The translations under genes and the position numbers were made by a program. A stretch of DNA of 64,000 bases from Gelidibacter pelagius (GTDB lineage Bacteria; Bacteroidota; Bacteroidia; Flavobacteriales; Flavobacteriaceae): positions 62,001-126,000 of the forward strand of contig NZ_JAGEVG010000005.1 of NCBI RefSeq assembly GCF_017581925.1, read 5' to 3'. The notes beneath the pieces were generated by a model that saw only the letters and a program-made list of their open reading frames with translations, had not been told where the DNA came from and did no database searches. This document shows positions 1 through 64,000 of the stretch, in pieces (position 1 is the first letter of the stretch; the number at the start of each line of letters is the position of its first letter).

Positions 1-1
1 T

Positions 2-1045
2 GAAGCCATTTCTGACGTCGATAAAGCACATGCGATTGCCAAAGACATCGGTTTTCCAATTTTAATCAAAGCTTCCGCCGGTGGTGGTGGAAAAGGAATG
101 CGCGTGGTAGAAAAAGACTCGGAATTGGAATCGCAAATGAAACGTGCTATCAGCGAGGCCACTTCAGCTTTTGGGGATGGCTCCGTATTTATTGAAAAAT
201 ATATTAATTCGCCTCGTCATATAGAAATCCAAATCATGGCCGATAGCCATGGCAATACCATTCATCTTTTTGAAAGGGAATGCAGCATTCAGCGCCGCCA
301 TCAAAAGGTGGTTGAAGAGGCGCCTTCATCTGTTTTAACTCCAGAATTAAGAAAAAAAATGGGAGAAGCTGCCGTGAAAGTCGCTAAAGCATGTGATTAT
401 GTCAACGCTGGAACGGTAGAATTTCTTGTGGATGAGCACCTGAATTTCTATTTTCTGGAAATGAACACACGTTTACAAGTTGAACACCCAGTGACGGAAC
501 TTATTACCAATACCGATTTGGTGGAATTACAAATACGAGTGGCTCGTGGCGAAGTGCTCCCAATAAAACAAGAGGATCTGAAAATTAAAGGACACGCTAT
601 GGAATTGCGCGTCTATGCCGAAGACCCATTAAATGATTTCCTTCCGAGCGTTGGTCATCTGGAGGTGTATCAATTACCAAAAGGGAAAAATATTCGTGTG
701 GATAATGGTTTTGAAGAAGGCATGGATATTCCAATATATTATGATCCGATGCTTGCCAAGCTGATTACTTACGGGGAAACTAGAGCAGAAGCCATTGAAG
801 AAATGTTAGGTGCCATAAATAACTATCATATTAAGGGTATTGAAAGCACACTTCCTTTCGGGACTTTTGTTTTTGGGCATGAGGCATTTCGATCGGGGAA
901 TTTCAATACGCATTTTGTTAAAAAATACTATTCTGCCGAAAAAATAAAGGAACAAAATAAAGAAGAAGCACATTTGGCAGCACTGATTGCGGTCAGACGG
1001 TATCTGGAGGATCAGAAGATTTTGAGAGTGCCGGAGGGAGAGTGA
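2..1045 (+). CDS. accC: Acyl-CoA carboxylase biotin carboxylase subunit, 5' partial
   Basis: This is the ATP-grasp subunit that carboxylates biotin on a carrier protein, using ATP and bicarbonate, in acetyl- or propionyl-CoA carboxylase. The open frame runs back to base 2 with no stop, so the gene starts before the window; an internal ATG at 98 is not the true start. Visible are the ATP-binding glycine loop (SAGGGGKGMR), the motif FLEMNTRLQVEHPVTE of the ATP-grasp catalytic region, and a biotin carboxylase C-terminal domain with RVYAEDP. About 348 residues are present of a usual 450-490. The carboxyltransferase gene follows 130 bases downstream on the same strand, which suggests the propionyl/methylmalonyl-type enzyme. 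The biotin carrier subunit is not in the window and probably lies upstream. Confidence 0.93.
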   Translation, partial: EAISDVDKAHAIAKDIGFPILIKASAGGGGKGMRVVEKDSELESQMKRAISEATSAFGDGSVFIEKYINSPRHIEIQIMADSHGNTIHLFERECSIQRRHQKVVEEAPSSVLTPELRKKMGEAAVKVAKACDYVNAGTVEFLVDEHLNFYFLEMNTRLQVEHPVTELITNTDLVELQIRVARGEVLPIKQEDLKIKGHAMELRVYAEDPLNDFLPSVGHLEVYQLPKGKNIRVDNGFEEGMDIPIYYDPMLAKLITYGETRAEAIEEMLGAINNYHIKGIESTLPFGTFVFGHEAFRSGNFNTHFVKKYYSAEKIKEQNKEEAHLAALIAVRRYLEDQKILRVPEGE

Positions 1046-1175
1046 AGTTGAAGTTGAAGTTGAAAAAGAAACTATAACACAGGAGTTGCAAAAAGAAGCA
1101 CGAAGCTCCACAAAGAAATAAGAAGTAAATTGATAAAAAAGCACGGCCTCTGCGGCTCTGCGAGAATAAACAAAT
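1046..1175 (+). repeat. Intergenic spacer with hexamer repeat and a degenerate 'ctgcg' motif
   Basis: The 130-base gap between the two carboxylase genes begins with a short tandem hexamer (gaagtt, about three copies from about 1045). It later holds the motif cctctgcggctctgcgag at about 1146-1163. Similar 'ctctgcg...ctctgcg' strings recur between genes in Bacteroidota genomes; whether this one is a mobile or repeat-family copy cannot be decided from one occurrence. No gene is seen in it. Confidence 0.35.
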
Positions 1176-2717
1176 ATGGAATCCAAAATAAAAGACCTTA
1201 ACGACAAACTTGCTCTGGCCTATCTTGGTGGCGGACAAGACCGAATTGACAAACAGCACGAAAAAAAGAAACTCACAGCAAGAGAGCGTGTCCTTTACTT
1301 ACTAGATGATAGTTCCTTTGAAGAAATTGGTGCTTTAGTCACCCATCGCACCAAAGATTTTGGCATGGAAAAGCAACAGTTTTACGGAGATGGTGTCGTC
1401 ACTGGGTATGGCACGATCCACGGGAAACTTATATATATATTTGCACAGGATTTTACGGTTTTTGGAGGGTCACTTTCAGAAACACATGCAGAGAAAATTT
1501 GTAAGGTCATGGATTTAGCTTTAAAAGTCGGTGCTCCCATTATTGGATTAAATGATTCAGGCGGCGCCAGAATCCAAGAAGGCGTGCGCAGTTTAGGAGG
1601 TTATGCAGATATTTTTTATCGTAATGTACAGGCTTCAGGAGTGATTCCGCAAATTTCTGCAATTATGGGTCCTTGTGCCGGTGGCGCTGTCTATAGTCCT
1701 GCCATGACAGATTTCACGATTATGGTCCAAGATACCAGTTATATGTTTGTTACCGGGCCAAATGTGGTCAAGACAGTGACCAACGAAAATGTAACTTCAG
1801 AAGAATTGGGGGGTGCCAGCACGCATTCTACAAAATCTGGTGTTGCCCATATCACGGCAACCAACGATGTGGAATGTCTGGAAGACATAAAAAAACTCAT
1901 CAGTTATTTACCTCAAAACAACACAGAAACTACGCCTCTACTGCCCTATGATTTAAAAGATGAAATCAGGAATGAACTTTCCGATATTATTCCTGACAAC
2001 GCCAATAAGCCTTATGATATGCACAGCGTGATCAACGGGATTATTGACACCGATTCGTTTTATGAAATCCACAAAGATTATGCAGAAAACATTATTGTGG
2101 GATTTGCCCGATTAGGTGGGAGAAGTATTGGCATCGTTGCCAATCAGCCGATGTATTTGGCAGGTGTTTTGGATGTGGACAGTTCAAAGAAAGCAGCGCG
2201 ATTTGTGCGTTTTTGTGATTGTTTTAATATTCCACTATTGGTTTTGGAAGATGTTCCAGGTTTTTTACCAGGAACTGATCAAGAATGGCGCGGAATCATT
2301 TTACATGGTGCTAAACTACTCTATGCTTTTAGTGAAGCAACAGTACCACGGGTGACGGTTATTACTCGAAAAGCTTATGGTGGCGCTTATGATGTCATGA
2401 ATTCCAAACATATTGGAGCCGATATGAACTTTGCATGGCCAAGTGCAGAAATTGCAGTGATGGGTGCCAAAGGTGCAGCAGAAATCATCTTTAAAAAAGA
2501 AATCAACAAGGCTGAGGACAAAGATGCAAAATGGAAAGAAAAAGAAGCGGAATACGCACAACTTTTTGCAAACCCATATAGCGCGGCTGAACGCGGATTT
2601 ATTGATGAAGTCATTCTCCCAAAGGATACCCGACGCAAATTGATCAAGGCTTTTGCAATGCTAAAAGACAAAAAAGTGGATGGACCGAAAAGGAAGCACG
2701 GCAATATTCCGTTGTGA
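1176..2717 (+). CDS. pccB: Acyl-CoA (propionyl-CoA) carboxylase carboxyltransferase subunit
   Basis: The 513-residue length and sequence match the propionyl-CoA carboxylase beta / methylmalonyl-CoA decarboxylase alpha family. These enzymes move the carboxyl group from biotin to an acyl-CoA in the cytoplasm. Two crotonase-fold halves are visible. The first carries [12 protein letters not shown] and the oxyanion-hole glycines in [11 protein letters not shown] and [12 protein letters not shown]. The second carries [11 protein letters not shown] and the acyl-CoA-site segment [10 protein letters not shown]. The N-terminus ([19 protein letters not shown]) is the usual one for this family, so the ATG at 1176 is kept. 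It probably shares a transcript with the biotin carboxylase gene upstream. Choice between propionyl- and other acyl-CoA substrates is by overall resemblance only. Confidence 0.92.
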
Positions 2718-2760
2718 TAATTTGACAAAATAAAACACATTCCCCTATAACACTCAGTTA

Positions 2761-2835
2761 ATAGCCTCATAGATTCGGAGGCTATAAATAAAATAAGCGT
2801 TACCTACTTCAACTTTGCAGATAGCGCTTATTTTA
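2761..2835. terminator. Pair of hairpins between convergent genes
   Basis: Two hairpins lie between the carboxyltransferase gene (plus) and the NYN gene (minus). The first is atagcctc / gaggctat (2761-2768 with 2778-2785). The second is aaataagcg / cgcttattt (2791-2799 with 2825-2833), followed by a T-rich run on the plus strand. They are likely terminators for the carboxylase operon; the loop of the second is long. Confidence 0.5.
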
Positions 2836-2921
2836 TTTTTACGGTTATTTTAATGTGAATCAAGTACTTCCAAATAGCAAGAGCTTCTAAAAACCATAAC
2901 CAGAAAATGGCCTTTAAGAAA

Positions 2922-3731
2922 TTAAAGCTTTGAAATCAACTTCTTTTTTCCATTTGACTTTTTGGACGATTTTGATTTCGGTTTTGGCTGATTGTTTTCT
3001 TTAAGCCTAACATAAATGAGTTTGAAATGGCCTTTGGAATCTTCACGTCTATCAATCTCAAATTCGTTTATGGATTTGATCAAAGGCGTCAGTTTTTGAA
3101 AACCATAGTTACGCGAGTCAAAGTTTGGTTGTTTCTTTTGTAACAAACTACCGACATCTCCTAAAAATGCCCATCCGTCATCATCGGCAACATCATCAAT
3201 AGTAGCCGCAATAAACTTAATGTCTTTAGCCGTTATCTTATCGATATCACTCTCAGTCGATTTAGATTTTGCACTTGAAGTATTTGCTTCCTGCTGACCT
3301 TGATTTTTAAGAATTTCAATATAAATAAACTTGTCACAGGCCACTATAAATGGATTAGGTGTTTTCTTTTCGCCAATTCCATAGACTTTCATTCCTGCTT
3401 CTCGTAAACGCGTTGCCAAACGTGTAAAGTCGCTATCACTTGAGACCAAACAAAAACCATCAACTTTTCCAGAATACAAAATATCCATGGCATCAATAAT
3501 CATGGCAGAATCCGTAGCGTTTTTACCCACTGTATAGCCATATTGTTGAATTGGCGTAATCGCGTTTTCCAACAATAAATTCTTCCATTTAGAAAGATGG
3601 GGCTTTGTCCAATCGCCATAAATTCGTTTTATCGTCGGGTTTCCATATTTGGCAATTTCTTCCATCATCTCCTTTACGTGGGCTGAAGGAATATTATCAC
3701 CGTCTATTAATACTGCAAGTTTGATATCCAT
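2922..3731 (-). CDS. NYN-domain protein with C-terminal OST-HTH/LOTUS domain
   Basis: Residues 4-140 form a NYN (PIN-like) nuclease domain. Its acidic metal-binding positions are visible in LIDGDN (D10, D12), ATDSAMIIDAMD and SSDSDF. Residues about 168-245 resemble an OST-HTH/LOTUS domain, which binds RNA in related proteins, and the tail is Lys/Ser-rich. This architecture is the LabA/DUF88 type seen widely in bacteria and probably acts on structured RNA in the cytoplasm; its exact target is unknown. The gene stands alone, convergent with the carboxylase operon. Upstream (minus) the sequence contains TATCTTTA, close to a Bacteroidota -7 element. Confidence 0.85.
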   Translation of the reverse strand: MDIKLAVLIDGDNIPSAHVKEMMEEIAKYGNPTIKRIYGDWTKPHLSKWKNLLLENAITPIQQYGYTVGKNATDSAMIIDAMDILYSGKVDGFCLVSSDSDFTRLATRLREAGMKVYGIGEKKTPNPFIVACDKFIYIEILKNQGQQEANTSSAKSKSTESDIDKITAKDIKFIAATIDDVADDDGWAFLGDVGSLLQKKQPNFDSRNYGFQKLTPLIKSINEFEIDRREDSKGHFKLIYVRLKENNQPKPKSKSSKKSNGKKKLISKL

Positions 3732-3841
3732 TTAATGGGAATTATTTAAATTTTCTAAAATTTTCAATGCTAAAGATAGTATTTAAATACAGGAATCGTA
3801 ATGAAGAGGTTCTTTTTTAAGGGTTATATAACAAAAAAAAG

Positions 3842-3869
3842 AAGCCATAGTCGAAACGGACTATGGCTT
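3842..3869 (-). terminator. Intrinsic terminator downstream of the 125-aa gene
   Basis: A perfect 11-bp stem (aagccatagtc with gactatggctt) around a six-base loop is flanked by A-rich and T-rich tracts on both sides. It can therefore work in either direction. It lies just after the stop of the minus-strand gene at 3916. Confidence 0.75.
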
Positions 3870-3915
3870 TATTTTAAACCAAATTTCATTTATATCCACT
3901 GTGATCAGAGAAAAA

Positions 3916-4293
3916 TCAAAGAAGCAATTGTTGATACACATTGTCTTTAATGGAACGGTATTGCGCCACACAGTCAATATATTTTTCAAAGACATGGTCA
4001 TGCTGATGCATATAGAATTGGTCACATTCCAACTCATCACACTCCCTAACGTTATTCAGTAAATTTCGATAGGTATAGAACTCATTTAAAAGATGGATAT
4101 TTTCATTAACATCATCTAGCAATTCATTACGTAATTCTTTATCACCAATCTTATTAGAGATGATTTTCGCCAATAGGTCCGCCTCATTAATCATGGCGTC
4201 CAAATGCGATATCCAAGTCTCAAGCTCACGATGCATGTGCCTTTTGACGATTTCGTCATCAGTCTCATATCCGTAATTAACTAAGGGCTTCAT
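3916..4293 (-). CDS. Hypothetical protein, coupled to a Gre-like factor
   Basis: I do not recognise a family for this 125-residue soluble protein. It is mostly helical in appearance, rich in Glu, Asp, Leu and His (HMHRE, YMHQHDHVFEKY), with no signal peptide or membrane helix. Its ATG overlaps the stop of the upstream Gre-like gene by one base (TAATG), so the two are probably translationally coupled. It is followed by a strong terminator. The coupling and a normal start support it as a real gene; an anti-parallel helical-bundle partner for the Gre-like protein is only a guess. Confidence 0.75.
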   Translation of the reverse strand: MKPLVNYGYETDDEIVKRHMHRELETWISHLDAMINEADLLAKIISNKIGDKELRNELLDDVNENIHLLNEFYTYRNLLNNVRECDELECDQFYMHQHDHVFEKYIDCVAQYRSIKDNVYQQLLL

Positions 4294-4706
4294 TAGGCAA
4301 TATTTAATTTGGTTATATTATTTTGTTTTACATCCAAGATTGTAATGTCTTTATCACCACCTGGAAACGTCCAACTTATACTGTCATTTTTAGCATACCC
4401 CAAAACTGCTGCTCCCATCGGCAATAGCAATGAAATTTTCTTCTGGGAATTATTGCTTTCAGCAGGTAAAACCACCTGGAACGTATAAGACCAGCCATCC
4501 TTAGTGGCAATGGTTATTTCTGAGTTGATCCTTACCACATCGTCAGGCATCTTATCATCATCCAAAATTTCTGCACTCTCCATTTCCTTCGCAAATTTGG
4601 TCAATGACACTTTTTGGGTTGAATCTTTATAATCATTAGTGAGATTTAACAAGCGTTTAATCGCTACATACTCCTTCTTTTCTAATATTAATTTACCGTA
4701 TTTCAT
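4293..4706 (-). CDS. GreA/GreB-family (Rnk-like) elongation-factor homologue
   Basis: The 137-residue protein ends in a GreA/GreB C-terminal FKBP-like domain (about residues 50-137), with the typical pattern ISLLLPMGAAVLGYAKNDSISW followed closely by PGG. Members bind RNA polymerase near the secondary channel. True GreA has an N-terminal coiled coil with acidic tip residues; here the N-terminal part is only about 45 residues, so this resembles the Rnk or short Gre-like class rather than a full cleavage factor. It precedes and overlaps by one base the 125-residue gene. A role in modulating transcription is inferred from the fold only. Confidence 0.82.
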   Translation of the reverse strand: MKYGKLILEKKEYVAIKRLLNLTNDYKDSTQKVSLTKFAKEMESAEILDDDKMPDDVVRINSEITIATKDGWSYTFQVVLPAESNNSQKKISLLLPMGAAVLGYAKNDSISWTFPGGDKDITILDVKQNNITKLNIA

Positions 4707-4901
4707 ATTTTCTCAATTTTATAATTTTAACTATGGAAATATCATTTTATTGATATACTCTCTAAATGTGTTCTATTTTAATTTCAGATTGAAATGCATA
4801 AAACCCGATGCTGCATCAAATTGCTGCATCGCGTTTTCCAACATATCGTGTTTTGACTCCTTCTTTTATTTAATATCTTTTACGACAGTTTGAGTTGAAT
4901 T

Positions 4902-5096
4902 TTATGTGAGTTCCAAATTCCTGTAGGAAGGAGATAGGTCGTTACTTGCCTTCATCATTCTTTTGTGATAAATTTTATCATGAGAAATTGAAAGATCGTA
5001 TTCACTACAAGACCAGATAAATCTTTTATTGCTCGTTAAACTGCAATATGCAAGATGCTCACACGTCGCACATAAACTATTTTCTAAATTGTTCAT
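4902..5096 (-). CDS. Small cysteine-containing hypothetical protein
   Basis: This 64-residue protein carries CATCEHLAYC near the N-terminus and one further Cys in SCSEYD. The spacing CxxCx5C...C could hold a metal ion such as zinc or an iron-sulfur cluster. There is no signal peptide. It sits alone between the Gre-like cluster and the two-component system, on the same strand as both. I do not recognise a named family. The cysteine pattern and clean ATG suggest a real gene rather than a chance frame. Confidence 0.6.
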   Translation of the reverse strand: MNNLENSLCATCEHLAYCSLTSNKRFIWSCSEYDLSISHDKIYHKRMMKASNDLSPSYRNLELT

Positions 5097-5276
5097 AATT
5101 TATTGCTTTAGACTCATCGTTATCAGAGCAATAGATGTACCGTTAAAGCAAAGAAACACACTAAACAGAGCAACTCGCTAAGTAACAGGTACTTACAAAA
5201 GAGTGTAAAAAGAATTAGAAAATTGAAAATGAGTATAAAATACCCACTGAGGAATTACTACCCAGTCTGAAAGAGG

Positions 5277-6602
5277 TTATTTTATTTTATCGCGAAGCGT
5301 TTTACGATCAATTTGAAGAATCTCGGCTGCTTTGGACTTATTGTTATTTGTAGCTTCTAAGACTTTGAGAATATGTAGCTTCTCTACTTCTTTTAAAGAC
5401 AAAAAAACATCCTGTCTTGGGAAGTCGATTTGATATTTTAAATTTTTAGGCAGATTGGCAATTTCAACTTGTTTGTCGCACATGATAACAGCACGTTGGA
5501 TGCTATTTTCAAGCTCCCTAATGTTTCCCGGCCAATCGTATCGTTCAAGAGCCGATAAAGCTTCTTCAGATATTTTGACGATGCGATCCTTATACTCCAC
5601 CCCGTATTTAAAAAGAAATTTATCAACCAAAAGCGGAATATCAGACTTGCGATCCCTAAGTGGTGGCACCTCAATTTGAACAACGGTAAGCCGATAATAT
5701 AAATCTTCCCTGAAACGTCCATTCTTGATGAGTTCCCTCAAATCAACATTGGTAGCGGCAATCACCCTGACGTCTATTTTTTCGGTTTTTTGTGAGCCAA
5801 CTCTCATGATTTCCTTTTCTTGCAAAACTCTGAGCAAACTCAATTGTGTGGCCATGGAGGCGTTTCCTATCTCATCCAAAAATAAGGTGCCTTTATTTGC
5901 CGCCTGAAAAAATCCACTACGGTTATCATTGGCACCGGTAAAAGCACCCTTTGTATAACCGAACAATTCAGCTTCCAAAAGACTTTCTGGAATGGCACCA
6001 CAATTGACCGCTACAAAAGGTGCGGCAGCAAACTTGCCCATATAATGAATCGCGCGAGCCACCAATTCCTTGCCAGTCCCACTTTCTCCCTTTATGAAAA
6101 CAGTGGCTTTATTATCCTTTACCCTATCAATAACGTTCATGACATTCTGCATGCTCTCCGATTCTCCAATAATCTCAGAAAAAACAGGGTTGCCCTGTGA
6201 ACTTCTTTTTATTTTATCACTTGGTTTACGACTTAAAGCCAATGATTTTTGAACCGCAGTTTTAAGTTCTTCTTTCGTAAAGGGTTTTATAAGATAGTCC
6301 ATAACCCCAGATTTCATGGCTCTTAAGGCGCCATCTATGGAAGGAAATCCTGTGACCGCCAATTTTGGGATTTCCGGAAAATGTTCGGAAACGTATTTGA
6401 CCAATTGCAGACCGTCAACGCCTGGCATTTGAAGATCGGTAATGAGCAAATCAATGGATTGATCCTGCAAAATTGCAATAGCTTCTTTTACAGAAATAGC
6501 CTTATAGGTATGATAGTTTAAGGATTGTAAAAGTCTTTGGATTAGTTCCAAAATCTGAACATCGTCATCAACAATCAATATGTTCTCTTGTTCTAATGGC
6601 AT
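5277..6602 (-). CDS. NtrC-family sigma-54-dependent response regulator
   Basis: This 441-residue regulator has three domains. A receiver occupies residues about 5-118, with phospho-acceptor D56 (ITDLQMP) and the acidic pocket D12-D14. A sigma-54 AAA+ domain occupies about 142-370, with Walker A GESGTGKE (172-179), the sigma-54 contact loop GAFTGA (219-224) and Walker B TLFLDEIG. A Fis-type helix-turn-helix lies at the C-terminus (NKSKAAEILQIDRKTLRDKI). It activates RNA polymerase carrying sigma-54 when phosphorylated. The histidine kinase gene ends three bases upstream, and acs lies before that, so the three probably form one transcript. A role in acetate or overflow metabolism is inferred from that linkage. 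Confidence 0.93.
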   Translation of the reverse strand: MPLEQENILIVDDDVQILELIQRLLQSLNYHTYKAISVKEAIAILQDQSIDLLITDLQMPGVDGLQLVKYVSEHFPEIPKLAVTGFPSIDGALRAMKSGVMDYLIKPFTKEELKTAVQKSLALSRKPSDKIKRSSQGNPVFSEIIGESESMQNVMNVIDRVKDNKATVFIKGESGTGKELVARAIHYMGKFAAAPFVAVNCGAIPESLLEAELFGYTKGAFTGANDNRSGFFQAANKGTLFLDEIGNASMATQLSLLRVLQEKEIMRVGSQKTEKIDVRVIAATNVDLRELIKNGRFREDLYYRLTVVQIEVPPLRDRKSDIPLLVDKFLFKYGVEYKDRIVKISEEALSALERYDWPGNIRELENSIQRAVIMCDKQVEIANLPKNLKYQIDFPRQDVFLSLKEVEKLHILKVLEATNNNKSKAAEILQIDRKTLRDKIK

Positions 6603-6605
6603 GTA

Positions 6606-7703
6606 TTATAGTTTTGGAAATGTAAGCGTAAAAATAGTGCCTTTAGGCCTATTGGCTGTATGTTTTATAGTTCCTTTATGGCTTTTGATAATGCCGTGCA
6701 CGACACTCAAACCAAGTCCGGACCCTTCACCTACTGGTTTTGTCGTATAAAATGGGTTAAAAATATACTCAGAAATCTCTTTTGAAATCCCATTCCCTTC
6801 ATCCTTTATAATTAATACCACCTCTCTTTCTTCATCGTCAACCTCGATCGTTATTTGACCATTCTGTGGTGAAAAATAAATGGCATTGATCACCAAATTG
6901 AATATGACTTGAGTAAGCTGAATTGCATCTACCCTCAGATTAATTTCATCATCACTAAAATTCAGATGATAAAGGAGTTCTTTTTTTCCGAAACTGGGTT
7001 TCAGCAAATTGATGGCATCTGCAATGATCGGATTAATATTGACGAGTTCCATCTGTTGAGGCATTACACAAGAAAAAAACATCAGTTTTTTAACCACCTC
7101 TCTTGAGAAAATCGCACTGTTCATAATCTTATCCAAATCTTCCAAGGCGTCTTCATCGTTGATAAAACGCTCCTTTAACAATTCAGAAAAACCCAATATA
7201 CTGGCTAATGGTGTATTGAGTTCATGAGCAATGCCAGCCGTAATTTCACCTAAGATAGACAGCCTGTCCGCCCGTTCCATTTGGCGTTTGGTCAATTCCT
7301 CCTTATCAATAATTTGTTTTCGCTCTATTAAATTGCCGATTTCAATTGCCAAAGTACGAACCAATTGCTTTTCTTCTTCCAAAAATACATTAGCATTGTA
7401 TTTCATTTTTGGATAGCCTATTTTAATAGAGCCATAAGGCAAATTAAAAACTTTAATCGCTGTTAAAATAAATACGTGTTCTGTCGATCTTTCGCCCGAA
7501 TGCACAAGGTTATCTCCAAGTTTCATTTCTACAAAAGCTTCGCTACTATAAAGAATCGCTTCCTTAAGACTGGTCGTTATCGCCTTAAAAGTAGGATCTA
7601 AATCATAGAGGTTACAATTTGCAATATAGGAGCTTACATTATACAGACAGGTAAGCTCCTTAATACGTTCTCTTAATTTGTCTTCTGTTGAAACAAGGGC
7701 CAT
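6606..7703 (-). CDS. Cytoplasmic sensor histidine kinase (GAF-like sensor)
   Basis: The 365-residue kinase has no membrane helix or signal peptide, so it senses an internal cue. The N-terminal ~130 residues look GAF-like, including GSIKIGYPKM and the following helix. The dimerisation/phosphotransfer helix carries H160 in GIAHELNTPLASILG. The ATPase domain shows the N box (VIFNLVINAIYFSPQNG), G1 (IIKDEGNGIS) and G2 (GEGSGLGLSVVHGI). It lies five bases after acs and three before the NtrC-type regulator, its evident partner. CrbSR-type systems that control acs in proteobacteria have a transporter-fused kinase, so this is a different architecture for a possibly similar job. Confidence 0.92.
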   Translation of the reverse strand: MALVSTEDKLRERIKELTCLYNVSSYIANCNLYDLDPTFKAITTSLKEAILYSSEAFVEMKLGDNLVHSGERSTEHVFILTAIKVFNLPYGSIKIGYPKMKYNANVFLEEEKQLVRTLAIEIGNLIERKQIIDKEELTKRQMERADRLSILGEITAGIAHELNTPLASILGFSELLKERFINDEDALEDLDKIMNSAIFSREVVKKLMFFSCVMPQQMELVNINPIIADAINLLKPSFGKKELLYHLNFSDDEINLRVDAIQLTQVIFNLVINAIYFSPQNGQITIEVDDEEREVVLIIKDEGNGISKEISEYIFNPFYTTKPVGEGSGLGLSVVHGIIKSHKGTIKHTANRPKGTIFTLTFPKL

Positions 7704-7708
7704 TGGTT

Positions 7709-9613
7709 TTACAGCTTATTATCAATAATGTCCTGCACCACTTCTGGATTCAACAATGTACTGGTATCACCAAGATTGGACATATCATTTTCTGCAATTT
7801 TACGAAGGATCCTTCTCATGATCTTACCACTTCTTGTTTTTGGCAATGCGTCAGAAAATTGAATTTTATCCAGTTTAGCGATTGGCCCGATGCGTTCCGA
7901 TATCAACTGATTGATTTCTTTACGCAAATTATCCTGGATCCGACTTTCACCTGTTTCTTTTAAGGTGACAAATCCATAAAGTGCGCTTCCTTTGATGTCA
8001 TGAGGGAAACCTACAATGGCACTTTCTGACACTGCTGGATGTTCATTGATGGCATCTTCCAAAGGTCCAGTACCGAGGTTATGACCTGAAACAATGACCA
8101 CGTCGTCCACCCTTCCGGTAATTCTATAATAGCCCACTTCATCTCTTAAAGCACCATCACCAGTAAAATACATGTTATCATAGGTCGAGAAGTAAGTCTC
8201 CTTATACCGTTGATGATTGTTCCAAATAGTACGTGCCATTCCTGGCCATGGAAATTTAATGCACAAGCGGCCATTGACTTGATTTCCTTTTAATTCTTCA
8301 GTGTCATCCATAATTGCAGGTTGGATCCCTAAAAATGGCAACGTGGCATAGGTGGGTTTGGTTGGTGTTACATACGGTAACGGCGTAATCATGATGCCTC
8401 CTGTTTCGGTTTGCCACCAAGTATCTATAATCGGGCTTTGACCTTTGCCTATAATGTCATTATACCAATGCCATGCCTCTTCATTAATAGGCTCCCCTAC
8501 TGAACCCAGAACTTTTATAGAAGATAGATCAACATCTTCAGCAAAAGAGAGATTTTGTTTCGCCAAAGCACGAATCGCTGTTGGTGCGGTATAAAATTGA
8601 TTGACCTTATGTTTTTCAATAATTTTCCAGAATCTTCCAAAATCCGGATAATGAGGCACCCCTTCGAACATGACCGTGGTGGCACCATTGGCCAAAGGCC
8701 CATAAACAATATAGCTATGTCCCGTGATCCAACCAATATCGGCAGTACACCAGAACACATCATTTTCTTTATATTGAAATGCGTTTTTAAATGTATAGGC
8801 TGTATAAACCATGTATCCTGCAACGGTATGTACCATACCTTTTGGATTTCCTGTAGAACCCGAAGTGTATAAAATAAATAACGGATCTTCAGCATCCATA
8901 ACTTCTGCTTCACACACTGTGGATGCCTTATCGATTAGCGGTTGTAACCACACATCTCTATTTTCGACCATCGGCACATCAGCATTCGTGCGCTTGACCA
9001 TTAATACCGTCTTGACATTATCACAATCTAAAAGTGCTTCATCTACAATACTCTTTAAATCGAGACTCTTATTACCACGAAAAGAACCATCGGCAGCGAT
9101 AACCATTTTACAATCGCTATCAATAATTCGCGTTGATAAGGCTTTTGATGAAAACCCTGCAAACACTACGTTGTGTATGGCGCCAACGCGGGCACACGCC
9201 AACAATGTTATAGCCAATTCTGGAATCATGGGCAAATAGACACAGATGCGATCGCCTTTTTTAATCCCCTGGTCTTTTAATACGTTTGCCATTTTACAAA
9301 CGCGCTCATGAAGTTCTTTATAGGTGATATGTTGTGCCTCTTCATTGGGGTCATTCGGTTCAAAAATAATGGCCGTTTTGTCACCACGATTAAGCAAATG
9401 CCTGTCCAAACAATTTTCTGTAATGTTTAATTTCGCACCTTCGAACCACTTGATTTCTGGTTCACGAAAATCCCAAGTGAGCACCTTGTCCCATTTTTTT
9501 CGCCATAAAAAATGTTCTTCCGCGATCTCTTCCCAAAAATTCTCAGGTTCACGAACTGACTTTCTATAGACTTGGTAATATTCTTCAAGATTCTTAATAC
9601 TGTAATGACTCAT
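7709..9613 (-). CDS. acs: Acetyl-CoA synthetase (AMP-forming)
   Basis: This 634-residue ligase converts acetate, ATP and CoA into acetyl-CoA through acetyl-AMP. Visible signatures are the P-loop-like motif LYTSGSTGNPKGMVHT, the segment DTWWQTETGG at the acetate and adenylate site, YFTGDGA, and the C-terminal hinge GRVDDVVIVSGHNLGT. The conserved lysine is in KTRSGKIMRRILR, the site that is acetylated in other bacteria. Length fits the Acs family (about 630-650). It is the first gene of an apparent operon with a histidine kinase and an NtrC-type regulator. A TATTTTTG string at 9701-9694 could be its -7 promoter element, but no -33 partner is evident. Confidence 0.96.
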   Translation of the reverse strand: MSHYSIKNLEEYYQVYRKSVREPENFWEEIAEEHFLWRKKWDKVLTWDFREPEIKWFEGAKLNITENCLDRHLLNRGDKTAIIFEPNDPNEEAQHITYKELHERVCKMANVLKDQGIKKGDRICVYLPMIPELAITLLACARVGAIHNVVFAGFSSKALSTRIIDSDCKMVIAADGSFRGNKSLDLKSIVDEALLDCDNVKTVLMVKRTNADVPMVENRDVWLQPLIDKASTVCEAEVMDAEDPLFILYTSGSTGNPKGMVHTVAGYMVYTAYTFKNAFQYKENDVFWCTADIGWITGHSYIVYGPLANGATTVMFEGVPHYPDFGRFWKIIEKHKVNQFYTAPTAIRALAKQNLSFAEDVDLSSIKVLGSVGEPINEEAWHWYNDIIGKGQSPIIDTWWQTETGGIMITPLPYVTPTKPTYATLPFLGIQPAIMDDTEELKGNQVNGRLCIKFPWPGMARTIWNNHQRYKETYFSTYDNMYFTGDGALRDEVGYYRITGRVDDVVIVSGHNLGTGPLEDAINEHPAVSESAIVGFPHDIKGSALYGFVTLKETGESRIQDNLRKEINQLISERIGPIAKLDKIQFSDALPKTRSGKIMRRILRKIAENDMSNLGDTSTLLNPEVVQDIIDNKL

Positions 9614-9713
9614 TGCTTTTTATGGTTTTGGTTTGTTATAGTATTCAGTTGCCGATTTTTCCCAGAAAATCGCACAACTGTTGTTTCTTCTTTCAAAAAT
9701 ATAAATAAATTTT

Positions 9714-9743
9714 TATAGAAACGACTTATATGGCGTTTCTATA
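9714..9743 (-). terminator. Terminator downstream of the AGCS symporter gene
   Basis: A 10-bp perfect stem (tatagaaacg with cgtttctata) surrounds a ten-base loop. On the minus strand it is followed by an A/T-rich run. It lies between the symporter stop and the acs start and separates their transcripts. Confidence 0.6.
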
Positions 9744-9789
9744 TTGTAGTTCCACAAAGATTTGAGAATGACATTATTTTCAATGGGCT

Positions 9790-11160
9790 TTATAGGTTCA
9801 TCCTTTTGGAATAAGCTTTAATTTCCTTTACAACTTTCGGTGCTAAAATAATAGTGGCTGTCATTGTAGGGATTGCCATCAGAGCAAAGGTTCCATCAAT
9901 AAGGTTAAGCATCATGCTTAACGGTGTCACTGCACCCAGTATGATACTTGCTATATAGAAATAGTTATAATAATGTTTGTTATGAGCCCCAAATAAGAAG
10001 GACATGCACTTTGATCCATAATAGGAATAGGTAAATAATGAGGATATACTAAAAGTCGCAATACAAATCAACAACAAATAATTACCATAAACAGGAATGG
10101 CATCATTAAATGCCGCTGCCGTTAAGCTCACCCCGTTTGCTTCACTGGTTTGCCAAACTCCAGTTACCAATATGGCAAGTGCTGTTAAGGTACAAACAAC
10201 AAGTGTATCAATAGCTGGTCCAAGCATAGCCACCAAGCCTTCTCGTACCGGCTCATTGGTTTTTGAAGCCCCGTGTGCCATTGGCGCTGTACCAATCCCT
10301 GCTTCATTTGAAAAGGCGCCTCTTCTAACCCCCAATAATATCAATCCACCAACGACCCCTCCCAAGAACGAATCGCCTTTAAAATTGTTGGCAGCAAAGG
10401 CATCTGTAAACATTAATGCAAGATATCTCGGCACCTCTTCTATATAAACACCAAGAATGATCAAAACCAATACAAAATAAAGTAACACCATAGATGGCAC
10501 CAGTTTCTCAGCCGTTTTACTAATCCTATCCAAACCTCCTAAAATTACGATTGCTGTAATTGCAACCAATATGAGGCCAATGATAAAATTTGAGGAATCT
10601 GTTTCAGCAATACCGTTTGGCTCCAATAAAATAAAATTTATGGCTTGCTTTAATTGATTGACATTAAACACTGGTAAAGCACCTATAAGCCCGCAAATAC
10701 TAAAAAAAACGGCTAAAGGTTTCCAAGATTTTCCTAAACCTTCCATAATAAAATACATGGGCCCTCCTTGCACATCACCGTTGCTATCCTTTCCTCGAAA
10801 CATAATAGCCAAAGTACAGGTAAAGAACTTTGTGGACATCCCAATAATGGCACTGATCCACATCCAGAACATAGCTCCAGGTCCACCAATATGGATTGCT
10901 ACGGCCACACCTGCAATATTCCCCATGCCAATGGTTGATGCCAATGCAGTTGAAAGTGCTTGAAAATGTGTGATTTCTCCAATGGCATCTGGATCATCGT
11001 ACTTTCCTCTCAATACATTTATAGCGTGAAAAAAATAGCGGAAGGGTAAAAATTGTGAGCGCACCAAAAGGTATAAACCGCCTCCTATTAAAATGATCAA
11101 TAATGGCAAACCCCAGGCATAGTCAGCATAGGATTGAAGGATCGAATCTAAAGTCTTCAT
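9790..11160 (-). CDS. Sodium:alanine/amino-acid symporter (AGCS family)
   Basis: A 456-residue inner-membrane protein with about ten hydrophobic helices. Family signatures are visible: TALASTIGMGNIAGVA near the N-terminus, GGPGAMFWMWI, QGGPMYFIMEGLGK, and RRGAFSNEAGIGTAPMAHGA in the second half. AGCS transporters import alanine or glycine with sodium ions. The gene is separated from acs by a terminator and from the divergent membrane-protein gene at 11304 by about 140 bases. Length is normal for the family. Substrate is assigned by family only. Confidence 0.92.
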   Translation of the reverse strand: MKTLDSILQSYADYAWGLPLLIILIGGGLYLLVRSQFLPFRYFFHAINVLRGKYDDPDAIGEITHFQALSTALASTIGMGNIAGVAVAIHIGGPGAMFWMWISAIIGMSTKFFTCTLAIMFRGKDSNGDVQGGPMYFIMEGLGKSWKPLAVFFSICGLIGALPVFNVNQLKQAINFILLEPNGIAETDSSNFIIGLILVAITAIVILGGLDRISKTAEKLVPSMVLLYFVLVLIILGVYIEEVPRYLALMFTDAFAANNFKGDSFLGGVVGGLILLGVRRGAFSNEAGIGTAPMAHGASKTNEPVREGLVAMLGPAIDTLVVCTLTALAILVTGVWQTSEANGVSLTAAAFNDAIPVYGNYLLLICIATFSISSLFTYSYYGSKCMSFLFGAHNKHYYNYFYIASIILGAVTPLSMMLNLIDGTFALMAIPTMTATIILAPKVVKEIKAYSKRMNL

Positions 11161-11255
11161 TTTTTGGTTTTAATTAGCGATTTTAAAGATATAGTTTTCG
11201 ATTTAGAAACCTCAAGAATGTCTGACAAAAAATCAGGAATCACTTGAAAAGTTAT

Positions 11256-11263
11256 TAATTTTG
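11256..11263 (+). promoter_or_regulatory. Candidate -7 promoter element (TAATTTTG)
   Basis: TAATTTTG matches the Bacteroidota -7 consensus TAnnTTTG and lies about 40 bases before the start of the membrane-protein gene at 11304. No clear TTTG -33 element is seen at the usual spacing, so the call is tentative. Confidence 0.35.
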
Positions 11264-11303
11264 GATTTTAACATTATATTTACATTTACTAGCCAAAATC
11301 TGA

Positions 11304-12428
11304 TTGAAAGCAAACCGACTTTATTTTATTGATGCTGTTAGGGCATTTGCCATTTTAATGATGCTACAGGGTCATTTCGTGGACACGCTTTTAAATCCTA
11401 TTTATAGAGATGACTCCTATACAGCCTATACAGTCTGGTCTTACTTTAGGGGAATTACTGCACCTGTCTTTTTTACAATTTCCGGGCTCGTTTTTTTGTA
11501 TTTGTTATTGAAAGCACATGCCAAAGGCAGTGACAAACAGCGGTTGCGGAAAGGAGCGACGCGAGCCGTCATGCTTATAGGGATTGGATATGCCCTTCGG
11601 ATCCCATTTTTCTCATGGCTGAAAGGAAGTTTTGACACCTATTTTTTGGTTATAGACGTCCTTCAGTGCATTGGTCTCTCTCTTCTTTTATTGATCGGTC
11701 TCTATTTGCTTTGTAGACGAAACAGCTATATTTTGTCGGTAGTCCTATTAAGTATTGGCTGCCTTATTTTTGTTACCGAACCTTTATATCGAAATTTAAC
11801 TTTAGAAAATGTACCGCTGGTTTTTGCCAATTACTTGAGTAAATCCAACGGCTCAGTATTTACGATGTTGCCGTGGTTTGGTTATGTAGCATTTGGCGGT
11901 TTTTTTGCCACCCTATTTTTTAGAAATTCTCAAAAAAAATACTTTAAACAAATTACCGTTACGGCATTTTTTGTACTGGGCTTTGTGTTGTTGCAGTATT
12001 CAACGATAATTTTACAAAAACTTTTCGAAATCACTAATATTGAACTGTTTGAGCGTTCGGCAAATTATAATTATCTTTTTTTACGCTTAGGAAATGTGCT
12101 GGTATATTTCGGTTTTTTCTATATGCTCGAACGTTTTATGAAGCAATCCATAGTGACCCGAATCGGAGAAACCACCTTGAATATCTATATTGTACACTTT
12201 ATTATTATCTATGGAAGCTTCACCGGAATTGGCCTAAAACACTTCTACTACAAATCCTTAGAACCTTGGGAAGCAGTATTTGGAGCCATACTTTTTATTA
12301 TTGCAGTATGCCTTATTGTATTCCATATTGGAAAAACAAATGCGTTTATCTATAAACATCTTCGAAAATTATTGCACTTGATCAAACCACCAAAGGCCAG
12401 CACCGTGAAACCAAATGACGACGATTAA
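11304..12428 (+). CDS. Multi-pass membrane protein, HGSNAT/DUF1624-like acyltransferase
   Basis: About ten hydrophobic segments in 374 residues. The N-terminus ([18 protein letters not shown]) carries the Arg and the membrane-embedded His typical of DUF1624/heparan-glucosaminide acetyltransferase-like and related acyltransferase-3 proteins. These proteins move acyl groups across or at the inner membrane. The start must be TTG at 11304, because TGA lies in frame just upstream and the next ATG would remove the conserved Arg. The stop overlaps the convergent purC stop region by four bases (12425-12428). Substrate is unknown. Confidence 0.75.
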
Positions 12429-13378
12429 TTTCGCTCTGCCAAGAATCGCTCAACATTGTTTTTGATACGATCCTGAATCTGACTCACATCTGCTTTAATA
12501 AACGGTTCACCCATAATTTTCTCATAGAGCTCAATATATCGGTCCGAAACCGTCTCGATATAATCATCAGTCATTTCCGGAACAGTTTGTCCTTCCAGAC
12601 CTTGAAATCCATTAGAGATTAGCCATTGACGCACAAATTCTTTAGACAGCTGTTTTTGTGATTCGTCGTTGTCCTGACGGTCTTGGTAGCCATCGGCGTA
12701 AAAATATCGGGAAGAGTCAGGCGTGTGGATCTCGTCAATCAATACTATTTTTCCATCTTTAGTTTTTCCAAATTCGTATTTGGTATCCACCAAAATCAAA
12801 CCTCTACTCGCAGCAATTTCTGAACCTCTTTGAAAAAGTTTGCGTGTATAGTCTTCTAATATCACATAATCGGCTTCACTGACGATGCCTCGCTTCAAAA
12901 TATCTTCTCTTGAGATATCTTCATCATGATCCCCCATTTCCGCTTTAGTCGCAGGCGTGATAATAGGTTCTGGGAATTTATCGTTTTCCTTCATTCCTTC
13001 AGGCAATGGAACACCACATAAGATCCGCTTACCAGCTTTATATTCACGAGCGGCGTGACCAGACATATAGCCACGGATCACCATTTCTACCTTAAAAGGA
13101 TCACACAAATGTCCTATCGCCACATTGGGGTCTGGTGTGGCCAGTAACCAATTTGGCACCAAATCTTTAGTTTGCTCCATGAATTTTGTTGCAATTTGAT
13201 TGAGAATCTGTCCTTTATAAGGAATTCCCTTAGGCATCACCACATCAAATGCACTCAATCTGTCCGTTGCAATCATGACCAAGAGATCATTATTAATATT
13301 ATAGACTTCCCTTACCTTGCCTTTATAGACACTTTTTTGGTTTGGAAAATTAAAATTAGTGGATGTGATGGTATTCAT
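12425..13378 (-). CDS. purC: Phosphoribosylaminoimidazole-succinocarboxamide synthase (SAICAR synthase)
   Basis: The enzyme joins CAIR with aspartate, using ATP, in purine biosynthesis. The 317-residue length fits the long form found in Bacteroidota rather than the ~240-residue E. coli form. Visible signatures include [11 protein letters not shown] at the ATP-binding loop, [40 protein letters not shown] and [16 protein letters not shown] good promoter candidate lies just upstream. The gene is convergent with the membrane-protein gene and overlaps its end by four bases. Confidence 0.96.
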
Positions 13379-13410
13379 GATTTTAAAGTTTTTAGCAATT
13401 TAGATGATTA

Positions 13411-13443
13411 CAAAAGTAAGGCTATTGGCAGTTAGTTCGCAAA
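13411..13443 (-). promoter_or_regulatory. Candidate purC promoter (TTTG-N21-TACTTTTG)
   Basis: On the minus strand TTTG at 13443-13440 and TACTTTTG at 13418-13411 match the Bacteroidota -33 and -7 elements, with a 21-base spacer. The -7 box ends about 33 bases before the purC ATG. The -33 element lies beside the terminator hairpin of the next gene. Confidence 0.5.
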
Positions 13444-13475
13444 AAAAAAGAGCAGTAAAAACTGCTCTCTTTAAA
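13440..13475. terminator. Terminator after the outer-membrane protein gene
   Basis: The stem agagcag / ctgctct with a short A-rich loop, flanked by an A9 run and a T-rich run, makes a bidirectional intrinsic terminator. It ends the minus-strand barrel-protein gene just before the purC promoter. Confidence 0.75.
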
Positions 13476-13491
13476 CTTTTATATTTATCGC

Positions 13492-14001
13492 TTAAAATCT
13501 CAAATTGTAAGTTGCTCCAATTCCAAGCACCTGAATATCTATATCATTTTCAGCAAATGTGTTTTGGTAGTAAGCGTAAAAATTCCAATCTCTGTTGTGA
13601 TAGCCTATTTGAGGGTTCACATAAAGTCCCCCTTCATTGTTATCAACATTGGTCAAAAAGCCATAACCGAAGTCGGCGCCAATAAACAACCCTTTTGGTT
13701 TGAAATAGTATCTCGCAAAAGCGGCGGCTGGAATAATACCGAAATCGTCAAAGCCATCTTTTCCAAATAAATGATTGTAACCTGTTGTCAATCCGATACC
13801 AAAATTAGGAGTGACCAAATATTGGCCTTTTAATTCCATTCCGAGTGCAAACGATGAAACATCATCAATATCACCCATAGGGACACCAGCGTTTAACCCA
13901 ATTTTTAACCATGAGTTCTTTGAGGTAACGTTAACCTCATGCTTTTGCGCAAATGTTGTTCCTACGATTAACATCGCGCATAATAAAATAACCTTCTTCA
14001 T
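13492..14001 (-). CDS. Outer-membrane beta-barrel protein (OmpA/OmpW-like porin family)
   Basis: A signal peptide (MKKVILLCAMLIVGTTFAQ) is followed by about 150 residues of alternating hydrophobic beta-strands with Gly/Tyr/Asn-rich turns. The protein ends in a terminal Phe (ATYNLRF), the usual signal for barrel insertion. At 169 residues it could form an eight-stranded barrel. No plug, TonB box or peptidoglycan-binding domain is present. The function is not known; such proteins are abundant in Flavobacteria. It is a single gene with its own terminator. Confidence 0.8.
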   Translation of the reverse strand: MKKVILLCAMLIVGTTFAQKHEVNVTSKNSWLKIGLNAGVPMGDIDDVSSFALGMELKGQYLVTPNFGIGLTTGYNHLFGKDGFDDFGIIPAAAFARYYFKPKGLFIGADFGYGFLTNVDNNEGGLYVNPQIGYHNRDWNFYAYYQNTFAENDIDIQVLGIGATYNLRF

Positions 14002-14162
14002 TATAATTATTTTTTAAAATTAATTATATCCAACAGTCAAATTGCATACCATTTCTGACTTGTAGATTGATAATTTTTTTAAAAAACATTCAATGGGTTG
14101 AGTATTAATTTATTGCTTCAAATGACAGTTTTTCATTGCTGTCAGGTCTCATGACAAATATC

Positions 14163-15116
14163 TTATTCTCTTGGTTCAATTTCTTTATAGGCCTGAATGA
14201 TTCTCTTTACGAGCTTATGCCGGATGACATCTTTTTCGTCCAAAACCACAATACCAATTCCCTCCACATTTCTCAAGATCAAAAGTGCTTCTTTTAACCC
14301 AGAAGTGGTACGTCTCGGCAAATCGATCTGCCCAGGATCACCTGTCAATAAAAACTTGGCATTTTTCCCCATTCTGGTCAGGAACATTTTCATTTGGTTA
14401 TGAGTGGTGTTCTGTCCTTCATCCAAGATCACAAAGGCATTGTCCAATGTGCGTCCACGCATAAAGGCCAAGGGAGCAATCTGTATAGTTCCATTCTCAA
14501 GAAATTGTGCCAATTTCTCGGCTGGAATCATGTCTCTTAAAGCATCGTAAAGCGGCTGCATATAAGGATCCAATTTTTCCTTTAAATCGCCAGGAAGAAA
14601 GCCAAGGTTTTCACCAGCTTCAACGGCTGGACGTGTTAAAATAATTCTTTTGACTTCTTTGTTTTTCAGTGCTTGAACCGCCAGTGCAACGCCGGTGTAG
14701 GTTTTCCCAGTTCCCGCAGGACCAATGGCAAAAACCATATCATTTTGTCGCATACTTTCAACCAATTTCCGTTGGTTGACCGTTTGTGCTTTAATAACTT
14801 TTCCGCCCACACCATGAAGAATTGCTTCGCCGCTTTTTTCTGTGGTGGAATATTCTTCGCTGCTCAAACTTGTCAAAACACGCTCTATGGCATTTTCGTC
14901 AATCTTGTTGTATTTAATATAATGTGCAGTCAACATTGCCATCCGCTTATCAAATTCTTCCAACACGTCTTCATCTCCATAGGCTTTTATTTTATTACCT
15001 CTTGCAACGATTTTCAATTTTGGAAAATACTTTTTAAGGAGTTCAATATTAACATTGTGCGCTCCAAAAAAATCTTTTGGGGCAATTTCTTCTAATTCGA
15101 TTATAAGTTCATTCAA
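14163..15116 (-). CDS. PhoH-family ATPase
   Basis: A 317-residue cytoplasmic protein with a PhoH P-loop domain over about residues 105-315. The Walker A motif is GPAGTGKT at 132-139, and the Walker B region is FVILDEGQNTT. RNA-like conserved blocks RGRTLDNAF, MKMFLTRMG and LLTGDPGQIDLP follow. The N-terminal ~100 residues form a small domain resembling a KH-like fold, as in PhoH-like (YbeZ) proteins. These proteins are linked to ribosome or RNA metabolism. The gene is divergent from the SAM hydrolase-like gene across a 208-base spacer; TAGATTTG at 15208-15201 may be its -7 element. Confidence 0.92.
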   Translation of the reverse strand: MNELIIELEEIAPKDFFGAHNVNIELLKKYFPKLKIVARGNKIKAYGDEDVLEEFDKRMAMLTAHYIKYNKIDENAIERVLTSLSSEEYSTTEKSGEAILHGVGGKVIKAQTVNQRKLVESMRQNDMVFAIGPAGTGKTYTGVALAVQALKNKEVKRIILTRPAVEAGENLGFLPGDLKEKLDPYMQPLYDALRDMIPAEKLAQFLENGTIQIAPLAFMRGRTLDNAFVILDEGQNTTHNQMKMFLTRMGKNAKFLLTGDPGQIDLPRRTTSGLKEALLILRNVEGIGIVVLDEKDVIRHKLVKRIIQAYKEIEPRE

Positions 15117-15324
15117 AAGCTACCGATTTAATATATTAATCTCTTAAGTTTTATTAGTTTTGCGTGGATATAAAAAGACTCAAACTTTCACGCTATTATA
15201 CAAATCTAACTGAAATATTCTATATAAGTTTCAACAAAACATATATTATAGGATATTTCCTAAATGGATACAGTAAAATAGTAATATCGCATAACCCAAC
15301 AAAAAATAGAACACAAAAAAATTC

Positions 15325-16158
15325 ATGGCAATCATAACATTAACCACTGATTTTGGAGAGAAAGACCATTTTGTAGGAGCAGTAAAAGGCGCTATTTATA
15401 ATGAACTTGATGATGTAAAGATTGTTGACATCTCTCACTCCGTTTCACCTTTTAATGTTTTGGAGGCCGCTTATATTCTACAAAACGCCTATAGTAGTTT
15501 TCCAAAAGGATCAATCCATGTGATTGGGATCGATTCCGAATTAAATCCAGAAAACAAACATATTGCCGTAAAGTTGGATGATCATTATTTTATATGTGCC
15601 AATAATGGCATTATGAGTATGATTTGCAATGAAATTGCGCCTGAAAAGATTGTGGAAATAAATATCCATGATAAAACGTCGACCAACTTCCCTGTTCTCG
15701 ATGTATTTGTTAAGGTGGCTTGCCATATTGCACGAGGAGGCACTTTAGAAGTGGTCGGTAAAGTGATTACTGATATTAAACCAATTAAAAACCTGAACCC
15801 ATTTGTCAATGATGATCAATCGCAGATTATCGGTAGCGTCATTTATATTGACAATTATGGCAATGTTATTACCAATATACGCCGCAAATTTTTCGAACAG
15901 GCTCAGAAAGGACGTGCTTTTGAAATCTCGGCTAGGAGTTATAAATTTAAAGAAATACACAAAAGATACAGCGATATTGTTAATTTCGACCTTCCAGAAG
16001 AACAACGTCAGGACGAAGGTCGTGGATTGGTGGTTTTCAATTCGTCCAATTATTTAGAAATCGCCATTTATAAAAGTGATCTTGCCACTGTGGGGAGCGC
16101 TTCAAGTTTGATGGGATTAAAGATGAGAGATACGGTGACGGTGAATTTTTTGAAGTAG
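15325..16158 (+). CDS. S-adenosylmethionine hydrolase (SAM hydroxide adenosyltransferase, DUF62)
   Basis: The 277-residue protein belongs to the DUF62 family, which splits SAM into adenosine and methionine using a water-derived hydroxide. Fluorinase and chlorinase are relatives. The N-terminal domain starts with the hallmark ITLTTDFGEKDHFVGAVKG and has VDISHSV and CANNGIMSMI; the C-terminal domain contains the segment IYIDNYGNVITNI. Halogenase members have a specific insertion loop that I do not see here, so the hydrolase is the better call. A heptanucleotide tandem repeat begins two bases after its stop. Confidence 0.9.
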   Translation: MAIITLTTDFGEKDHFVGAVKGAIYNELDDVKIVDISHSVSPFNVLEAAYILQNAYSSFPKGSIHVIGIDSELNPENKHIAVKLDDHYFICANNGIMSMICNEIAPEKIVEINIHDKTSTNFPVLDVFVKVACHIARGGTLEVVGKVITDIKPIKNLNPFVNDDQSQIIGSVIYIDNYGNVITNIRRKFFEQAQKGRAFEISARSYKFKEIHKRYSDIVNFDLPEEQRQDEGRGLVVFNSSNYLEIAIYKSDLATVGSASSLMGLKMRDTVTVNFLK

Positions 16159-16160
16159 AG

Positions 16161-16244
16161 GGAAGACCGATGACGGAAGACTGAAGACTGGTGACCGAAG
16201 ACTGGTGACTGATGACTGGTGACTGGTGACTGAAGACTGAAGAC
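16161..16244 (+). repeat. Heptanucleotide tandem repeat, twelve copies
   Basis: Twelve consecutive 7-base units of the form NGRWGAC (for example ggaagac, tggtgac, tgaagac) fill the space between the SAM hydrolase-like gene and the monooxygenase-domain gene. The last three bases of each unit (gac) do not vary, while positions 3-4 switch between 'aa', 'at' and 'gt'. It starts right after the stop codon and is non-coding in all frames of use. Confidence 0.85.
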
Positions 16245-16268
16245 TGAATAATACCATAAATTAAAAAT

Positions 16269-16565
16269 ATGTTTGTAAGAATTGTAAAGATGAGTTTTGA
16301 ACCTTCAGATATTGAAGCGTTTCTTGCTTATTTTGAAACAAAAAAACACCTCATTAGAGGTTTTGATGGTTGCGAGTTTTTAGAGCTCTACAGAGATAAA
16401 GAAAACACCAATATATTTTTCACCTATAGCTATTGGAAAGCTGAATCAGATCTGGAAACCTATAGAAATTCTGATCTTTTCAAAACTGTTTGGGCAACGA
16501 CCAAGGGGTTTTTTAATGACAAACCAGAGGCTTGGAGCGTAGATAAGTTGGTATCTCTTAAATAA
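16269..16565 (+). CDS. ABM (antibiotic biosynthesis monooxygenase) domain protein
   Basis: A 98-residue single-domain protein with the ferredoxin-like ABM/DUF fold. It shows strand MFVRIVKMSF, a helix, FDGCEFLELYRDKENTNIFFTYSYW, and a closing helix with YRNSDLFKTVW. Small proteins of this type include heme-degrading and quinone oxygenases, but many have no known function. No heme-binding residue set can be assigned by eye. It lies 16 bases before gldF and could be cotranscribed with it. Confidence 0.8.
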   Translation: MFVRIVKMSFEPSDIEAFLAYFETKKHLIRGFDGCEFLELYRDKENTNIFFTYSYWKAESDLETYRNSDLFKTVWATTKGFFNDKPEAWSVDKLVSLK

Positions 16566-16581
16566 TTTTAGAATTAAATAG

Positions 16582-17292
16582 ATGTTTGCAATACTTAAAA
16601 AAGAAATCAATTCCTTCTTCGCTTCTCCAATAGGTTATCTGGTGATCGCGTTATTTTTAGTGCTTAACGGACTTTTTCTTTGGCTGTTTAATGGTGATTT
16701 TAATATCTTGGAAAGTGGTTTTGCTGATATGACACCGTTTTTTTTGTTGGCACCTTGGATCCTTGTTTTCTTAGTTCCTGCCGTAACCATGCGAAGTTTT
16801 TCTGATGAAAAAAAACAAGGCACCTTGGAACTTTTGGTGACCAAACCAATTTCTCACCTACAAATAGTATTGGGTAAATACTTTGGCGCTTTAGTGCTGA
16901 TAATTCTCGCATTATTGCCAACGCTCCTTTATATATTAGCCCTCGACAAATTGAAGATGACTGTGGATATTCTTGATTATGGCAGTATTATTGGATCCTA
17001 TTTAGGACTCTTATTCTTAGCGGGAGCCTATGCAGCTATCGGACTTTTTGCCTCCACCATTTCTGACAATCAAATCGTTGCTTTTATTAGTGCAGTTTTT
17101 TTGTGTTTTTTCTTTTATTTCGGGTTTGAAGGTCTTTCAGGATTAAGTTCTTTACCGATAGAGCAATTTGGAATGGAGGCCCACTATAACAGTATAAGCA
17201 GAGGGGTTTTAGACACTAGAGACCTACTTTATTTTATTAGTATTTCAACCTTTTTCATTATTTTGACCCAATTCAACATTCAAAAAAAATAA
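16582..17292 (+). CDS. gldF: Gliding-motility ABC transporter permease GldF
   Basis: A 236-residue inner-membrane protein with six hydrophobic helices. It starts MFAILKKEINSFFASPIGYL, the usual N-terminus of GldF, and shows TMRSFSDEKKQGTLELLVTKP, typical of ABC-2 type permeases. GldF works with GldG and the ATPase GldA in some gliding Bacteroidota. GldA is not in this window. The next gene starts one base after its stop. Together with the T9SS-tagged proteins at 47-50 kb it suggests a gliding bacterium or one with gliding ancestry. Confidence 0.92.
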   Translation: MFAILKKEINSFFASPIGYLVIALFLVLNGLFLWLFNGDFNILESGFADMTPFFLLAPWILVFLVPAVTMRSFSDEKKQGTLELLVTKPISHLQIVLGKYFGALVLIILALLPTLLYILALDKLKMTVDILDYGSIIGSYLGLLFLAGAYAAIGLFASTISDNQIVAFISAVFLCFFFYFGFEGLSGLSSLPIEQFGMEAHYNSISRGVLDTRDLLYFISISTFFIILTQFNIQKK

Positions 17293-17293
17293 T

Positions 17294-17788
17294 ATGATCA
17301 TTACACCTCTCTTTGTCATTTTCTTGGTTATCGCATTTGTACTCATACTACTCTTTATGAATACTATAGACAAGCGCAAGTGGATCACCATTCCACTCAG
17401 CCTTATCTTGACGCCGTTCGTATATTTTTATGCATTTTATCCCTTATTGAACATCTTCAGCAGTTACCATCATGAAAAGTATTTTGATGCTAAAGTTTGG
17501 CTAAGCAACCCTGGTTTTCGATATGAAATGTTTGATAATGTACAAGAAACAGACACCCTAATGGGGAAGTCCAAAGAATCTGTAAAAGAAATTTTGGGCA
17601 CTTACGAATGGTTAAGTTGGGATGACGCCAGCAATGGACACGATGAAAATAAATGGAATTATGGCCTTGGGGTGTTACCTGGAGCCTTCAACAGTAAATC
17701 AGAAGCTGTTGAAATTGTATTTGAAAATGATAAAGTAAGTAAGTTGAACCCCTATCAACAAGACATTAAATTTGATGATAAAGAATAA
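17294..17788 (+). CDS. Membrane-anchored BamE-like protein inserted between gldF and gldG
   Basis: Two hydrophobic helices (about residues 4-22 and 30-50) are followed by a soluble domain of about 110 residues. That domain has the pattern MGKSKESVKEILGTYE ... NKWNYGLG ... AVEIVFENDKVSKL. This 'G-K-S/T-x-x-x-V-x-x-x-L-G' helix plus an edge strand resembles the SmpA/OmlA (BamE) fold. It begins one base after gldF and overlaps the gldG start by 14 bases, so it is embedded in the operon. I know of no established gliding role; the fold call is by pattern only. Confidence 0.7.
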   Translation: MIITPLFVIFLVIAFVLILLFMNTIDKRKWITIPLSLILTPFVYFYAFYPLLNIFSSYHHEKYFDAKVWLSNPGFRYEMFDNVQETDTLMGKSKESVKEILGTYEWLSWDDASNGHDENKWNYGLGVLPGAFNSKSEAVEIVFENDKVSKLNPYQQDIKFDDKE

Positions 17789-19445
17789 ATCAAACCTCAT
17801 AAAAACCGTTGCTGTCCTTATTGTGCTGATCATCTTTAATTGGATTGGAACTAAGGTCTACAAACGTTTTGATCTCACTCAAGACCAACGTTACACGCTC
17901 TCTCAATCGGCATTGGCTATTGTTGAGGATGTTAAGTCGCCATTGATAGTTGATGTGTTTTTGGAAGGGAATTTTCCTTCGGAATTTAGACGGCTTAGAA
18001 ACGAAACCCAGCAGTTATTAGAGGAGTTCGCTCTTAATAACACGCATATCAAATTTAACTTCATCAATCCTTTGGAAGATGAGAAGTCACGAGACAACAA
18101 TATTGATCAATTAATGCAACGTGGGCTGGAACCTTTACAATTGAGTATGAATGTGAGCGGTAAAACCTCTCAAGAATTGATTTTCCCATGGGCATTGGCA
18201 AGCTATAATGACCAAACGGTCAAGATTCCACTTATAAAAAACAAAATCGGTGCGACGCAGCAAGAAGTAGTTACCATTTCCATCCAACATTTAGAATATG
18301 CATTTGCTGAAGGATTTCAGAAATTAGTAACTCCGAAAAGTAAAAAAATTGCCATCCTAAAAGGAAATGGTCAATTAGAGGATAAATATTTGGCTGATTT
18401 TCTTCAAACGGTAAAAGAACATTATTTCATTGCGCCTTTCACTTTGGACAGTGTGGCCTCCAACGCTGAAGCCACCTTGAAAAAACTCAAAGATTTTGAT
18501 CTTATTGTGTCTGCAAAACCAACTGAAGCCTTTACAGAAGAAGAGAAATTAGTTTTAGATCAATATACCATGAATGGCGGTAAAAGCCTATGGCTTACCG
18601 AAAGTATTTTGATGGATAAGGATAGCTTACACAACGATGAGGGTCGTGGTGTTGCTATGATAAATAATCTAAATTTAAATGATTTTTTCTTTAAATACGG
18701 TGTGCGAATCAATCCAGTAATTGTCAACGACATGTACTCTGCTCCTATTACAATTGCCATGGGCCAAGGCAGTAATGCACAATTTCAACCTTTAAAATGG
18801 CCGTATTCGCCCTTGGCCGCTGGGAATCCAGAACACCCGATAACCAGTAATTTAAATTTGGTCAAATTTGATTTTGCCAGTCAATTGGATACGTTAAAAA
18901 GTAGCACAACCAAAACAATTCTGCTGCAGAGCTCCCAACTCACTAAATTGGAAGGCGTTCCAAAAGAAATTACTTTACAAATTGTTACTCAAGACCCAGA
19001 TCCTTCGACTTACACACAAGGTCCACAAAATTTAGCTGTCTTATTGGAAGGACAATTTACTTCCGTTTACAAAGACAGGATTAAACCTTTTAATAGTGCT
19101 TCAAATAAAGATATAAGTCCACATACCAAGATGATTATCATTGCCGATGGCGATGTCATTAAAAATGATGTCGTCAAAAACCAGCCTCAAGAGTTAGGTT
19201 TTGACCGATGGACCGGACAGAGTTTTGGCAATAAAGAGTTTTTATTAAATACTGTAAATTACCTATTAAGTGATGGTGACTTATTGAATGTGCGCACCAA
19301 AGATATCAACATTGCTTTTTTAGATGCCAAGAAAATAGAAGAGAAGAAAACACAATGGCAACTGATATCTATTGGGTTGCCTCTATTAATTCTGGCACTT
19401 TTCGGACTGCTTTTTAATTATATGAGACGTCGAAAATATGCGTAA
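17775..19445 (+). CDS. gldG: Gliding-motility ABC transporter substrate-binding protein GldG
   Basis: A 556-residue protein. An N-terminal membrane helix (LIKTVAVLIVLIIFNWIG) is followed by DLTQDQRYTLSQSAL, a family hallmark. A large extracytoplasmic domain and a C-terminal helix (ISIGLPLLILALFGLLFNYM) with an Arg/Lys-rich tail complete it. It is the partner of GldF in the gliding ABC transporter. I choose ATG at 17775; a TTG one codon earlier also gives an open frame. The start overlaps the preceding BamE-like gene by 14 bases. Confidence 0.92.
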   Translation: MIKNKSNLIKTVAVLIVLIIFNWIGTKVYKRFDLTQDQRYTLSQSALAIVEDVKSPLIVDVFLEGNFPSEFRRLRNETQQLLEEFALNNTHIKFNFINPLEDEKSRDNNIDQLMQRGLEPLQLSMNVSGKTSQELIFPWALASYNDQTVKIPLIKNKIGATQQEVVTISIQHLEYAFAEGFQKLVTPKSKKIAILKGNGQLEDKYLADFLQTVKEHYFIAPFTLDSVASNAEATLKKLKDFDLIVSAKPTEAFTEEEKLVLDQYTMNGGKSLWLTESILMDKDSLHNDEGRGVAMINNLNLNDFFFKYGVRINPVIVNDMYSAPITIAMGQGSNAQFQPLKWPYSPLAAGNPEHPITSNLNLVKFDFASQLDTLKSSTTKTILLQSSQLTKLEGVPKEITLQIVTQDPDPSTYTQGPQNLAVLLEGQFTSVYKDRIKPFNSASNKDISPHTKMIIIADGDVIKNDVVKNQPQELGFDRWTGQSFGNKEFLLNTVNYLLSDGDLLNVRTKDINIAFLDAKKIEEKKTQWQLISIGLPLLILALFGLLFNYMRRRKYA

Positions 19446-19577
19446 AACAACAACGTAAATTATATGGAATTTTGAGCCTTTGAGAATCTGTAAAGAAATC
19501 ATTAATTTCATAGCATCATTACGCAAACTGTTAATAAAATTGTATAACTAAGACTCACTAGTATCAGTTTATTAAAA

Positions 19578-19585
19578 TATCTTTG
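19578..19585 (+). promoter_or_regulatory. Candidate dnaN -7 promoter element (TATCTTTG)
   Basis: TATCTTTG fits the TAnnTTTG consensus and ends 38 bases before the dnaN ATG at 19624. A start site just downstream would fall after or around the in-frame TTG at 19588, which supports ATG 19624 as the true start. No clear -33 element is seen. Confidence 0.45.
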
Positions 19586-19623
19586 CTTTGTCTAATAATA
19601 TAACATACAAAATAAACAAATAC

Positions 19624-20742
19624 ATGAAGTTTATCGTATCAAGTACCTATTTACTCAAACAATTACAAGTATTGGGAGGTGTCATAAATAGTTCAAACAC
19701 CTTACCTATCTTGGATAATTTCTTGTTTGAATTGAATGATTCACAGCTTACTGTTTCTGCGAGCGATTTAGAGACCACAATGTCTTCAATTATAGATGTT
19801 GAAAGTACCAGTACGGGGAGTATTGCTTTACCCGCTCGATTACTATTGGACACCCTTAAAACATTTCCAGAACAACCTTTGACCTTTGTTGTTGAAGACA
19901 ATCATACTGTTGAAATCAGTTCTAACCATGGTAAGTATGCTTTGGCATATGCTGACGGCAACGAATTCCCGAAAGCTGTAGCTTTAGAAAACCCCAGTAC
20001 TACTACAGTTATGGGGGACATTTTAGCAACGGCCATTAGCAAAACGATATTTGCAGCAGGAAATGACGATTTACGTCCAGTAATGAGTGGTGTATTTTTT
20101 CAGTTTTCAACCGAAGGATTGACATTTGTCGCAACTGATGCCCATAAATTGGTTAAATACACTCGTGAAGATGTTACCGCAGATCAAGTGGCAGAATTTA
20201 TAATGCCGAAAAAACCTTTAAATCTTTTAAAAGGTATTTTAGCTGGGAATGATGACGCCGTGACCATTGAATACAATGACTCCAATGCTAAGTTTACATT
20301 TGAAAACTCAGTACTGGTATGTCGATTGATTGATGGAAAATATCCTAATTATGAAGCCGTAATTCCGAAAGAGAATCCGAATAAGTTAACTATTGACAGA
20401 ACCCAATTTTTGAATTCTGTAAGACGTGTCAGTATCTTTTCAAATAAAACGACCCATCAAATACGATTGAAAATTGCTGGTGCAGAATTAAACATTTCTG
20501 CAGAAGATATTGACTATAGCAATAAAGCAGAAGAGCGTTTGACTTGCGACTATCAAGGTGATGATATGCAAATAGGTTTCAACTCACGTTTCTTGACAGA
20601 GATGTTGAATAACCTTGGAGCGACTGATGTACAGCTTGAGATGAGTTTGCCAAATAGAGCAGGAATCCTAACCCCCATTGATGGACTTGATGATGGCGAA
20701 CATGTCACCATGTTGGTGATGCCGGTAATGTTGAATAACTAA
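19624..20742 (+). CDS. dnaN: DNA polymerase III beta subunit (sliding clamp)
   Basis: A 372-residue protein with the three-fold repeated clamp domains. It begins MKFIVSSTYLLKQLQ, the normal beta-clamp N-terminus in Flavobacteria, and ends with the VTMLVMPVMLNN-type tail containing the MPM-like motif that forms the partner-binding pocket. Conserved segments ARLLLDTLKTFP, RPVMSGVFFQF, ATDAHKLVKY and CRLIDGKYPNYE are visible. An upstream TTG at 19588 would add 12 residues without family support. The clamp encircles DNA and tethers the polymerase. The adjacent genes are not replication genes; dnaA and recF are not present here. A terminator follows. Confidence 0.96.
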   Translation: MKFIVSSTYLLKQLQVLGGVINSSNTLPILDNFLFELNDSQLTVSASDLETTMSSIIDVESTSTGSIALPARLLLDTLKTFPEQPLTFVVEDNHTVEISSNHGKYALAYADGNEFPKAVALENPSTTTVMGDILATAISKTIFAAGNDDLRPVMSGVFFQFSTEGLTFVATDAHKLVKYTREDVTADQVAEFIMPKKPLNLLKGILAGNDDAVTIEYNDSNAKFTFENSVLVCRLIDGKYPNYEAVIPKENPNKLTIDRTQFLNSVRRVSIFSNKTTHQIRLKIAGAELNISAEDIDYSNKAEERLTCDYQGDDMQIGFNSRFLTEMLNNLGATDVQLEMSLPNRAGILTPIDGLDDGEHVTMLVMPVMLNN

Positions 20743-20750
20743 CCAACCAA

Positions 20751-21145
20751 TTCCTGCGAAGGCAGGAATCTCAGGTTTAACAGACCAATATCCTTATAAA
20801 TGCTAAAAAACGCCTACCGTAATAAAGTAGGCGTTTTTATGTATATGAGATTAAGCCATCACATTATAATTATTAAAACTAAAAACGCGTTTTCCAAATA
20901 CTTGAATTCGCGGTTTTAATCTGAGATTCCCACCTGCGTGGGAATGGTATTCCTGCGAAGGCAGAAATCTCAGGTTTAACAGACAAACATCCTTAATAAT
21001 TCAAAAAACGACTACCGTAAGCAAGTGGGCGTTTTTATGTATATGAAATTAAACCAGAACATTATACTGACTGAAACTAAAAAACGCCTATTCCAACTAC
21101 TTGAGCAGGCGTTCTAACATGAGATTCCCACCTGCGTGGGAATTT
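20751..21145. repeat. Tandem ~199-bp intergenic repeat with REP-like hairpins (two imperfect copies)
   Basis: The 402 bases between dnaN and the DUF4870-like gene consist of two imperfect copies (20751-20947 and 20950-21145) with a period of 198-199 bases. Each copy starts with the hairpin ttcctgc-gaag-gcaggaa (degenerate in the second). It continues with tctcaggtttaacagac, a terminator-like hairpin ending in gcgttttta and a shared tgtatatga, then a third hairpin, and ends in attccca-cctgcg-tgggaat. No gene is seen in it. The end hairpins resemble REP-type palindromes. Confidence 0.8.
20806..20838 (+). terminator. dnaN terminator
   Basis: A perfect cgcctac / gtaggcg stem flanked by A6 and T5 follows the dnaN stop by about 65 bases. 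A similar hairpin recurs in the second repeat copy at about 21004-21037, with imperfect pairing. Confidence 0.7.
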
Positions 21146-21483
21146 TAGGAAACAAAATTAAAAGACAGTGGATATTTCGGCGTTTCTCCGTTGCTGGCTT
21201 TGATAGCATTTATAACAGGAAACATAATTGCGATAAGGCCTAAAACTGCAAGCCCTAAAAGCCCCAGTCCAAACAATAAAATCAAAGGAACGCAAATAAT
21301 ACAATAGACAATCAGGCTTAACTGAAAGTTGATGATGTTTTTTCCATGGCTATCCATCTGATAAACCTTTTCCTTTTGGGTCAACCAAAGAATCAATGGT
21401 ATAATTAAGCTTCCAAAACCTGTTACTAAAGTAATTAATTGGCTTAAATGTGTAATGATGATCAATGTTCTGTCTTCTCTCAT
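21145..21483 (-). CDS. DUF4870-type small membrane protein
   Basis: A 112-residue protein with about three hydrophobic helices: LITLVTGFGSLIIPLILWL, LSLIVYCIICVPLILLFGLG and a third. The motif KNIINFQLSLIVY after the first helix is the hallmark of the DUF4870 (Tic20-like) family of small inner-membrane proteins. The function is unknown. The gene ends at the edge of the tandem repeat, so the repeat's final hairpin may end its transcript. Confidence 0.82.
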   Translation of the reverse strand: MREDRTLIIITHLSQLITLVTGFGSLIIPLILWLTQKEKVYQMDSHGKNIINFQLSLIVYCIICVPLILLFGLGLLGLAVLGLIAIMFPVINAIKASNGETPKYPLSFNFVS

Positions 21484-21629
21484 TTTGATGGTGTGTTTTA
21501 GATGTTAATAAGCTGTGTTCATCTAAAAATCATCTTTAAAGGCGACCTAAAAGAAATTCGGTTTGTGATGATTGTTTTGATGATTGATGTAACTATATGA
21601 CGATCAATAATCAAAAATGTTACACATTT

Positions 21630-23918
21630 CTAAAAACGATAATTTAACGAGACACCTCCATAATAATTTCGAGGGTTTCCAGGATAGTAATATCGTGGTT
21701 CGGAATTGCCGAAACCGGTGGCATTGATAAGAATTGAAGATGCATATTTAGTATCGGCAAGATTGTTAATTCCAAAAATGACTTTAAACTTTAATGCTTT
21801 AAAAAGTTGAGCGGAATAATCAAGCTTTAGGTTTAAGAGGCTATACGCATCACTATAAAGGCTATTGCCATCATTCATTGGCATTTCGCCAACATAGAGG
21901 TGATTGATATAGAAAGCCATTTTATTATAATTTAAAGCTACTCCAGACGCAAGCGATATATTTGGAACTCCCGTGAGTTCATTGCCTGAATAATCGATCT
22001 CCTCGTTTATAAATTCTTTAAATCGATGCCAATTGATAGCCGCATTAAAGTAAGGTGATATATTAATTGCATCCGTTAAAACAAGTTTGTATTCGGTTGA
22101 GATTTCCAGTCCTTTGTGTAAGGTGCGTCCGGCATTTCTACCAATATATTGGTCATCGCCGACTCTTTGGGCAACCAATAAGTCCTGAATATCCATGATG
22201 TAATAAGACGCCATGACATGCCATCTCCTGTTGAAGAAATAAGCGTCACTTCCAATTTCATAATTACAACCTTTTTCTGGGCTTATCTCCGGATTAATGA
22301 CACCATCAGGAGTCAAAGTCTCCTCTAAACTGGGATAATTAAAACCGTAACCTACATTTGCAAAAAGTTGCTGATACGGTGTGAATTGGTAGGTCATGTT
22401 GAAGTTTGGTGCGACAATAGCATCAAAGTTCCTTGAGGCACTTTTATTAGCTTCTTCGAGATTAAATTCGTCCAGAAAATCATATTTGGTTTTGTTATAA
22501 TTAACCCCAACCTGAAGTGTTACTTTTTCCAATACAGGCAGTGTTACACTTGAAAACAGATTCAGTTGTGATCTATCTTCGCGATTATCACTTAATAAAA
22601 CGCCTTCCAAGCTGCCATTGCCATTGTTTGAAGCATAACGATTTTCAATAGTTTTCCAATGGAATTCATCTTTGAAAACTTCAGTTCCAAAGTTCCATAC
22701 GGCCTTCCGACCTAAAAAATCAAAATTGTTGGTAAAAACGCTCCGTAAACCAAAACCATTGGTGAATTCATCCAAGATATTAAATGGGCGTGGCTCATAA
22801 TGGTCATTATAAGTGTGGAATACACTGGTGCTGTTTTCGAACTTTTCAGAGAATTTATAAGTTAAGTTAATCCCAAGCAAGCTTTTCTTATCGGCTTCAT
22901 AACCTTTTGCCTGTCCCCAGGTAAATGCTGCTTTTGATGGGTTTTCCAAATAATCAGTCTTTCCTATTGAACTTGGAATCTGTGCCATATAATTGGTGTG
23001 ATTAACCAATAACGAAAGTTGCATTTTATCATTCAACTTATAACTCGAATTCAGAAAATATGAGTTCCTGTTATACTGCCCGTTATCACGATACCCTTCC
23101 ATTTCCAAATGGTCATAATTAAAATGAAGAGAAAAATTCTCATCAGAAAAACTTAATGATGTACTATTTTTAAACAAACCGAAAGACCCTACGGTGGTTC
23201 TATTATCGATTGAATAGCCATTCGATTTAGGGTATTTGGAATTTAGAAGTATTGTTCCACCAAGGTTGGTACCGTATAAAGTACTTTTAGGCCCCTTTAT
23301 GATTTCTATAGACTGCAAATCTTCCGGATCATAAATATCCAATGCGGTTTCTCCCACACCATTGGTAATTGGTATCCCATTGAAATACGCTTTAATTTTA
23401 TTGGTCCCGTATAGGGTGCGCGATCCTACCCCACGTATCGTGATCCGGTTTGTGTTTATTGCACCGCTTTGAATATAGACGCCTGCTACTTTGTTTAGGG
23501 CATCCACAACCGCCACCTGGCTTTGTTGATCGAGCGCTACACTTGTTACTGTTGAAGATGGAATAATCGAGTTGCTTTTTATTTCTAATGGCGCACTAAT
23601 TAGCACTTCACCAAGTTCTTCAATTTCAATATTTGCTTTTAGATAAAATATTTGATCGGTTTTAGAAAACACATATTTTATAAATTGATAATTGGGATGC
23701 TCGAGTTTGATGTTCAGTGGAAGACTCAAGCCTTTTGGAAGTACAAATAGGCCATTGACATCCGTTTTGGAAACCACTCGATTTTGATTAACGACGGAGA
23801 CATTGGAAACGGGAATTCCTTGTTCAGTTTTAACGAATCCCTTTAGGTCTTGTGCTTGGAGCATATTAAAAAAAACGATCATGAAAGTCATAACCGTTTG
23901 CAAGAATAAAAATCTCAT
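21630..23918 (-). CDS. TonB-dependent outer-membrane receptor
   Basis: A 762-residue receptor with a signal peptide (ending MLQAQD), an N-terminal carboxypeptidase-like CarboxypepD repeat (about 25-105), a plug domain (about 110-235) and a C-terminal barrel ending in Phe (GVSLNYRF). Plug signatures include VAVVDALNKVAGVYIQSG, RITIRGVGSRTLYGTN, and IEIIKGPKSTLYGTNLGG. No SusD partner is adjacent, and length is short for a SusC, so this is the ferric-chelate/vitamin/metal uptake type rather than a glycan porin. A possible 50-codon ORF ends with an ATGA overlap on its start. Substrate is unknown. Confidence 0.9.
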   Translation of the reverse strand: MRFLFLQTVMTFMIVFFNMLQAQDLKGFVKTEQGIPVSNVSVVNQNRVVSKTDVNGLFVLPKGLSLPLNIKLEHPNYQFIKYVFSKTDQIFYLKANIEIEELGEVLISAPLEIKSNSIIPSSTVTSVALDQQSQVAVVDALNKVAGVYIQSGAINTNRITIRGVGSRTLYGTNKIKAYFNGIPITNGVGETALDIYDPEDLQSIEIIKGPKSTLYGTNLGGTILLNSKYPKSNGYSIDNRTTVGSFGLFKNSTSLSFSDENFSLHFNYDHLEMEGYRDNGQYNRNSYFLNSSYKLNDKMQLSLLVNHTNYMAQIPSSIGKTDYLENPSKAAFTWGQAKGYEADKKSLLGINLTYKFSEKFENSTSVFHTYNDHYEPRPFNILDEFTNGFGLRSVFTNNFDFLGRKAVWNFGTEVFKDEFHWKTIENRYASNNGNGSLEGVLLSDNREDRSQLNLFSSVTLPVLEKVTLQVGVNYNKTKYDFLDEFNLEEANKSASRNFDAIVAPNFNMTYQFTPYQQLFANVGYGFNYPSLEETLTPDGVINPEISPEKGCNYEIGSDAYFFNRRWHVMASYYIMDIQDLLVAQRVGDDQYIGRNAGRTLHKGLEISTEYKLVLTDAINISPYFNAAINWHRFKEFINEEIDYSGNELTGVPNISLASGVALNYNKMAFYINHLYVGEMPMNDGNSLYSDAYSLLNLKLDYSAQLFKALKFKVIFGINNLADTKYASSILINATGFGNSEPRYYYPGNPRNYYGGVSLNYRF

Positions 23919-24067
23919 TTTCTTTTATTGTATATTAAAACTGACTTTTTAAAAATGACAGTGTCAGCAGCATCATTAAGGAACATATTATATTGCAACT
24001 CGGCATTAAAATCAATTGCATGCTCAAAAACATCTGAACTTTTAGCATCCGCAATGAAAGCTTTCAA
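23915..24067 (-). CDS. Possible small ORF (50 aa) coupled to the TonB receptor
   Basis: An open frame of 50 codons from a TTG at 24067 ends in TGA at 23915, overlapping the receptor ATG as ATGA. Its translation starts LKAFIADAKSSDVFEHAIDF and ends KKSVLIYNKRK, with a balanced, protein-like composition. A TAA lies four codons before the TTG. A TACATTTG at 24107-24100 fits a -7 promoter element and would place the ORF in the receptor leader. It could be a small coupled leader protein or the remaining 3' end of a decayed gene. I recognise no family. Confidence 0.35.
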   Translation of the reverse strand: MKAFIADAKSSDVFEHAIDFNAELQYNMFLNDAADTVIFKKSVLIYNKRK

Positions 24068-24234
24068 CTGATCTTCATGTTATATCTGTTTTCAATTGTC
24101 AAATGTAACAAAGTATATTCAAAAACTATGAGCTGCTAAGTAATCTGACAGACCAATGAGGCTTTTCTTTTTGAACCCGAAATACAACATGTAAAAAAAC
24201 CCAAGGTTTTAAAATGCCATGGGAAGGGTACTCG
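24068..24234. other. Intergenic remainder between receptor leader and LacI-type gene
   Basis: The stretch upstream of the 50-codon ORF to the LacI-type stop holds the candidate -7 element TACATTTG (24107-24100, minus strand) and a short in-frame ATG-Lys-Ile-Ser-stop just before the ORF. Nothing else recognisable is seen. Confidence 0.4.
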
Positions 24235-25242
24235 TTATTTTGTGGTTCCTCTTAAAACCAATTTGGTTTTGATAGTGGTCGTCACATGTTCTGTTTTGGA
24301 TTTTTGATTTAATCTATCAATCATGAGTTTAACGGAAGCTTTACCGATATCAAAAGTATGCTGTGAGATGGTGGATAATTTAGGCTCAGTAAAAACCAAA
24401 ACATTTTCATCGGAAAATCCGATAATGGATAATTTTTCAGGAATGCTATATCCTTTTTTTAAGGCTTTATGCAGCGCCACAACACCAGAGGTATTATCAA
24501 CGGATAAAATACCATCGACGTTTTTATTTGAATCAAACAAATGATCAACGACCTCCTCCAAATCATCAGCTTTGGTTACGGAAATAACTACAGGTTCCTG
24601 TTTATATGAAGCGTCTTCTTGCAAAGCTTTGAGATACCCATTGGTTCTTAGCTTTCCAACGCTCAATTTTTCAATATCGCTAATGAGTACAATATGTTTC
24701 CGTCCTTCATTTAATAAATGTTTGGTAGCCTCATAAGCTGCACCAAAATCGTCGATAATGACCTTATCGCACTCGAGATCGTCACATACCCTATCAAACA
24801 AGACCATAGGCAGGCCACGGTCTAAAACTCTTGAGATATGTTCAGTTTTGTTTTTTTTCTGAGTTTCTTCAGCAATGGACATGATAAATCCGTCAACACT
24901 ACCGTTTGACAGCAATTGAAGACTGTTTTCCTCTTTAGATAAAAGTTCATTGGAAACACAGGTAATTATATTGTAGCCCTGTTTTGTGGCTTCCATTTCA
25001 ATGGCATAAAGCGCCTTTGCAAAAAAATGATTAAGAACATCCGGAATAATGACGCCCAATGTGTTGGTTTTATTGCTTTTTAGGCTCAACGCCATTTTAT
25101 TTGGCTGGTAATTGAGATGTTTAGCCAATTCCTTAACACGTTGAATCGTATCTTTACCAATTTCAGGACTATCGTTTAAAGCTTTAGAGACTGTTGATAC
25201 GGACACATTTAATTGTTCTGCTAAGTGTTTGAGCGTTACCAT
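24235..25242 (-). CDS. LacI-family transcriptional regulator
   Basis: A 335-residue regulator. The N-terminal LacI helix-turn-helix (LKHLAEQLNVSVSTVSKALN) and hinge (YQPNKMALSLKSNKT) are followed by a periplasmic-binding-protein-like effector domain (about 60-335) that begins TNTLGVIIPDVLNHFFA. Such proteins bind sugar or sugar-phosphate ligands and control carbohydrate genes. It lies at the 3' end of the laminarin-type PUL on the same strand, 153 bases after the second GH16, with a terminator between. It may regulate that PUL. No operator close to it was identified. Confidence 0.92.
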   Translation of the reverse strand: MVTLKHLAEQLNVSVSTVSKALNDSPEIGKDTIQRVKELAKHLNYQPNKMALSLKSNKTNTLGVIIPDVLNHFFAKALYAIEMEATKQGYNIITCVSNELLSKEENSLQLLSNGSVDGFIMSIAEETQKKNKTEHISRVLDRGLPMVLFDRVCDDLECDKVIIDDFGAAYEATKHLLNEGRKHIVLISDIEKLSVGKLRTNGYLKALQEDASYKQEPVVISVTKADDLEEVVDHLFDSNKNVDGILSVDNTSGVVALHKALKKGYSIPEKLSIIGFSDENVLVFTEPKLSTISQHTFDIGKASVKLMIDRLNQKSKTEHVTTTIKTKLVLRGTTK

Positions 25243-25256
25243 GGCTATTTAAAATT

Positions 25257-25292
25257 AAAAAAGAGTATACTTTATAAAAGTACACTCTTTAT
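25257..25292 (-). terminator. Terminator at the end of the GH16/GH3 operon
   Basis: A hairpin with the stem aaagagt / actctt and additional pairing (gtac/gtat), ending in a run of T on the minus strand, separates the second GH16 from the LacI-type gene. Its position suggests the regulator has reduced read-through expression or its own promoter. Confidence 0.6.
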
Positions 25293-25395
25293 TTCTAATA
25301 CAATATGGTTGCTCAGTTTTTTAACAACCTAATAAAATTCATAGTGTTATTTCCCTTCATTATCGGGAAATATAACCTGTCTGAATACTGTCTTC

Positions 25396-26157
25396 TTAGT
25401 CCTTAAACATCTTTACATAATCAACAGTAAATTCTTGAGGGAAAATGGTATCATCAACTTCCGGTCCTCCAAAATTCCCACCCACCGCAAGATTGAGCAA
25501 TAGATAAAATGGTTTGTCAAATGGCCAAGTGCTGTCATCCTTTATTTCTGGCGAAAACGTATAGACTAAAACCTCATCAATATAGAATTTGATGAAGTCT
25601 TTTGTCCAATGACATTTGTAAACATGAAAACCATCTTCAATAGTTTCTATAGTCGTGACTTGTGTGTTTTTAGACTGACCATAGCTGTCTGGCGTGTGCA
25701 ATGTGGTGTGAATTTCGTGGGGATTCTTGCCAACATATTCCATAATATCAATTTCACCAGATTGTGGCCAACTTACTTCCGAAATATCACTACCTAACAT
25801 CCATACCGCTGGCCAGACACCCTTACCTGTAGCTAATTTTGCACGCACTTCAATCGTGCCATATTGAAACTCAATATTGTCTTTAGTGTTAATTTTTCCC
25901 GAGGTATAGGTGGTTCCATCGAACCTCGCAGTAAGCACAAGATTTCCATCCCTTACTTCGACATTGTCCTTGGAATAAATTTGTCGCTCATTATTTCCCC
26001 ATCCACAAAGATTAGGGCAACCATCACCAAGCTCATAATTCCAAATAGCTTCATTCAATTGCGTGCCATCAAAATGTTCCTCCAAGATAAGTTCTTGCGA
26101 TTGCACAGTATTGAACATGGCGAATGTAATGATAATTATGGCGTTGATCAATTTCAT
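25396..26157 (-). CDS. Secreted GH16 endo-beta-1,3-glucanase (laminarinase-like)
   Basis: A 253-residue enzyme with a cleavable signal peptide (MKLINAIIIITFAMFNTVQS) and a single GH16 domain. The catalytic motif GEIDIMEYVG gives nucleophile E135, D137 and acid/base E140; this beta-bulge form (ExDxxE) is typical of laminarinases and related beta-1,3(4)-glucanases. WMLGSDISEVSWP precedes it. It lacks a lipobox and a T9SS tag, so it is probably periplasmic. Its start overlaps the GH3 stop by four bases (ATGA), so the pair is translationally coupled. Cleavage of laminarin oligomers for the GH3 is inferred. Confidence 0.93.
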   Translation of the reverse strand: MKLINAIIIITFAMFNTVQSQELILEEHFDGTQLNEAIWNYELGDGCPNLCGWGNNERQIYSKDNVEVRDGNLVLTARFDGTTYTSGKINTKDNIEFQYGTIEVRAKLATGKGVWPAVWMLGSDISEVSWPQSGEIDIMEYVGKNPHEIHTTLHTPDSYGQSKNTQVTTIETIEDGFHVYKCHWTKDFIKFYIDEVLVYTFSPEIKDDSTWPFDKPFYLLLNLAVGGNFGGPEVDDTIFPQEFTVDYVKMFKD

Positions 26158-28454
26158 TTTAATTCGAATTTAGAAGTTAACGTTGCATCAGAACTGCCAC
26201 CAACAAAAACACTGAAGGCTCCCGGTTCCACAATAAATTTTCCGTCGTTATCATAAAAGCCCAATTCAGCTTCTGATAATGTAAATTTTATAATCTTGGA
26301 TTCCTTCGGATTTAGTTCTACCAGTTCAAAACCTTTCAATTCTCGAACAGGTCGCGTGACACTTGCAAATTCATCTCTTAAATATAACTGTGCTACTTCC
26401 TTTCCTTTGACATCACCAGTATTGGTCAATTTGACAGATACGGTAACCTTATCGTTTGAAACTACCTCAACTTTAAGGTCACTATAACCAAACGAGGTGT
26501 AGCTCAAACCATATCCAAAAGGATATAAAGGGGCGTTACTGACATCTGTATAATGTGACCAGAAGACCTCTCCTTGACCAGGATTCAATGGTCTCCCTGT
26601 ACTTTTATGATTGTAATAAATAGGCACTTGTCCCACATTTTTTGGAAAGGTCATTGGCAATTTGCCACTCGGGTTATAATCACCATAAAGTACTTTGGCG
26701 ATGGCATGGCCACTTTGTGTGCCCAAATGCCATCCTTCTACAATCGCTGGAATGTGTTCATCTGCCCATTCGATCGTTAAAGGTCGGCCGTTATTGAGTA
26801 CCAATACAATATTCTTATTGGCTTTATAAACCGTTTCCAACAATTCTTGCTGAACGCCAGTCAGACCAATTTCTGAGCGACTTCTGCCCTCGCCTGAATG
26901 GAGGCCGTGCTCGCCCAACACCATCACCACAACATCTGCGTTTTTGGCCGCAGTTACAGCTGAAGCAAATCCGCTTTTGTCCGATACATTGATGGTCAAT
27001 TCTTTTGGGAACAAAGTTTCTCCTGTAACAACATCAGCACCTTTTTCATAGGTTAAAGTATTGCCTTTATAGGCTTGCATGCCTTCCAAAACTGTTACTG
27101 CAGTTTCATCATCAGCGGCAATACGCCAGCTTCCCAACGGACTTGTTTTATCATTTGCCAAGGCCCCAATCAACGCTATTTTTTGACCGTTCTTTTTTAA
27201 TGGCAGTATATTGTTTTCATTCTTTAACAAAACAATAGATTTTATCGCCATATCTAAAGCAGCGTCCAGGATTCTTTTGCTTCCGATCACTTCTTTTTCA
27301 ACGGTTTCATTTAAATATTTATACGGATCATCAAAAAGTCCGAGTTCATATTTTACTCTAAGAATTCGTTTTACCGCATCGTCAATTAAACTTACATCAA
27401 CACGACCTTCGTTAACAAGACTTGCCAATTCATTGACATAGGCGTAAGATTCCATGTCCATATCCGCCCCAGCTGTTATAGCTATTTCAGCTGCTTGACG
27501 ACGATTTTCAGCATACCGGTGCGCGATCATTTCATTGATGGAACCCCAATCGGTAACCATAAAGCCTTGAAAATCCCATTCACCTTTTAAAATATCACGT
27601 TGTAAAAATGCGCTCCCAGTTGCAGGAATCCCATTCAACTCATTAAAAGCATTCATGAACGTTCTCACTCCAGCTTCTTTTGCTGCTTTAAAAGGTGGTA
27701 AAAGAACATTGTATAATGTTGAAGTACCCACATCAACGGTGTTGTAATCTTTACCCGCCTCAGGAAATCCGTAGCCCACAAAATGCTTAGCGCAGGCCGC
27801 AATCGTATTGGCCAACGCCAAATCATCACCTTGAAAACCCTCTACTCGCGCTACGGCAATTAAAGACGCTAAATACGGATCTTCTCCCGCACCTTCCATG
27901 ACCCGTCCCCATCTCGCATCACGGGAAATATCGACCATTGGCGCAAATGTCCAGTTAATACCAGAGGCCGCAGCTTCTTCTGCTGCAACTTGTGCGGATA
28001 GCTTTATCGCTTCCAAATCCCAACTTGCTGCTTCAGCAAGTGGAATGGGACTGATGGTTTTATATCCGTGGATGACGTCAAAACCGATAATCAACGGAAT
28101 GCCCAAACGCGTTTCTTCAACCGCAATTTTTTGAACTTCCCTGACTTCTTTGACGCCTCTTACATTAAGCATGGAACCTACCAAGCCTTTTTTTAGATGC
28201 TCATACTTGTTGGCTGCATCGCCTTCAGAAGGCACTGGGCCTGTCACATCCCAAAAGCCATTATATTGGTTCATTTGACCAATCTTTTCTTCCAAGGTCA
28301 TTCGAGCCAAAAGTGCATTCACTTTAAGTTCAATAGAATCTACTTCCTTGGTGAAAGTAGTGTTATGATCACTACTGTTAGCGTTGGCTTCTCCACAAGA
28401 AACCAACACTGTCAGCAGGCTGCTACTAATCATTATAATTAAAAAATTCTTCAT
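26154..28454 (-). CDS. bglX: GH3 beta-glucosidase lipoprotein (BglX-like)
   Basis: A 766-residue enzyme with a lipobox at C20 (LLTVLVSC). The N-terminal TIM barrel carries nucleophile D302 in GFMVTDWGSINEM and the substrate-site segment CAKHFVGYG. The alpha/beta sandwich domain (about 400-610) contains HSGEGRSR around the likely acid/base, and a fibronectin-III-like domain ends the protein. GH3 exo-enzymes release glucose from short beta-glucans in the periplasm. It directly abuts the multidomain GH16 upstream and overlaps the small GH16 downstream, so all three are in one operon. It differs from the two region-3 GH3 proteins by Trp rather than Tyr after the nucleophile. Confidence 0.93.
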   Translation of the reverse strand: MKNFLIIMISSSLLTVLVSCGEANANSSDHNTTFTKEVDSIELKVNALLARMTLEEKIGQMNQYNGFWDVTGPVPSEGDAANKYEHLKKGLVGSMLNVRGVKEVREVQKIAVEETRLGIPLIIGFDVIHGYKTISPIPLAEAASWDLEAIKLSAQVAAEEAAASGINWTFAPMVDISRDARWGRVMEGAGEDPYLASLIAVARVEGFQGDDLALANTIAACAKHFVGYGFPEAGKDYNTVDVGTSTLYNVLLPPFKAAKEAGVRTFMNAFNELNGIPATGSAFLQRDILKGEWDFQGFMVTDWGSINEMIAHRYAENRRQAAEIAITAGADMDMESYAYVNELASLVNEGRVDVSLIDDAVKRILRVKYELGLFDDPYKYLNETVEKEVIGSKRILDAALDMAIKSIVLLKNENNILPLKKNGQKIALIGALANDKTSPLGSWRIAADDETAVTVLEGMQAYKGNTLTYEKGADVVTGETLFPKELTINVSDKSGFASAVTAAKNADVVVMVLGEHGLHSGEGRSRSEIGLTGVQQELLETVYKANKNIVLVLNNGRPLTIEWADEHIPAIVEGWHLGTQSGHAIAKVLYGDYNPSGKLPMTFPKNVGQVPIYYNHKSTGRPLNPGQGEVFWSHYTDVSNAPLYPFGYGLSYTSFGYSDLKVEVVSNDKVTVSVKLTNTGDVKGKEVAQLYLRDEFASVTRPVRELKGFELVELNPKESKIIKFTLSEAELGFYDNDGKFIVEPGAFSVFVGGSSDATLTSKFELK

Positions 28455-30098
28455 TTATTGGTATACTTTTATATAATCAATTTCTAATGTCGATGCCGTA
28501 AAATCTGGATCGATTGCTCCGCCAAAATTCCCACCCATAGCAACATTCAAAATCAGAAAGAAATCTGCGTTGAATGGTGTGTCAGCATTATTTGGAAAGG
28601 TGTGATACACCTTGTCATCAACTAAAAATTTGATGAACTCTGGTGTCCATTCCACACTGTAGTTATGGAATTCAGTTGATGCTGTAGGAACATTAGTCGT
28701 TTTCCCAATGCCGTTGCCTCCGGAATTTCCTGTATAGTGCAATGTTGAATGGATCGTGTTTTGATCGTTCCCGACGTGCTCCATGATATCAATTTCACCA
28801 CAGGCAGGCCATGTAACCGTGGTGTAATTTTGTCCCAACATCCAAATAGCTGGCCAGGTGCCTCCTCCAGAAGGAAGTTTTGCCCTGACTTCTACTCTAC
28901 CGTAGGTGAATGCAAAGATGCCATCCGTTTTTATTCTGGACGAGGTATATCCTCCATTTTCAGCCTTGGCTGTGATCTTTAAAGTGCCATCTTCAATCTT
29001 GACATTATCAGGGTTATTCGTGTAGGTTTGCGATTCGCTATTGCCCCAGCCATTATCGCCTGTACCAAGGTCATATGTCCACTTGGAAGGATCTGGTGCA
29101 CCATCAACGTCAAAAGTATCTTCCCAAATCAGATCATTATAAATGGTGCTGAACTCGTCGTCCACTTCTGGTTCTTCAGAGGTAATGATAAACCACCAAC
29201 TAAAATCGCCATTTCCATCCACTGTCGTCAAAATCATTTCATTTGGGGCCGATCTATCAAAAATTTTGTATTGATGGCTGCCACCGGTATAGTAACCGAT
29301 AAAACCAAGCCCAGATAATGTAATAGTTTCTGATCCACCTGGCGCACTAATTTGCCAATTTTCAGTATAGTCGTTATAAGGATAATTGAAAACATCATCT
29401 CCATCTACAGTCCCACCTCCCGGGCCACCTAACTCATCGACTAAATTTTTACGGCCAAAGACGGCACCACTTGTATCAGTGACTGGATCATCGTTCGTGT
29501 TATTGGTAATATGGGTAAAGCTTCCATCACTATTAAAAATATAGCGATCGTTGTACATGCCTACACCAGCTTTTTCTTCTGGACCAGCACCGTACCATTC
29601 GGCTGGAATATTTCCACCAACTGGACCAAGTCCAAAATGACCTGCTTTTTCTGATTTGATGCGCCAAGTTTTACTGCCATCACCATATAAAAGTTCCAAC
29701 AAATCCGCTGGAGGTGTATAATCAACAAATACCTCGACCTCTATAGTGGTTGAAGTCGAAATTCCACCAGTACCATAGGCAATCACCACAACTTGATAAT
29801 TGAATATCCCAGAATTTGGGCTTGTAAATGGTATGGATGCAAGACCCCTTTGGCTCAGTTGCTGACTTTCTTGACCGATAATTTTATAGGTTATCGCATT
29901 AGTTGCAGTTGCTGTAATATTAACCACTCCACTCCCATCTCCGTAGGGATGATCAGCATCCACTCCAACAATTTCGGCCATTACTTGCAGATTTGTAGGC
30001 GCTACGATATCACCTATTACTGCATCGTCTTCTTGACAACTGACCACCATTACGGCCGTTAGGAGTAAAAAGGTATATAAATATTTTAGATTTTTCAT
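28455..30098 (-). CDS. Multidomain GH16 lipoprotein (surface laminarinase) with an N-terminal binding module
   Basis: A 547-residue lipoprotein, lipobox C21 (VMVVSC). Residues about 30-128 form an Ig/PKD-like domain. Residues about 130-310 form a module (YGDGSKTWRIKSEKAGHFGLG ... FSWWFIITSEE) not assigned to a CAZy family by eye. The GH16 domain (about 320-547) has catalytic motif GEIDIMEHVG with E435, D437 and E440, the laminarinase type. The lipid anchor and accessory domains suggest a cell-surface endo-enzyme that makes the first cuts before import. It lies 17 bases after the PKD surface lipoprotein and abuts the GH3. Confidence 0.92.
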   Translation of the reverse strand: MKNLKYLYTFLLLTAVMVVSCQEDDAVIGDIVAPTNLQVMAEIVGVDADHPYGDGSGVVNITATATNAITYKIIGQESQQLSQRGLASIPFTSPNSGIFNYQVVVIAYGTGGISTSTTIEVEVFVDYTPPADLLELLYGDGSKTWRIKSEKAGHFGLGPVGGNIPAEWYGAGPEEKAGVGMYNDRYIFNSDGSFTHITNNTNDDPVTDTSGAVFGRKNLVDELGGPGGGTVDGDDVFNYPYNDYTENWQISAPGGSETITLSGLGFIGYYTGGSHQYKIFDRSAPNEMILTTVDGNGDFSWWFIITSEEPEVDDEFSTIYNDLIWEDTFDVDGAPDPSKWTYDLGTGDNGWGNSESQTYTNNPDNVKIEDGTLKITAKAENGGYTSSRIKTDGIFAFTYGRVEVRAKLPSGGGTWPAIWMLGQNYTTVTWPACGEIDIMEHVGNDQNTIHSTLHYTGNSGGNGIGKTTNVPTASTEFHNYSVEWTPEFIKFLVDDKVYHTFPNNADTPFNADFFLILNVAMGGNFGGAIDPDFTASTLEIDYIKVYQ

Positions 30099-30115
30099 AC
30101 TACTGTTTTTTTCTT

Positions 30116-32194
30116 CTAATTGTGAAAATAAAGATTATCTATATAAACGGTCGCTCCTGATGACTCAAAGAGCAATTGTGTAATTCCTGAACGATCAGTC
30201 GTAAAAGCTGATAAAGGTAGTTCTATACTAACCCAGCTTCCATTGGCCACAGTTGACAAGAATTCTATATCTTCCTTTAATGGATCTCCATCACCTTGAG
30301 TGGTATTCACCAATTTTAATCCCAATGATGTGGCATCTGGAGACCAATAGTCAAAATGTACATGGGTCATAGCAGAGAGATCTGTTGGATTGTCATAGCT
30401 GGTGACGATACCTGTATAGTTTAATTGTTCGTATTTCCAGGTATTGTTTCCATCAATAACTACTTCTGTCAATTGCGTTGTTTGTGACCAATCGGGATTC
30501 AGTTCGCTAATGCCCACATTGGTATAAGCGTCACTGTAAATTGAAATCACATTTGCTGCCGATAACGTTGGTGTTGGCGCCGCCGATTCAGGCTCTGATG
30601 AAGCCGAAGAACCTTTATAAAAATAAAGATTATCTATATAAACGGTCGCTCCTGATGACTCAAAGAGCAATTGTGTAATTCCGGAACGATCAGTCGTAAA
30701 AACTGATAAAGGTAGTTCTACACTAACCCAGCTTCCATTGACCACAGTTGACACGAATTCTATATCTTCTTTTAATGGGTCTCCATCACCATAACCGGTA
30801 TTCACCAATTTTAGGCCCAATGATGTGGCATCTGGAGACCAATAGTCAAAATGTACATGGGTCATCTCAGACAAATCTGTTGGATTGTCATAACTGGTCA
30901 CGATACCAGTATAGTTTAACAATTCGTATTTCCAGGTATTGTTACCATCAATAATCACTTCTGTCAATTGCGTTGTTTGTGACCAATCAGGATTCAGCTC
31001 GCTGATGCCTACACTGGCATAAGCGTCACTGTAAATTGAAATCACATCGGCTGCCGGTAAGGTTGGTGTTGGCGCAGCGGATTCAGGTCCTGATGACGCT
31101 GAAGAGTCCTTATAAAAATAGAGGTTGTCAATGAATATGGTTCCTCCAGCAGGAATCCCATCAAATTTGAATTGGTGAATATCATTCATGGATAGACCTT
31201 GACTGGTAAACTCAGATAGTGGGATGTCGTAACTGTTCCACTGGCCTGCTACAAGATCCTTCTGAACGAATTTCTCGCCCGTTGCGATACTTATTGGGTA
31301 AATATCCAACGCCATATTTTCGTCAGCAGTCCAAACATCTATATGTAAGAACTCCATTTGAGAGGCATCTGCGGTAGCACCAAACTGAATTCCTTGATAG
31401 TTTAAATTACCGTATTGGATGATATGATCACCATCGATATCAATTTGATTATAAGTTGTTGATTGCCCCCAGTTCGGATAAAAATCTGTGTCCGCAATAT
31501 TTTCATAGGCATCGCTGAATATTGAAATGACATCAGTTGCTGCTCTATTGGGCTGCGTTGGTGCTGCATTTATAGGTTGCAGAATTTCGACGACCTCAAA
31601 TTCTTTTGTATAGGAAGCTGTTTCAATCGCCGCACTAAATGCTGTAACTGATATTGTATAAGTACCGGCCTCGTGATATGTGTAAGTGGTTATGTCATCA
31701 ATATTGGACATGATAGGTTCACTGCCATCACCAAAATCGACGCTATAACTCAATGCGAAATCTGCAGAAGCCGTAACATTGACGGTTTTGGAAATAGTAC
31801 CATCATTTTCTATAGTAACGATTAAATTTTGAGGTGCTTCAAAAGAAACGTCTATCTCTTGGTTTACTGTAGTGGAAAGCCCATTGAGACCATTAGCCGT
31901 AATACTTAGGGTGTACGTGCCTTCTTCATAGATGTGCTTCAAGCTTTTACCAGTTGGTATCACCCCAGAAGGATCAGAATTATCTCCAAAATCCACATTA
32001 AAGGAGACTGCACCTTCACCTATTGGTGTAATGGTAACTGCTCCAGTGTTATCTTGACTCACAGTCACTGAGGCTGACACGTTTGATGGCGGAGCAATCT
32101 TGTCTACAAAATCTGTATTGACATCATCCTGTGAGCAACCGAAAAGTGTGAACACTATAAGACTTAAACTAAATATATATTTTACTGTTTTCAT
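30116..32194 (-). CDS. Surface glycan-binding lipoprotein with two PKD domains and a triplicated C-terminal module
   Basis: A 692-residue lipoprotein (lipobox C20, LFGCSQ). Two PKD domains (about 33-115 and 118-200; VDFGDNS and VDFGDGSEP) are followed by three copies of a ~150-165 residue beta-sandwich module, each ending in IDNLYF. The first copy is diverged; the second and third are almost identical and joined by Ser/Pro-rich linkers. The module resembles carbohydrate-binding modules of laminarin-type loci. It lies directly after susD, where surface glycan-binding proteins are normally encoded, and probably holds polysaccharide at the outer surface. Repeat copies arose by a recent 495-bp tandem duplication. 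Confidence 0.88.
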   Translation of the reverse strand: MKTVKYIFSLSLIVFTLFGCSQDDVNTDFVDKIAPPSNVSASVTVSQDNTGAVTITPIGEGAVSFNVDFGDNSDPSGVIPTGKSLKHIYEEGTYTLSITANGLNGLSTTVNQEIDVSFEAPQNLIVTIENDGTISKTVNVTASADFALSYSVDFGDGSEPIMSNIDDITTYTYHEAGTYTISVTAFSAAIETASYTKEFEVVEILQPINAAPTQPNRAATDVISIFSDAYENIADTDFYPNWGQSTTYNQIDIDGDHIIQYGNLNYQGIQFGATADASQMEFLHIDVWTADENMALDIYPISIATGEKFVQKDLVAGQWNSYDIPLSEFTSQGLSMNDIHQFKFDGIPAGGTIFIDNLYFYKDSSASSGPESAAPTPTLPAADVISIYSDAYASVGISELNPDWSQTTQLTEVIIDGNNTWKYELLNYTGIVTSYDNPTDLSEMTHVHFDYWSPDATSLGLKLVNTGYGDGDPLKEDIEFVSTVVNGSWVSVELPLSVFTTDRSGITQLLFESSGATVYIDNLYFYKGSSASSEPESAAPTPTLSAANVISIYSDAYTNVGISELNPDWSQTTQLTEVVIDGNNTWKYEQLNYTGIVTSYDNPTDLSAMTHVHFDYWSPDATSLGLKLVNTTQGDGDPLKEDIEFLSTVANGSWVSIELPLSAFTTDRSGITQLLFESSGATVYIDNLYFHN
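30125..31114 (-). repeat. 495-bp tandem duplication inside the surface glycan-binding gene
   Basis: Two nearly identical copies (30125-30619 and 30620-31114) have a period of exactly 495 bases, equal to 165 codons, so the frame is kept. Differences are scattered single bases. The gene gained its third module by this duplication. Confidence 0.9.
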
Positions 32195-32206
32195 GTCGTT
32201 ATTTTT

Positions 32207-33706
32207 TTAGTATCCGGCATTCTGGGTTAAACCAGAGATGTCTATTTCTCTTTGAGGAATTGGAAAAAGTCCCAATGTTGCCGCATTATAGCCTCTACTT
32301 CCTAAAACATCAGCAGCTTGTCCTGTTCTCACTAAATCGAAAAAACGATCGCCTTCCATTCCTAACTCTAAACGTCTTTCGTCCCAAACTGCTTGAACTG
32401 TTGCAGTAACCCTGTGATCTTGATCACCGAATGCTCTATCACGTACTCTATCTAAATAGGTTTGTGCTGCTGCTTGGTTTGGAGATGAGGCTCTCAGGTT
32501 CGCTTCTGCTGCCATTAACAACACTTCTGAATAGCGAATGGTACGCTGGTTGTTTTCGTAGTTCAATTCTGGTTGTCCGCTGGTTTGGCCTTTTCTTGGC
32601 AAATATTTTTTATTATACAAGCCTGTGTTTTTAAAAGGTGCCACTTGGTAGGTCACATTCAAACTTGGATTATTAGTAGCGTAGGCCTCAACATCAAAGG
32701 TCGTAGCCTCTCTTCTTTGATCGCCATCTTCAAATGCTGCTGCTAAATCTTGCGTAGGTAAATTTGTACTCCAACCTGAATTATAAGGCATTTCGGATGA
32801 CCCATTAAACCCTCTAACCCCACATTGTTGAACAGCAAGATTTCCTTGGCCTCTTGTAATACCGCCCCAATTATAATAGGGCTGCCCGTTAGAGTATTGA
32901 ACCTCGTAAACAGATTCTGGGCCGTTTTCTCCAGACAATAAAAAGATGTCGTCAAAATTAGTCACCAAACTGAACGGACCATCTACAACGCTTTGAAGTA
33001 CTGGAACCGCTTCGTCAAATTTTTCTTGATATAAATACACTTTCCCCAATAAGGCCTGTGCTGCATATTTGGTAATTCGTCCTTGTTGGGATTGTGAGGT
33101 TGGCAAAACACTAATGGCATGAATCAAATCTTTTTCCATTTGTGCATAGACTTCAGATTTTGGAGATCTTTGCAAAGTGCCAAAATCTGAAAGGCCTAAT
33201 TTATGATCCGTGAACAAGACCACATCTCCAAACATTTTAACGAGATTGAAATAATAAAAGGCTCTTAAAAAGTGGATTTCACCATAAAGTGCATCCTTAC
33301 CTTCAAAGCTTACCGTGTTACCTAAAAGATTAACATCTTTATAGCCTATCAAGTAATTGGTTCTGTTCACCCCTTCGTACGCCGATTGCCATAAATCCTG
33401 TAACGTACTATTATTGGTCAATATCGTATAATCATCTATTTGTTGAAACGCCACAACATCAGAAGCATTTTCACCACCTGCTACGGCATTATCCGAAGCA
33501 ACATCTCCAACAACAATCACTTGATTTAACCATTGTGTCGGTGTATAACAACTTACTGCCATGGCCTGATAATCTGCTTCTGATTGCAAATAATCTACTT
33601 CTGTAACTTGGTACTCATCATGTGGATCAAAATCAACCACATCTGAACAACCCAAAAAGATTGAAAGTATGATGATTAACCCTATACTATTTTTTATACT
33701 TTTCAT
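32207..33706 (-). CDS. SusD-family outer-membrane nutrient-binding lipoprotein (laminarin-type PUL)
   Basis: A 499-residue lipoprotein, lipobox C20 (IFLGCSD). Helical TPR-like segments typical of SusD are visible (EIHFLRAFYYFNLVKMFGDV; KYAAQALLGKVYLYQEKFDEA). The C-terminal RagB/SusD signature RYSEVLLMAAEANLRA and WDERRLELGMEGDRFFDLVRTG are present. SusD forms a lid over the SusC porin and captures oligosaccharides. The gene follows susC by 19 bases and precedes the PKD surface lipoprotein by 12. Confidence 0.95.
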   Translation of the reverse strand: MKSIKNSIGLIIILSIFLGCSDVVDFDPHDEYQVTEVDYLQSEADYQAMAVSCYTPTQWLNQVIVVGDVASDNAVAGGENASDVVAFQQIDDYTILTNNSTLQDLWQSAYEGVNRTNYLIGYKDVNLLGNTVSFEGKDALYGEIHFLRAFYYFNLVKMFGDVVLFTDHKLGLSDFGTLQRSPKSEVYAQMEKDLIHAISVLPTSQSQQGRITKYAAQALLGKVYLYQEKFDEAVPVLQSVVDGPFSLVTNFDDIFLLSGENGPESVYEVQYSNGQPYYNWGGITRGQGNLAVQQCGVRGFNGSSEMPYNSGWSTNLPTQDLAAAFEDGDQRREATTFDVEAYATNNPSLNVTYQVAPFKNTGLYNKKYLPRKGQTSGQPELNYENNQRTIRYSEVLLMAAEANLRASSPNQAAAQTYLDRVRDRAFGDQDHRVTATVQAVWDERRLELGMEGDRFFDLVRTGQAADVLGSRGYNAATLGLFPIPQREIDISGLTQNAGY

Positions 33707-33725
33707 ACTAATTTATTTTTAGTTG

Positions 33726-36700
33726 TTAAAATTTAAGATCTAAACCAATTAAAAATGTTCTTGCTTGTGGATACGCACCTCTATCAATACCTGTATCCAA
33801 AATCCCTCCAGATATTTCCGGATCGAAACCTTGATATTTAGTAAGCGTCAATAGATTTTTAGCTTGGGCATAGATTCGTACTTGACTAAATCCTGCATTT
33901 AAACTTTCTGGTATGGTATAACCTAAAATCAAACTTTTAATTTTGATAAAACTCCCATCTTCTACATATCTGTCAGATGGTCTAATATTACTGTTGGTAT
34001 CTGCAAAAGTGTAGCGAGGATTTTTCGCATCATTAGTTGTCCCTTCTCCGGTCCATCTATTTAAAATGCTTCTATCCTTGTTAGTAAACTGTGCATTACG
34101 TTCGTAGGCTCGGAAAATATCATTACCTACTGATGCGTAAGTGAACATGTTTAAATCGAAATTCTTATAGTCAAAACCTAAATTCCAACCGATATTAAAT
34201 TTTGGAAACGGATCTCCAATTTTCGTTTTATCTTCATCGTTGATAATTCCGTCATTGTTAGTATCCACAAACCGAATATCTCCTAATTGCGCTCCTGCTT
34301 GTGTGGCATGGGCATCAATTTCAGCTTGGTTTTGAAATAAACCATTCGTTTTATACCCGTAAAAATAACCCGGTGTAAAGCCCTTTTCAAAACGTGTAGC
34401 AAATTGGCTTTGGCCATTGAAATATGAGCCTCCTGGTTCAAATGCCGTACCATCATTATTGGTATCAGTCACCAGATTTCTTGAGGTTGTAAAGTTAACT
34501 GACGTATTGAATTTAAAGTCTTTATGTCCACTATTTCTATACCCTATAGTTAAGTCTATACCTTTACTTTCTGTGCTTCCTATATTAGATTTCACAGGCT
34601 CTGAAGTACCCGCATACAGTGGGGGTGCCTCTGTAAACAATAAGCCTTCAACCGATTTATTAAAATAATCGACAGTTAAAGACACATTGTTGAACAAAGT
34701 AGCATCAAAACCGATATTGTACTGGGTCTGTTCTTCCCAACGTAGAAATGGGTTATCAAACGAGTTTACGGTCGCTCCAGAAACAAATTCAGTTCCGAAG
34801 GTGTATCCATTACTATTCGCTGTGGAATTGTAGCTTGGACCACCAATAGTGATACTTACATATTGCGGGTCTACGTTTTCGTTACCAACGGTACCATAAC
34901 TCCCTCTTAATTTCAAGAAATTAATGGCATCATAATTAAAGAAATCCTCGTTGGTTATTACCCAACCTAAAGACCCTGCATAAAAGTTTGCAAATTTATT
35001 GCCTTTACCAAAAGCTATCGATCCATCGCGTCGTGCAGAAAATGATGCTAAGTACTTACTTTCGTAATCGTAATTGATTCTACTAAAGTAAGATAGGTTT
35101 CTTCGTTCTAAATAATGACGACTATATCCTGTATAAGCATTGGTGTTTAATTTAGTGTTGACTCCTGTAGCTGCTTCTATATCTGCCCAAGCCCAAGAAT
35201 TATCCCTGACATCCTGTCTGGTAGCACCCATTTCATTTCCTGTAGATTTACTTCTCGAAATCCCTAAAACAAAGTCGAAATTATGGCTGTCTTTAAGAGT
35301 AAATTCATAATTCGCAAAGGTTTCAAGCGTATAATTGAAATTAGCATTTTTCCTTTCAGTGACACTGTTATGGAACGACGGAACTATGGTTGTTGTTCCA
35401 TCGTCATTAGGAACCTCTTGTGTCTTAACAGTGCCATCTGGATTATAATCACTGGACACGTTGTTTGGTCCATAATAGGCTAATGGTGAAAAACTTTTGC
35501 TTGTGTGATCCCATTTGGTATAACCTAAACGTGAGGTTATTTTAAGATTGTCCAAAATATCATATTGCAATTCAAATTTACCATATAACTTATCTCCATT
35601 ATTTCTGTTATAAGTATCCTCTAATCTCTGAACCGGATTAAATATTTCAGACAACAACAAGTTACTATATCCGTGCGTTGCAAAATCATTTGGATCTGTA
35701 TTGTACGGTGATACTGTAGGATCAAAATTTATAGCGTTGCCAAGAATAGAGTTAAAGGAATTCTCTGCAATAGTTTGACTTTTAATGTTTGCATAACTTG
35801 TATTGACTATAAACTTCAATTTAGAAGTTAATTGAAAATCAATGTTCGCCGTGACATTCAGTCGATTAAAATTAGATTTATCAATACCTCCTACAATACC
35901 TCCTTGGCTTAAATAACCAGTAGATAAAAAATAGCCCACCTTTTCTGAACCGCCTCGAGCAGAAAGATTATATGAAGTTATTTGGGCATCTTTAAAAATT
36001 TCATCTTGCCAATCTGTACCTCTTCCTAAAGTAGAAATATCCGGGAATATTAAATTCCCGCCAGACACGACACTACCCTCATTTATGATAGTAGCATATT
36101 CTGAAGCATTTAAAAGGCCTATTTTTCTATCCACAGATTGGAAACCTGTGTAGGCATTAAATGAAAACTCTGTTTTTTCATTGTTTCTACCGCTCTTGGT
36201 GGTCACGACAATTACCCCATTACCACCTTTAACACCATAAATGGCTGTTGTAGCGGCATCTTTCAAAATGTTTATCGATTGAATGTCTGCCGAATTTATG
36301 GAGTTCAAGTCATCTAAGCTCTGAGGTACCCCATCAATAATGACCACTGGGTCAGTACCCGAAAACGAAGGAATACCCCTTACCAATACCGTTGGTTTAC
36401 TTCCTGGAGCTCCACCTTGTATCACCGCAACACCTGAGGCATTACCCTGAAGAGCTTCTTCAACCCTTAACGGTTTCAGTTGCTCAATAGTTTCGGACTT
36501 CACTGTTGAAATCGCACCAGAGACATCGGTAACTTTTTGCGTCCCGTAGCCAATGACTACAATTTCATCGAGAGCTTGAGCGTCCTCCCTTAATATAATA
36601 GTCATAGGTTGATCATTCACAACCGTTACTTCCTGATTTTGATATCCTACATAAGAGAACACCAAAATTGAATTGATGCCAACAGCATCTATACTGAAGT

Positions 36701-36872
36701 TACCATCAAAATCGGTAGAAGCACCTTTTGAGGTATTCTTAACAATGACGTTTACTCCAATAAGAGGTTGGCCGCTTTCTAAATCCTTTACAGTCCCTTT
36801 AACATTAATAGTTTGACTAAATGCTAAGGTTGTAGATAGGAGAATTAAAAATGAGAGAAATTTTGTTATCAT
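33726..36872 (-). CDS. SusC/RagA TonB-linked outer-membrane transporter (laminarin-type PUL)
   Basis: A full-length 1048-residue SusC: signal peptide (ending AFSQ), CarboxypepD-like domain (about 22-105), plug with DEIVVIGYGTQKV, and a barrel with an N-terminal TonB-linked segment RGIPSFSGTDPVVIIDGVPQ. It ends in Phe (LIGLDLKF). It imports beta-glucan oligosaccharides together with the SusD lid. It is the first gene of the PUL operon; the 237-base upstream spacer separates it from the divergently ordered sensor gene on the same strand. No good TAnnTTTG match was found there; TAAGTTTA at 36900-36893 is the nearest. Confidence 0.95.
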   Translation of the reverse strand: MITKFLSFLILLSTTLAFSQTINVKGTVKDLESGQPLIGVNVIVKNTSKGASTDFDGNFSIDAVGINSILVFSYVGYQNQEVTVVNDQPMTIILREDAQALDEIVVIGYGTQKVTDVSGAISTVKSETIEQLKPLRVEEALQGNASGVAVIQGGAPGSKPTVLVRGIPSFSGTDPVVIIDGVPQSLDDLNSINSADIQSINILKDAATTAIYGVKGGNGVIVVTTKSGRNNEKTEFSFNAYTGFQSVDRKIGLLNASEYATIINEGSVVSGGNLIFPDISTLGRGTDWQDEIFKDAQITSYNLSARGGSEKVGYFLSTGYLSQGGIVGGIDKSNFNRLNVTANIDFQLTSKLKFIVNTSYANIKSQTIAENSFNSILGNAINFDPTVSPYNTDPNDFATHGYSNLLLSEIFNPVQRLEDTYNRNNGDKLYGKFELQYDILDNLKITSRLGYTKWDHTSKSFSPLAYYGPNNVSSDYNPDGTVKTQEVPNDDGTTTIVPSFHNSVTERKNANFNYTLETFANYEFTLKDSHNFDFVLGISRSKSTGNEMGATRQDVRDNSWAWADIEAATGVNTKLNTNAYTGYSRHYLERRNLSYFSRINYDYESKYLASFSARRDGSIAFGKGNKFANFYAGSLGWVITNEDFFNYDAINFLKLRGSYGTVGNENVDPQYVSITIGGPSYNSTANSNGYTFGTEFVSGATVNSFDNPFLRWEEQTQYNIGFDATLFNNVSLTVDYFNKSVEGLLFTEAPPLYAGTSEPVKSNIGSTESKGIDLTIGYRNSGHKDFKFNTSVNFTTSRNLVTDTNNDGTAFEPGGSYFNGQSQFATRFEKGFTPGYFYGYKTNGLFQNQAEIDAHATQAGAQLGDIRFVDTNNDGIINDEDKTKIGDPFPKFNIGWNLGFDYKNFDLNMFTYASVGNDIFRAYERNAQFTNKDRSILNRWTGEGTTNDAKNPRYTFADTNSNIRPSDRYVEDGSFIKIKSLILGYTIPESLNAGFSQVRIYAQAKNLLTLTKYQGFDPEISGGILDTGIDRGAYPQARTFLIGLDLKF

Positions 36873-37109
36873 AGTTTAAAACTTTATGGTATAAACTTAG
36901 ACAATTCGATTATTAATAAAATAAAAGTCACCACAACAATGAGTATACATGACATAAAATCATCATTTTATTTATCATATATGCAAAAGAATCCCCACAG
37001 ACCCGCTAATTTAGCAGTTTTCAAAATTTAGTACGAAAACGTAATAGATGTGGCAAAAACCAGGTCATGTTGTGGTAATGTATGGGTGAATTATTGAGAT
37101 GTAGTAGGC

Positions 37110-39914
37110 CTACAGTTCTAAGATGTAATTTGTTAAGCTCGTTTCATGGGGTAAATCCATCTTTTTACGTAATCTATACCTTTTCACCTCTACGCTTCTA
37201 TGAGAAATATTTAATAATGGCGCTATTTCCTTAGAAGAAAGGTTAAGTCTTAGATAGGCACATAGTTTAAGATCGTCTGGGGTTAATTTAGGGTGTTTGT
37301 TCTTTACCTTTTTAAAGAAATCTTTATCTGCATTGTTGAACGCTTCTTGGAAGAACTTCCAATCGTCTGTAGTATTTATATTCTTGTCAATAATCTTGAT
37401 GACTGGTTTAACACTTTTTTGATTGTCGGTGTTTTTTAGTTCTTCCTTGATTTGATTCAAGAACTCATTCTTTTTAATAAGACTCATTGTAGAGATAGCC
37501 AGCTCCCTACTTTTATTCTCTATATCCTGGTGTAGTTTTTCGTTTTTGAGTTGCATCAATTGTTGTTCTATCTCAAGTTCCTTTAATTCCAAGTCGCGTT
37601 TATTTTTCAACATCAACTTTTCTTTTTGCTTTCTATAATAGCGTTTATACAAATAATGGATCATAACACCCAAAGTGAGGACAGTTAATAAATAGAGAAC
37701 AACCATTAAGTTTGAAAGATACCAGGGTTTGGCAATTTCAAATTGATAAACCGCTTCATTATTAGATAGGTTATTTCCCACCTTTGAACGCACCTTAAAA
37801 GAATATTGACCATAAGGCAGATTTTTAAAAAGTACCGAAGACTCTGGAGACCATGAACTCCATTCGTCATAATACCCAATGAGTTTATACTGATATTCTA
37901 CTTGCAAATACTTATAATATTCCGCAACGCTATAGGTAAATTGCAGGTTGTTTTCATTATTACCAAAATTGGAGGATTTAGAAATGTCTACAGAAAATGC
38001 TTCGCCATTGATGGCATAATTAGATATGGAGTTGATGGCAATATCGTAGGATTTGAGGTCTATTTTATTAATGTCTATAATCATATAACCTGAAGACGTA
38101 CCAAAAAGGTAGTTGCCCTCTGACAGAAAAGAAATCGTTTCATAACCTGTCATGTCCTTCCTGAGAGATTTTGGGAGAGGAATTCTCGATATAATAGGTT
38201 TCTCACTAAATTTTCCGGGAGATACATAGGAAATATTCTTATCAGAAAAACTCCATAGCCTATCATGTTGTGTATCTGGAATCAATTTGCCGGAGATATA
38301 TTCTCCTAATGGAAAGATACTACTCAACAAACTATCTTTCTCAAATTGCTTCTTCTGTTTATCGTAGACAAATACTCCCTTTTCATAGGCATATAAGATC
38401 TTATCCAAATAGGTCACCAAACTTGAACCGAAGCCTTTCTCAACAGAGGCATCTTTTACCACAGATTGTACTTTAGTCCAATCCTCATTCGTTATAATTT
38501 CAAAAACCCCCTTGTATTCATGGCTTACTAAAAATGTGAGAGAGTCTACGATGGCGAAATGCTTGGATGCAATATTGAAACCTTCCAATTTATTCTTATA
38601 TGACCATTGTCCGTTTTGCCGATGTAGAAAATGTAGACCACTATAATTCCCCTGAATAACAAGGTTTTCATTATCGAGAAAGGGCTGTAAATCCCAGGTC
38701 CCTGGAATGGATGCTATCAATTGGGCCTGATCACCTTTGATTACAAAAGTTCCTAAATTATGACCACAAAAGAGCGTATCTCCTATTTCTTTTAAACTCC
38801 ATACCTGTCCTTTTGTGCCTTCAATAAATTTAAAGCGATCTTTTGAAGCAATCGCTTTATAAAAAAGTCCTTGATTGGTACCTAAGTATAAATTTCCGTC
38901 AAAGAGTGTAGACGTATAAACCGTACCCAAATCGCCATTTTTATCATTGTAGATGCTTAATGCCGATTTTATGTTGATGATGTTAATTCCATTGTCCAGA
39001 GCCAGCCAAATATTGTTGTTGTTGTCCTCAAACAGTCCCAATACCGTATTGTTCGAAAGTCCATCTGCCTGATCAATCGTATAAGAGATCTCCCCGGAGT
39101 TAGTTAAGTAAACCATCCCATTGGAAATTGTTCCCAATATAAAGTCACCGTTTTTAAGCATAATACTATTGTACACGCTCAAGCTGTCAATCATTTTTTT
39201 GGCTGGTATATCCCAATCAAAGAGACGCCCATCTTTCCATTTGTAAAATCCCTGCTCTTGCGTTTCAATCAACAATTCGCCATTATGATTAAACATATTG
39301 ACCATGATATTTGTTAAAAAGATTGCATTGTCAATCAATAAGACCGGTTGACCACTTTCAATTTTATAAATCCCTTCTCCAAAAACTTGATAATAGACGG
39401 TATCATCTACTCTGAAAATTTTGGTAATAGTACTTTGAGTATCAATTATTTTATAACTGCGATTTTCTAAATCATAAATATATATTCTATTTAAGGACTG
39501 AAAAAGGACATAGTGATCCATGGACAGAATATTCCAAAACTGCTCATCTTCAATAAGCGGTATTTCCAACTCGTCAGAAATTGAGGTATAGTCTAAGCTA
39601 CCAAATACATTACGTTTCCAATAGCCGAAGTTCATATAACACCCTGTGAAGATCAGGTCGTCGATTACGTTTACCGACCGCATGATGGATTGGTTTGGGG
39701 TAGGATACAATTGCCATTCAGCCCCGTTGAATTCAAGGAGTCCTTTGTTATTTGCTACATAAATATAGTGTTCATCCGATTGGGAAATACTCCAATTTTG
39801 ATTTTCAGCACCATATTGCTGTGCCTGATATGTCGTAATGGGAGGCAACTCTTGTGCTATCAACATTGTTGAAAACAAGAGTAGCATATACAAAGTCAAG
39901 GTTTTAATTTTCAA
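37110..39914 (-). CDS. Kinase-less membrane sensor-regulator: beta-propeller, Y_Y_Y, LuxR-like HTH
   Basis: A 934-residue protein. It has a signal peptide, a large two-component-type beta-propeller region (about 25-640), a Y_Y_Y domain (about 660-728), one membrane helix (about 734-754), a long coiled coil (about 760-830), and a C-terminal LuxR-like helix-turn-helix (874-934; NLSSKEIAPLLNISHRSVEV). No histidine kinase or receiver domain is present, unlike hybrid two-component PUL regulators. The sensor domain would be periplasmic and the HTH cytoplasmic. It lies directly upstream of susC of the laminarin-type PUL and may activate it on sensing an oligosaccharide. Confidence 0.88.
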   Translation of the reverse strand: MKIKTLTLYMLLLFSTMLIAQELPPITTYQAQQYGAENQNWSISQSDEHYIYVANNKGLLEFNGAEWQLYPTPNQSIMRSVNVIDDLIFTGCYMNFGYWKRNVFGSLDYTSISDELEIPLIEDEQFWNILSMDHYVLFQSLNRIYIYDLENRSYKIIDTQSTITKIFRVDDTVYYQVFGEGIYKIESGQPVLLIDNAIFLTNIMVNMFNHNGELLIETQEQGFYKWKDGRLFDWDIPAKKMIDSLSVYNSIMLKNGDFILGTISNGMVYLTNSGEISYTIDQADGLSNNTVLGLFEDNNNNIWLALDNGINIINIKSALSIYNDKNGDLGTVYTSTLFDGNLYLGTNQGLFYKAIASKDRFKFIEGTKGQVWSLKEIGDTLFCGHNLGTFVIKGDQAQLIASIPGTWDLQPFLDNENLVIQGNYSGLHFLHRQNGQWSYKNKLEGFNIASKHFAIVDSLTFLVSHEYKGVFEIITNEDWTKVQSVVKDASVEKGFGSSLVTYLDKILYAYEKGVFVYDKQKKQFEKDSLLSSIFPLGEYISGKLIPDTQHDRLWSFSDKNISYVSPGKFSEKPIISRIPLPKSLRKDMTGYETISFLSEGNYLFGTSSGYMIIDINKIDLKSYDIAINSISNYAINGEAFSVDISKSSNFGNNENNLQFTYSVAEYYKYLQVEYQYKLIGYYDEWSSWSPESSVLFKNLPYGQYSFKVRSKVGNNLSNNEAVYQFEIAKPWYLSNLMVVLYLLTVLTLGVMIHYLYKRYYRKQKEKLMLKNKRDLELKELEIEQQLMQLKNEKLHQDIENKSRELAISTMSLIKKNEFLNQIKEELKNTDNQKSVKPVIKIIDKNINTTDDWKFFQEAFNNADKDFFKKVKNKHPKLTPDDLKLCAYLRLNLSSKEIAPLLNISHRSVEVKRYRLRKKMDLPHETSLTNYILEL

Positions 39915-40040
39915 AATTGAAGTTTTCCAGGGTGTATTTTACAATATAAGTTGAAATTACAAATTCCAGACTATAAAGCAAAAGTTTAAGGTCCTACAGT
40001 GGAATGACAGACGTTCATATATAATATAATGCACTCCTTA

Positions 40041-41897
40041 TTATTCTATAAAAATAATCTCACTTCGCTCAGAAATCCCATTTTCATTGAAGGTTTCTAC
40101 TTGTAAATAATACGATTGGTCTGTGGTCAAGGCGCGCAATTCATAATCAGGATGGTCGTACATCATAGCATTAAGATTAAGTTTATCTTTTTCAATGCCC
40201 CAATAAATCACATATCCCGTGGCATCTTCAACAGCATCCCAAGTTAAATTGGCATTACGTCTATCCTTTTGTCTGGTCACTTTAAAATTGGAAGGTGTTT
40301 GAGGTTTGGCTTCTTTCCCTTTTCCGAAAATCCGTAACTCGGATATTGCCAAATACTTATTGGTGCAGAACACGTGGTTATAACGGATATAACGAGCCTC
40401 AACCGAATTTTTAAGTTCGATATAGGCATGTGGGATATCCTTTGTGTTTTTTGAATAATCCACAACGACTTCCCAATTTTGTCCATCCAAAGAAGATTCG
40501 ATGACGAATTGCTGTTTGATATCGTCTGGTCTTCCAAAAATCACACTGTTAAAATCCTGAAAATTAATTTGGAGAGCGCTCACATCCATCGGTTTTAATA
40601 AATCCATCTCAATATAAATGGAATCATTGTTGCTTTCTGAAACCCAATAACTTCGGATCTCTTCATCATTGATCCTGTTGATATTGAAATCCTTAATTTG
40701 TTCCTGCATATAACCATCTTCACTTTCATCGACCACATTGATTTCCTTTTCTACCAAAGGTGAATTAGTCTTGACGGGTTTTTTATAGGACAATAACATC
40801 CAGCCTGTAAAACGTTCTTTATGGTTTTGCACCTTTGTATCAGGAAGGTAGTGCGGGTAATCGCCATAAGCGGTATTGACATACATTTGGCCATTCTCTT
40901 CAAATCCTGCCGGGTACATTCCCAAACGTCTTTCAAATTTAAAATTCACGGAGATGGCCATGGTTGAATAATGCCAAAAATTGCCATTGTTGTCTTTGAC
41001 CGTGCTACCGTGACCCGAGCCTTTCAAAAAACCGCCCGGTTTATATGAAATAGGATTATAGGGCGCATATTCAAAAGGTCCAAGCGGATTTTTACTGGTA
41101 TAGACTCCATCGGCATAAACGTTCCATTGCGTTCCAGGTGCGCCGTATTCGAGATAATAGGTGCCGTTATGTTTTACCATCCACGGTCCTTCAATAAAGG
41201 GTTTTAAATCAGATCTATGATCCTGTCCAAAACGCTCCCATCCATGTTTCTCTGGATTGAGATTGAACAAATCAATTTGTTCCCCCAATGGAATATAATA
41301 GTTTTCAGGATCTAACTCAATGCCTCTAATCGGCCATTTGTTGGAGGATTCTTCATACAGATATACCTTTCCATCATCATCCACAAAAAGATCAGGATCT
41401 TGGGTACCGTGTGGCATATTGATTACTGCGTAATTGGTTTTCCAATCGCCCAGTTCAGGATTGTCAGTTTCAATAACTGCACCTCTACCAGATGGATCTC
41501 CCAATACGATCACCTTACCATCCCTGACTGCAGCGGCCGGTGCATTGGAGCCATTGAAATACCAACTTTGGGGTTTTATAAATTTCCAATTGCTCATATC
41601 GTCAGAAGCCCAATAGCCATGGGAACGTGTAACGAACATATAAAAACGTCCTTTGAAATTCACAACGGCAGGATCCGCTCCAGAACGATAGGATACATTA
41701 TTTCTCGCACGATAATGCGACATATAGGAATAGTCAATATCTATAGGATTACAATAAGTCGTGAAATTATTTTTCGAGTTTTCGACTGTATTCTCGGTCT
41801 GAGTTTGCTCCTTAGTCGTTTTATCATCTGGGCTTTCCTTACAAGCCGTTAGAGCGACCATCGAAAAGCATATACTGAATGTTTTAAATATATTCAT
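40041..41897 (-). CDS. GH43-like lipoprotein with F5/8-type C and fibronectin-III domains
   Basis: A 618-residue lipoprotein (lipobox C19, MVALTAC). The five-bladed propeller (about 50-370) shows the GH43-clan acidic triad candidates: GADPAVV, TQDPDLFVDDDG and FIEGPWMVKH. It is followed by a discoidin-like F5/8-type C domain (about 410-530; ARYIRYN) and a fibronectin-III domain (about 535-618). Such enzymes remove arabinose, xylose, galactose or related residues; the exact activity cannot be read here. It is the last gene of the long second PUL, 12 bases after the sulfatase, and 126 bases before the sensor gene. Confidence 0.78.
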   Translation of the reverse strand: MNIFKTFSICFSMVALTACKESPDDKTTKEQTQTENTVENSKNNFTTYCNPIDIDYSYMSHYRARNNVSYRSGADPAVVNFKGRFYMFVTRSHGYWASDDMSNWKFIKPQSWYFNGSNAPAAAVRDGKVIVLGDPSGRGAVIETDNPELGDWKTNYAVINMPHGTQDPDLFVDDDGKVYLYEESSNKWPIRGIELDPENYYIPLGEQIDLFNLNPEKHGWERFGQDHRSDLKPFIEGPWMVKHNGTYYLEYGAPGTQWNVYADGVYTSKNPLGPFEYAPYNPISYKPGGFLKGSGHGSTVKDNNGNFWHYSTMAISVNFKFERRLGMYPAGFEENGQMYVNTAYGDYPHYLPDTKVQNHKERFTGWMLLSYKKPVKTNSPLVEKEINVVDESEDGYMQEQIKDFNINRINDEEIRSYWVSESNNDSIYIEMDLLKPMDVSALQINFQDFNSVIFGRPDDIKQQFVIESSLDGQNWEVVVDYSKNTKDIPHAYIELKNSVEARYIRYNHVFCTNKYLAISELRIFGKGKEAKPQTPSNFKVTRQKDRRNANLTWDAVEDATGYVIYWGIEKDKLNLNAMMYDHPDYELRALTTDQSYYLQVETFNENGISERSEIIFIE

Positions 41898-41909
41898 GAT
41901 TTATAGATT

Positions 41910-43577
41910 TTAGTGTTTGTAAGCTTCCATAGGTTGCCCTCTCAAACGTTCAAAGTTTTTATAACTGCGTCGGATAGCTTCCGGACTTGCTTTTTCAAAT
42001 TCTTTATCCGTTACCAAATATTTCTCTTGTAAGGTCCCAAGTTTTAAGCGTAACTCCTTTTCGATATCATCATAAGATTCATCATCAATGAGATTGTTCA
42101 TCTCTTTAGGATCCGTCTTCAAATCATAGAGTTCCCACTGATCGATATCATCATATACATGAATTAATTTGTAGCGTTTGGTACGCACCCCATACATTTT
42201 TTTGACCATGTGGAATGCCGGAAAATCGTAATAATGATAATAAATGGCATCTCTAAAATCGTCATCATTGGCCTTTTTTGTCACTAAAGGTCTCAAGGAT
42301 TTTCCTTGCATATCGGCTGGAATCTCTGCTTGGGCAAAATCTAAAAAGGTTTCGGCAAAATCGAGGTTTTGGGTCAAGGCGGTAACTTTGGTGCCTGGTT
42401 TGATGACTGCCGGATATCTCATGACCATAGGCATTGCCAATGATTCTTCATACATAAAACGCTTATCAAACCAGCCTTTTTCACCTAAATAAAAACCTTG
42501 ATCTGTGGTGTAAATAATGATGGTATTTTTCTCCAATCCGTTGGCTTTTAAATAGTCTAAAATTTCGCCAACACCTTCATCAACCGATGCAATGGTTGCT
42601 AAATAATCCTGCAAGTAGCGTTGTGCTTTCCATAGTGCCAGTTCTTCGTCATTATAATTGGCATCATGCATGGCATCATTTTTTGGTCCATAAGCATGAT
42701 CCCAAGCGGCACGTTGCGCTGTGGTCATTCTGTCAAAATCTGTTTTCCATGGATTGTGCGCCAATTCATTACTTCCTTTTGCCACGGTCATTTTCAAGTC
42801 GTGACCTTCATACATGTCTCTATAAATGGTTTGGTATTGTTCTTTAGAGGCGATAGAACCTTCATGATCGGTAAAATACGTATCAGGCAACGGAAATTTG
42901 ACGTCGTCATATTTGTTCAAATGTCTCAGTGCTGGCATCCAATTGCGATGTGGTGCTTTGTGTTGTACCATAAGGAGAAAGGGTTGTTTACCATCTTTTA
43001 CTTGATCCAGATATTTTATCGCATCTTCAGTAATAATATCCGTGGCATAGCCCTCAATCCTTGTGGTATCCACCCTTTGGGTGGTTTCATTTAAAGCGAT
43101 AAAATCCGGATTGTAATAATTGCCTTGATCCGTTAAAATATTCCAATGGTCAAACCCTTGCGGATTGCCGTGCAGATGCCATTTTCCGATCAGTGCTGTA
43201 TTGTATCCTACTTCTTGCAACATCTTGGGAAAGGTGGGCTGGTCGCCATCAAATCGATTGCCATTCATTCGAAACCCATTTATGTGACTGTGTTTCCCGG
43301 TGAGGATTACAGCTCGGCTCGGGCCACAGATGGAATTGGTGCAGAAGTTATTCATAAAAATAGCACCTTCGTCCGCGATGCGGTCAATATTGGGTGTTGG
43401 CGCCAATTTGCTAATGGGATGACCATAGGCACTAATGGCTTGGGTAGCATGATCATCTGCCATAATATAGATAATGTTAGGTCTTTGTTCCGGTTGCGTT
43501 TCAACTACAACTTCCGGTTTGGTCTTACACGATAGTAAAGAGACCATTATCAACAGATACCATGCTAAATTTTTCAC
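41910..43577 (-). CDS. Sulfatase lipoprotein (formylglycine-dependent, S1 family)
   Basis: A 555-residue lipoprotein, lipobox C17 (VSLLSCK). The type I sulfatase signature is intact: SICGPSRAVILTGKHSH, with formylglycine cysteine C84 and R88. Metal-binding D41/D42 (IMADDHA) and downstream TDQGFYLGEKG are also visible. It removes sulfate esters from a carbohydrate; the subfamily cannot be told by eye. It starts with GTG at 43577, overlapping the esterase stop (GTGA), so the two are coupled. Maturation needs a formylglycine-generating enzyme (or anSME) that is not in this window. Its presence suggests a sulfated substrate. Confidence 0.93.
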   Translation of the reverse strand: MKNLAWYLLIMVSLLSCKTKPEVVVETQPEQRPNIIYIMADDHATQAISAYGHPISKLAPTPNIDRIADEGAIFMNNFCTNSICGPSRAVILTGKHSHINGFRMNGNRFDGDQPTFPKMLQEVGYNTALIGKWHLHGNPQGFDHWNILTDQGNYYNPDFIALNETTQRVDTTRIEGYATDIITEDAIKYLDQVKDGKQPFLLMVQHKAPHRNWMPALRHLNKYDDVKFPLPDTYFTDHEGSIASKEQYQTIYRDMYEGHDLKMTVAKGSNELAHNPWKTDFDRMTTAQRAAWDHAYGPKNDAMHDANYNDEELALWKAQRYLQDYLATIASVDEGVGEILDYLKANGLEKNTIIIYTTDQGFYLGEKGWFDKRFMYEESLAMPMVMRYPAVIKPGTKVTALTQNLDFAETFLDFAQAEIPADMQGKSLRPLVTKKANDDDFRDAIYYHYYDFPAFHMVKKMYGVRTKRYKLIHVYDDIDQWELYDLKTDPKEMNNLIDDESYDDIEKELRLKLGTLQEKYLVTDKEFEKASPEAIRRSYKNFERLRGQPMEAYKH

Positions 43578-44461
43578 GTTTTCTTAATTATTCTTACGGT
43601 TTGTATGATTTCTCTTTTAAAAATAGTCTTATTGAAAAAATCAAAGACTTCATCCAATTGATCAAAAGGGATGGATGACAGTTCATGTTTGCCTCCAATC
43701 ACTTTATAGAAATAATAGGGCATTTCCAATTCTACCAATCTATCTACTATGGTTGACGAGCCATCCAATATGATGTAACCTTTCTTTTCCGGTTTACAAA
43801 GATGATGTGCAGCACTCGCAAAAGGCACTAAATTATCCGCAGTGCCATGAAAAAACACCGACGGCAGGGCATTATCTTTAGACAAATAATCAGCATTGAC
43901 CATGGCTCCCGCCAAAGAAAAAACACCAGCAAATTTGATATTCTCATAGTTTTTTAAATTATCGATAAAATATTCCCGCATATACACGGCATTGAGCATC
44001 CCTTCTGCACCTGCACTACTCCCGCCTGCAATAATTTTTGTGGTGTCAGCTCCCAATACATCTTTATTCTCATAAATAAATTTTGCAGCGTCCAGAAAGT
44101 CGATCGCTGCATTCTTAAAGGTGACCAGCTTATCGGCTCTGGGACAATCGCAACCAAAACCGGTCACTTGGCCTTTTCGGGTCAATCGATAGGAAATTGA
44201 AATACCTAAATAACCTTTCTCTGCCGCCAATTCCGCTAATTTCACTTCACTAGGGTAACTCCTACTACCGCCAACAAATCCGCCCCCATGCATCCACAAC
44301 AATACTGGAACAGAATCATTTTTTTTCATTTTTTTGGGCGTATAAACATCCATTTTTAAGGTGTCCAATCCTTTAATCGCATAGGTATAAGTAGTAACAT
44401 TTGCTTGGGAAAAACTCAAACTGAAACTACATAGGAATAGAACTAAAGTTATTTTTTTCAT
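43574..44461 (-). CDS. Alpha/beta-hydrolase esterase (carboxylesterase/BD-FAE-like)
   Basis: A 295-residue secreted enzyme with a signal peptide (ending SLSFSQA). It has the oxyanion motif WMHGGGFVGGS, nucleophile elbow GSSAG with S149, an acid in HGTADNLVPF, and a catalytic His in GGKHEL. The HGG motif is typical of carbohydrate esterases and lipases of the HSL/BD-FAE type. It probably removes acetyl or aroyl groups from a glycan. It lies three bases after the GH2 gene and overlaps the sulfatase start by four. Substrate is inferred from context only. Confidence 0.85.
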   Translation of the reverse strand: MKKITLVLFLCSFSLSFSQANVTTYTYAIKGLDTLKMDVYTPKKMKKNDSVPVLLWMHGGGFVGGSRSYPSEVKLAELAAEKGYLGISISYRLTRKGQVTGFGCDCPRADKLVTFKNAAIDFLDAAKFIYENKDVLGADTTKIIAGGSSAGAEGMLNAVYMREYFIDNLKNYENIKFAGVFSLAGAMVNADYLSKDNALPSVFFHGTADNLVPFASAAHHLCKPEKKGYIILDGSSTIVDRLVELEMPYYFYKVIGGKHELSSIPFDQLDEVFDFFNKTIFKREIIQTVRIIKKT

Positions 44462-44464
44462 TTG

Positions 44465-47095
44465 TTAATCTTTCTTTTCAATCAAAACGCCACTAAGGAC
44501 TGTTTTTCCTTCAATGGGCTTGAGATTTATGCTTAAGCCTTCGTTGTTTCTAATGTTAACCATACTTGTTAAGGTAACGCCGTATTTATCCGGAAATGTA
44601 TTTGCCAAATCAAAACGACTTTCAACCAAAATATCGTTTAAAAACACATCAAATTTACGTTGTTTTTTTGTGTCACTATTGGCTAATTCTTTTTCGGCGG
44701 TTAAATTAAAAACCATCTCAATGTTACTTTTTATTTGTGGTTCTACAAAAAATAAAGTGATTTGGTATTGTCCATCAGGAACATCGACTTTATATCCCGT
44801 ACAGCCTTCAAGCATCGTTTGAAAAACTCCTTCTTTTTCTGTGTTTTTGATATTATTGGGAATACCTTGATTCTTGTCTTTGGTAATGTTGTATGGTGTT
44901 CCGTCGAAATGCCCGTATAGATTTTCAGAATATTGTCTGTCTGGAACGAAGGTGACGTTGTTCTCCTGATCATAAAAGCTGAAATGTGATCCAAGGTTGA
45001 TTCCAAATCTTTTGAAATGCGCTGTTTTCAAGTTATCAGATTTGAATACTTGAAGTGTTTTGATTTCTTCTTGTGAATTAGCTACCACTTTCAATTCATT
45101 TTCACCATTTATAAAAGGAATATCCGCTGTAGCCAATCCGTCACTAAAAGTAACAGCATCAATCAATTCGCCATTCAAATAAACTTCTGCCTTCTTTTCA
45201 TTTGAAAAAATCGATACGGTCCGTTTGTCTTCATTAATTAAATTCAAAGGGTGTTCTGGATTTAAAGCAATGTGTAGAAGAGGCTCCTTAGTGTTCAAAA
45301 CAGCTTTGTACCAAAAATAAACATCCTTTGGCTCCCGATTGTATTGCACCAATCCTTTTTGATTGAGATGCGGAATGGTTTCGCCCCGAAATTCTGAACC
45401 GAAGTCGGCAAAATTCCAAGCAGTCATACCAACAACAAAGTCGCGCGCCATAACTTGATCATAATAGCTTTTATGGAGGATCAATTGGTATTCTTGGGTA
45501 TAATCGTACTTTTTTGGGGTGGTGCTCGATATATTCACATCTGCTCCAGGCCCATATTCTGACACCATGATGGAACGGTTTGGAAAACGTTTGTGTTGGT
45601 CATCCAAAAATATGCCCAAATCAGGAATGGTGTCGTTATACCATCCAAAGTAGAGATTCCATCCAATCAGCATGGACAAATCGGCAATTTTAGTGTCGTT
45701 ATAGACTTCATTGAAGTGCAATGCCATCACCGTCAATCGGTTGGGCGCCATTTTTCTTGTGAAATCCTCCAACTGTTTCGCAAGTTCATAACTGTAAACT
45801 TTAGCATCTTCCTTTTCTAGGTCAGTAGATTTTCTATCGAAAACCAAGCGTAGAAAAATCTCGTTCATATAACCAAACATTACCACTGAAGGAAAATTAT
45901 AGTACTGTTTGAGATGTTCTTCCTGCATGGTCATGCTGGTTTCAAAAAATTCAGGTGTGTTGGTCACTTTATTGACAACTGGGATTTCTGACCATACCAG
46001 AAGTCCAAGTTCATCGCATAATTTATAGAGTTCCTGAGCTTGTGGATAATGTGCAAAACGTATCACGTTGGCACCCATGTTTTTTATCAGATGAATGTCC
46101 TTTTCCTGAAGCTGCATCGGTACGGCACTTCCGTAGCCATTATAATCCTGATGACGGTTAACTCCAATTATTTTGTAAGATTCTCCGTTAAGGAACAAAC
46201 CTTTATTTGGATCAACACTTACCCAACGGAACGCAATATTCGATGACTTCTCATCTAAAATAGTTCCATGCTTATCTTTTAACAAAATCTGCAAATGATA
46301 AAGATTTGGATGTTCTGGCGACCATAACTTTGGATTATGGATATCAGAAAAAAGAATATTAAGGTTTTCCGAGCTGTTGGCGTTGATTTTTATTTTTTTG
46401 GTTTCCATACGGATGATTTTTCCATCGGCATCCGAAATACTTACTTCGAGTTGATTTGTAGCCGATTTCACATCAAAATTATCCAATAGAACAGATACCT
46501 CAACACTGGCTTTTTCTTTGGAAACATTAGGGTAATCCACATAAAAACCTTCAGATGCAAAATCATTTAAAGTGAGATGTTGCTTTGGCAATGCAATCCA
46601 TTCCACATCTCTATAAATACCGCCATAAATTGTAAAATCGATGTCCAAGGGTGGGATATTTAAGTTAAGGGAATTGTCAACCTTGACTTCGATAAGATTA
46701 TAAGAACCAAATTTTATGAACTCTGTAATATTAAAATTAAAGGCCGTATAACCACCTTTATGATTGCCAGCAAAACTGCCATTCACATAGACATTGGTTT
46801 CTTGATTGACCCCTTTAAATTTGAGGTAGTGTACTAAATCTTCTTTTTCTGAGGGAACATAGACATGTTTTTGATAAAAACCCGAACCTCTAAAATATCC
46901 ACTTTCGTCATCAAAAGCATCATCTTTATTCCAGGTGTGCGGAATATTGACCGTTTGCCAATTGGTTTTGGTGGTATCTAAGGTGAATTGCCACCCGGAA
47001 TTAATTATGGTTTTTTGGGCAGTCAATTGATAAGAAAAAGCCACACAAAACAGGATCAGCAAATTTCTTATATGATATGTTTTATGTGGCTTCAT
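44465..47095 (-). CDS. GH2 glycoside hydrolase with C-terminal malectin domain
   Basis: An 876-residue enzyme with a signal peptide (ending QLTAQK). Domains are the GH2 sugar-binding jelly roll (about 30-190), an Ig-like domain (190-290), and a TIM barrel (about 290-600) with acid/base E412 (FGYMNEI) and nucleophile E513 (MVSEYGPGAD). An inter-domain region and a malectin-like domain (about 700-870) follow. GH2 members include beta-galactosidase, beta-glucuronidase and beta-mannosidase. The malectin module may bind di-glucose or another sugar. It is in the second half of the PUL with esterase, sulfatase and GH43-like genes, so it fits cleavage of a decorated side chain. Confidence 0.9.
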   Translation of the reverse strand: MKPHKTYHIRNLLILFCVAFSYQLTAQKTIINSGWQFTLDTTKTNWQTVNIPHTWNKDDAFDDESGYFRGSGFYQKHVYVPSEKEDLVHYLKFKGVNQETNVYVNGSFAGNHKGGYTAFNFNITEFIKFGSYNLIEVKVDNSLNLNIPPLDIDFTIYGGIYRDVEWIALPKQHLTLNDFASEGFYVDYPNVSKEKASVEVSVLLDNFDVKSATNQLEVSISDADGKIIRMETKKIKINANSSENLNILFSDIHNPKLWSPEHPNLYHLQILLKDKHGTILDEKSSNIAFRWVSVDPNKGLFLNGESYKIIGVNRHQDYNGYGSAVPMQLQEKDIHLIKNMGANVIRFAHYPQAQELYKLCDELGLLVWSEIPVVNKVTNTPEFFETSMTMQEEHLKQYYNFPSVVMFGYMNEIFLRLVFDRKSTDLEKEDAKVYSYELAKQLEDFTRKMAPNRLTVMALHFNEVYNDTKIADLSMLIGWNLYFGWYNDTIPDLGIFLDDQHKRFPNRSIMVSEYGPGADVNISSTTPKKYDYTQEYQLILHKSYYDQVMARDFVVGMTAWNFADFGSEFRGETIPHLNQKGLVQYNREPKDVYFWYKAVLNTKEPLLHIALNPEHPLNLINEDKRTVSIFSNEKKAEVYLNGELIDAVTFSDGLATADIPFINGENELKVVANSQEEIKTLQVFKSDNLKTAHFKRFGINLGSHFSFYDQENNVTFVPDRQYSENLYGHFDGTPYNITKDKNQGIPNNIKNTEKEGVFQTMLEGCTGYKVDVPDGQYQITLFFVEPQIKSNIEMVFNLTAEKELANSDTKKQRKFDVFLNDILVESRFDLANTFPDKYGVTLTSMVNIRNNEGLSINLKPIEGKTVLSGVLIEKKD

Positions 47096-47121
47096 ATTAC
47101 TATGGTATAAATAATGTTACA

Positions 47122-48042
47122 TTATTTTAAGACTACTCTTTTGCTCATTTTATTACCACCTGCGTTAATTTCCAAGATATAAAGTCCAGCAGCAATTGTA
47201 TCGTCTTCTCCCGAAGTTCTATTCCAAGTATGGTTAAATACACCAGCAGAAACCTCATCATTGAAAATAGACGTAACCATTTTGCCGGCAACATCATACA
47301 TGGCTATGGAAACTTTTGCAGTGTTATTCATTTTAAAACGAATTGAAAACGACTCAGCCACAGGATTTGGAGAGATCGTGACATTGGCCTCCAATGAAAA
47401 ATCAGAAGTTGAAAGCTCTGTAGTTTCCGTCATTTTAATGACGCCAATATAACAAAAGCCTGCGCCATTAGTATTTTCAGGTCCTTTTTGGAGTGCTAAT
47501 ACAATGTTTCCAGAGGCGTCAGGTTGAATGTTTGCAATAGTGGTCGTATTTGCTGTATTGTTTCCTCCATCCAAATAAGCTATTCCAGTATTGGCACCTG
47601 TTGCGGTATATTGAGCTTGACGATTATCCGATACACTCATTCGCGAAGCAAAAATTTCAAATTGATAATACATGGAGGTATTCATACCTGAAAAGGTAAA
47701 AGCTCCTGTTTCGTTACTTCCATCCTGGACATAATAGGAGTCAATCGTTGCCGTAGCAGGAAAACCAATACTCGGATCGGGAGAGGTCGTTCCATTGTTG
47801 TTGGCGGCTACAAAAGAATCCGTAACACCAAAAGAATAGGTTGAAGCCACACCTTGATCATTGATAAAGTTGGTGATGTCTGTAGTCATAGCACTTGCCA
47901 AATGATTGTTCCAGTTGCCCTCTGTCCGGTTAAGTTCCGAATTGTTGTGGTTCAAATCAAAAAGGAAAACCTGTTGTGATTGTACCGTCGTTGATAATAT
48001 AGCAATACATAATATTGCTAATGTTTGCGTAATTTTTTTCAT
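47122..48042 (-). CDS. T9SS-tagged protein made of the orphan module shared with the SGNH hydrolase
   Basis: A 306-residue secreted protein. After the signal peptide (ending TVQSQQ) it has a ~195-residue beta-sandwich-like module (about 22-215) and a T9SS type A sorting domain (about 225-306; SPNPVAESFSIRF, AAGLYILEI). The module is clearly related to residues 21-210 of the SGNH hydrolase encoded 11 bases upstream, sharing GNWNN, NTNGTTSP-like, TDxF and SVSDNR-type blocks. No catalytic residues are recognised. It is likely a carbohydrate-binding or anchoring protein exported to the surface by the Por system. The role is inferred. Confidence 0.8.
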   Translation of the reverse strand: MKKITQTLAILCIAILSTTVQSQQVFLFDLNHNNSELNRTEGNWNNHLASAMTTDITNFINDQGVASTYSFGVTDSFVAANNNGTTSPDPSIGFPATATIDSYYVQDGSNETGAFTFSGMNTSMYYQFEIFASRMSVSDNRQAQYTATGANTGIAYLDGGNNTANTTTIANIQPDASGNIVLALQKGPENTNGAGFCYIGVIKMTETTELSTSDFSLEANVTISPNPVAESFSIRFKMNNTAKVSIAMYDVAGKMVTSIFNDEVSAGVFNHTWNRTSGEDDTIAAGLYILEINAGGNKMSKRVVLK

Positions 48043-48053
48043 TGTTTTTATTT

Positions 48054-49889
48054 TTAGTTGATTAATATTCTCTTTGTAATAATTTTATTGTCACTGTTAA
48101 TCCTCATAATATAAAATCCCGATTCAATCTGATCTCTCGAAAAAGACATCGTATTGTTCACAGGGGTCTTTGTTTTTCGATAAATTTCTTTGCCCAACAT
48201 ATCAATCAATGTGATAGTGACCTCTTGCGACAATGTCTGCGTGAACTTAATGGTAGCCGTTGTAGTCACTGGGTTTGGATACACTTTGAAATCTGCAGTA
48301 ACATAATCCTCCACACTCAAAGCATCTGCTCTTTCTTTTACAGCAAGGTGAATACCTTTAGCGATAACGCGGTCATAAAAAATCTGGTGTGCCGCATCAT
48401 TATAATGGATACCATCTCCCGAATCATACTGTGGAAGAATACCATTATTATTGGCAATAGGAAAACCTGTCCAAAAATCGATGGCAAAGTCACCGAACAT
48501 CATGTTGGTCTCGGTCACCATTTGGGTTTGAATATTCAGGTTTGTCGTATTACTCCCAAAATTTCGTGGTTGTGGGGTGGTGACCCATAATGGTACTTCT
48601 TCACTGGTGGTTACGGCACTGATAAGATTATAGTTGGTCAGTTGATCTGCAACAGGATAACCACTTGCAGCATCATTGGAAGGCATGTTAATGATAACGC
48701 CTCCTGGAACCAATTCAATGCCCTTTGTAATGTTTCTTTGCGTGTCTATTGATCTACTTACTCCCGATGGGATTGGTGTGCCCGTTGGTAAAATATTGTA
48801 GGTAGCATAACCGCCCACAGCTAAATTGACAATATCATAACGCGTATCCATTTCTGTAAGATAGTTGCGGTACTTGGTTGCCCAAGCGTTATTACCGTCT
48901 GATGGCCCCACACCTGCTGCGGTTGATGAACCGAGGATGACAATCCTGTAAACCAAGCCTTCATTTGGTATGGTTTCAAATGCAGCATCACTTGTATCGG
49001 TCAGGCCCTCTCCTGAAATCCTGATCAGGCAGGATGATGAAATCGTATTGGGAACCACCATGTCATAATACTGTAATGACGCTGGGGCGGTAGCTATGGT
49101 TGACCAATTAGCGCCATTATCTGAGGAAAATTCGATCAACATATCGGTAACAGCAATACTTGACCATTTCACTCTTACGGTTTTGTCTACTTCCCATAAA
49201 TGACCACCATTAGGATAGGTCAAGGTCAGCGCAGGATCTGGAGTGGTATCTCCAATTGGCGTGTCACTGATGATCAATTGGAGCGCACCTATATAGAAAA
49301 ATCCAAAAGAATTATTGTTGTTCGGTCCTGGTTTGGCTTCAAAGGTGATGTCACCACTTGCCGTAGATTGAATATTTAAAATATCCGCAGTGTTTGCCGT
49401 GTTATTAGAGGCATTTAAACCTTCAGCAGCAATTGTTGCACCGGTTACCGTATAGAGCGTTTCGCGATTATCGCTCACCCCAGTTCTGGAACTGAATACT
49501 GAAAACGAATAATATTTTGAAGGGTCCAATCCAGTCAATGTAAATCCTCCAGTGAGCGTGATATTTCCGTTAAACGCTGCACTTGTTGCACCAAAAAAAC
49601 TATCTCTCGTGGCCGAAGCGGGAAAAGGCAATGCGCTATTAGGTGACGTTGTACCATTGGTATTGATGGCATCAAAAGCGTCTGTCAGCTCAAGTGTCAC
49701 TCCGGTGGCGGCCCCGTTTGAATCAATCAGGTTGACTATCACACCTGTTTGATTTTGCATCGTTGTGACCACGTTATTCCAATTTCCGGATGTTGTGGTA
49801 TTTCCATGCCCGAAGTCTATAAATGCGTATTGCTGCGCAAAACTTATAGAAGTCATCAGCATAAGTAAAAAGAGTAATTGTTTTTTCAT
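48054..49889 (-). CDS. T9SS-secreted SGNH/GDSL hydrolase with N-terminal binding module
   Basis: A 611-residue protein. It has a signal peptide, the shared N-terminal module (21-210), a beta-sandwich linker domain (about 215-310), an SGNH hydrolase domain (about 312-520), and a T9SS sorting domain (about 533-611; YPNPVTTTATIKF, ESGFYIMRI). The catalytic blocks are GSS with S322, G360 (AVGGY), N405 (PSND) and D492/H495 (GDGIHYND). Such enzymes remove acetyl or other acyl groups. T9SS tagging puts it outside the cell or on the surface. It lies 31 bases after the second GH3. Confidence 0.88.
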   Translation of the reverse strand: MKKQLLFLLMLMTSISFAQQYAFIDFGHGNTTTSGNWNNVVTTMQNQTGVIVNLIDSNGAATGVTLELTDAFDAINTNGTTSPNSALPFPASATRDSFFGATSAAFNGNITLTGGFTLTGLDPSKYYSFSVFSSRTGVSDNRETLYTVTGATIAAEGLNASNNTANTADILNIQSTASGDITFEAKPGPNNNNSFGFFYIGALQLIISDTPIGDTTPDPALTLTYPNGGHLWEVDKTVRVKWSSIAVTDMLIEFSSDNGANWSTIATAPASLQYYDMVVPNTISSSCLIRISGEGLTDTSDAAFETIPNEGLVYRIVILGSSTAAGVGPSDGNNAWATKYRNYLTEMDTRYDIVNLAVGGYATYNILPTGTPIPSGVSRSIDTQRNITKGIELVPGGVIINMPSNDAASGYPVADQLTNYNLISAVTTSEEVPLWVTTPQPRNFGSNTTNLNIQTQMVTETNMMFGDFAIDFWTGFPIANNNGILPQYDSGDGIHYNDAAHQIFYDRVIAKGIHLAVKERADALSVEDYVTADFKVYPNPVTTTATIKFTQTLSQEVTITLIDMLGKEIYRKTKTPVNNTMSFSRDQIESGFYIMRINSDNKIITKRILIN

Positions 49890-49920
49890 AGTGATCTGCT
49901 ATTTATAATTAATTTAAGGG

Positions 49921-52155
49921 TTATTCGAGGGTAAATAAATGTTTAAATTTAAAATCAGAACTTGGCGCAATGGCAATTTCAAATTCTCCTGCTTCAGCAA
50001 CAAATTCCATTTTGTTGTTGTAAAACTTCAAATCCTCAGCCGATAGTTTAAACCTTACAATTTTAGTTTCTCCTTTTTTAAGAAAGATTTTTTGGAAACC
50101 TTTGAGTTCCTTCACAGGCCTTGTAATGCTTCCTACCTTATCGTGTATATAAAGCTGAACCACTTCATGGCCGTCATAATTCCCGGTATTGGTAATGCTT
50201 ACCGTTGCTGTAAGTGTGTCATTAAATCCGATATGTGCTGACGACAGCGTGAGGTCAGAATATTTAAATGAAGTATAGCTCAAGCCGTGTCCAAAAACGA
50301 ATAATGGGGTATTTGGCGAATCGATATAATTGGACTTATAATCTTGTTTCGGATTGGATTCCGGGATGGGACGTCCTGTGTTTTTCATATTGTAATAAAT
50401 TGGAATCTGGCCAACATTACGTGGAAAGGTCACCGTCAACTTCGCCGATGGGTTATAAACCCCAAACAAGACGTCTGCAACGCCACTTCCTCCCATGGTT
50501 CCAGGATACCAAGCTTCCAAAACAGCATCCACTTGTTCAATTTCTTCCGAAAGGTCCAAAGGTCTTCCGTTCATTAAAAGCATTACAATTTTCTTATTGG
50601 GAACCGCTTCCCGAATTTTCTTGATCAGTTTTGGTTGGATCCCAGGTATTCTAATGTCAGTACGCGATGCTGCCTCACCGCTCATGTGGTAACTTTCGCC
50701 CATAACGAGAAGCACCACATCTGCTTTTTTGGCTGCATCAATAGCTTCCTGAAAACCACTTTCGTCATCTTTTTCCAGATCGCAACCCTTCGCATATAAA
50801 ATACCATGCTCCTTTAAATATTCCTGAAGACCTTCGTAAATACTCACCGACTTTCCTTTTCTATCTCCAGCACCACCCCAATTCCCGTTAATGTGATACT
50901 CATCCTTTGCCAAGGGACCGATCAAAGCAACGGTAGCCGACTTTTCCAATGGTAAAGCATTCCCATCATTTTTCAATAATACCGAAGATGCCGCCGCAGC
51001 GTCACGAGCCGTTTTTAAAAATTCGGGTTTATAGATGATTTCTTGTTGGCGTTTTTCGTCAGAATAGCGATAAGGATCGTCAAACAATCCCAATTTGAAT
51101 TTTGCCGATAAAATTTTCCGACAGGGCTCATTGACCAAGTCCTCACTAATCGCTCCATCTTCAATCAATTTCTTTAAATTCTTACGATACACATGTCCCA
51201 TCATATCCATGTCAATTCCGGCGAGCATTGCCAAACGTGCGGCATCAATACTGTCTTTTGCGAAACCATGTGGAATCAATTCATTAATAGCCGTATAATC
51301 GGACACGACAAAGCCTTTAAAATCCCATTCATTACGAAGAATGTCGCGAAAAATAAATTTATTTCCGGTTGCGGGAACGCCGTTCAGCTCATTAAAAGCG
51401 GTCATAAAGGTTTCCACTCCAGCATCAACGGCTGCTTTAAACGGTGGTAAATACACGTTACGCAATTCATCTTCTCCCATACTGACCGTATGATAATCAC
51501 GACCCGCTTGTGCAGCGCCGTAACCCACAAAATGCTTGGCACAGGCAAGAATGGTATTGTTTTTTGACAAATCATAGCCCTGAAATCCTTTTACATAAGA
51601 CTTTGCCAAGACATTGGTCAGATAAACGTCTTCTCCTGCACCCTCTGAAATCCTGCCCCAACGCGGATCTCTGGCAATATCCAACATGGGTGCAAAAGTC
51701 CAGTGCAATCCTTCTGCCGAAGCTTCTTCAGCAGCGATGCGTGAGGTGAGTTCAACAAGCTCAGGATCCCAACTACCGGACAGTGCGAGATTAATTGGGA
51801 AAATGGTGCGATGGCCGTGAATCACATCATAACCAAACAACAGCGGAATCCCCAAGCGGGTGTTTTCTACAGCAATTTTCTGTAGATCACGTGTGGCTTT
51901 AGCGGTATACACATTCAACATAGCACCTACGTTACCTTCTCTAATGTATTTCTCGAAATCAGTATTGACGAACGGTCCTGTTTTGGCCCAACCCCCGCCA
52001 TACATAACGGTCTGACCGATTTTTTCTTCCAAAGTCATCAAGTTCATCAACGAATCGATTTTAGCCTCGTATATGGAAGGCGCATTTTGCGCACCCAAAG
52101 ACCATAGACATCCAAAAAACATAAGACTTGCGATTAAAAAATGACGTGTTCTCAT
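49921..52155 (-). CDS. bglX: GH3 beta-glucosidase, BglX-like (second of the pair)
   Basis: A 744-residue GH3 with a signal sequence (MRTRHFLIASLMFFGCLWSLGAQN). Nucleophile D286 is in GFVVSDYTAIN, and the substrate-site CAKHFVGYG and the loop with HMSGEAASRTDI around the acid/base are present. A fibronectin-III-like domain ends it (YTSFKYSDL onward). It closely resembles the GH3 encoded upstream and is a paralogue of it. GH3 enzymes active on beta-1,2-linked glucooligosaccharides are known, which fits the neighbouring GH144-like pair. A 101-base spacer with a perfect CG-centred palindrome and an inverted repeat separates it from the other GH3. Confidence 0.93.
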   Translation of the reverse strand: MRTRHFLIASLMFFGCLWSLGAQNAPSIYEAKIDSLMNLMTLEEKIGQTVMYGGGWAKTGPFVNTDFEKYIREGNVGAMLNVYTAKATRDLQKIAVENTRLGIPLLFGYDVIHGHRTIFPINLALSGSWDPELVELTSRIAAEEASAEGLHWTFAPMLDIARDPRWGRISEGAGEDVYLTNVLAKSYVKGFQGYDLSKNNTILACAKHFVGYGAAQAGRDYHTVSMGEDELRNVYLPPFKAAVDAGVETFMTAFNELNGVPATGNKFIFRDILRNEWDFKGFVVSDYTAINELIPHGFAKDSIDAARLAMLAGIDMDMMGHVYRKNLKKLIEDGAISEDLVNEPCRKILSAKFKLGLFDDPYRYSDEKRQQEIIYKPEFLKTARDAAAASSVLLKNDGNALPLEKSATVALIGPLAKDEYHINGNWGGAGDRKGKSVSIYEGLQEYLKEHGILYAKGCDLEKDDESGFQEAIDAAKKADVVLLVMGESYHMSGEAASRTDIRIPGIQPKLIKKIREAVPNKKIVMLLMNGRPLDLSEEIEQVDAVLEAWYPGTMGGSGVADVLFGVYNPSAKLTVTFPRNVGQIPIYYNMKNTGRPIPESNPKQDYKSNYIDSPNTPLFVFGHGLSYTSFKYSDLTLSSAHIGFNDTLTATVSITNTGNYDGHEVVQLYIHDKVGSITRPVKELKGFQKIFLKKGETKIVRFKLSAEDLKFYNNKMEFVAEAGEFEIAIAPSSDFKFKHLFTLE

Positions 52156-52176
52156 AGGTTCTGGTATTTATTCAAT

Positions 52177-52188
52177 GTTAACGTTAAC
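52177..52188. promoter_or_regulatory. Perfect 12-bp CG-centred palindrome (LacI-operator-like)
   Basis: The sequence gttaacgttaac is a perfect palindrome with a central CG, as in LacI-family operators. It lies 22-33 bases upstream of the second GH3 start, inside a 101-base spacer that breaks the operon. Which regulator would use it is unknown; the LacI-type gene at 24.2 kb is a candidate. Confidence 0.35.
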
Positions 52189-52195
52189 TTGATTA

Positions 52196-52245
52196 GACCT
52201 CAAAGGTTTTCCTCCTTCGGCGGACAGGTTAAAACCTGTGAGGTC
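52196..52245. repeat. Inverted repeat (REP-like) between the two GH3 genes
   Basis: Fifteen-base arms (gacctcaaaggtttt and aaaacctgtgaggtc) pair at 14 of 15 positions around a 20-base loop that itself contains small hairpins (tccttcggcgga; acaggttaaaacctgt). This resembles dispersed REP-type palindromes of Bacteroidota. It could act as a terminator or mRNA-stability element between the two GH3 genes. Confidence 0.65.
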
Positions 52246-52256
52246 TCTGGTTCACC

Positions 52257-54569
52257 TTAATTTTTCAACTCAAATTCGGCTTTCATGGTCGTATCAGAAT
52301 TGGTACCAACAAAGACATGAAACTGTCCTGGTTCTGCTACAAAATCCAAATTGGAATTGTAGAATTTCAAATCTTCAACGGTCAATTTAAATGTAACTGT
52401 TTTCGTTTCTCCTTTTTTGATCTCTACTTTCTCAAAGCCTTTTAATTCCTTGACCGGACGCGTCACTGAGCCCACCAAATCTCTGATGTACAGTTGAACG
52501 ACTTCCTTCCCATCATAATTCCCTGAATTCTTAACCTCTACAGAAACATCAATAGTTCCATCCATAGCAATTTGGTTGGCACTCAATTTTAGATTGGAAT
52601 AATCAAATGTGGTATAGCTCAATCCGTAACCAAATGGAAATAACGGCTCATTTTGGACATCTAAATAATTGGAACGGAATTTTTCAAAAACACCGTCTTT
52701 ATTGTTTAATGGACGGCCTGTATTTTTGTGATTGTAGTAAATAGGAATTTGTCCCACATTACGTGGAAAAGTCGCCGTTAATTTGCCAGACGGATTCACA
52801 TCGCCAAACAGGACATCAGAAATTGCCAAACCAGCTTCACTTCCAGGAAACCACACATTCAAAATGGCCGGAACCGTTTCAACCTCTTCTTCAATAGTCA
52901 ATGGACGACCGGTAAACATGACCAAAACGACTGGCTTACCTGTTTTTAATAGCGCTTGCAACAAATCCTTTTGAATTTGTGGAATGTCCAGATTGGTACG
53001 GCTACTGCTTTCGCCACTCATTTCAGCCGACTCGCCCATGGCGGCAATGATCACATCAGATCTTGAGGCAATTTCCAAAGCTTCATCCAACATTTCCTGA
53101 TCCGTCCGCCCATCACGAGGAATGTCTTTTCCAAACATGGTGACGCGTTTTTCGTACTCTAGGTCTTCAGCAAGATTACTTCCTTTGGCATATAAAATTT
53201 TGGCTTTATTACCAACAACCGTTTTTAGACCTTCCAACAACGGAATGGATTTTTCTTGTTTTGTGGCCACACTCCAGGTTCCTGCCATATTCACTGCTGT
53301 ATTGGCTAATGGACCTATAAGTGCTATAGTACCTGTTTTTTTTATGGGTAAGGTTTGACGGTCGTTTTTCATCAATACCATCGATTCTGCCGATACTTTT
53401 CTGGCGAATGCACGGTGTTCATCCGTAAAGATTTCTGTCTTTGCTCTATTGACGTCGCAATATTTATACGGATCATCAAAAAGACCCAATTGATATTTTG
53501 CAGTAAGCATACGTTTCACAGCGGTATCAATGGTTTCCATTGAAACTTTACCTTCCTCATACGATTTTTGCAAAGTAGTCAACAAACCTTCACCAACCAT
53601 ATCCATGTCAATTCCAGCATTGATCGCCATAGCTGAAACGGTCTGCAAGTCGCCCATGCCATGGTCCACCATTTCATTGATGCCCGTATAATCGGTAACG
53701 ACAAAGCCGTCAAATCCCCAATCGGTGCGTAGCAAATCGGTCATCAACCATTTATTACCGGTCGCAGGAATGCCGTCAATTTCATTAAAAGACGCCATCA
53801 CAGAACCTACGCCAGCATCAACCGCTGCTTTATATGGAGGTAAGAAATCATTGTACATTTTAATCCGGCTCATATCGACAGTGTTATAATCCCGCCCCGC
53901 CTCAGAAGCCCCATATAGTGCGAAATGTTTAACACAGGCCATAATGGTCTTATTTTCAGTCAGATCCGTGCCTTGATAACCTTTTACCATGGCAATTGCG
54001 ATTTGACTCCCCAAATAAACATCTTCTCCCGAACCCTCAGAAACGCGTCCCCAACGGGCATCACGAGATAGATCTACCATCGGTGAAAAGGTCCAGTTGA
54101 TCCCATCGGCACTTGCTTCAATGGCTGCAATACGTGCGGTCTCTTGAATCATTGGCATGTCCCAAGAACTGGATAGCCCAAGCGGAATTGGAAATGTGGT
54201 TTCATACCCATGAATCACATCCATGCCAAATAATAACGGAATTTTCAATCGGCTTTTTTCCATGGCCACTTTTTGGACCTCTTTGATTTTTTGGACCGTT
54301 TTGATGTTGAATAACCCACCTACTTTGCCTTCTTCAATCTTTATTCCGATGTCGGAACTTGTGGCTTGACCCGTTGTGATATCGCCAGCGGATGGCAAAT
54401 TGAGCTGCCCCAGTTTTTCTTCCAAAGTCATCAATTTCAGAATTGAATCGACTTTCTGTTCGATCGATTTTTGAGGTTTTACTTGCGTTTGTGCCTGATA
54501 CGTATTACAGGATAACAAACAGAAGATAACGGTGCTAAAAAAGACGGCGTTGAATGATTGTAATTTCAT
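52257..54569 (-). CDS. bglX: GH3 beta-glucosidase lipoprotein, BglX-like (first of the pair)
   Basis: A 770-residue lipoprotein (lipobox C21, FCLLSC). Nucleophile D293 is in GFVVTDYTGIN, with CVKHFALYG and the EMSGESSSRTNL acid/base loop also present. It is a close paralogue of the 744-residue GH3 downstream, sharing TDY/SDY rather than the TDW of the laminarin-type GH3. Its start codon overlaps the esterase-like stop by one base (TAATG). It probably works in the periplasm on oligosaccharides released by the GH144-like enzymes. Linkage specificity cannot be read directly. Confidence 0.93.
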   Translation of the reverse strand: MKLQSFNAVFFSTVIFCLLSCNTYQAQTQVKPQKSIEQKVDSILKLMTLEEKLGQLNLPSAGDITTGQATSSDIGIKIEEGKVGGLFNIKTVQKIKEVQKVAMEKSRLKIPLLFGMDVIHGYETTFPIPLGLSSSWDMPMIQETARIAAIEASADGINWTFSPMVDLSRDARWGRVSEGSGEDVYLGSQIAIAMVKGYQGTDLTENKTIMACVKHFALYGASEAGRDYNTVDMSRIKMYNDFLPPYKAAVDAGVGSVMASFNEIDGIPATGNKWLMTDLLRTDWGFDGFVVTDYTGINEMVDHGMGDLQTVSAMAINAGIDMDMVGEGLLTTLQKSYEEGKVSMETIDTAVKRMLTAKYQLGLFDDPYKYCDVNRAKTEIFTDEHRAFARKVSAESMVLMKNDRQTLPIKKTGTIALIGPLANTAVNMAGTWSVATKQEKSIPLLEGLKTVVGNKAKILYAKGSNLAEDLEYEKRVTMFGKDIPRDGRTDQEMLDEALEIASRSDVIIAAMGESAEMSGESSSRTNLDIPQIQKDLLQALLKTGKPVVLVMFTGRPLTIEEEVETVPAILNVWFPGSEAGLAISDVLFGDVNPSGKLTATFPRNVGQIPIYYNHKNTGRPLNNKDGVFEKFRSNYLDVQNEPLFPFGYGLSYTTFDYSNLKLSANQIAMDGTIDVSVEVKNSGNYDGKEVVQLYIRDLVGSVTRPVKELKGFEKVEIKKGETKTVTFKLTVEDLKFYNSNLDFVAEPGQFHVFVGTNSDTTMKAEFELKN

Positions 54570-55363
54570 TATTTAGATTTTGAATTAGAAAATAACCAAG
54601 GGATCAGTTCGGGTTCAGCAAACGCCGAATCCCAACTGTTGTGATTGTCTTTGGCGAAAAGCGAAAAATTGGGCTTTCCTCCATATTTTAAAATACCGGA
54701 AACCATGTCCACAGATTCTTGCGGACCGACCACATCATCATTGGCTCCGTGGAAAATCCACATTGGGACGGTTTTAGCATAAGCTTCTGTAGCGTCAGGG
54801 TTTCCTGCACCACAGATGGCGAAGGCTGCCGCAAATACTTCAGGTTTTCTGTATAGGATTTCGAAGGTACCCATGCCGCCCATCGAGAGACCGCCAACAT
54901 ATACCTGGTCTTTTTTGACATAGGGTTTTGTGAGCATTTTATCCATTAATTGCATCACCAGACTCATGGATTTGGTGGGAGCGCTGTCCACTGGGAAACT
55001 TAACGAAAGTGGTCTTGTACTCCTATCGACTGTTACATTCGCCCAATAATCGTTTTGCGGACATTGTGGAAAGATGACAATCGCAGGAAAAGAATCCCTC
55101 ATTTTATAAAACAATTCACTGCCATGCGTTAATTGTCTGGTGTTATCACTGCCTCTTTCACCAGCCCCGTGAAGAAACAGCGCCACCGGAAATTGATTGG
55201 GTGACTCAAAACTTTTCGGCATTAACACCCGATAGTTTAAGGTGTCATTTCCAGAAACAAATTGTTCTTCAATATAATAATCTTCATGTTGCGCAGATAT
55301 CTTTAAAGGGTTTAAAAGAAGCACCGTAATTATAAAAATTATATTTTTAATATTTAAGCTCAT
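54569..55363 (-). CDS. Secreted alpha/beta-hydrolase (CE1/phospholipase-like esterase)
   Basis: A 264-residue secreted protein with a signal peptide (ending KISAQH). It has HGAGERGSDN at the oxyanion region, nucleophile elbow GLSMG with S160 in VGGLSMGGMGTFE, an acid in HGANDDVV and a His in NHNSWD. This is the CE1/dienelactone-hydrolase/peptidase S9-like type, commonly linked with PULs as acyl or aroyl esterases. It is translationally coupled (TAATG) to the GH3 downstream and follows the second GH144-like gene by 46 bases. Removal of an ester group from the imported glucan is possible, but a role in beta-1,2-glucan use is not established. Confidence 0.85.
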   Translation of the reverse strand: MSLNIKNIIFIITVLLLNPLKISAQHEDYYIEEQFVSGNDTLNYRVLMPKSFESPNQFPVALFLHGAGERGSDNTRQLTHGSELFYKMRDSFPAIVIFPQCPQNDYWANVTVDRSTRPLSLSFPVDSAPTKSMSLVMQLMDKMLTKPYVKKDQVYVGGLSMGGMGTFEILYRKPEVFAAAFAICGAGNPDATEAYAKTVPMWIFHGANDDVVGPQESVDMVSGILKYGGKPNFSLFAKDNHNSWDSAFAEPELIPWLFSNSKSK

Positions 55364-55409
55364 ATATGTTATGGTTTAAGACTTTCAAAAAAGTTAAACA
55401 TCTTAGTTG

Positions 55410-56777
55410 TTAATAGGTGAATCCAAGTTTATCAAGTCCGTTTTTCACATCGTCATTCTGCATAAATAGATTCCAAAGTAAACCTGTTCTATGATTTTCA
55501 ATCATGATGATCTGTGGACCTTGATCAATGGCCAAATAAGCTTCAGCAACCCAAAAATCATATTCCGGGCTAAAGGCATCGTAAAATCCAGCCTTTCCTA
55601 GTAATTTGTTCTTTTTCTGATAAAAATAATGCATGGCACGCAAGGATTCCGTAGGCGTATAAGCGATCGAGCTAATGGCAGCCGTGGGTGAAATAACACC
55701 TTTATCGTTAACCGGACTGTGTGCTGCATAGCCTAAAGATCCATCTGTGTTTCTCGAATAACTTGCCGATAAGCCCCAACAATCCTTTCCATATCCTTCA
55801 AAATTTTGCGGATTTTGAACCGCATATTGATAATTGATTTTTGCGTGATTGGTCACCACATCTTTATAATTGGCATATTGGTCCGCTAAATTCATCGGGT
55901 TCAAACCCAAAAATGAATAATGGCTAAAGAACATCGGACCTCCAAATTGCGGTGAACCCGCATGTTTTAGAACCAATGGCAATCCATATTGCACATTAGA
56001 AGACACCATTGTGCCATTACCTGCCCAACCTTGTGTATAAACATCAGGAGAAATGGAGTAATCAGGTGAGGCTGCGGCCAACACATAAGTAATCAAGCTT
56101 TCATTATAACCCTGAATTTTTAAATTCATGGAAAAATCGTAATTGGGGCTCCAATGCCAGTATAATACGTTTTCATTTTTTGTGTACCAATCCCATTCGA
56201 CACCTTTCCAAAGTACATCTGCTTTGTTGGCCAATTCCACCTCTGCTGGAGAGCCGTTTTTAAAATACTCTTTGATGCAGATCAGACCTTGAACCACAAA
56301 AGAAGTTTCAACCAAATCGCCCCCGTTGTCCTGGTTGCTAAATGGGATCACGCTGCCATTGTTTCCGTTGATCCAGTGTGACCATGCGCCGTGAAAACGG
56401 TCAGCGTTTTCTAAAAATGTCAAAAGTGTTTGTAATCTTGTCACGGCTTCAGCTCTTGTCACATAGCCTCTTTCAATACCTACTATAATCGCCATCAAGC
56501 CAAAGCCAGTTCCTCCTGAAGTGACCACATGTTGATCTTGCGAAGGATTACTTGGAATATAACGTTCTTTTGCCGCCTTAGAATTGGGCTCTGCAAAATC
56601 CCAAAAGTATTTGAAGGTTTCGCGTTGCACCAAATCCATCATTTCCACATCAGTCAATGGATCAATGAGCACTGGGCCATCATCAACAGGATCTGGATTA
56701 AAAGGCTCAGATGGCGTGCTTTTGGAACAGGCCAAGGTTATCAATGCAATAAAGAGTAAGCCGTATATTTTTTTCAT
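55410..56777 (-). CDS. GH144-like endo-beta-1,2-glucanase family lipoprotein (paralogue B)
   Basis: A 455-residue lipoprotein of the 'glucoamylase-like' (Glycoamylase) family, to which GH144 endo-beta-1,2-glucanases belong. I place the start at ATG 56777, giving MKKIYGLLFIALITLACSK with lipobox C17. An upstream ATG at 56846 would add 23 residues that overlap the neighbouring gene and have no signal-peptide character. Conserved family blocks are TFKYFWDFAEPNS, SGGTGFGLMA, DRFHGAWSHWING, DNGGDLVETSFVVQG and YWHWSPNYDF. It is a tandem paralogue of the gene upstream (16 bases apart). Endo-cleavage of beta-1,2-glucan is the characterised family activity; it is inferred here. Confidence 0.85.
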   Translation of the reverse strand: MKKIYGLLFIALITLACSKSTPSEPFNPDPVDDGPVLIDPLTDVEMMDLVQRETFKYFWDFAEPNSKAAKERYIPSNPSQDQHVVTSGGTGFGLMAIIVGIERGYVTRAEAVTRLQTLLTFLENADRFHGAWSHWINGNNGSVIPFSNQDNGGDLVETSFVVQGLICIKEYFKNGSPAEVELANKADVLWKGVEWDWYTKNENVLYWHWSPNYDFSMNLKIQGYNESLITYVLAAASPDYSISPDVYTQGWAGNGTMVSSNVQYGLPLVLKHAGSPQFGGPMFFSHYSFLGLNPMNLADQYANYKDVVTNHAKINYQYAVQNPQNFEGYGKDCWGLSASYSRNTDGSLGYAAHSPVNDKGVISPTAAISSIAYTPTESLRAMHYFYQKKNKLLGKAGFYDAFSPEYDFWVAEAYLAIDQGPQIIMIENHRTGLLWNLFMQNDDVKNGLDKLGFTY

Positions 56778-56793
56778 GAAATCGTAGTTTATT

Positions 56794-58161
56794 TTATTTT
56801 TTATAGGTGAATCCGAGTTTATCCAATCCACGTTGCACATCTTCATTTTGCATAAACAAATCCCAGAGCATTCCTGATCGATAATTTTCGATCATTATGG
56901 GAATCGGCCCTTGATCAATGGCCAAATAGCGCTGAACCGACCAATTTTCATCGAAACTAAAGGCATCATAAGGTCCGTATTTACCGATAAGGGAATCTTG
57001 TTTTTCATATAGATAATGCAGCATTTTTACACTCTCCTCAGGGGTATATGGGATCGAGGCTAAGGCTGCGGTAGGTGAAATAACACCAACATCGTTTCCT
57101 GGTCGATGTGCTTTATAACCACTTACTGAGTAACTGGAAGACAAACCCCATAAACTATCGCCATAGCCTTTAAAGCCTTTTGGATTTTCGACGGCATAAG
57201 CATGGTGAATTTTAGCTTGGTTTTGGACCAGTTTCCAATAATCTGCATATTGATCTTTAAGCTCTTTTGGATTTAAGCCCAAATAGGAATAATGTCCCCA
57301 AAACATCGGTCCTATATCTGCATCAGCATTTTCATAATAGTTGAGAACTAATGGAATACCATACAAAGAATCCTTAGAAACAATGTTGCCATTCAAAGAC
57401 CAACCCTGGTCATAAACTTCTTTAGAAATTGAATGCGTCGGTGAGGCTGCTGCGAGCACATACATGACCAAACATTCATTATAGCCACCAATAGGGAAAT
57501 TCATGTCCCATTCATAATTCGGTGACCAATGCCAATACAAAACGTTTTCGCCTTTAGTGTACCAGTCCCATTCTACTTCTCTCCATAGTTGGTCAATTTT
57601 ATGGGCGAGTTCTTTTTCTTTAATGTTACCATCTTTAAAATATTCTTTAACGGTCAACATGCCTTGAATCAAAAATGCCGTTTCTACCAAGTCACCACCA
57701 TTATCTTTTTTACTGAACGGCACCACTTTTCCAGTTTCGCCATTGAGCCAATGTGGCCACGCGCCGTGGAAACGATCGGCTTTCTCGAGAAAATCTACCA
57801 TTTTGATAAATCTGTCAACAGCCTCCTCTCTTGAAATATAGCCGTTTTTAATCCCCACCAAAAGCACCATAAATCCAAATCCAGAACCTCCTGTGGTCAC
57901 CGTGTTTTTGGGACTGGTAGGATAAACGCCATCGATATGGATGCGCTCTCTTGCCAAGCCGGAATTAGGCTCGGCACCTTCCCAAAAATAGTTGAAGGTT
58001 TGCTTTTGAAGGGTGTCCAACAATGGGTCATCAGCGAAAATTACAGCCGATTTGATTAAAGAAGCCCTATCATTTTGTTTTTTTCCGGAAGTATTGCAGC
58101 TCAAAAAAAGCACAATTAATGACATCCATAGTATAAAAAGTCTGGTAAAAGGTTTAAACAT
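56794..58161 (-). CDS. GH144-like endo-beta-1,2-glucanase family lipoprotein (paralogue A)
   Basis: A 455-residue lipoprotein (lipobox C22, LFLSC) with the same blocks as its neighbour: TFNYFWEGAEPNS, TGGSGFGFMV, DRFHGAWPHWLNG, DNGGDLVETAFLIQG and YWHWSPNYEWDM. The two proteins have the same length from their lipoprotein starts and clearly arose by duplication, but have diverged well at the protein level. The lipid anchor suggests surface or periplasmic location. It is preceded by a 301-base spacer with several hairpins, so it may be separately regulated from susC-susD-LamG upstream. Confidence 0.86.
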   Translation of the reverse strand: MFKPFTRLFILWMSLIVLFLSCNTSGKKQNDRASLIKSAVIFADDPLLDTLQKQTFNYFWEGAEPNSGLARERIHIDGVYPTSPKNTVTTGGSGFGFMVLLVGIKNGYISREEAVDRFIKMVDFLEKADRFHGAWPHWLNGETGKVVPFSKKDNGGDLVETAFLIQGMLTVKEYFKDGNIKEKELAHKIDQLWREVEWDWYTKGENVLYWHWSPNYEWDMNFPIGGYNECLVMYVLAAASPTHSISKEVYDQGWSLNGNIVSKDSLYGIPLVLNYYENADADIGPMFWGHYSYLGLNPKELKDQYADYWKLVQNQAKIHHAYAVENPKGFKGYGDSLWGLSSSYSVSGYKAHRPGNDVGVISPTAALASIPYTPEESVKMLHYLYEKQDSLIGKYGPYDAFSFDENWSVQRYLAIDQGPIPIMIENYRSGMLWDLFMQNEDVQRGLDKLGFTYKK

Positions 58162-58462
58162 AAAATGGTCAATTAAAAAATGGTCAATTAAAATGCTTAT
58201 AGGGACTTCTCAACAGGAGCACCCAATGCGTTTCGCTTTTTTGTTTTGCCTGCCTGTTGACAGACTGGAATTAGGATGCCGCTTACCTCGTGACTTTAAA
58301 GAGCGGGATTGGTTCAACCATCAAAACTCAATGCGCCTTCGGCTTTTGAGTTTTGGGTTTCACTAATAAATTTTAGCTGCACTCCGTTGCCAGAATGCAG
58401 CCAAAATGAAATTAGACTAACTCAATAAAAAATCTAAATCCCCGTCAAGGACGGATTGTTTA
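58162..58462. other. 301-base spacer with repeats and hairpins; no gene seen
   Basis: The spacer between the LamG lipoprotein and the GH144-like gene holds a direct repeat of aatggtcaatta (period 15, about 58164-58192) and an inverted repeat tcaacagg / cctgttga (58210-58217 with 58253-58260). It also has a perfect 10-bp hairpin caaaactcaa / ttgagttttg (58322-58331 with 58346-58355) and a small ccgtc-aag-gacgg hairpin near 58443-58455. A long plus-strand open frame here has no signal, no family match by eye and extends into the GH144-like gene in antisense; I do not call it. Confidence 0.6.
58322..58355. terminator. Hairpin upstream of the GH144-like genes
   Basis: A perfect ten-base stem (caaaactcaa / ttgagttttg) with a 14-base loop containing cttcgg lies between the LamG gene and the first GH144-like gene. 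It could attenuate transcription from the SusC/SusD/LamG block into the enzyme genes. A T-run on the minus strand is weak. Confidence 0.45.
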
Positions 58463-60187
58463 TTAGAACATTAGCGATTGGATTTCTGTTTGTGAAAGTG
58501 CTTTGTCAAAAATTCTCAATTCATCCATTACGCTTAGGTCAGATTTGTGGTTCCATCCTGTAAATCGAGGCGCACCCGACATCACAGAAAGGACATCACA
58601 ATCAGTCCAATCCACACCGGAAAATTCACCTTGTTTGACTACCTCTCCATTAACATACACTACACATTCTGTAGAAGAAATAGTAAAAGCCAAATGCACC
58701 CAACCATTATTTGCTGTAGGGTCTATGGTAGCTGCGGCGCCGCCATCAAACCAAACATCTGCATCTCCATTGCCCACATTAAGTTTAAAAATTTGGTTGG
58801 TGGCTCCACCTTCTCGGAAGAAACGGAATCCACTGGTTCGATCATTTTGAACATTAGGGAAATTGGCATTTTCTGTATCTGGAGGTCCTATTACCAAAAT
58901 ACCGGCACGATCTGGCGTTGCATTTATTTTATACCAAAATGCAGCACTGAATTGATTATTCAATAAACCAGTTGTCGGGAATGTTAAATAAGAATCCTCA
59001 GCCCCTTTGTAAGCGTTTGAGCCGGCATATCCTTCTCCTGCAAAACCAGGGGTTCCAACCATGGTAGCTTCAATATCTCTAACATTATCGGTATAACTTC
59101 CATTAAAGTTTACGTGCATTCTTTGGCTGCCTTGAGCTATCATGCTTGTAATTTCGCTTTGTGATAAGGTGGTGTCAAATAATCTTAACTCATCCATCAA
59201 ACTGGAATCAGACTTATGATTCCAATAACTGAAGGTTGGTCCACCAGCTCCAATTACCAATTGCGAGGCACCTGTCCAATCAATTGGAGCACTTAATGTG
59301 CCTGTATTGACTTCCATGCCGTTAAGATAGATTTTTGTTTCCGTAGCTGAAATTGTAAATGCCACATGCACCCAATCTCCAGCAGCTACATCAATTTCGC
59401 CACCATCATTCCAACTATCACCACTCCCCGTACCAACATTTAATTTAATACGCTGTTTTTCAGCGCCTCCTTCACGGAATAATCTAAGCCCTTGGTTACG
59501 ATCATCTGCATTGGCACCTATGGTTAAAATACCCGCACGATCTGGTAAAGGATTGACTTTATACCAAAATGCTCCACTAAAATTATCACCTAAAGCCAAA
59601 GCGCTGGTTGGAAAGGTCAAATAGTTATCAGTACCTGCCTTATACGAATTGGAGCCGGCATAAGCAGTTCCACCAAACCCCGGGCTTCCAACTTCTTCTG
59701 CGGCGATAACGCTTACAAGCTCCGTAAAGTCGCCATCAAACGGCATATAGAATTGCTCTCCTGCAAATATTGGTGTATACGGAGGCGATTTTGTAAAGTT
59801 AGATGTTGCGGTAGTCACATTCCCTGCTAAATCTGTTGCCGATACTGTCAGCACATGATCTCCTGTAGTAATATTGTCTTGCATAAATTCATAACTGGCA
59901 ATTCTATAATCTATAAAACTGTCATACGAAGCGATTTCAGCACCGTTCAACATCACGGAGATCGAACCGATTTCTATATCATCTTCAACTCTAAATTGAA
60001 CCATTGTGGAAGTGACCAGATCCGGAACCTGAATTTCAAGTCCGTTGGCCGGTCTCATAATGGTGACCATTGGTGCACCAGCATCCGGTCCTGGATCAAC
60101 TTGGGAAATTGGATCAATGCCTTCGTAACAGGACACCATTAAGAGCAAGGAGAATATTCCGAAAATTAGTCTGTTAATTTTTTTCAT
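58463..60187 (-). CDS. Surface lipoprotein with Ig-like and two LamG domains
   Basis: A 574-residue lipoprotein (lipobox C20, LLLMVSC). An Ig-like domain (about 42-133; GDHVLTVSATDLAGNVTTA) is followed by two LamG/concanavalin-like domains (about 140-350 and 355-574). Both share blocks such as YLTFPT, FSGAFWYKVN / FSAAFWYKIN, DRAGIL and WNHKSD...MDELRLFD. It follows susD by 28 bases, the usual place for a surface glycan-binding protein. LamG modules bind glycans, so this is probably the glycan-capture lipoprotein of the second PUL. No catalytic residues are expected. Confidence 0.87.
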   Translation of the reverse strand: MKKINRLIFGIFSLLLMVSCYEGIDPISQVDPGPDAGAPMVTIMRPANGLEIQVPDLVTSTMVQFRVEDDIEIGSISVMLNGAEIASYDSFIDYRIASYEFMQDNITTGDHVLTVSATDLAGNVTTATSNFTKSPPYTPIFAGEQFYMPFDGDFTELVSVIAAEEVGSPGFGGTAYAGSNSYKAGTDNYLTFPTSALALGDNFSGAFWYKVNPLPDRAGILTIGANADDRNQGLRLFREGGAEKQRIKLNVGTGSGDSWNDGGEIDVAAGDWVHVAFTISATETKIYLNGMEVNTGTLSAPIDWTGASQLVIGAGGPTFSYWNHKSDSSLMDELRLFDTTLSQSEITSMIAQGSQRMHVNFNGSYTDNVRDIEATMVGTPGFAGEGYAGSNAYKGAEDSYLTFPTTGLLNNQFSAAFWYKINATPDRAGILVIGPPDTENANFPNVQNDRTSGFRFFREGGATNQIFKLNVGNGDADVWFDGGAAATIDPTANNGWVHLAFTISSTECVVYVNGEVVKQGEFSGVDWTDCDVLSVMSGAPRFTGWNHKSDLSVMDELRIFDKALSQTEIQSLMF

Positions 60188-60215
60188 TTTTATATGATTT
60201 ATAAAGTGAATTATT

Positions 60216-61751
60216 TTATTCTACACCCAATGGCAATAAGTCCACCTGCGTTTGAGGATAAGGAAGTAGTGCCTTGTCTTCTGAAAATGTTCTACCATCG
60301 TAGCTCAACTCGGCATAATTTTTCAATCGTATCAGATCAAAATAACGGATGCCCCATTCCATGCCCAATTCAGCGAACTTTTCGTCCATAACATCAGCAT
60401 GGGTAACCCCGGTCAAGTCTCCAAGCCCCGCCCTGTTTCGTACCAAATTAACCGCTTGGTCTGCGGTCATTCCGTTACCATTGGCACCTTTTGTTAAGGC
60501 TTCTGCATACATCAATAAGATTTCCGCATAGCGAATGACAATCATATTTTTGCCTGAACCATAGCTATTACGTCCTTCTGTCAACTGCTGGGATGGTAAA
60601 TAGTGTTTTCCACTCGAAAATTTTGCTCTGTTAAAATCATTGATGACATCGCCATCTGGGGTGGTGTTTGAAATCCAAGAAGGTAATGTTGCATATGCTG
60701 CATCTAATTTAATTTCATCAATCCCTCTATTGGTAAAAAGTACACTGGTTTGCAAACGCACCTTTTCATTTCTATCTAACATGAACTTAATAAACTTAAA
60801 ACTCGGCTCATAAAATCCCCATCCTGAACTTGCTCCTGCTCGTGCTGGCGTCCAATTTTCAGGACCAAATGGTGCATACAAATGATTATTCACTGCTCCC
60901 GTTGCGGATCCATAATCTGAATATTGGAATTCAAATAAATTTTCGTTACTCAATTCACCTGGTTTCTTAAATAATTGGTAGAAATCATCGAACAACATGA
61001 ATTTATTAGAGTTGATTATGGCACCTGTGGCATTCGCCACTTCTTGGTAATTTTCAAGCTCTAAATTTGCCAAGGCTTTTACAGCAAGGGCCGTATACTT
61101 TGTAACACCCCCCGGAACGTCAGTTCGCTGGTTTGGTCGCATGTCTGGTAAATCAGGTATGGCTTCATCCATCAGATCAGATACATATTTCATGATCTCT
61201 GCTTTTGTAGCGACACCGTTTGCCAAATCATCCGTAACATCAGATTTGGTAATAATAAACACACTGCCCCATACACGAGCCATTTGAAGATGTGTCCATC
61301 CACTCAACACTTTGGTTTCCGCCATAAACTGATCGGCTCTTTCATAGGCACTTTCTGGTGCAAAATCCTTGTAGCTCTGCACAGTCTCTCTGGCGTTGTT
61401 AATGTCTAAAATATCACTGTACATATTGGTCCATAGGGAATTATACATCCAATAACCTTTATCATAATTGAACATATCCGTATCAGCGAACGGCTGTTGA
61501 TCACCCAAACCTCCGGCATTGACATCATCTCCCCTGACTCCCAACAAAAGTGGATCTTCCCACCCTCTCGAGTAGATTTGGGCATACGCACCGATCAATG
61601 GCATAATCATATCACTTGTTTTGGTATAATCTAAATCACCAGTTCCCAACTGGCCATCTTGTTCTTGGAGTTTGTCTTCACAGGATGTAAAGCACAAACC
61701 TGCAACTAGCACATAGACTAGTGGGTTTAATAGTTGTTTGAAATTCTTCAT
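60216..61751 (-). CDS. SusD-family outer-membrane lipoprotein (second PUL)
   Basis: A 511-residue lipoprotein starting at ATG 61751 (MKNFKQLLNPLVYVLVAGLCFTSC, lipobox C24). An ATG at 61760 adds three residues and cannot be excluded. SusD signatures are visible: WTHLQMARVWGSV, YTALAVKALANLELENYQEV, and RYAEILLMYAEALTKG near the C-terminus. The motif EKFAELGMEWGIRYFDLIRLKN is also present. It acts as the lid and binding partner of SusC for import of larger oligosaccharides. The susC stop lies 5-14 bases upstream, as expected for a coupled pair. Confidence 0.95.
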   Translation of the reverse strand: MKNFKQLLNPLVYVLVAGLCFTSCEDKLQEQDGQLGTGDLDYTKTSDMIMPLIGAYAQIYSRGWEDPLLLGVRGDDVNAGGLGDQQPFADTDMFNYDKGYWMYNSLWTNMYSDILDINNARETVQSYKDFAPESAYERADQFMAETKVLSGWTHLQMARVWGSVFIITKSDVTDDLANGVATKAEIMKYVSDLMDEAIPDLPDMRPNQRTDVPGGVTKYTALAVKALANLELENYQEVANATGAIINSNKFMLFDDFYQLFKKPGELSNENLFEFQYSDYGSATGAVNNHLYAPFGPENWTPARAGASSGWGFYEPSFKFIKFMLDRNEKVRLQTSVLFTNRGIDEIKLDAAYATLPSWISNTTPDGDVINDFNRAKFSSGKHYLPSQQLTEGRNSYGSGKNMIVIRYAEILLMYAEALTKGANGNGMTADQAVNLVRNRAGLGDLTGVTHADVMDEKFAELGMEWGIRYFDLIRLKNYAELSYDGRTFSEDKALLPYPQTQVDLLPLGVE

Positions 61752-61765
61752 ATCGTGCATATTTT

Positions 61766-64000
61766 TTAGATTTTTATATTGATTCCCATCGTATAAACTG
61801 CTGGAACAGGATAGGTTTGTCTGTCAATCCCATCTTGAACTTCTGGATCAAAGCCATTATACTTAAAGAAAGTAAATGGACGCTCTGCTGTAAAGGTCAA
61901 TCGTGTTTCAGGCATTTTTTTACCTAGTAATGAACCAGGTTTAACGGTATACGACAATTGAATATTCTGAATCCTGAAGTAGGAACCATCTTCAATAAAA
62001 TAAGTACTCAATTTTTGGTTCCAGCCTTTTCTTAATCCGGCTGAAGATGGGTAAGAATTGGAAGTTCCCTCACCATGCCAACGATTGACGGCCAAATCAG
62101 CATCGATATTAGTACCACTGGTGAAAATAACTTCACCTCTTTTACGGTTCAAAATTTTGTTTCCCGATTGTCCTGAAAAATTCACAGAAAAATCGAAACC
62201 TTTATAACCTACACCCAAATTACCTCCATACATAAAGTTCGGTAGATAAGAACCTAAAATGACGCGATCATCAGCGTCTAAAACACCATCACCATTGACA
62301 TCTTTATATCTCAAATCGCCTGGCACTAAATTATTGGCCATTGCTATAGGGTCATTTTGAACCTCTTCATTTGTTTGATATACCCCAAGTACTTCGTAAC
62401 CAAAAAAGGATCGAATTGGATCTCCAACGCGCGTACGCTGACGAAATTCAAAAGATCCGCCATCAATATATTCCTGGTTATCAGCCAATGTAATCACCTC
62501 ATTCTTAAGAGTTGACACATTGGCGCCAATATTAATTCTCCAATTATCATTCAAATTTTGGTTATAATCTAGACTCACCTCCAAACCTTGGTTTCTAATT
62601 ACACCGGCATTTTTTCTCACAATTTCGTTTGAAATCGGTTGAATGACAGGTATCACAGCATTATTTGTGGTTCGTATAAAATAATCGGCCTCCAAGCTCA
62701 AACGACTGTTGAACATTCTTGCAGAAATACCAAAGTCTTTTTCTTCTGTAACCTCCCATTCTAAGTTGGAGAAATTACTTGTAGAGACAATTCCACTTAC
62801 AGGCTGATCGCCAATATCTGTTTGGACGATGCTTACCGTTCTGGTGCCAGAACTTCTACCAAGACTTCCATTTCCAAGCTCACCATAACTGGCTCTTAAT
62901 TTCAAGAAATCAAAAACACCATTGTCTTGCATAAAATTTTCTTCAGTTAATACCCAACCCAATCCTACAGCATAAGTGTTCAACCAATTGTTGGCGGTAA
63001 ATTTTGAATCCCCTTCCCTTCGAAAGGTGGCGTTGATAAGATAGCGATCCATATAGCTATATTCCGCTCTACCGAAATACGACACCCCATATATACGTCC
63101 ACCATTATCACTAACATTTCCACTAAAGGATTCTTTATCTGCAAAGTCCAAGTACCAAGAACTTTCAAAAGCAATACCCGTTATATCCTCACCCGTAGCG
63201 GAAAGATTATGAACCGCCTCATCTCTATACGATGTACCACCAATTAAAGTTAAATTATGAGCTCCAAAGACATCTTTATAAGTGATAACATTATCCCAAA
63301 TTTGATTGGAATAGGTGGCTTGTGCCTTTCTAATAGACGAAGTCTCTCTTTGCGAATTTTCAGAAATAAAATATGGCAATCTGACGTTACGCTCTTCAAT
63401 AGAAGAATAATCATGATAATAAGACGACTTAATAGACAATTTCTCAGGTACAATAAAATACTCAGCGTAAATATTGGTCAACAATTTTCTAATCTTCAAC
63501 TGATTTTCATTGTATCGCATGGTCGGAAATGGATTTTGGGAACCTCTGTAGCCAATTTTGGTAGCATCAGAATACGCCACAGGGGTTGCTTCCGTATTTA
63601 AGGAATCATACACAGGTAATGTTGGTACCGCAAAATAGGCCTGAAACCAAGCGGCATTTTCTGCATTATATTTGGTGGCATTACTGAATACCATATTGGT
63701 TCCCATTTTAAAACGTTCTGATAACTTAATATCTACATTAGATCTAATGTTAAAGCGCTCGTACTCATTCTTCATATCCATAATACCATCTTGAGAAAAA
63801 TAATTGGCACCTACGGAATAGGTGACATTTTCACCACCCCCATTAACACCAATGCTGTGACTGGAAATAGTGGCAGGACGTAAAATCTCCTTGAACCAAT
63901 CTGTATTCACATTTGGAAGATTTGGATTGACTCTACTCCTTCCAAAACGCTGTATTGCGCTTTGAATATTGTTAATATCCGTTTGTGAACCTGATTCATA
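61766..64000 (-). CDS. SusC/RagA TonB-linked outer-membrane transporter, 5' partial (second PUL)
   Basis: The open frame runs without a stop from 61766 to the window end, so the N-terminal part, with signal peptide, CarboxypepD domain and plug, lies beyond it. About 744 residues of barrel are present. Typical blocks are DWFKEILRPATISSHS, GAEYSYMDRYLINATFRREG-like segments and FLKLRASYGELGNGS, and the protein ends ...TMGINIKI, without a final Phe, which is less usual but known. An apparent GTG at 63910 is internal, not a start. It is the partner of the SusD gene that follows. Confidence 0.93.
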   Translation of the reverse strand, partial: YESGSQTDINNIQSAIQRFGRSRVNPNLPNVNTDWFKEILRPATISSHSIGVNGGGENVTYSVGANYFSQDGIMDMKNEYERFNIRSNVDIKLSERFKMGTNMVFSNATKYNAENAAWFQAYFAVPTLPVYDSLNTEATPVAYSDATKIGYRGSQNPFPTMRYNENQLKIRKLLTNIYAEYFIVPEKLSIKSSYYHDYSSIEERNVRLPYFISENSQRETSSIRKAQATYSNQIWDNVITYKDVFGAHNLTLIGGTSYRDEAVHNLSATGEDITGIAFESSWYLDFADKESFSGNVSDNGGRIYGVSYFGRAEYSYMDRYLINATFRREGDSKFTANNWLNTYAVGLGWVLTEENFMQDNGVFDFLKLRASYGELGNGSLGRSSGTRTVSIVQTDIGDQPVSGIVSTSNFSNLEWEVTEEKDFGISARMFNSRLSLEADYFIRTTNNAVIPVIQPISNEIVRKNAGVIRNQGLEVSLDYNQNLNDNWRINIGANVSTLKNEVITLADNQEYIDGGSFEFRQRTRVGDPIRSFFGYEVLGVYQTNEEVQNDPIAMANNLVPGDLRYKDVNGDGVLDADDRVILGSYLPNFMYGGNLGVGYKGFDFSVNFSGQSGNKILNRKRGEVIFTSGTNIDADLAVNRWHGEGTSNSYPSSAGLRKGWNQKLSTYFIEDGSYFRIQNIQLSYTVKPGSLLGKKMPETRLTFTAERPFTFFKYNGFDPEVQDGIDRQTYPVPAVYTMGINIKI

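Follow-up and report, generated by a model that had tools for sequence, protein, structure and literature searches.

A GH144–sulfatase PUL of Gelidibacter pelagius as a candidate locus for an anionic, acylated beta-1,2-glucan

PULs that combine GH144 with a sulfatase were reported from marine Bacteroidetes by Lapebie et al. (2019; PMC6499787), who inferred from them that the terrestrial beta-1,2-glucan has a sulfated counterpart, ubiquitous but unknown. A cluster of Maribacter dokdonensis 62-1 contains two GH144 genes together with GH3, susCD and sulfatase genes, and GH144 occurs in all Maribacter and Zobellia of the same study (PMC8072126). The locus described here lies in a 64,000-nucleotide stretch of Gelidibacter pelagius DNA (the window). 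It shares GH144 and a sulfatase with the former PULs, and the GH144 pair, GH3, susCD and sulfatase with the Maribacter cluster. However, it has a long tail: in their passage on these PULs, Lapebie et al. specify neither a sulfatase subfamily nor any GH2, GH43, esterase or phosphoesterase, and the passage on the Maribacter cluster mentions no GH2, GH43 or esterase. The core idea, that marine GH144 PULs with a sulfatase imply an unknown sulfated polysaccharide, was already in print in 2019 (PMC6499787). An earlier note on this DNA had called such a substrate undescribed. This holds for the glycan itself, in that our literature searches found no sulfated beta-1,2-glucan (one search could not match the comma spelling) and no enzyme assay, expression data or glycan structure for such loci, but not for the reasoning, which had been published, as had a similar cluster in Maribacter. 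New here are the assignment of the sulfatase to one ortholog group that resembles the GlcNAc-6-sulfatases, the identification of PDB entry 9s03 as its Mariniflexile member, the beta-hexuronidase signature of the GH2 protein, and the phosphoesterases and GH97 in related loci.

Layout of the locus

ORF calls and domain profile searches identified 14 co-directional genes, all on the minus strand (Table 1), in the order SusC, SusD, LamG, two GH144, esterase, two GH3, SGNH-T9SS, T9SS module, GH2-malectin, esterase, sulfatase and GH43. This is the block outlined in the earlier note, and its SusC–SusD pair with co-directional enzymes is what defines a PUL in Bacteroidota. The full SusC gene (L003:3767-6847, about window 61766-64846) encodes a PF07715 Plug domain (74.3 bits); upstream of it, beyond the window, is a 938-aa protein with a LuxR-type match of 20.3 bits, under the cut-off of 23.5. 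From its position, the LamG lipoprotein is a probable surface glycan-binding protein. The hairpin that follows LamG is a candidate terminator-like or processing site, and GH144 enzyme b likely starts inside the called ORF, at MKKIYG. The source bacterium is probably marine. After GH43 come a Y_Y_Y regulator and a SusC-SusD-PKD-GH16-GH3 set, both left out of the earlier note; the regulator starts an adjacent laminarin-type PUL and lies outside the GH144 locus.

Table 1. Features of the GH144 locus and the neighbouring PUL (window positions).
Feature	Positions	Strand	Basis
SusC-like TonB-dependent transporter, 3' part	61766..64000	-	ORF; gene extends beyond window
SusD-like glycan-binding lipoprotein	60216..61760	-	PF07980 85.7 bits
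LamG lipoprotein (Laminin_G_3, two stretches)	58463..60187	-	PF13385 150.5 bits
17-pair hairpin in 301-bp LamG-GH144a gap	58370..58407	-	sequence
GH144 enzyme a, lipoprotein by N-terminus, endo-beta-1,2-glucanase type	56794..58161	-	PF10091 252.5 bits (cut-off 27)
GH144 enzyme b, lipoprotein by N-terminus	55410..56846	-	PF10091 254.8 bits (cut-off 27)
Esterase 1, alpha/beta hydrolase	54569..55363	-	domain profiles; GLSMGG
GH3 beta-glucosidase a, BglX type	52257..54569	-	NF011678 949.6 bits (cut-off 666)
GH3 beta-glucosidase b, BglX type	49921..52155	-	NF011678 813.8 bits
SGNH (GDSL) hydrolase with T9SS tail, secreted esterase candidate	48054..49889	-	PF13472, PF18962, TIGR04183
T9SS-secreted module protein	47122..48042	-	duplicate of SGNH protein's N-terminal domain
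GH2 with C-terminal malectin domain, predicted beta-hexuronidase	44465..47095	-	domains; residue signature
Esterase 2, BD-FAE-type alpha/beta hydrolase	43574..44461	-	PF20434 61.8 bits; HGGGF
S1 sulfatase, lipoprotein by N-terminus, S1_11-like	41910..43577	-	CGPSR formylglycine site
GH43 with F5/8-type C and fn3 domains	40041..41897	-	PF04616 93.6 bits, PF00754, PF00041
Y_Y_Y regulator with LuxR-like end	37110..39914	-	PF07495 over cut-off; PF00196 23.1 bits, just below cut-off 23.5
SusC-SusD-PKD-GH16-GH3 set, separate laminarin-type PUL	26154..36872	-	substrate inferred from GH16 and GH3

Conservation of the gene set

The sulfatase was followed through a family sample of 299 genomes, counting as orthologs proteins of at least 60% identity and as linked those within 40 kb of GH144. 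There were 49 copies in 48 genomes. All 48 genomes also encode GH144, and 47 of the copies are linked to it; the two exceptions are a second copy in G150 and the copy of G022, whose locus spans several contigs. None of the four family-sample matches at 54-55% identity was linked. In a phylum sample (242 genomes, counted by eye) linkage within 40 kb was found for 7/7 sulfatases of at least 60% identity and for 1/26 at 49-55%. Six of the seven were already in the family sample, so that G527 is the sole new positive, and none of the 46 GH144 genomes of the phylum sample outside the family has the sulfatase. The sulfatase is nevertheless dispensable to GH144 loci: no copy of at least 60% identity is present in 27 of the 75 GH144 genomes of the family sample, and 29 of the 79 fetched GH144 loci (16 of the genomes contributed one stretch each, at most 20 kb long) are without it, among them that of the congener G001 and that of G022, which has the gene on another contig. 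GH144 itself is missing from four of nine same-genus genomes.

GH2, esterase 2, sulfatase and GH43 are contiguous in 13 of the 79 loci, nine of these in other genera, and single genes are often absent from related loci. GH2 proteins of at least 56% identity occur in 13 genomes, 12 times on the GH144 contig and once adjoining the sulfatase, while half of the weaker matches (5/10 at 36-43%) are unlinked; GH43 of at least 45% identity is linked to GH144 in 31/34 cases. A SusC-like gene is present in 48 of the 50 sulfatase-bearing loci, GH2 in 18 and SGNH in three, which makes the last two accessories. Gene neighbours recur across genera beyond chance.

These data bear on the proposal in the earlier note that two loci had been merged. 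Two unrelated loci joined at the seam between GH3b and SGNH could account for a palindromic repeat in the 101-bp GH3a-GH3b gap and for the rarity of SGNH and the T9SS module. However, gaps within the block run from -53 to +301 bp and the supposed seam measures 31 bp, linkage is tight, and the same gene order is kept in other genera without SGNH and the T9SS module. In many genera GH144 is accompanied by sulfatase, GH43, GH2 and esterase 2, and comparison of gene order across the family genomes did not place the two halves always at separate sites. We consider such a fusion highly improbable and close to refuted; that the block is one locus is very nearly certain. The true juxtaposition is at its far end, where the laminarin-type PUL comes after GH43.

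Catalytic residues and predicted specificities

Both GH144 proteins resemble the endo-beta-1,2-glucanase CpSGL of Chitinophaga pinensis (GH144; 5gzh/5gzk), with 59% (a) and 54% (b) identity, and the label 'GH144-like' given to them in the earlier note can be sharpened to GH144-type. CpSGL has been characterised, whereas the activity of the two locus enzymes is predicted from sequence. The final Glu of both the DLVE and the GYNE motif is conserved in 62/62 type-a and 75/75 type-b proteins. We take the GYNE acid to be E211. The DLVE acid corresponds to E142 in a recent review (PMC11842490), placed on the motif by residue count. Both enzymes are predicted to hydrolyse beta-1,2-glucan, and a backbone of this type is very likely.

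Motifs of the accessory enzymes are similarly well kept among aligned relatives: GLSMGG of esterase 1 in 44/45, HGGGF of esterase 2 in 32/32, and three acidic residues of GH43 (Asp75, Asp167, Glu236) in 42/42 each. The 'T9SS module protein' of the earlier note does carry a T9SS tail; apart from this tail, it duplicates residues 1-205 of the SGNH protein (41%) as a free-standing unit, which we tentatively read as a malectin-like sandwich for sugar binding. In GH2, Tyr482, Arg570, Asn578 and Lys580 are each present in 19/19 aligned sequences. With loops assigned by motif, these residues match the beta-hexuronidase signature described in a passage of PMC12243196 (NxK in loop 8, an upstream Arg and a Tyr in loop 6), and GH2 is a predicted beta-hexuronidase. 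Its PDB relatives 6ed1, 5uj6, 6d8g and 6d50 are all titled beta-glucuronidases. The malectin-bearing Bacteroides enzymes 6ed1 (526 bits) and 5uj6 (498 bits) match most of the protein and have the Arg-NxK-Tyr signature in common with it, but come from a different host and locus. The LacZ4 glucuronidase model scores 496.5 bits, below its cut-off of 950. A uronic acid side group on the glucan is possible, though somewhat less likely than not.

The GH2 signature, GH43 and esterases alongside the glucan enzymes, and gene neighbourhoods that differ between genera, might also indicate a different sulfated heteroglycan, with beta-1,2-glucose as one linkage among several and GH144, GH3, GH2, GH43 and sulfatase each acting on their own part. 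We think this improbable. The loci of G009 and G234 contain little besides SusCD, LamG, a GH144 pair, a single GH3 and the sulfatase, that of G025 shows not even GH3, and all three fit a plain glucan with sulfate.

All 50 sulfatase orthologs have CGPSR, the C/S-x-P-x-R formylglycine signature. Candidates for its maturation are six open frames with PF03781 (FGE family; best 236.2 bits); the anSME model TIGR03942 had no match in the genome. A profile search against the PDB returned 9s03 as the best match, then 5g2v (N-acetylglucosamine-6-sulfatase, presumably BT4656) and 7p24 (mucin-desulfating sulfatase). Homology to 5g2v is full-length, with WFDKRF, GKWHL and HRNW in common. However, the GH144-linked sulfatases form one supported clade (except one long-branch row), separate from the S1_11 GlcNAc-6-sulfatases as that subfamily is described in a passage of PMC10154612. 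According to the same source, a His of S1_11 enzymes reads O3 and Asp/Arg read O4, and aquatic members can act on L-galactose too. Asp371 and Arg373, assigned by alignment position, occur in 50/50 orthologs, in 5g2v and 7p24, and in sulfatases outside the clade; since WFDKRF is likewise found outside, the motif alone does not set specificity. Three of the four neighbourhoods of the nearest sulfatases outside the clade were covered; GH20 lies beside one, GH29/GH92/GH130 with one and a SASA esterase beside one. Entry 9s03 ('Putative sulfatase') is the Mariniflexile fucanivorans DSM 18792 (L168) protein over 548 residues, except that the formylglycine-site Cys is replaced by Ser. This ortholog comes from a LamG-GH144-GH144-esterase-GH3-GH43-esterase-sulfatase locus, and a literature search under the code found no paper. 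A true sulfate ester on the substrate seems reasonably likely; O6 of glucose is its predicted position, at slightly under even odds.

Substrate and proposed pathway

The main rival is a phosphoglycerol-bearing bacterial glucan. The substrate would be an osmoregulated periplasmic or cyclic beta-1,2-glucan with phosphoglycerol and succinyl/acetyl groups, the S1 protein a phosphodiesterase (or sulfate incidental), relatives' phosphoesterases would share the work, and GH97 would open alpha-1,6-cyclised forms at their alpha-1,6 link. Bacterial beta-1,2-glucans are indeed known with succinate, phosphoglycerol, acetyl or a single alpha-1,6 link (PMC11842490, section 4). An Exo_endo_phos protein is encoded in 22/50 sulfatase-bearing versus 3/29 other GH144 loci, and 14 of its 15 orthologs of at least 60% identity are on the GH144 contig, the last beside GH43 in G022; metallophosphoesterase and GH97 are found in 6/50 and 8/50 sulfatase-bearing loci. 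However, all three are absent from the window locus, none of whose genes encodes a phosphoesterase for phosphoglycerol, and the best Exo_endo_phos match of the same genome sits elsewhere (G000:C48, 52%). Among named proteins of solved structure, those nearest to the S1 protein are sugar sulfatases. We regard the phosphoglycerol reading as unlikely.

On balance we favour a single PUL that targets an anionic, acylated beta-1,2-glucan over two merged loci, in line with the substituted beta-glucan that the earlier note gave as its other alternative. From gene order, domains, catalytic motifs and co-conservation we infer the substrate, location and order of action. Surface binding of the glucan would fall to SusD and LamG, and internal cleavage of its backbone to the two GH144 lipoproteins; the secreted SGNH esterase would remove acyl groups outside the cell, and SusC would import the oligomers. 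Deacylation would be completed in the periplasm by the two alpha/beta esterases, and there the S1_11-like sulfatase, matured to formylglycine, would take the 6-O-sulfate off a non-reducing-end glucose with O3 and O4 free, as in a 2-linked glucan. Where present, a beta-linked uronic acid would be removed by GH2 and another side sugar by GH43. The two GH3 enzymes would act last, converting bare beta-1,2-gluco-oligosaccharides to glucose.

More speculatively, and somewhat unlikely in its entirety, a widespread marine beta-1,2-glucan, so far unisolated, may carry glucose 6-O-sulfate and acyl esters, and some forms of it also a beta-linked uronic acid and a sugar cleaved by GH43; for its glucose-6-sulfate, a dedicated sulfatase clade would have evolved from the GlcNAc-6-sulfatase group, and 9s03 would be the structure of that enzyme.

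The prediction made from gene content in 2019 here becomes specific: it concerns a single sulfatase ortholog group, of which a structure has been solved, and predicts O6 of glucose as the sulfate position and an acid as side group. The locus suggests that a sulfate-bearing acidic beta-1,2-glucan really does serve as food in the sea. If true, the marine carbon cycle would gain a previously unrecognised anionic glucan, and the sulfatases a new specificity.

Gene layout of the block and its flanks

The block is encoded on the minus strand and reads from high to low coordinates. SusC is followed by SusD, LamG, GH144a, GH144b, esterase 1, GH3a, GH3b, an SGNH-T9SS protein, a T9SS module protein, GH2-malectin, esterase 2, the sulfatase and GH43, with successive gaps of 5, 28, 301, −53, 46, −1, 101, 31, 11, 26, 3, −4 and 12 bp; a 938-aa protein lies 163 bp ahead of SusC and the next regulator 126 bp beyond GH43. 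The largest internal gap, LamG–GH144a, holds a hairpin which, judged from its sequence, is a plausible candidate point of differential expression between the binding/transport genes and the enzymes. The palindromic element between GH3a and GH3b, whose arm has only two matches in the window (the element's own two arms), is perhaps a small repeat element. The set directly after GH43 is separate from the block and probably targets laminarin; its start (regulator, SusC) also occurs at other Gelidibacter loci and in Subsaxibacter (L148), UBA5544 (L147) and Subsaximicrobium (L165). The repeat-rich frame upstream of the locus is perhaps a T9SS-secreted adhesin.

Features of the locus and of related stretches. 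L003 is the window's own locus extended beyond the window end; L168 and L227 are stretches from other genomes; G002 and G003 are two congeners.
Feature	Coordinates	Remarks
PorP/SprF protein and repeat-rich open frame	L003:11811-20000	frame of at least 2,387 aa
938-aa protein	L003:7011-9827	precedes SusC, outside window; only match LuxR-type, below cut-off
SusC	L003:3767-6847	ends at window 61766
Hairpin	window 58370-58407	17 pairs
Palindromic element	window 52156-52256	
SGNH and T9SS module proteins	window 47122-49889	
Y_Y_Y regulator and SusC-SusD-PKD-GH16-GH3 set	window 26154-39914	
Sulfatase gene behind 9s03	L168:10016-11659	Mariniflexile fucanivorans
Relative of SGNH/T9SS module	L227:2766-3686	genome G022
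PF10091 match	G002:C40:96017-96610	
PF10091 match	G003:C10:172456-173052	

Linkage of the sulfatase to GH144

Searches of 299 family genomes, counting that of the window, found GH144a in 75 (E ≤ 1e-80), the sulfatase in 51 (E ≤ 1e-170), GH43 in 42 (E ≤ 1e-80), GH2 in 23 (E ≤ 1e-170) and the phosphoesterase of relatives in 119 (E ≤ 1e-40). Sulfatases at least 60% identical to that of the window numbered 49 copies in 48 genomes; all 48 have GH144, no more than 40 kb away for 47 of the 49 copies. The unlinked copies are a second sulfatase in G150 and that of G022, where the locus is split between contigs: C40 (7088 bp) carries GH3b-GH2-esterase 2-sulfatase, and C286 has GH43 at its end, adjoining the phosphoesterase. 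Beyond these two genes G022 encodes a 306-aa relative (51%) of the SGNH/T9SS module. Sulfatase matches at 54–55% were never near GH144 (0/4), and three of these four genomes have no GH144 match at all. GH43 was linked in 31/34 cases at 45% identity or more and in 38/47 at 40% or more. Tallied by eye, GH2 matches of at least 56% came from 13 genomes; in 12 the GH2 shares a contig with a nearby GH144, and in the 13th, G022, it is beside the sulfatase. Weaker matches (36–43%) were near GH144 in 5/10. The sulfatase at 60% or more is absent genome-wide from 27 of the 75 family genomes with GH144.

In a phylum-wide sample of 242 genomes, counted by eye, seven had the sulfatase at this level, all of the window's family and all with GH144 within 40 kb; six are common to the first sample, so that one positive (G527) was added. 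GH144 occurred in 65 genomes; 19 belong to the family, and none of the 46 from other families had the sulfatase at 60% or more. Of 26 matches at 49–55%, one lay within 40 kb of GH144 (G377, 33 kb, opposite strand), while for several others, which are on different contigs from GH144, no distance can be given. A sulfatase profile search of named genomes gave 412 candidates; the best 80, viewed with up to 10 kb of DNA on each side, had GH144 in 61 cases and some other block gene in all 80. Members from a Saprospiraceae MAG, Marivirga atlantica, Moheibacter lacus, Chryseobacterium sp. SC28 and a Bacteroidales MAG (without GH144 in its flanks of up to 10 kb) extend the association past one family. 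In a tree of 58 rows, the GH144-locus sulfatases form one clade (SH-aLRT 100), except that G253_1, a long-branch row of uncertain position that is itself from a GH144 locus, falls inside it; the outgroup was limited to five sulfatase rows from elsewhere and one divergent row from a GH144 locus.

We compared 79 GH144 loci (75 family genomes, four congeners), where absence means absence from the stretch examined, in 16 genomes a single segment no longer than 20 kb. The 50 loci with the sulfatase contained SusC-like genes (48), two GH144 (47), GH3 (48), LamG (38), esterase 1 (35), GH43 (31), esterase 2 (28), Exo_endo_phos (22), GH2 (18), GH97 (8), metallophosphoesterase (6), SGNH (3) and the T9SS module (2), the last pair being rare among GH144 loci; the 29 without it contained GH3 (19), GH43 (8), esterase 2 (5), Exo_endo_phos (3) and GH2 (1). 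The 5′ neighbour of the sulfatase is esterase 2 in 25/50 loci and GH3 in 14/50; the 3′ neighbour is GH43 in 18/50, an unlabelled opposite-strand gene in 12/50 and a phosphoesterase in 7/50. Congener G001 lacks the sulfatase, GH2 and GH3b at its GH144 locus. Esterase 2-sulfatase-GH43 is contiguous in 17/79 loci, and the tail with GH2 in 13/79; of these 13, four belong to the genus of the window and nine to as many other genera. The earlier note had offered two merged loci as one explanation; with this contiguity and the sulfatase–GH144 linkage, a fusion is close to excluded. Gene order in relatives, a check it proposed, places the tail with GH144 across genera, as expected of one locus, though single genes are often missing. 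Because gene presence and order vary in this way, the locus is a core with variable accessories rather than two glued blocks.

The sulfatase and the other enzymes

The best solved relative of the sulfatase is 9s03 (966.7 bits), followed by 7p24 and 5g2v with the window sequence as query and by 5g2v and 7p24 with a 12-sequence profile. Deposited as 'Putative sulfatase', 9s03 equals the product of a Mariniflexile fucanivorans gene in a GH144 locus over 548 residues, bar Cys to Ser at the formylglycine position; a literature search by this code found no paper. According to passages of PMC10154612, S1_11 enzymes recognise O3 through a His and O4 through an Asp/Arg pair, and about half of the members, above all aquatic ones using the triad for L-galactose, lack the N-acetyl region. 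Asp371 and Arg373, present in 50/50 orthologs, are taken by position to be the O4 pair; the stretch also occurs in sulfatases outside the clade. Of the nearest four of these, three were viewed in their neighbourhoods: with GH20 adjoining (L224), with GH29, GH92 and GH130 (L225), and with a SASA esterase adjoining (L223); L224 and L225 suggest GlcNAc-containing substrates. Since O3, O4 and O6 are free in beta-1,2-glucan, we infer that a gluco-type 6-O-sulfatase fits. The window's genome has five PF00884 matches in all and encodes FGE-family proteins; anSME gave no match in it.

GH144a and GH144b are 59% and 54% identical to a Chitinophaga endo-beta-1,2-glucanase chain, and both GH3 proteins score above the BglX cut-off. 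Arg570, Asn578, Lys580 and Tyr482 of GH2 are present in 19/19 proteins; Arg-NxK-Tyr is given as the signature of beta-hexuronidases in a passage of a 2025 GH2 survey (PMC12243196). PDB relatives of GH2 (6ed1, 5uj6, 6d8g, 6d50) bear beta-glucuronidase titles. The T9SS module protein duplicates the N-terminal 205 residues of the SGNH protein (41%). A low-confidence model indicates that both domains may also be malectin-like; if so, the T9SS module would be a secreted sugar-binding module. PF10091 matches (72–74 bits) occur within ∼2,900-aa frames of two congeners, presumably as in cyclic beta-1,2-glucan synthases, and the genus may also make cyclic beta-1,2-glucans.

Substrate and published loci

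The main rival to a sulfated beta-1,2-glucan is a periplasmic glucan of bacteria that carries phosphoglycerol and succinyl groups, as described in section 4 of a review (PMC11842490). Phosphoesterases and GH97 in relatives' GH144 loci favour such a substrate, but the window's locus has neither. The gist of a sulfated substrate is already in print: a passage of Lapebie et al. 2019 (PMC6499787) describes marine GH144 PULs with a sulfatase, from which a ubiquitous but then unknown sulfated form of terrestrial beta-1,2-glucan was inferred, and one on Maribacter (PMC8072126) describes susCD and sulfatase genes together with one GH3 and two GH144. Absent from these passages are the assignment of the sulfatase to one ortholog group and to a subfamily, the hexuronidase-type GH2, the tail of esterase, sulfatase and GH43, the phosphoesterases and the identity of 9s03, some of which may appear elsewhere in those papers. 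The locus is a variant of a known but still unexplained kind of locus.
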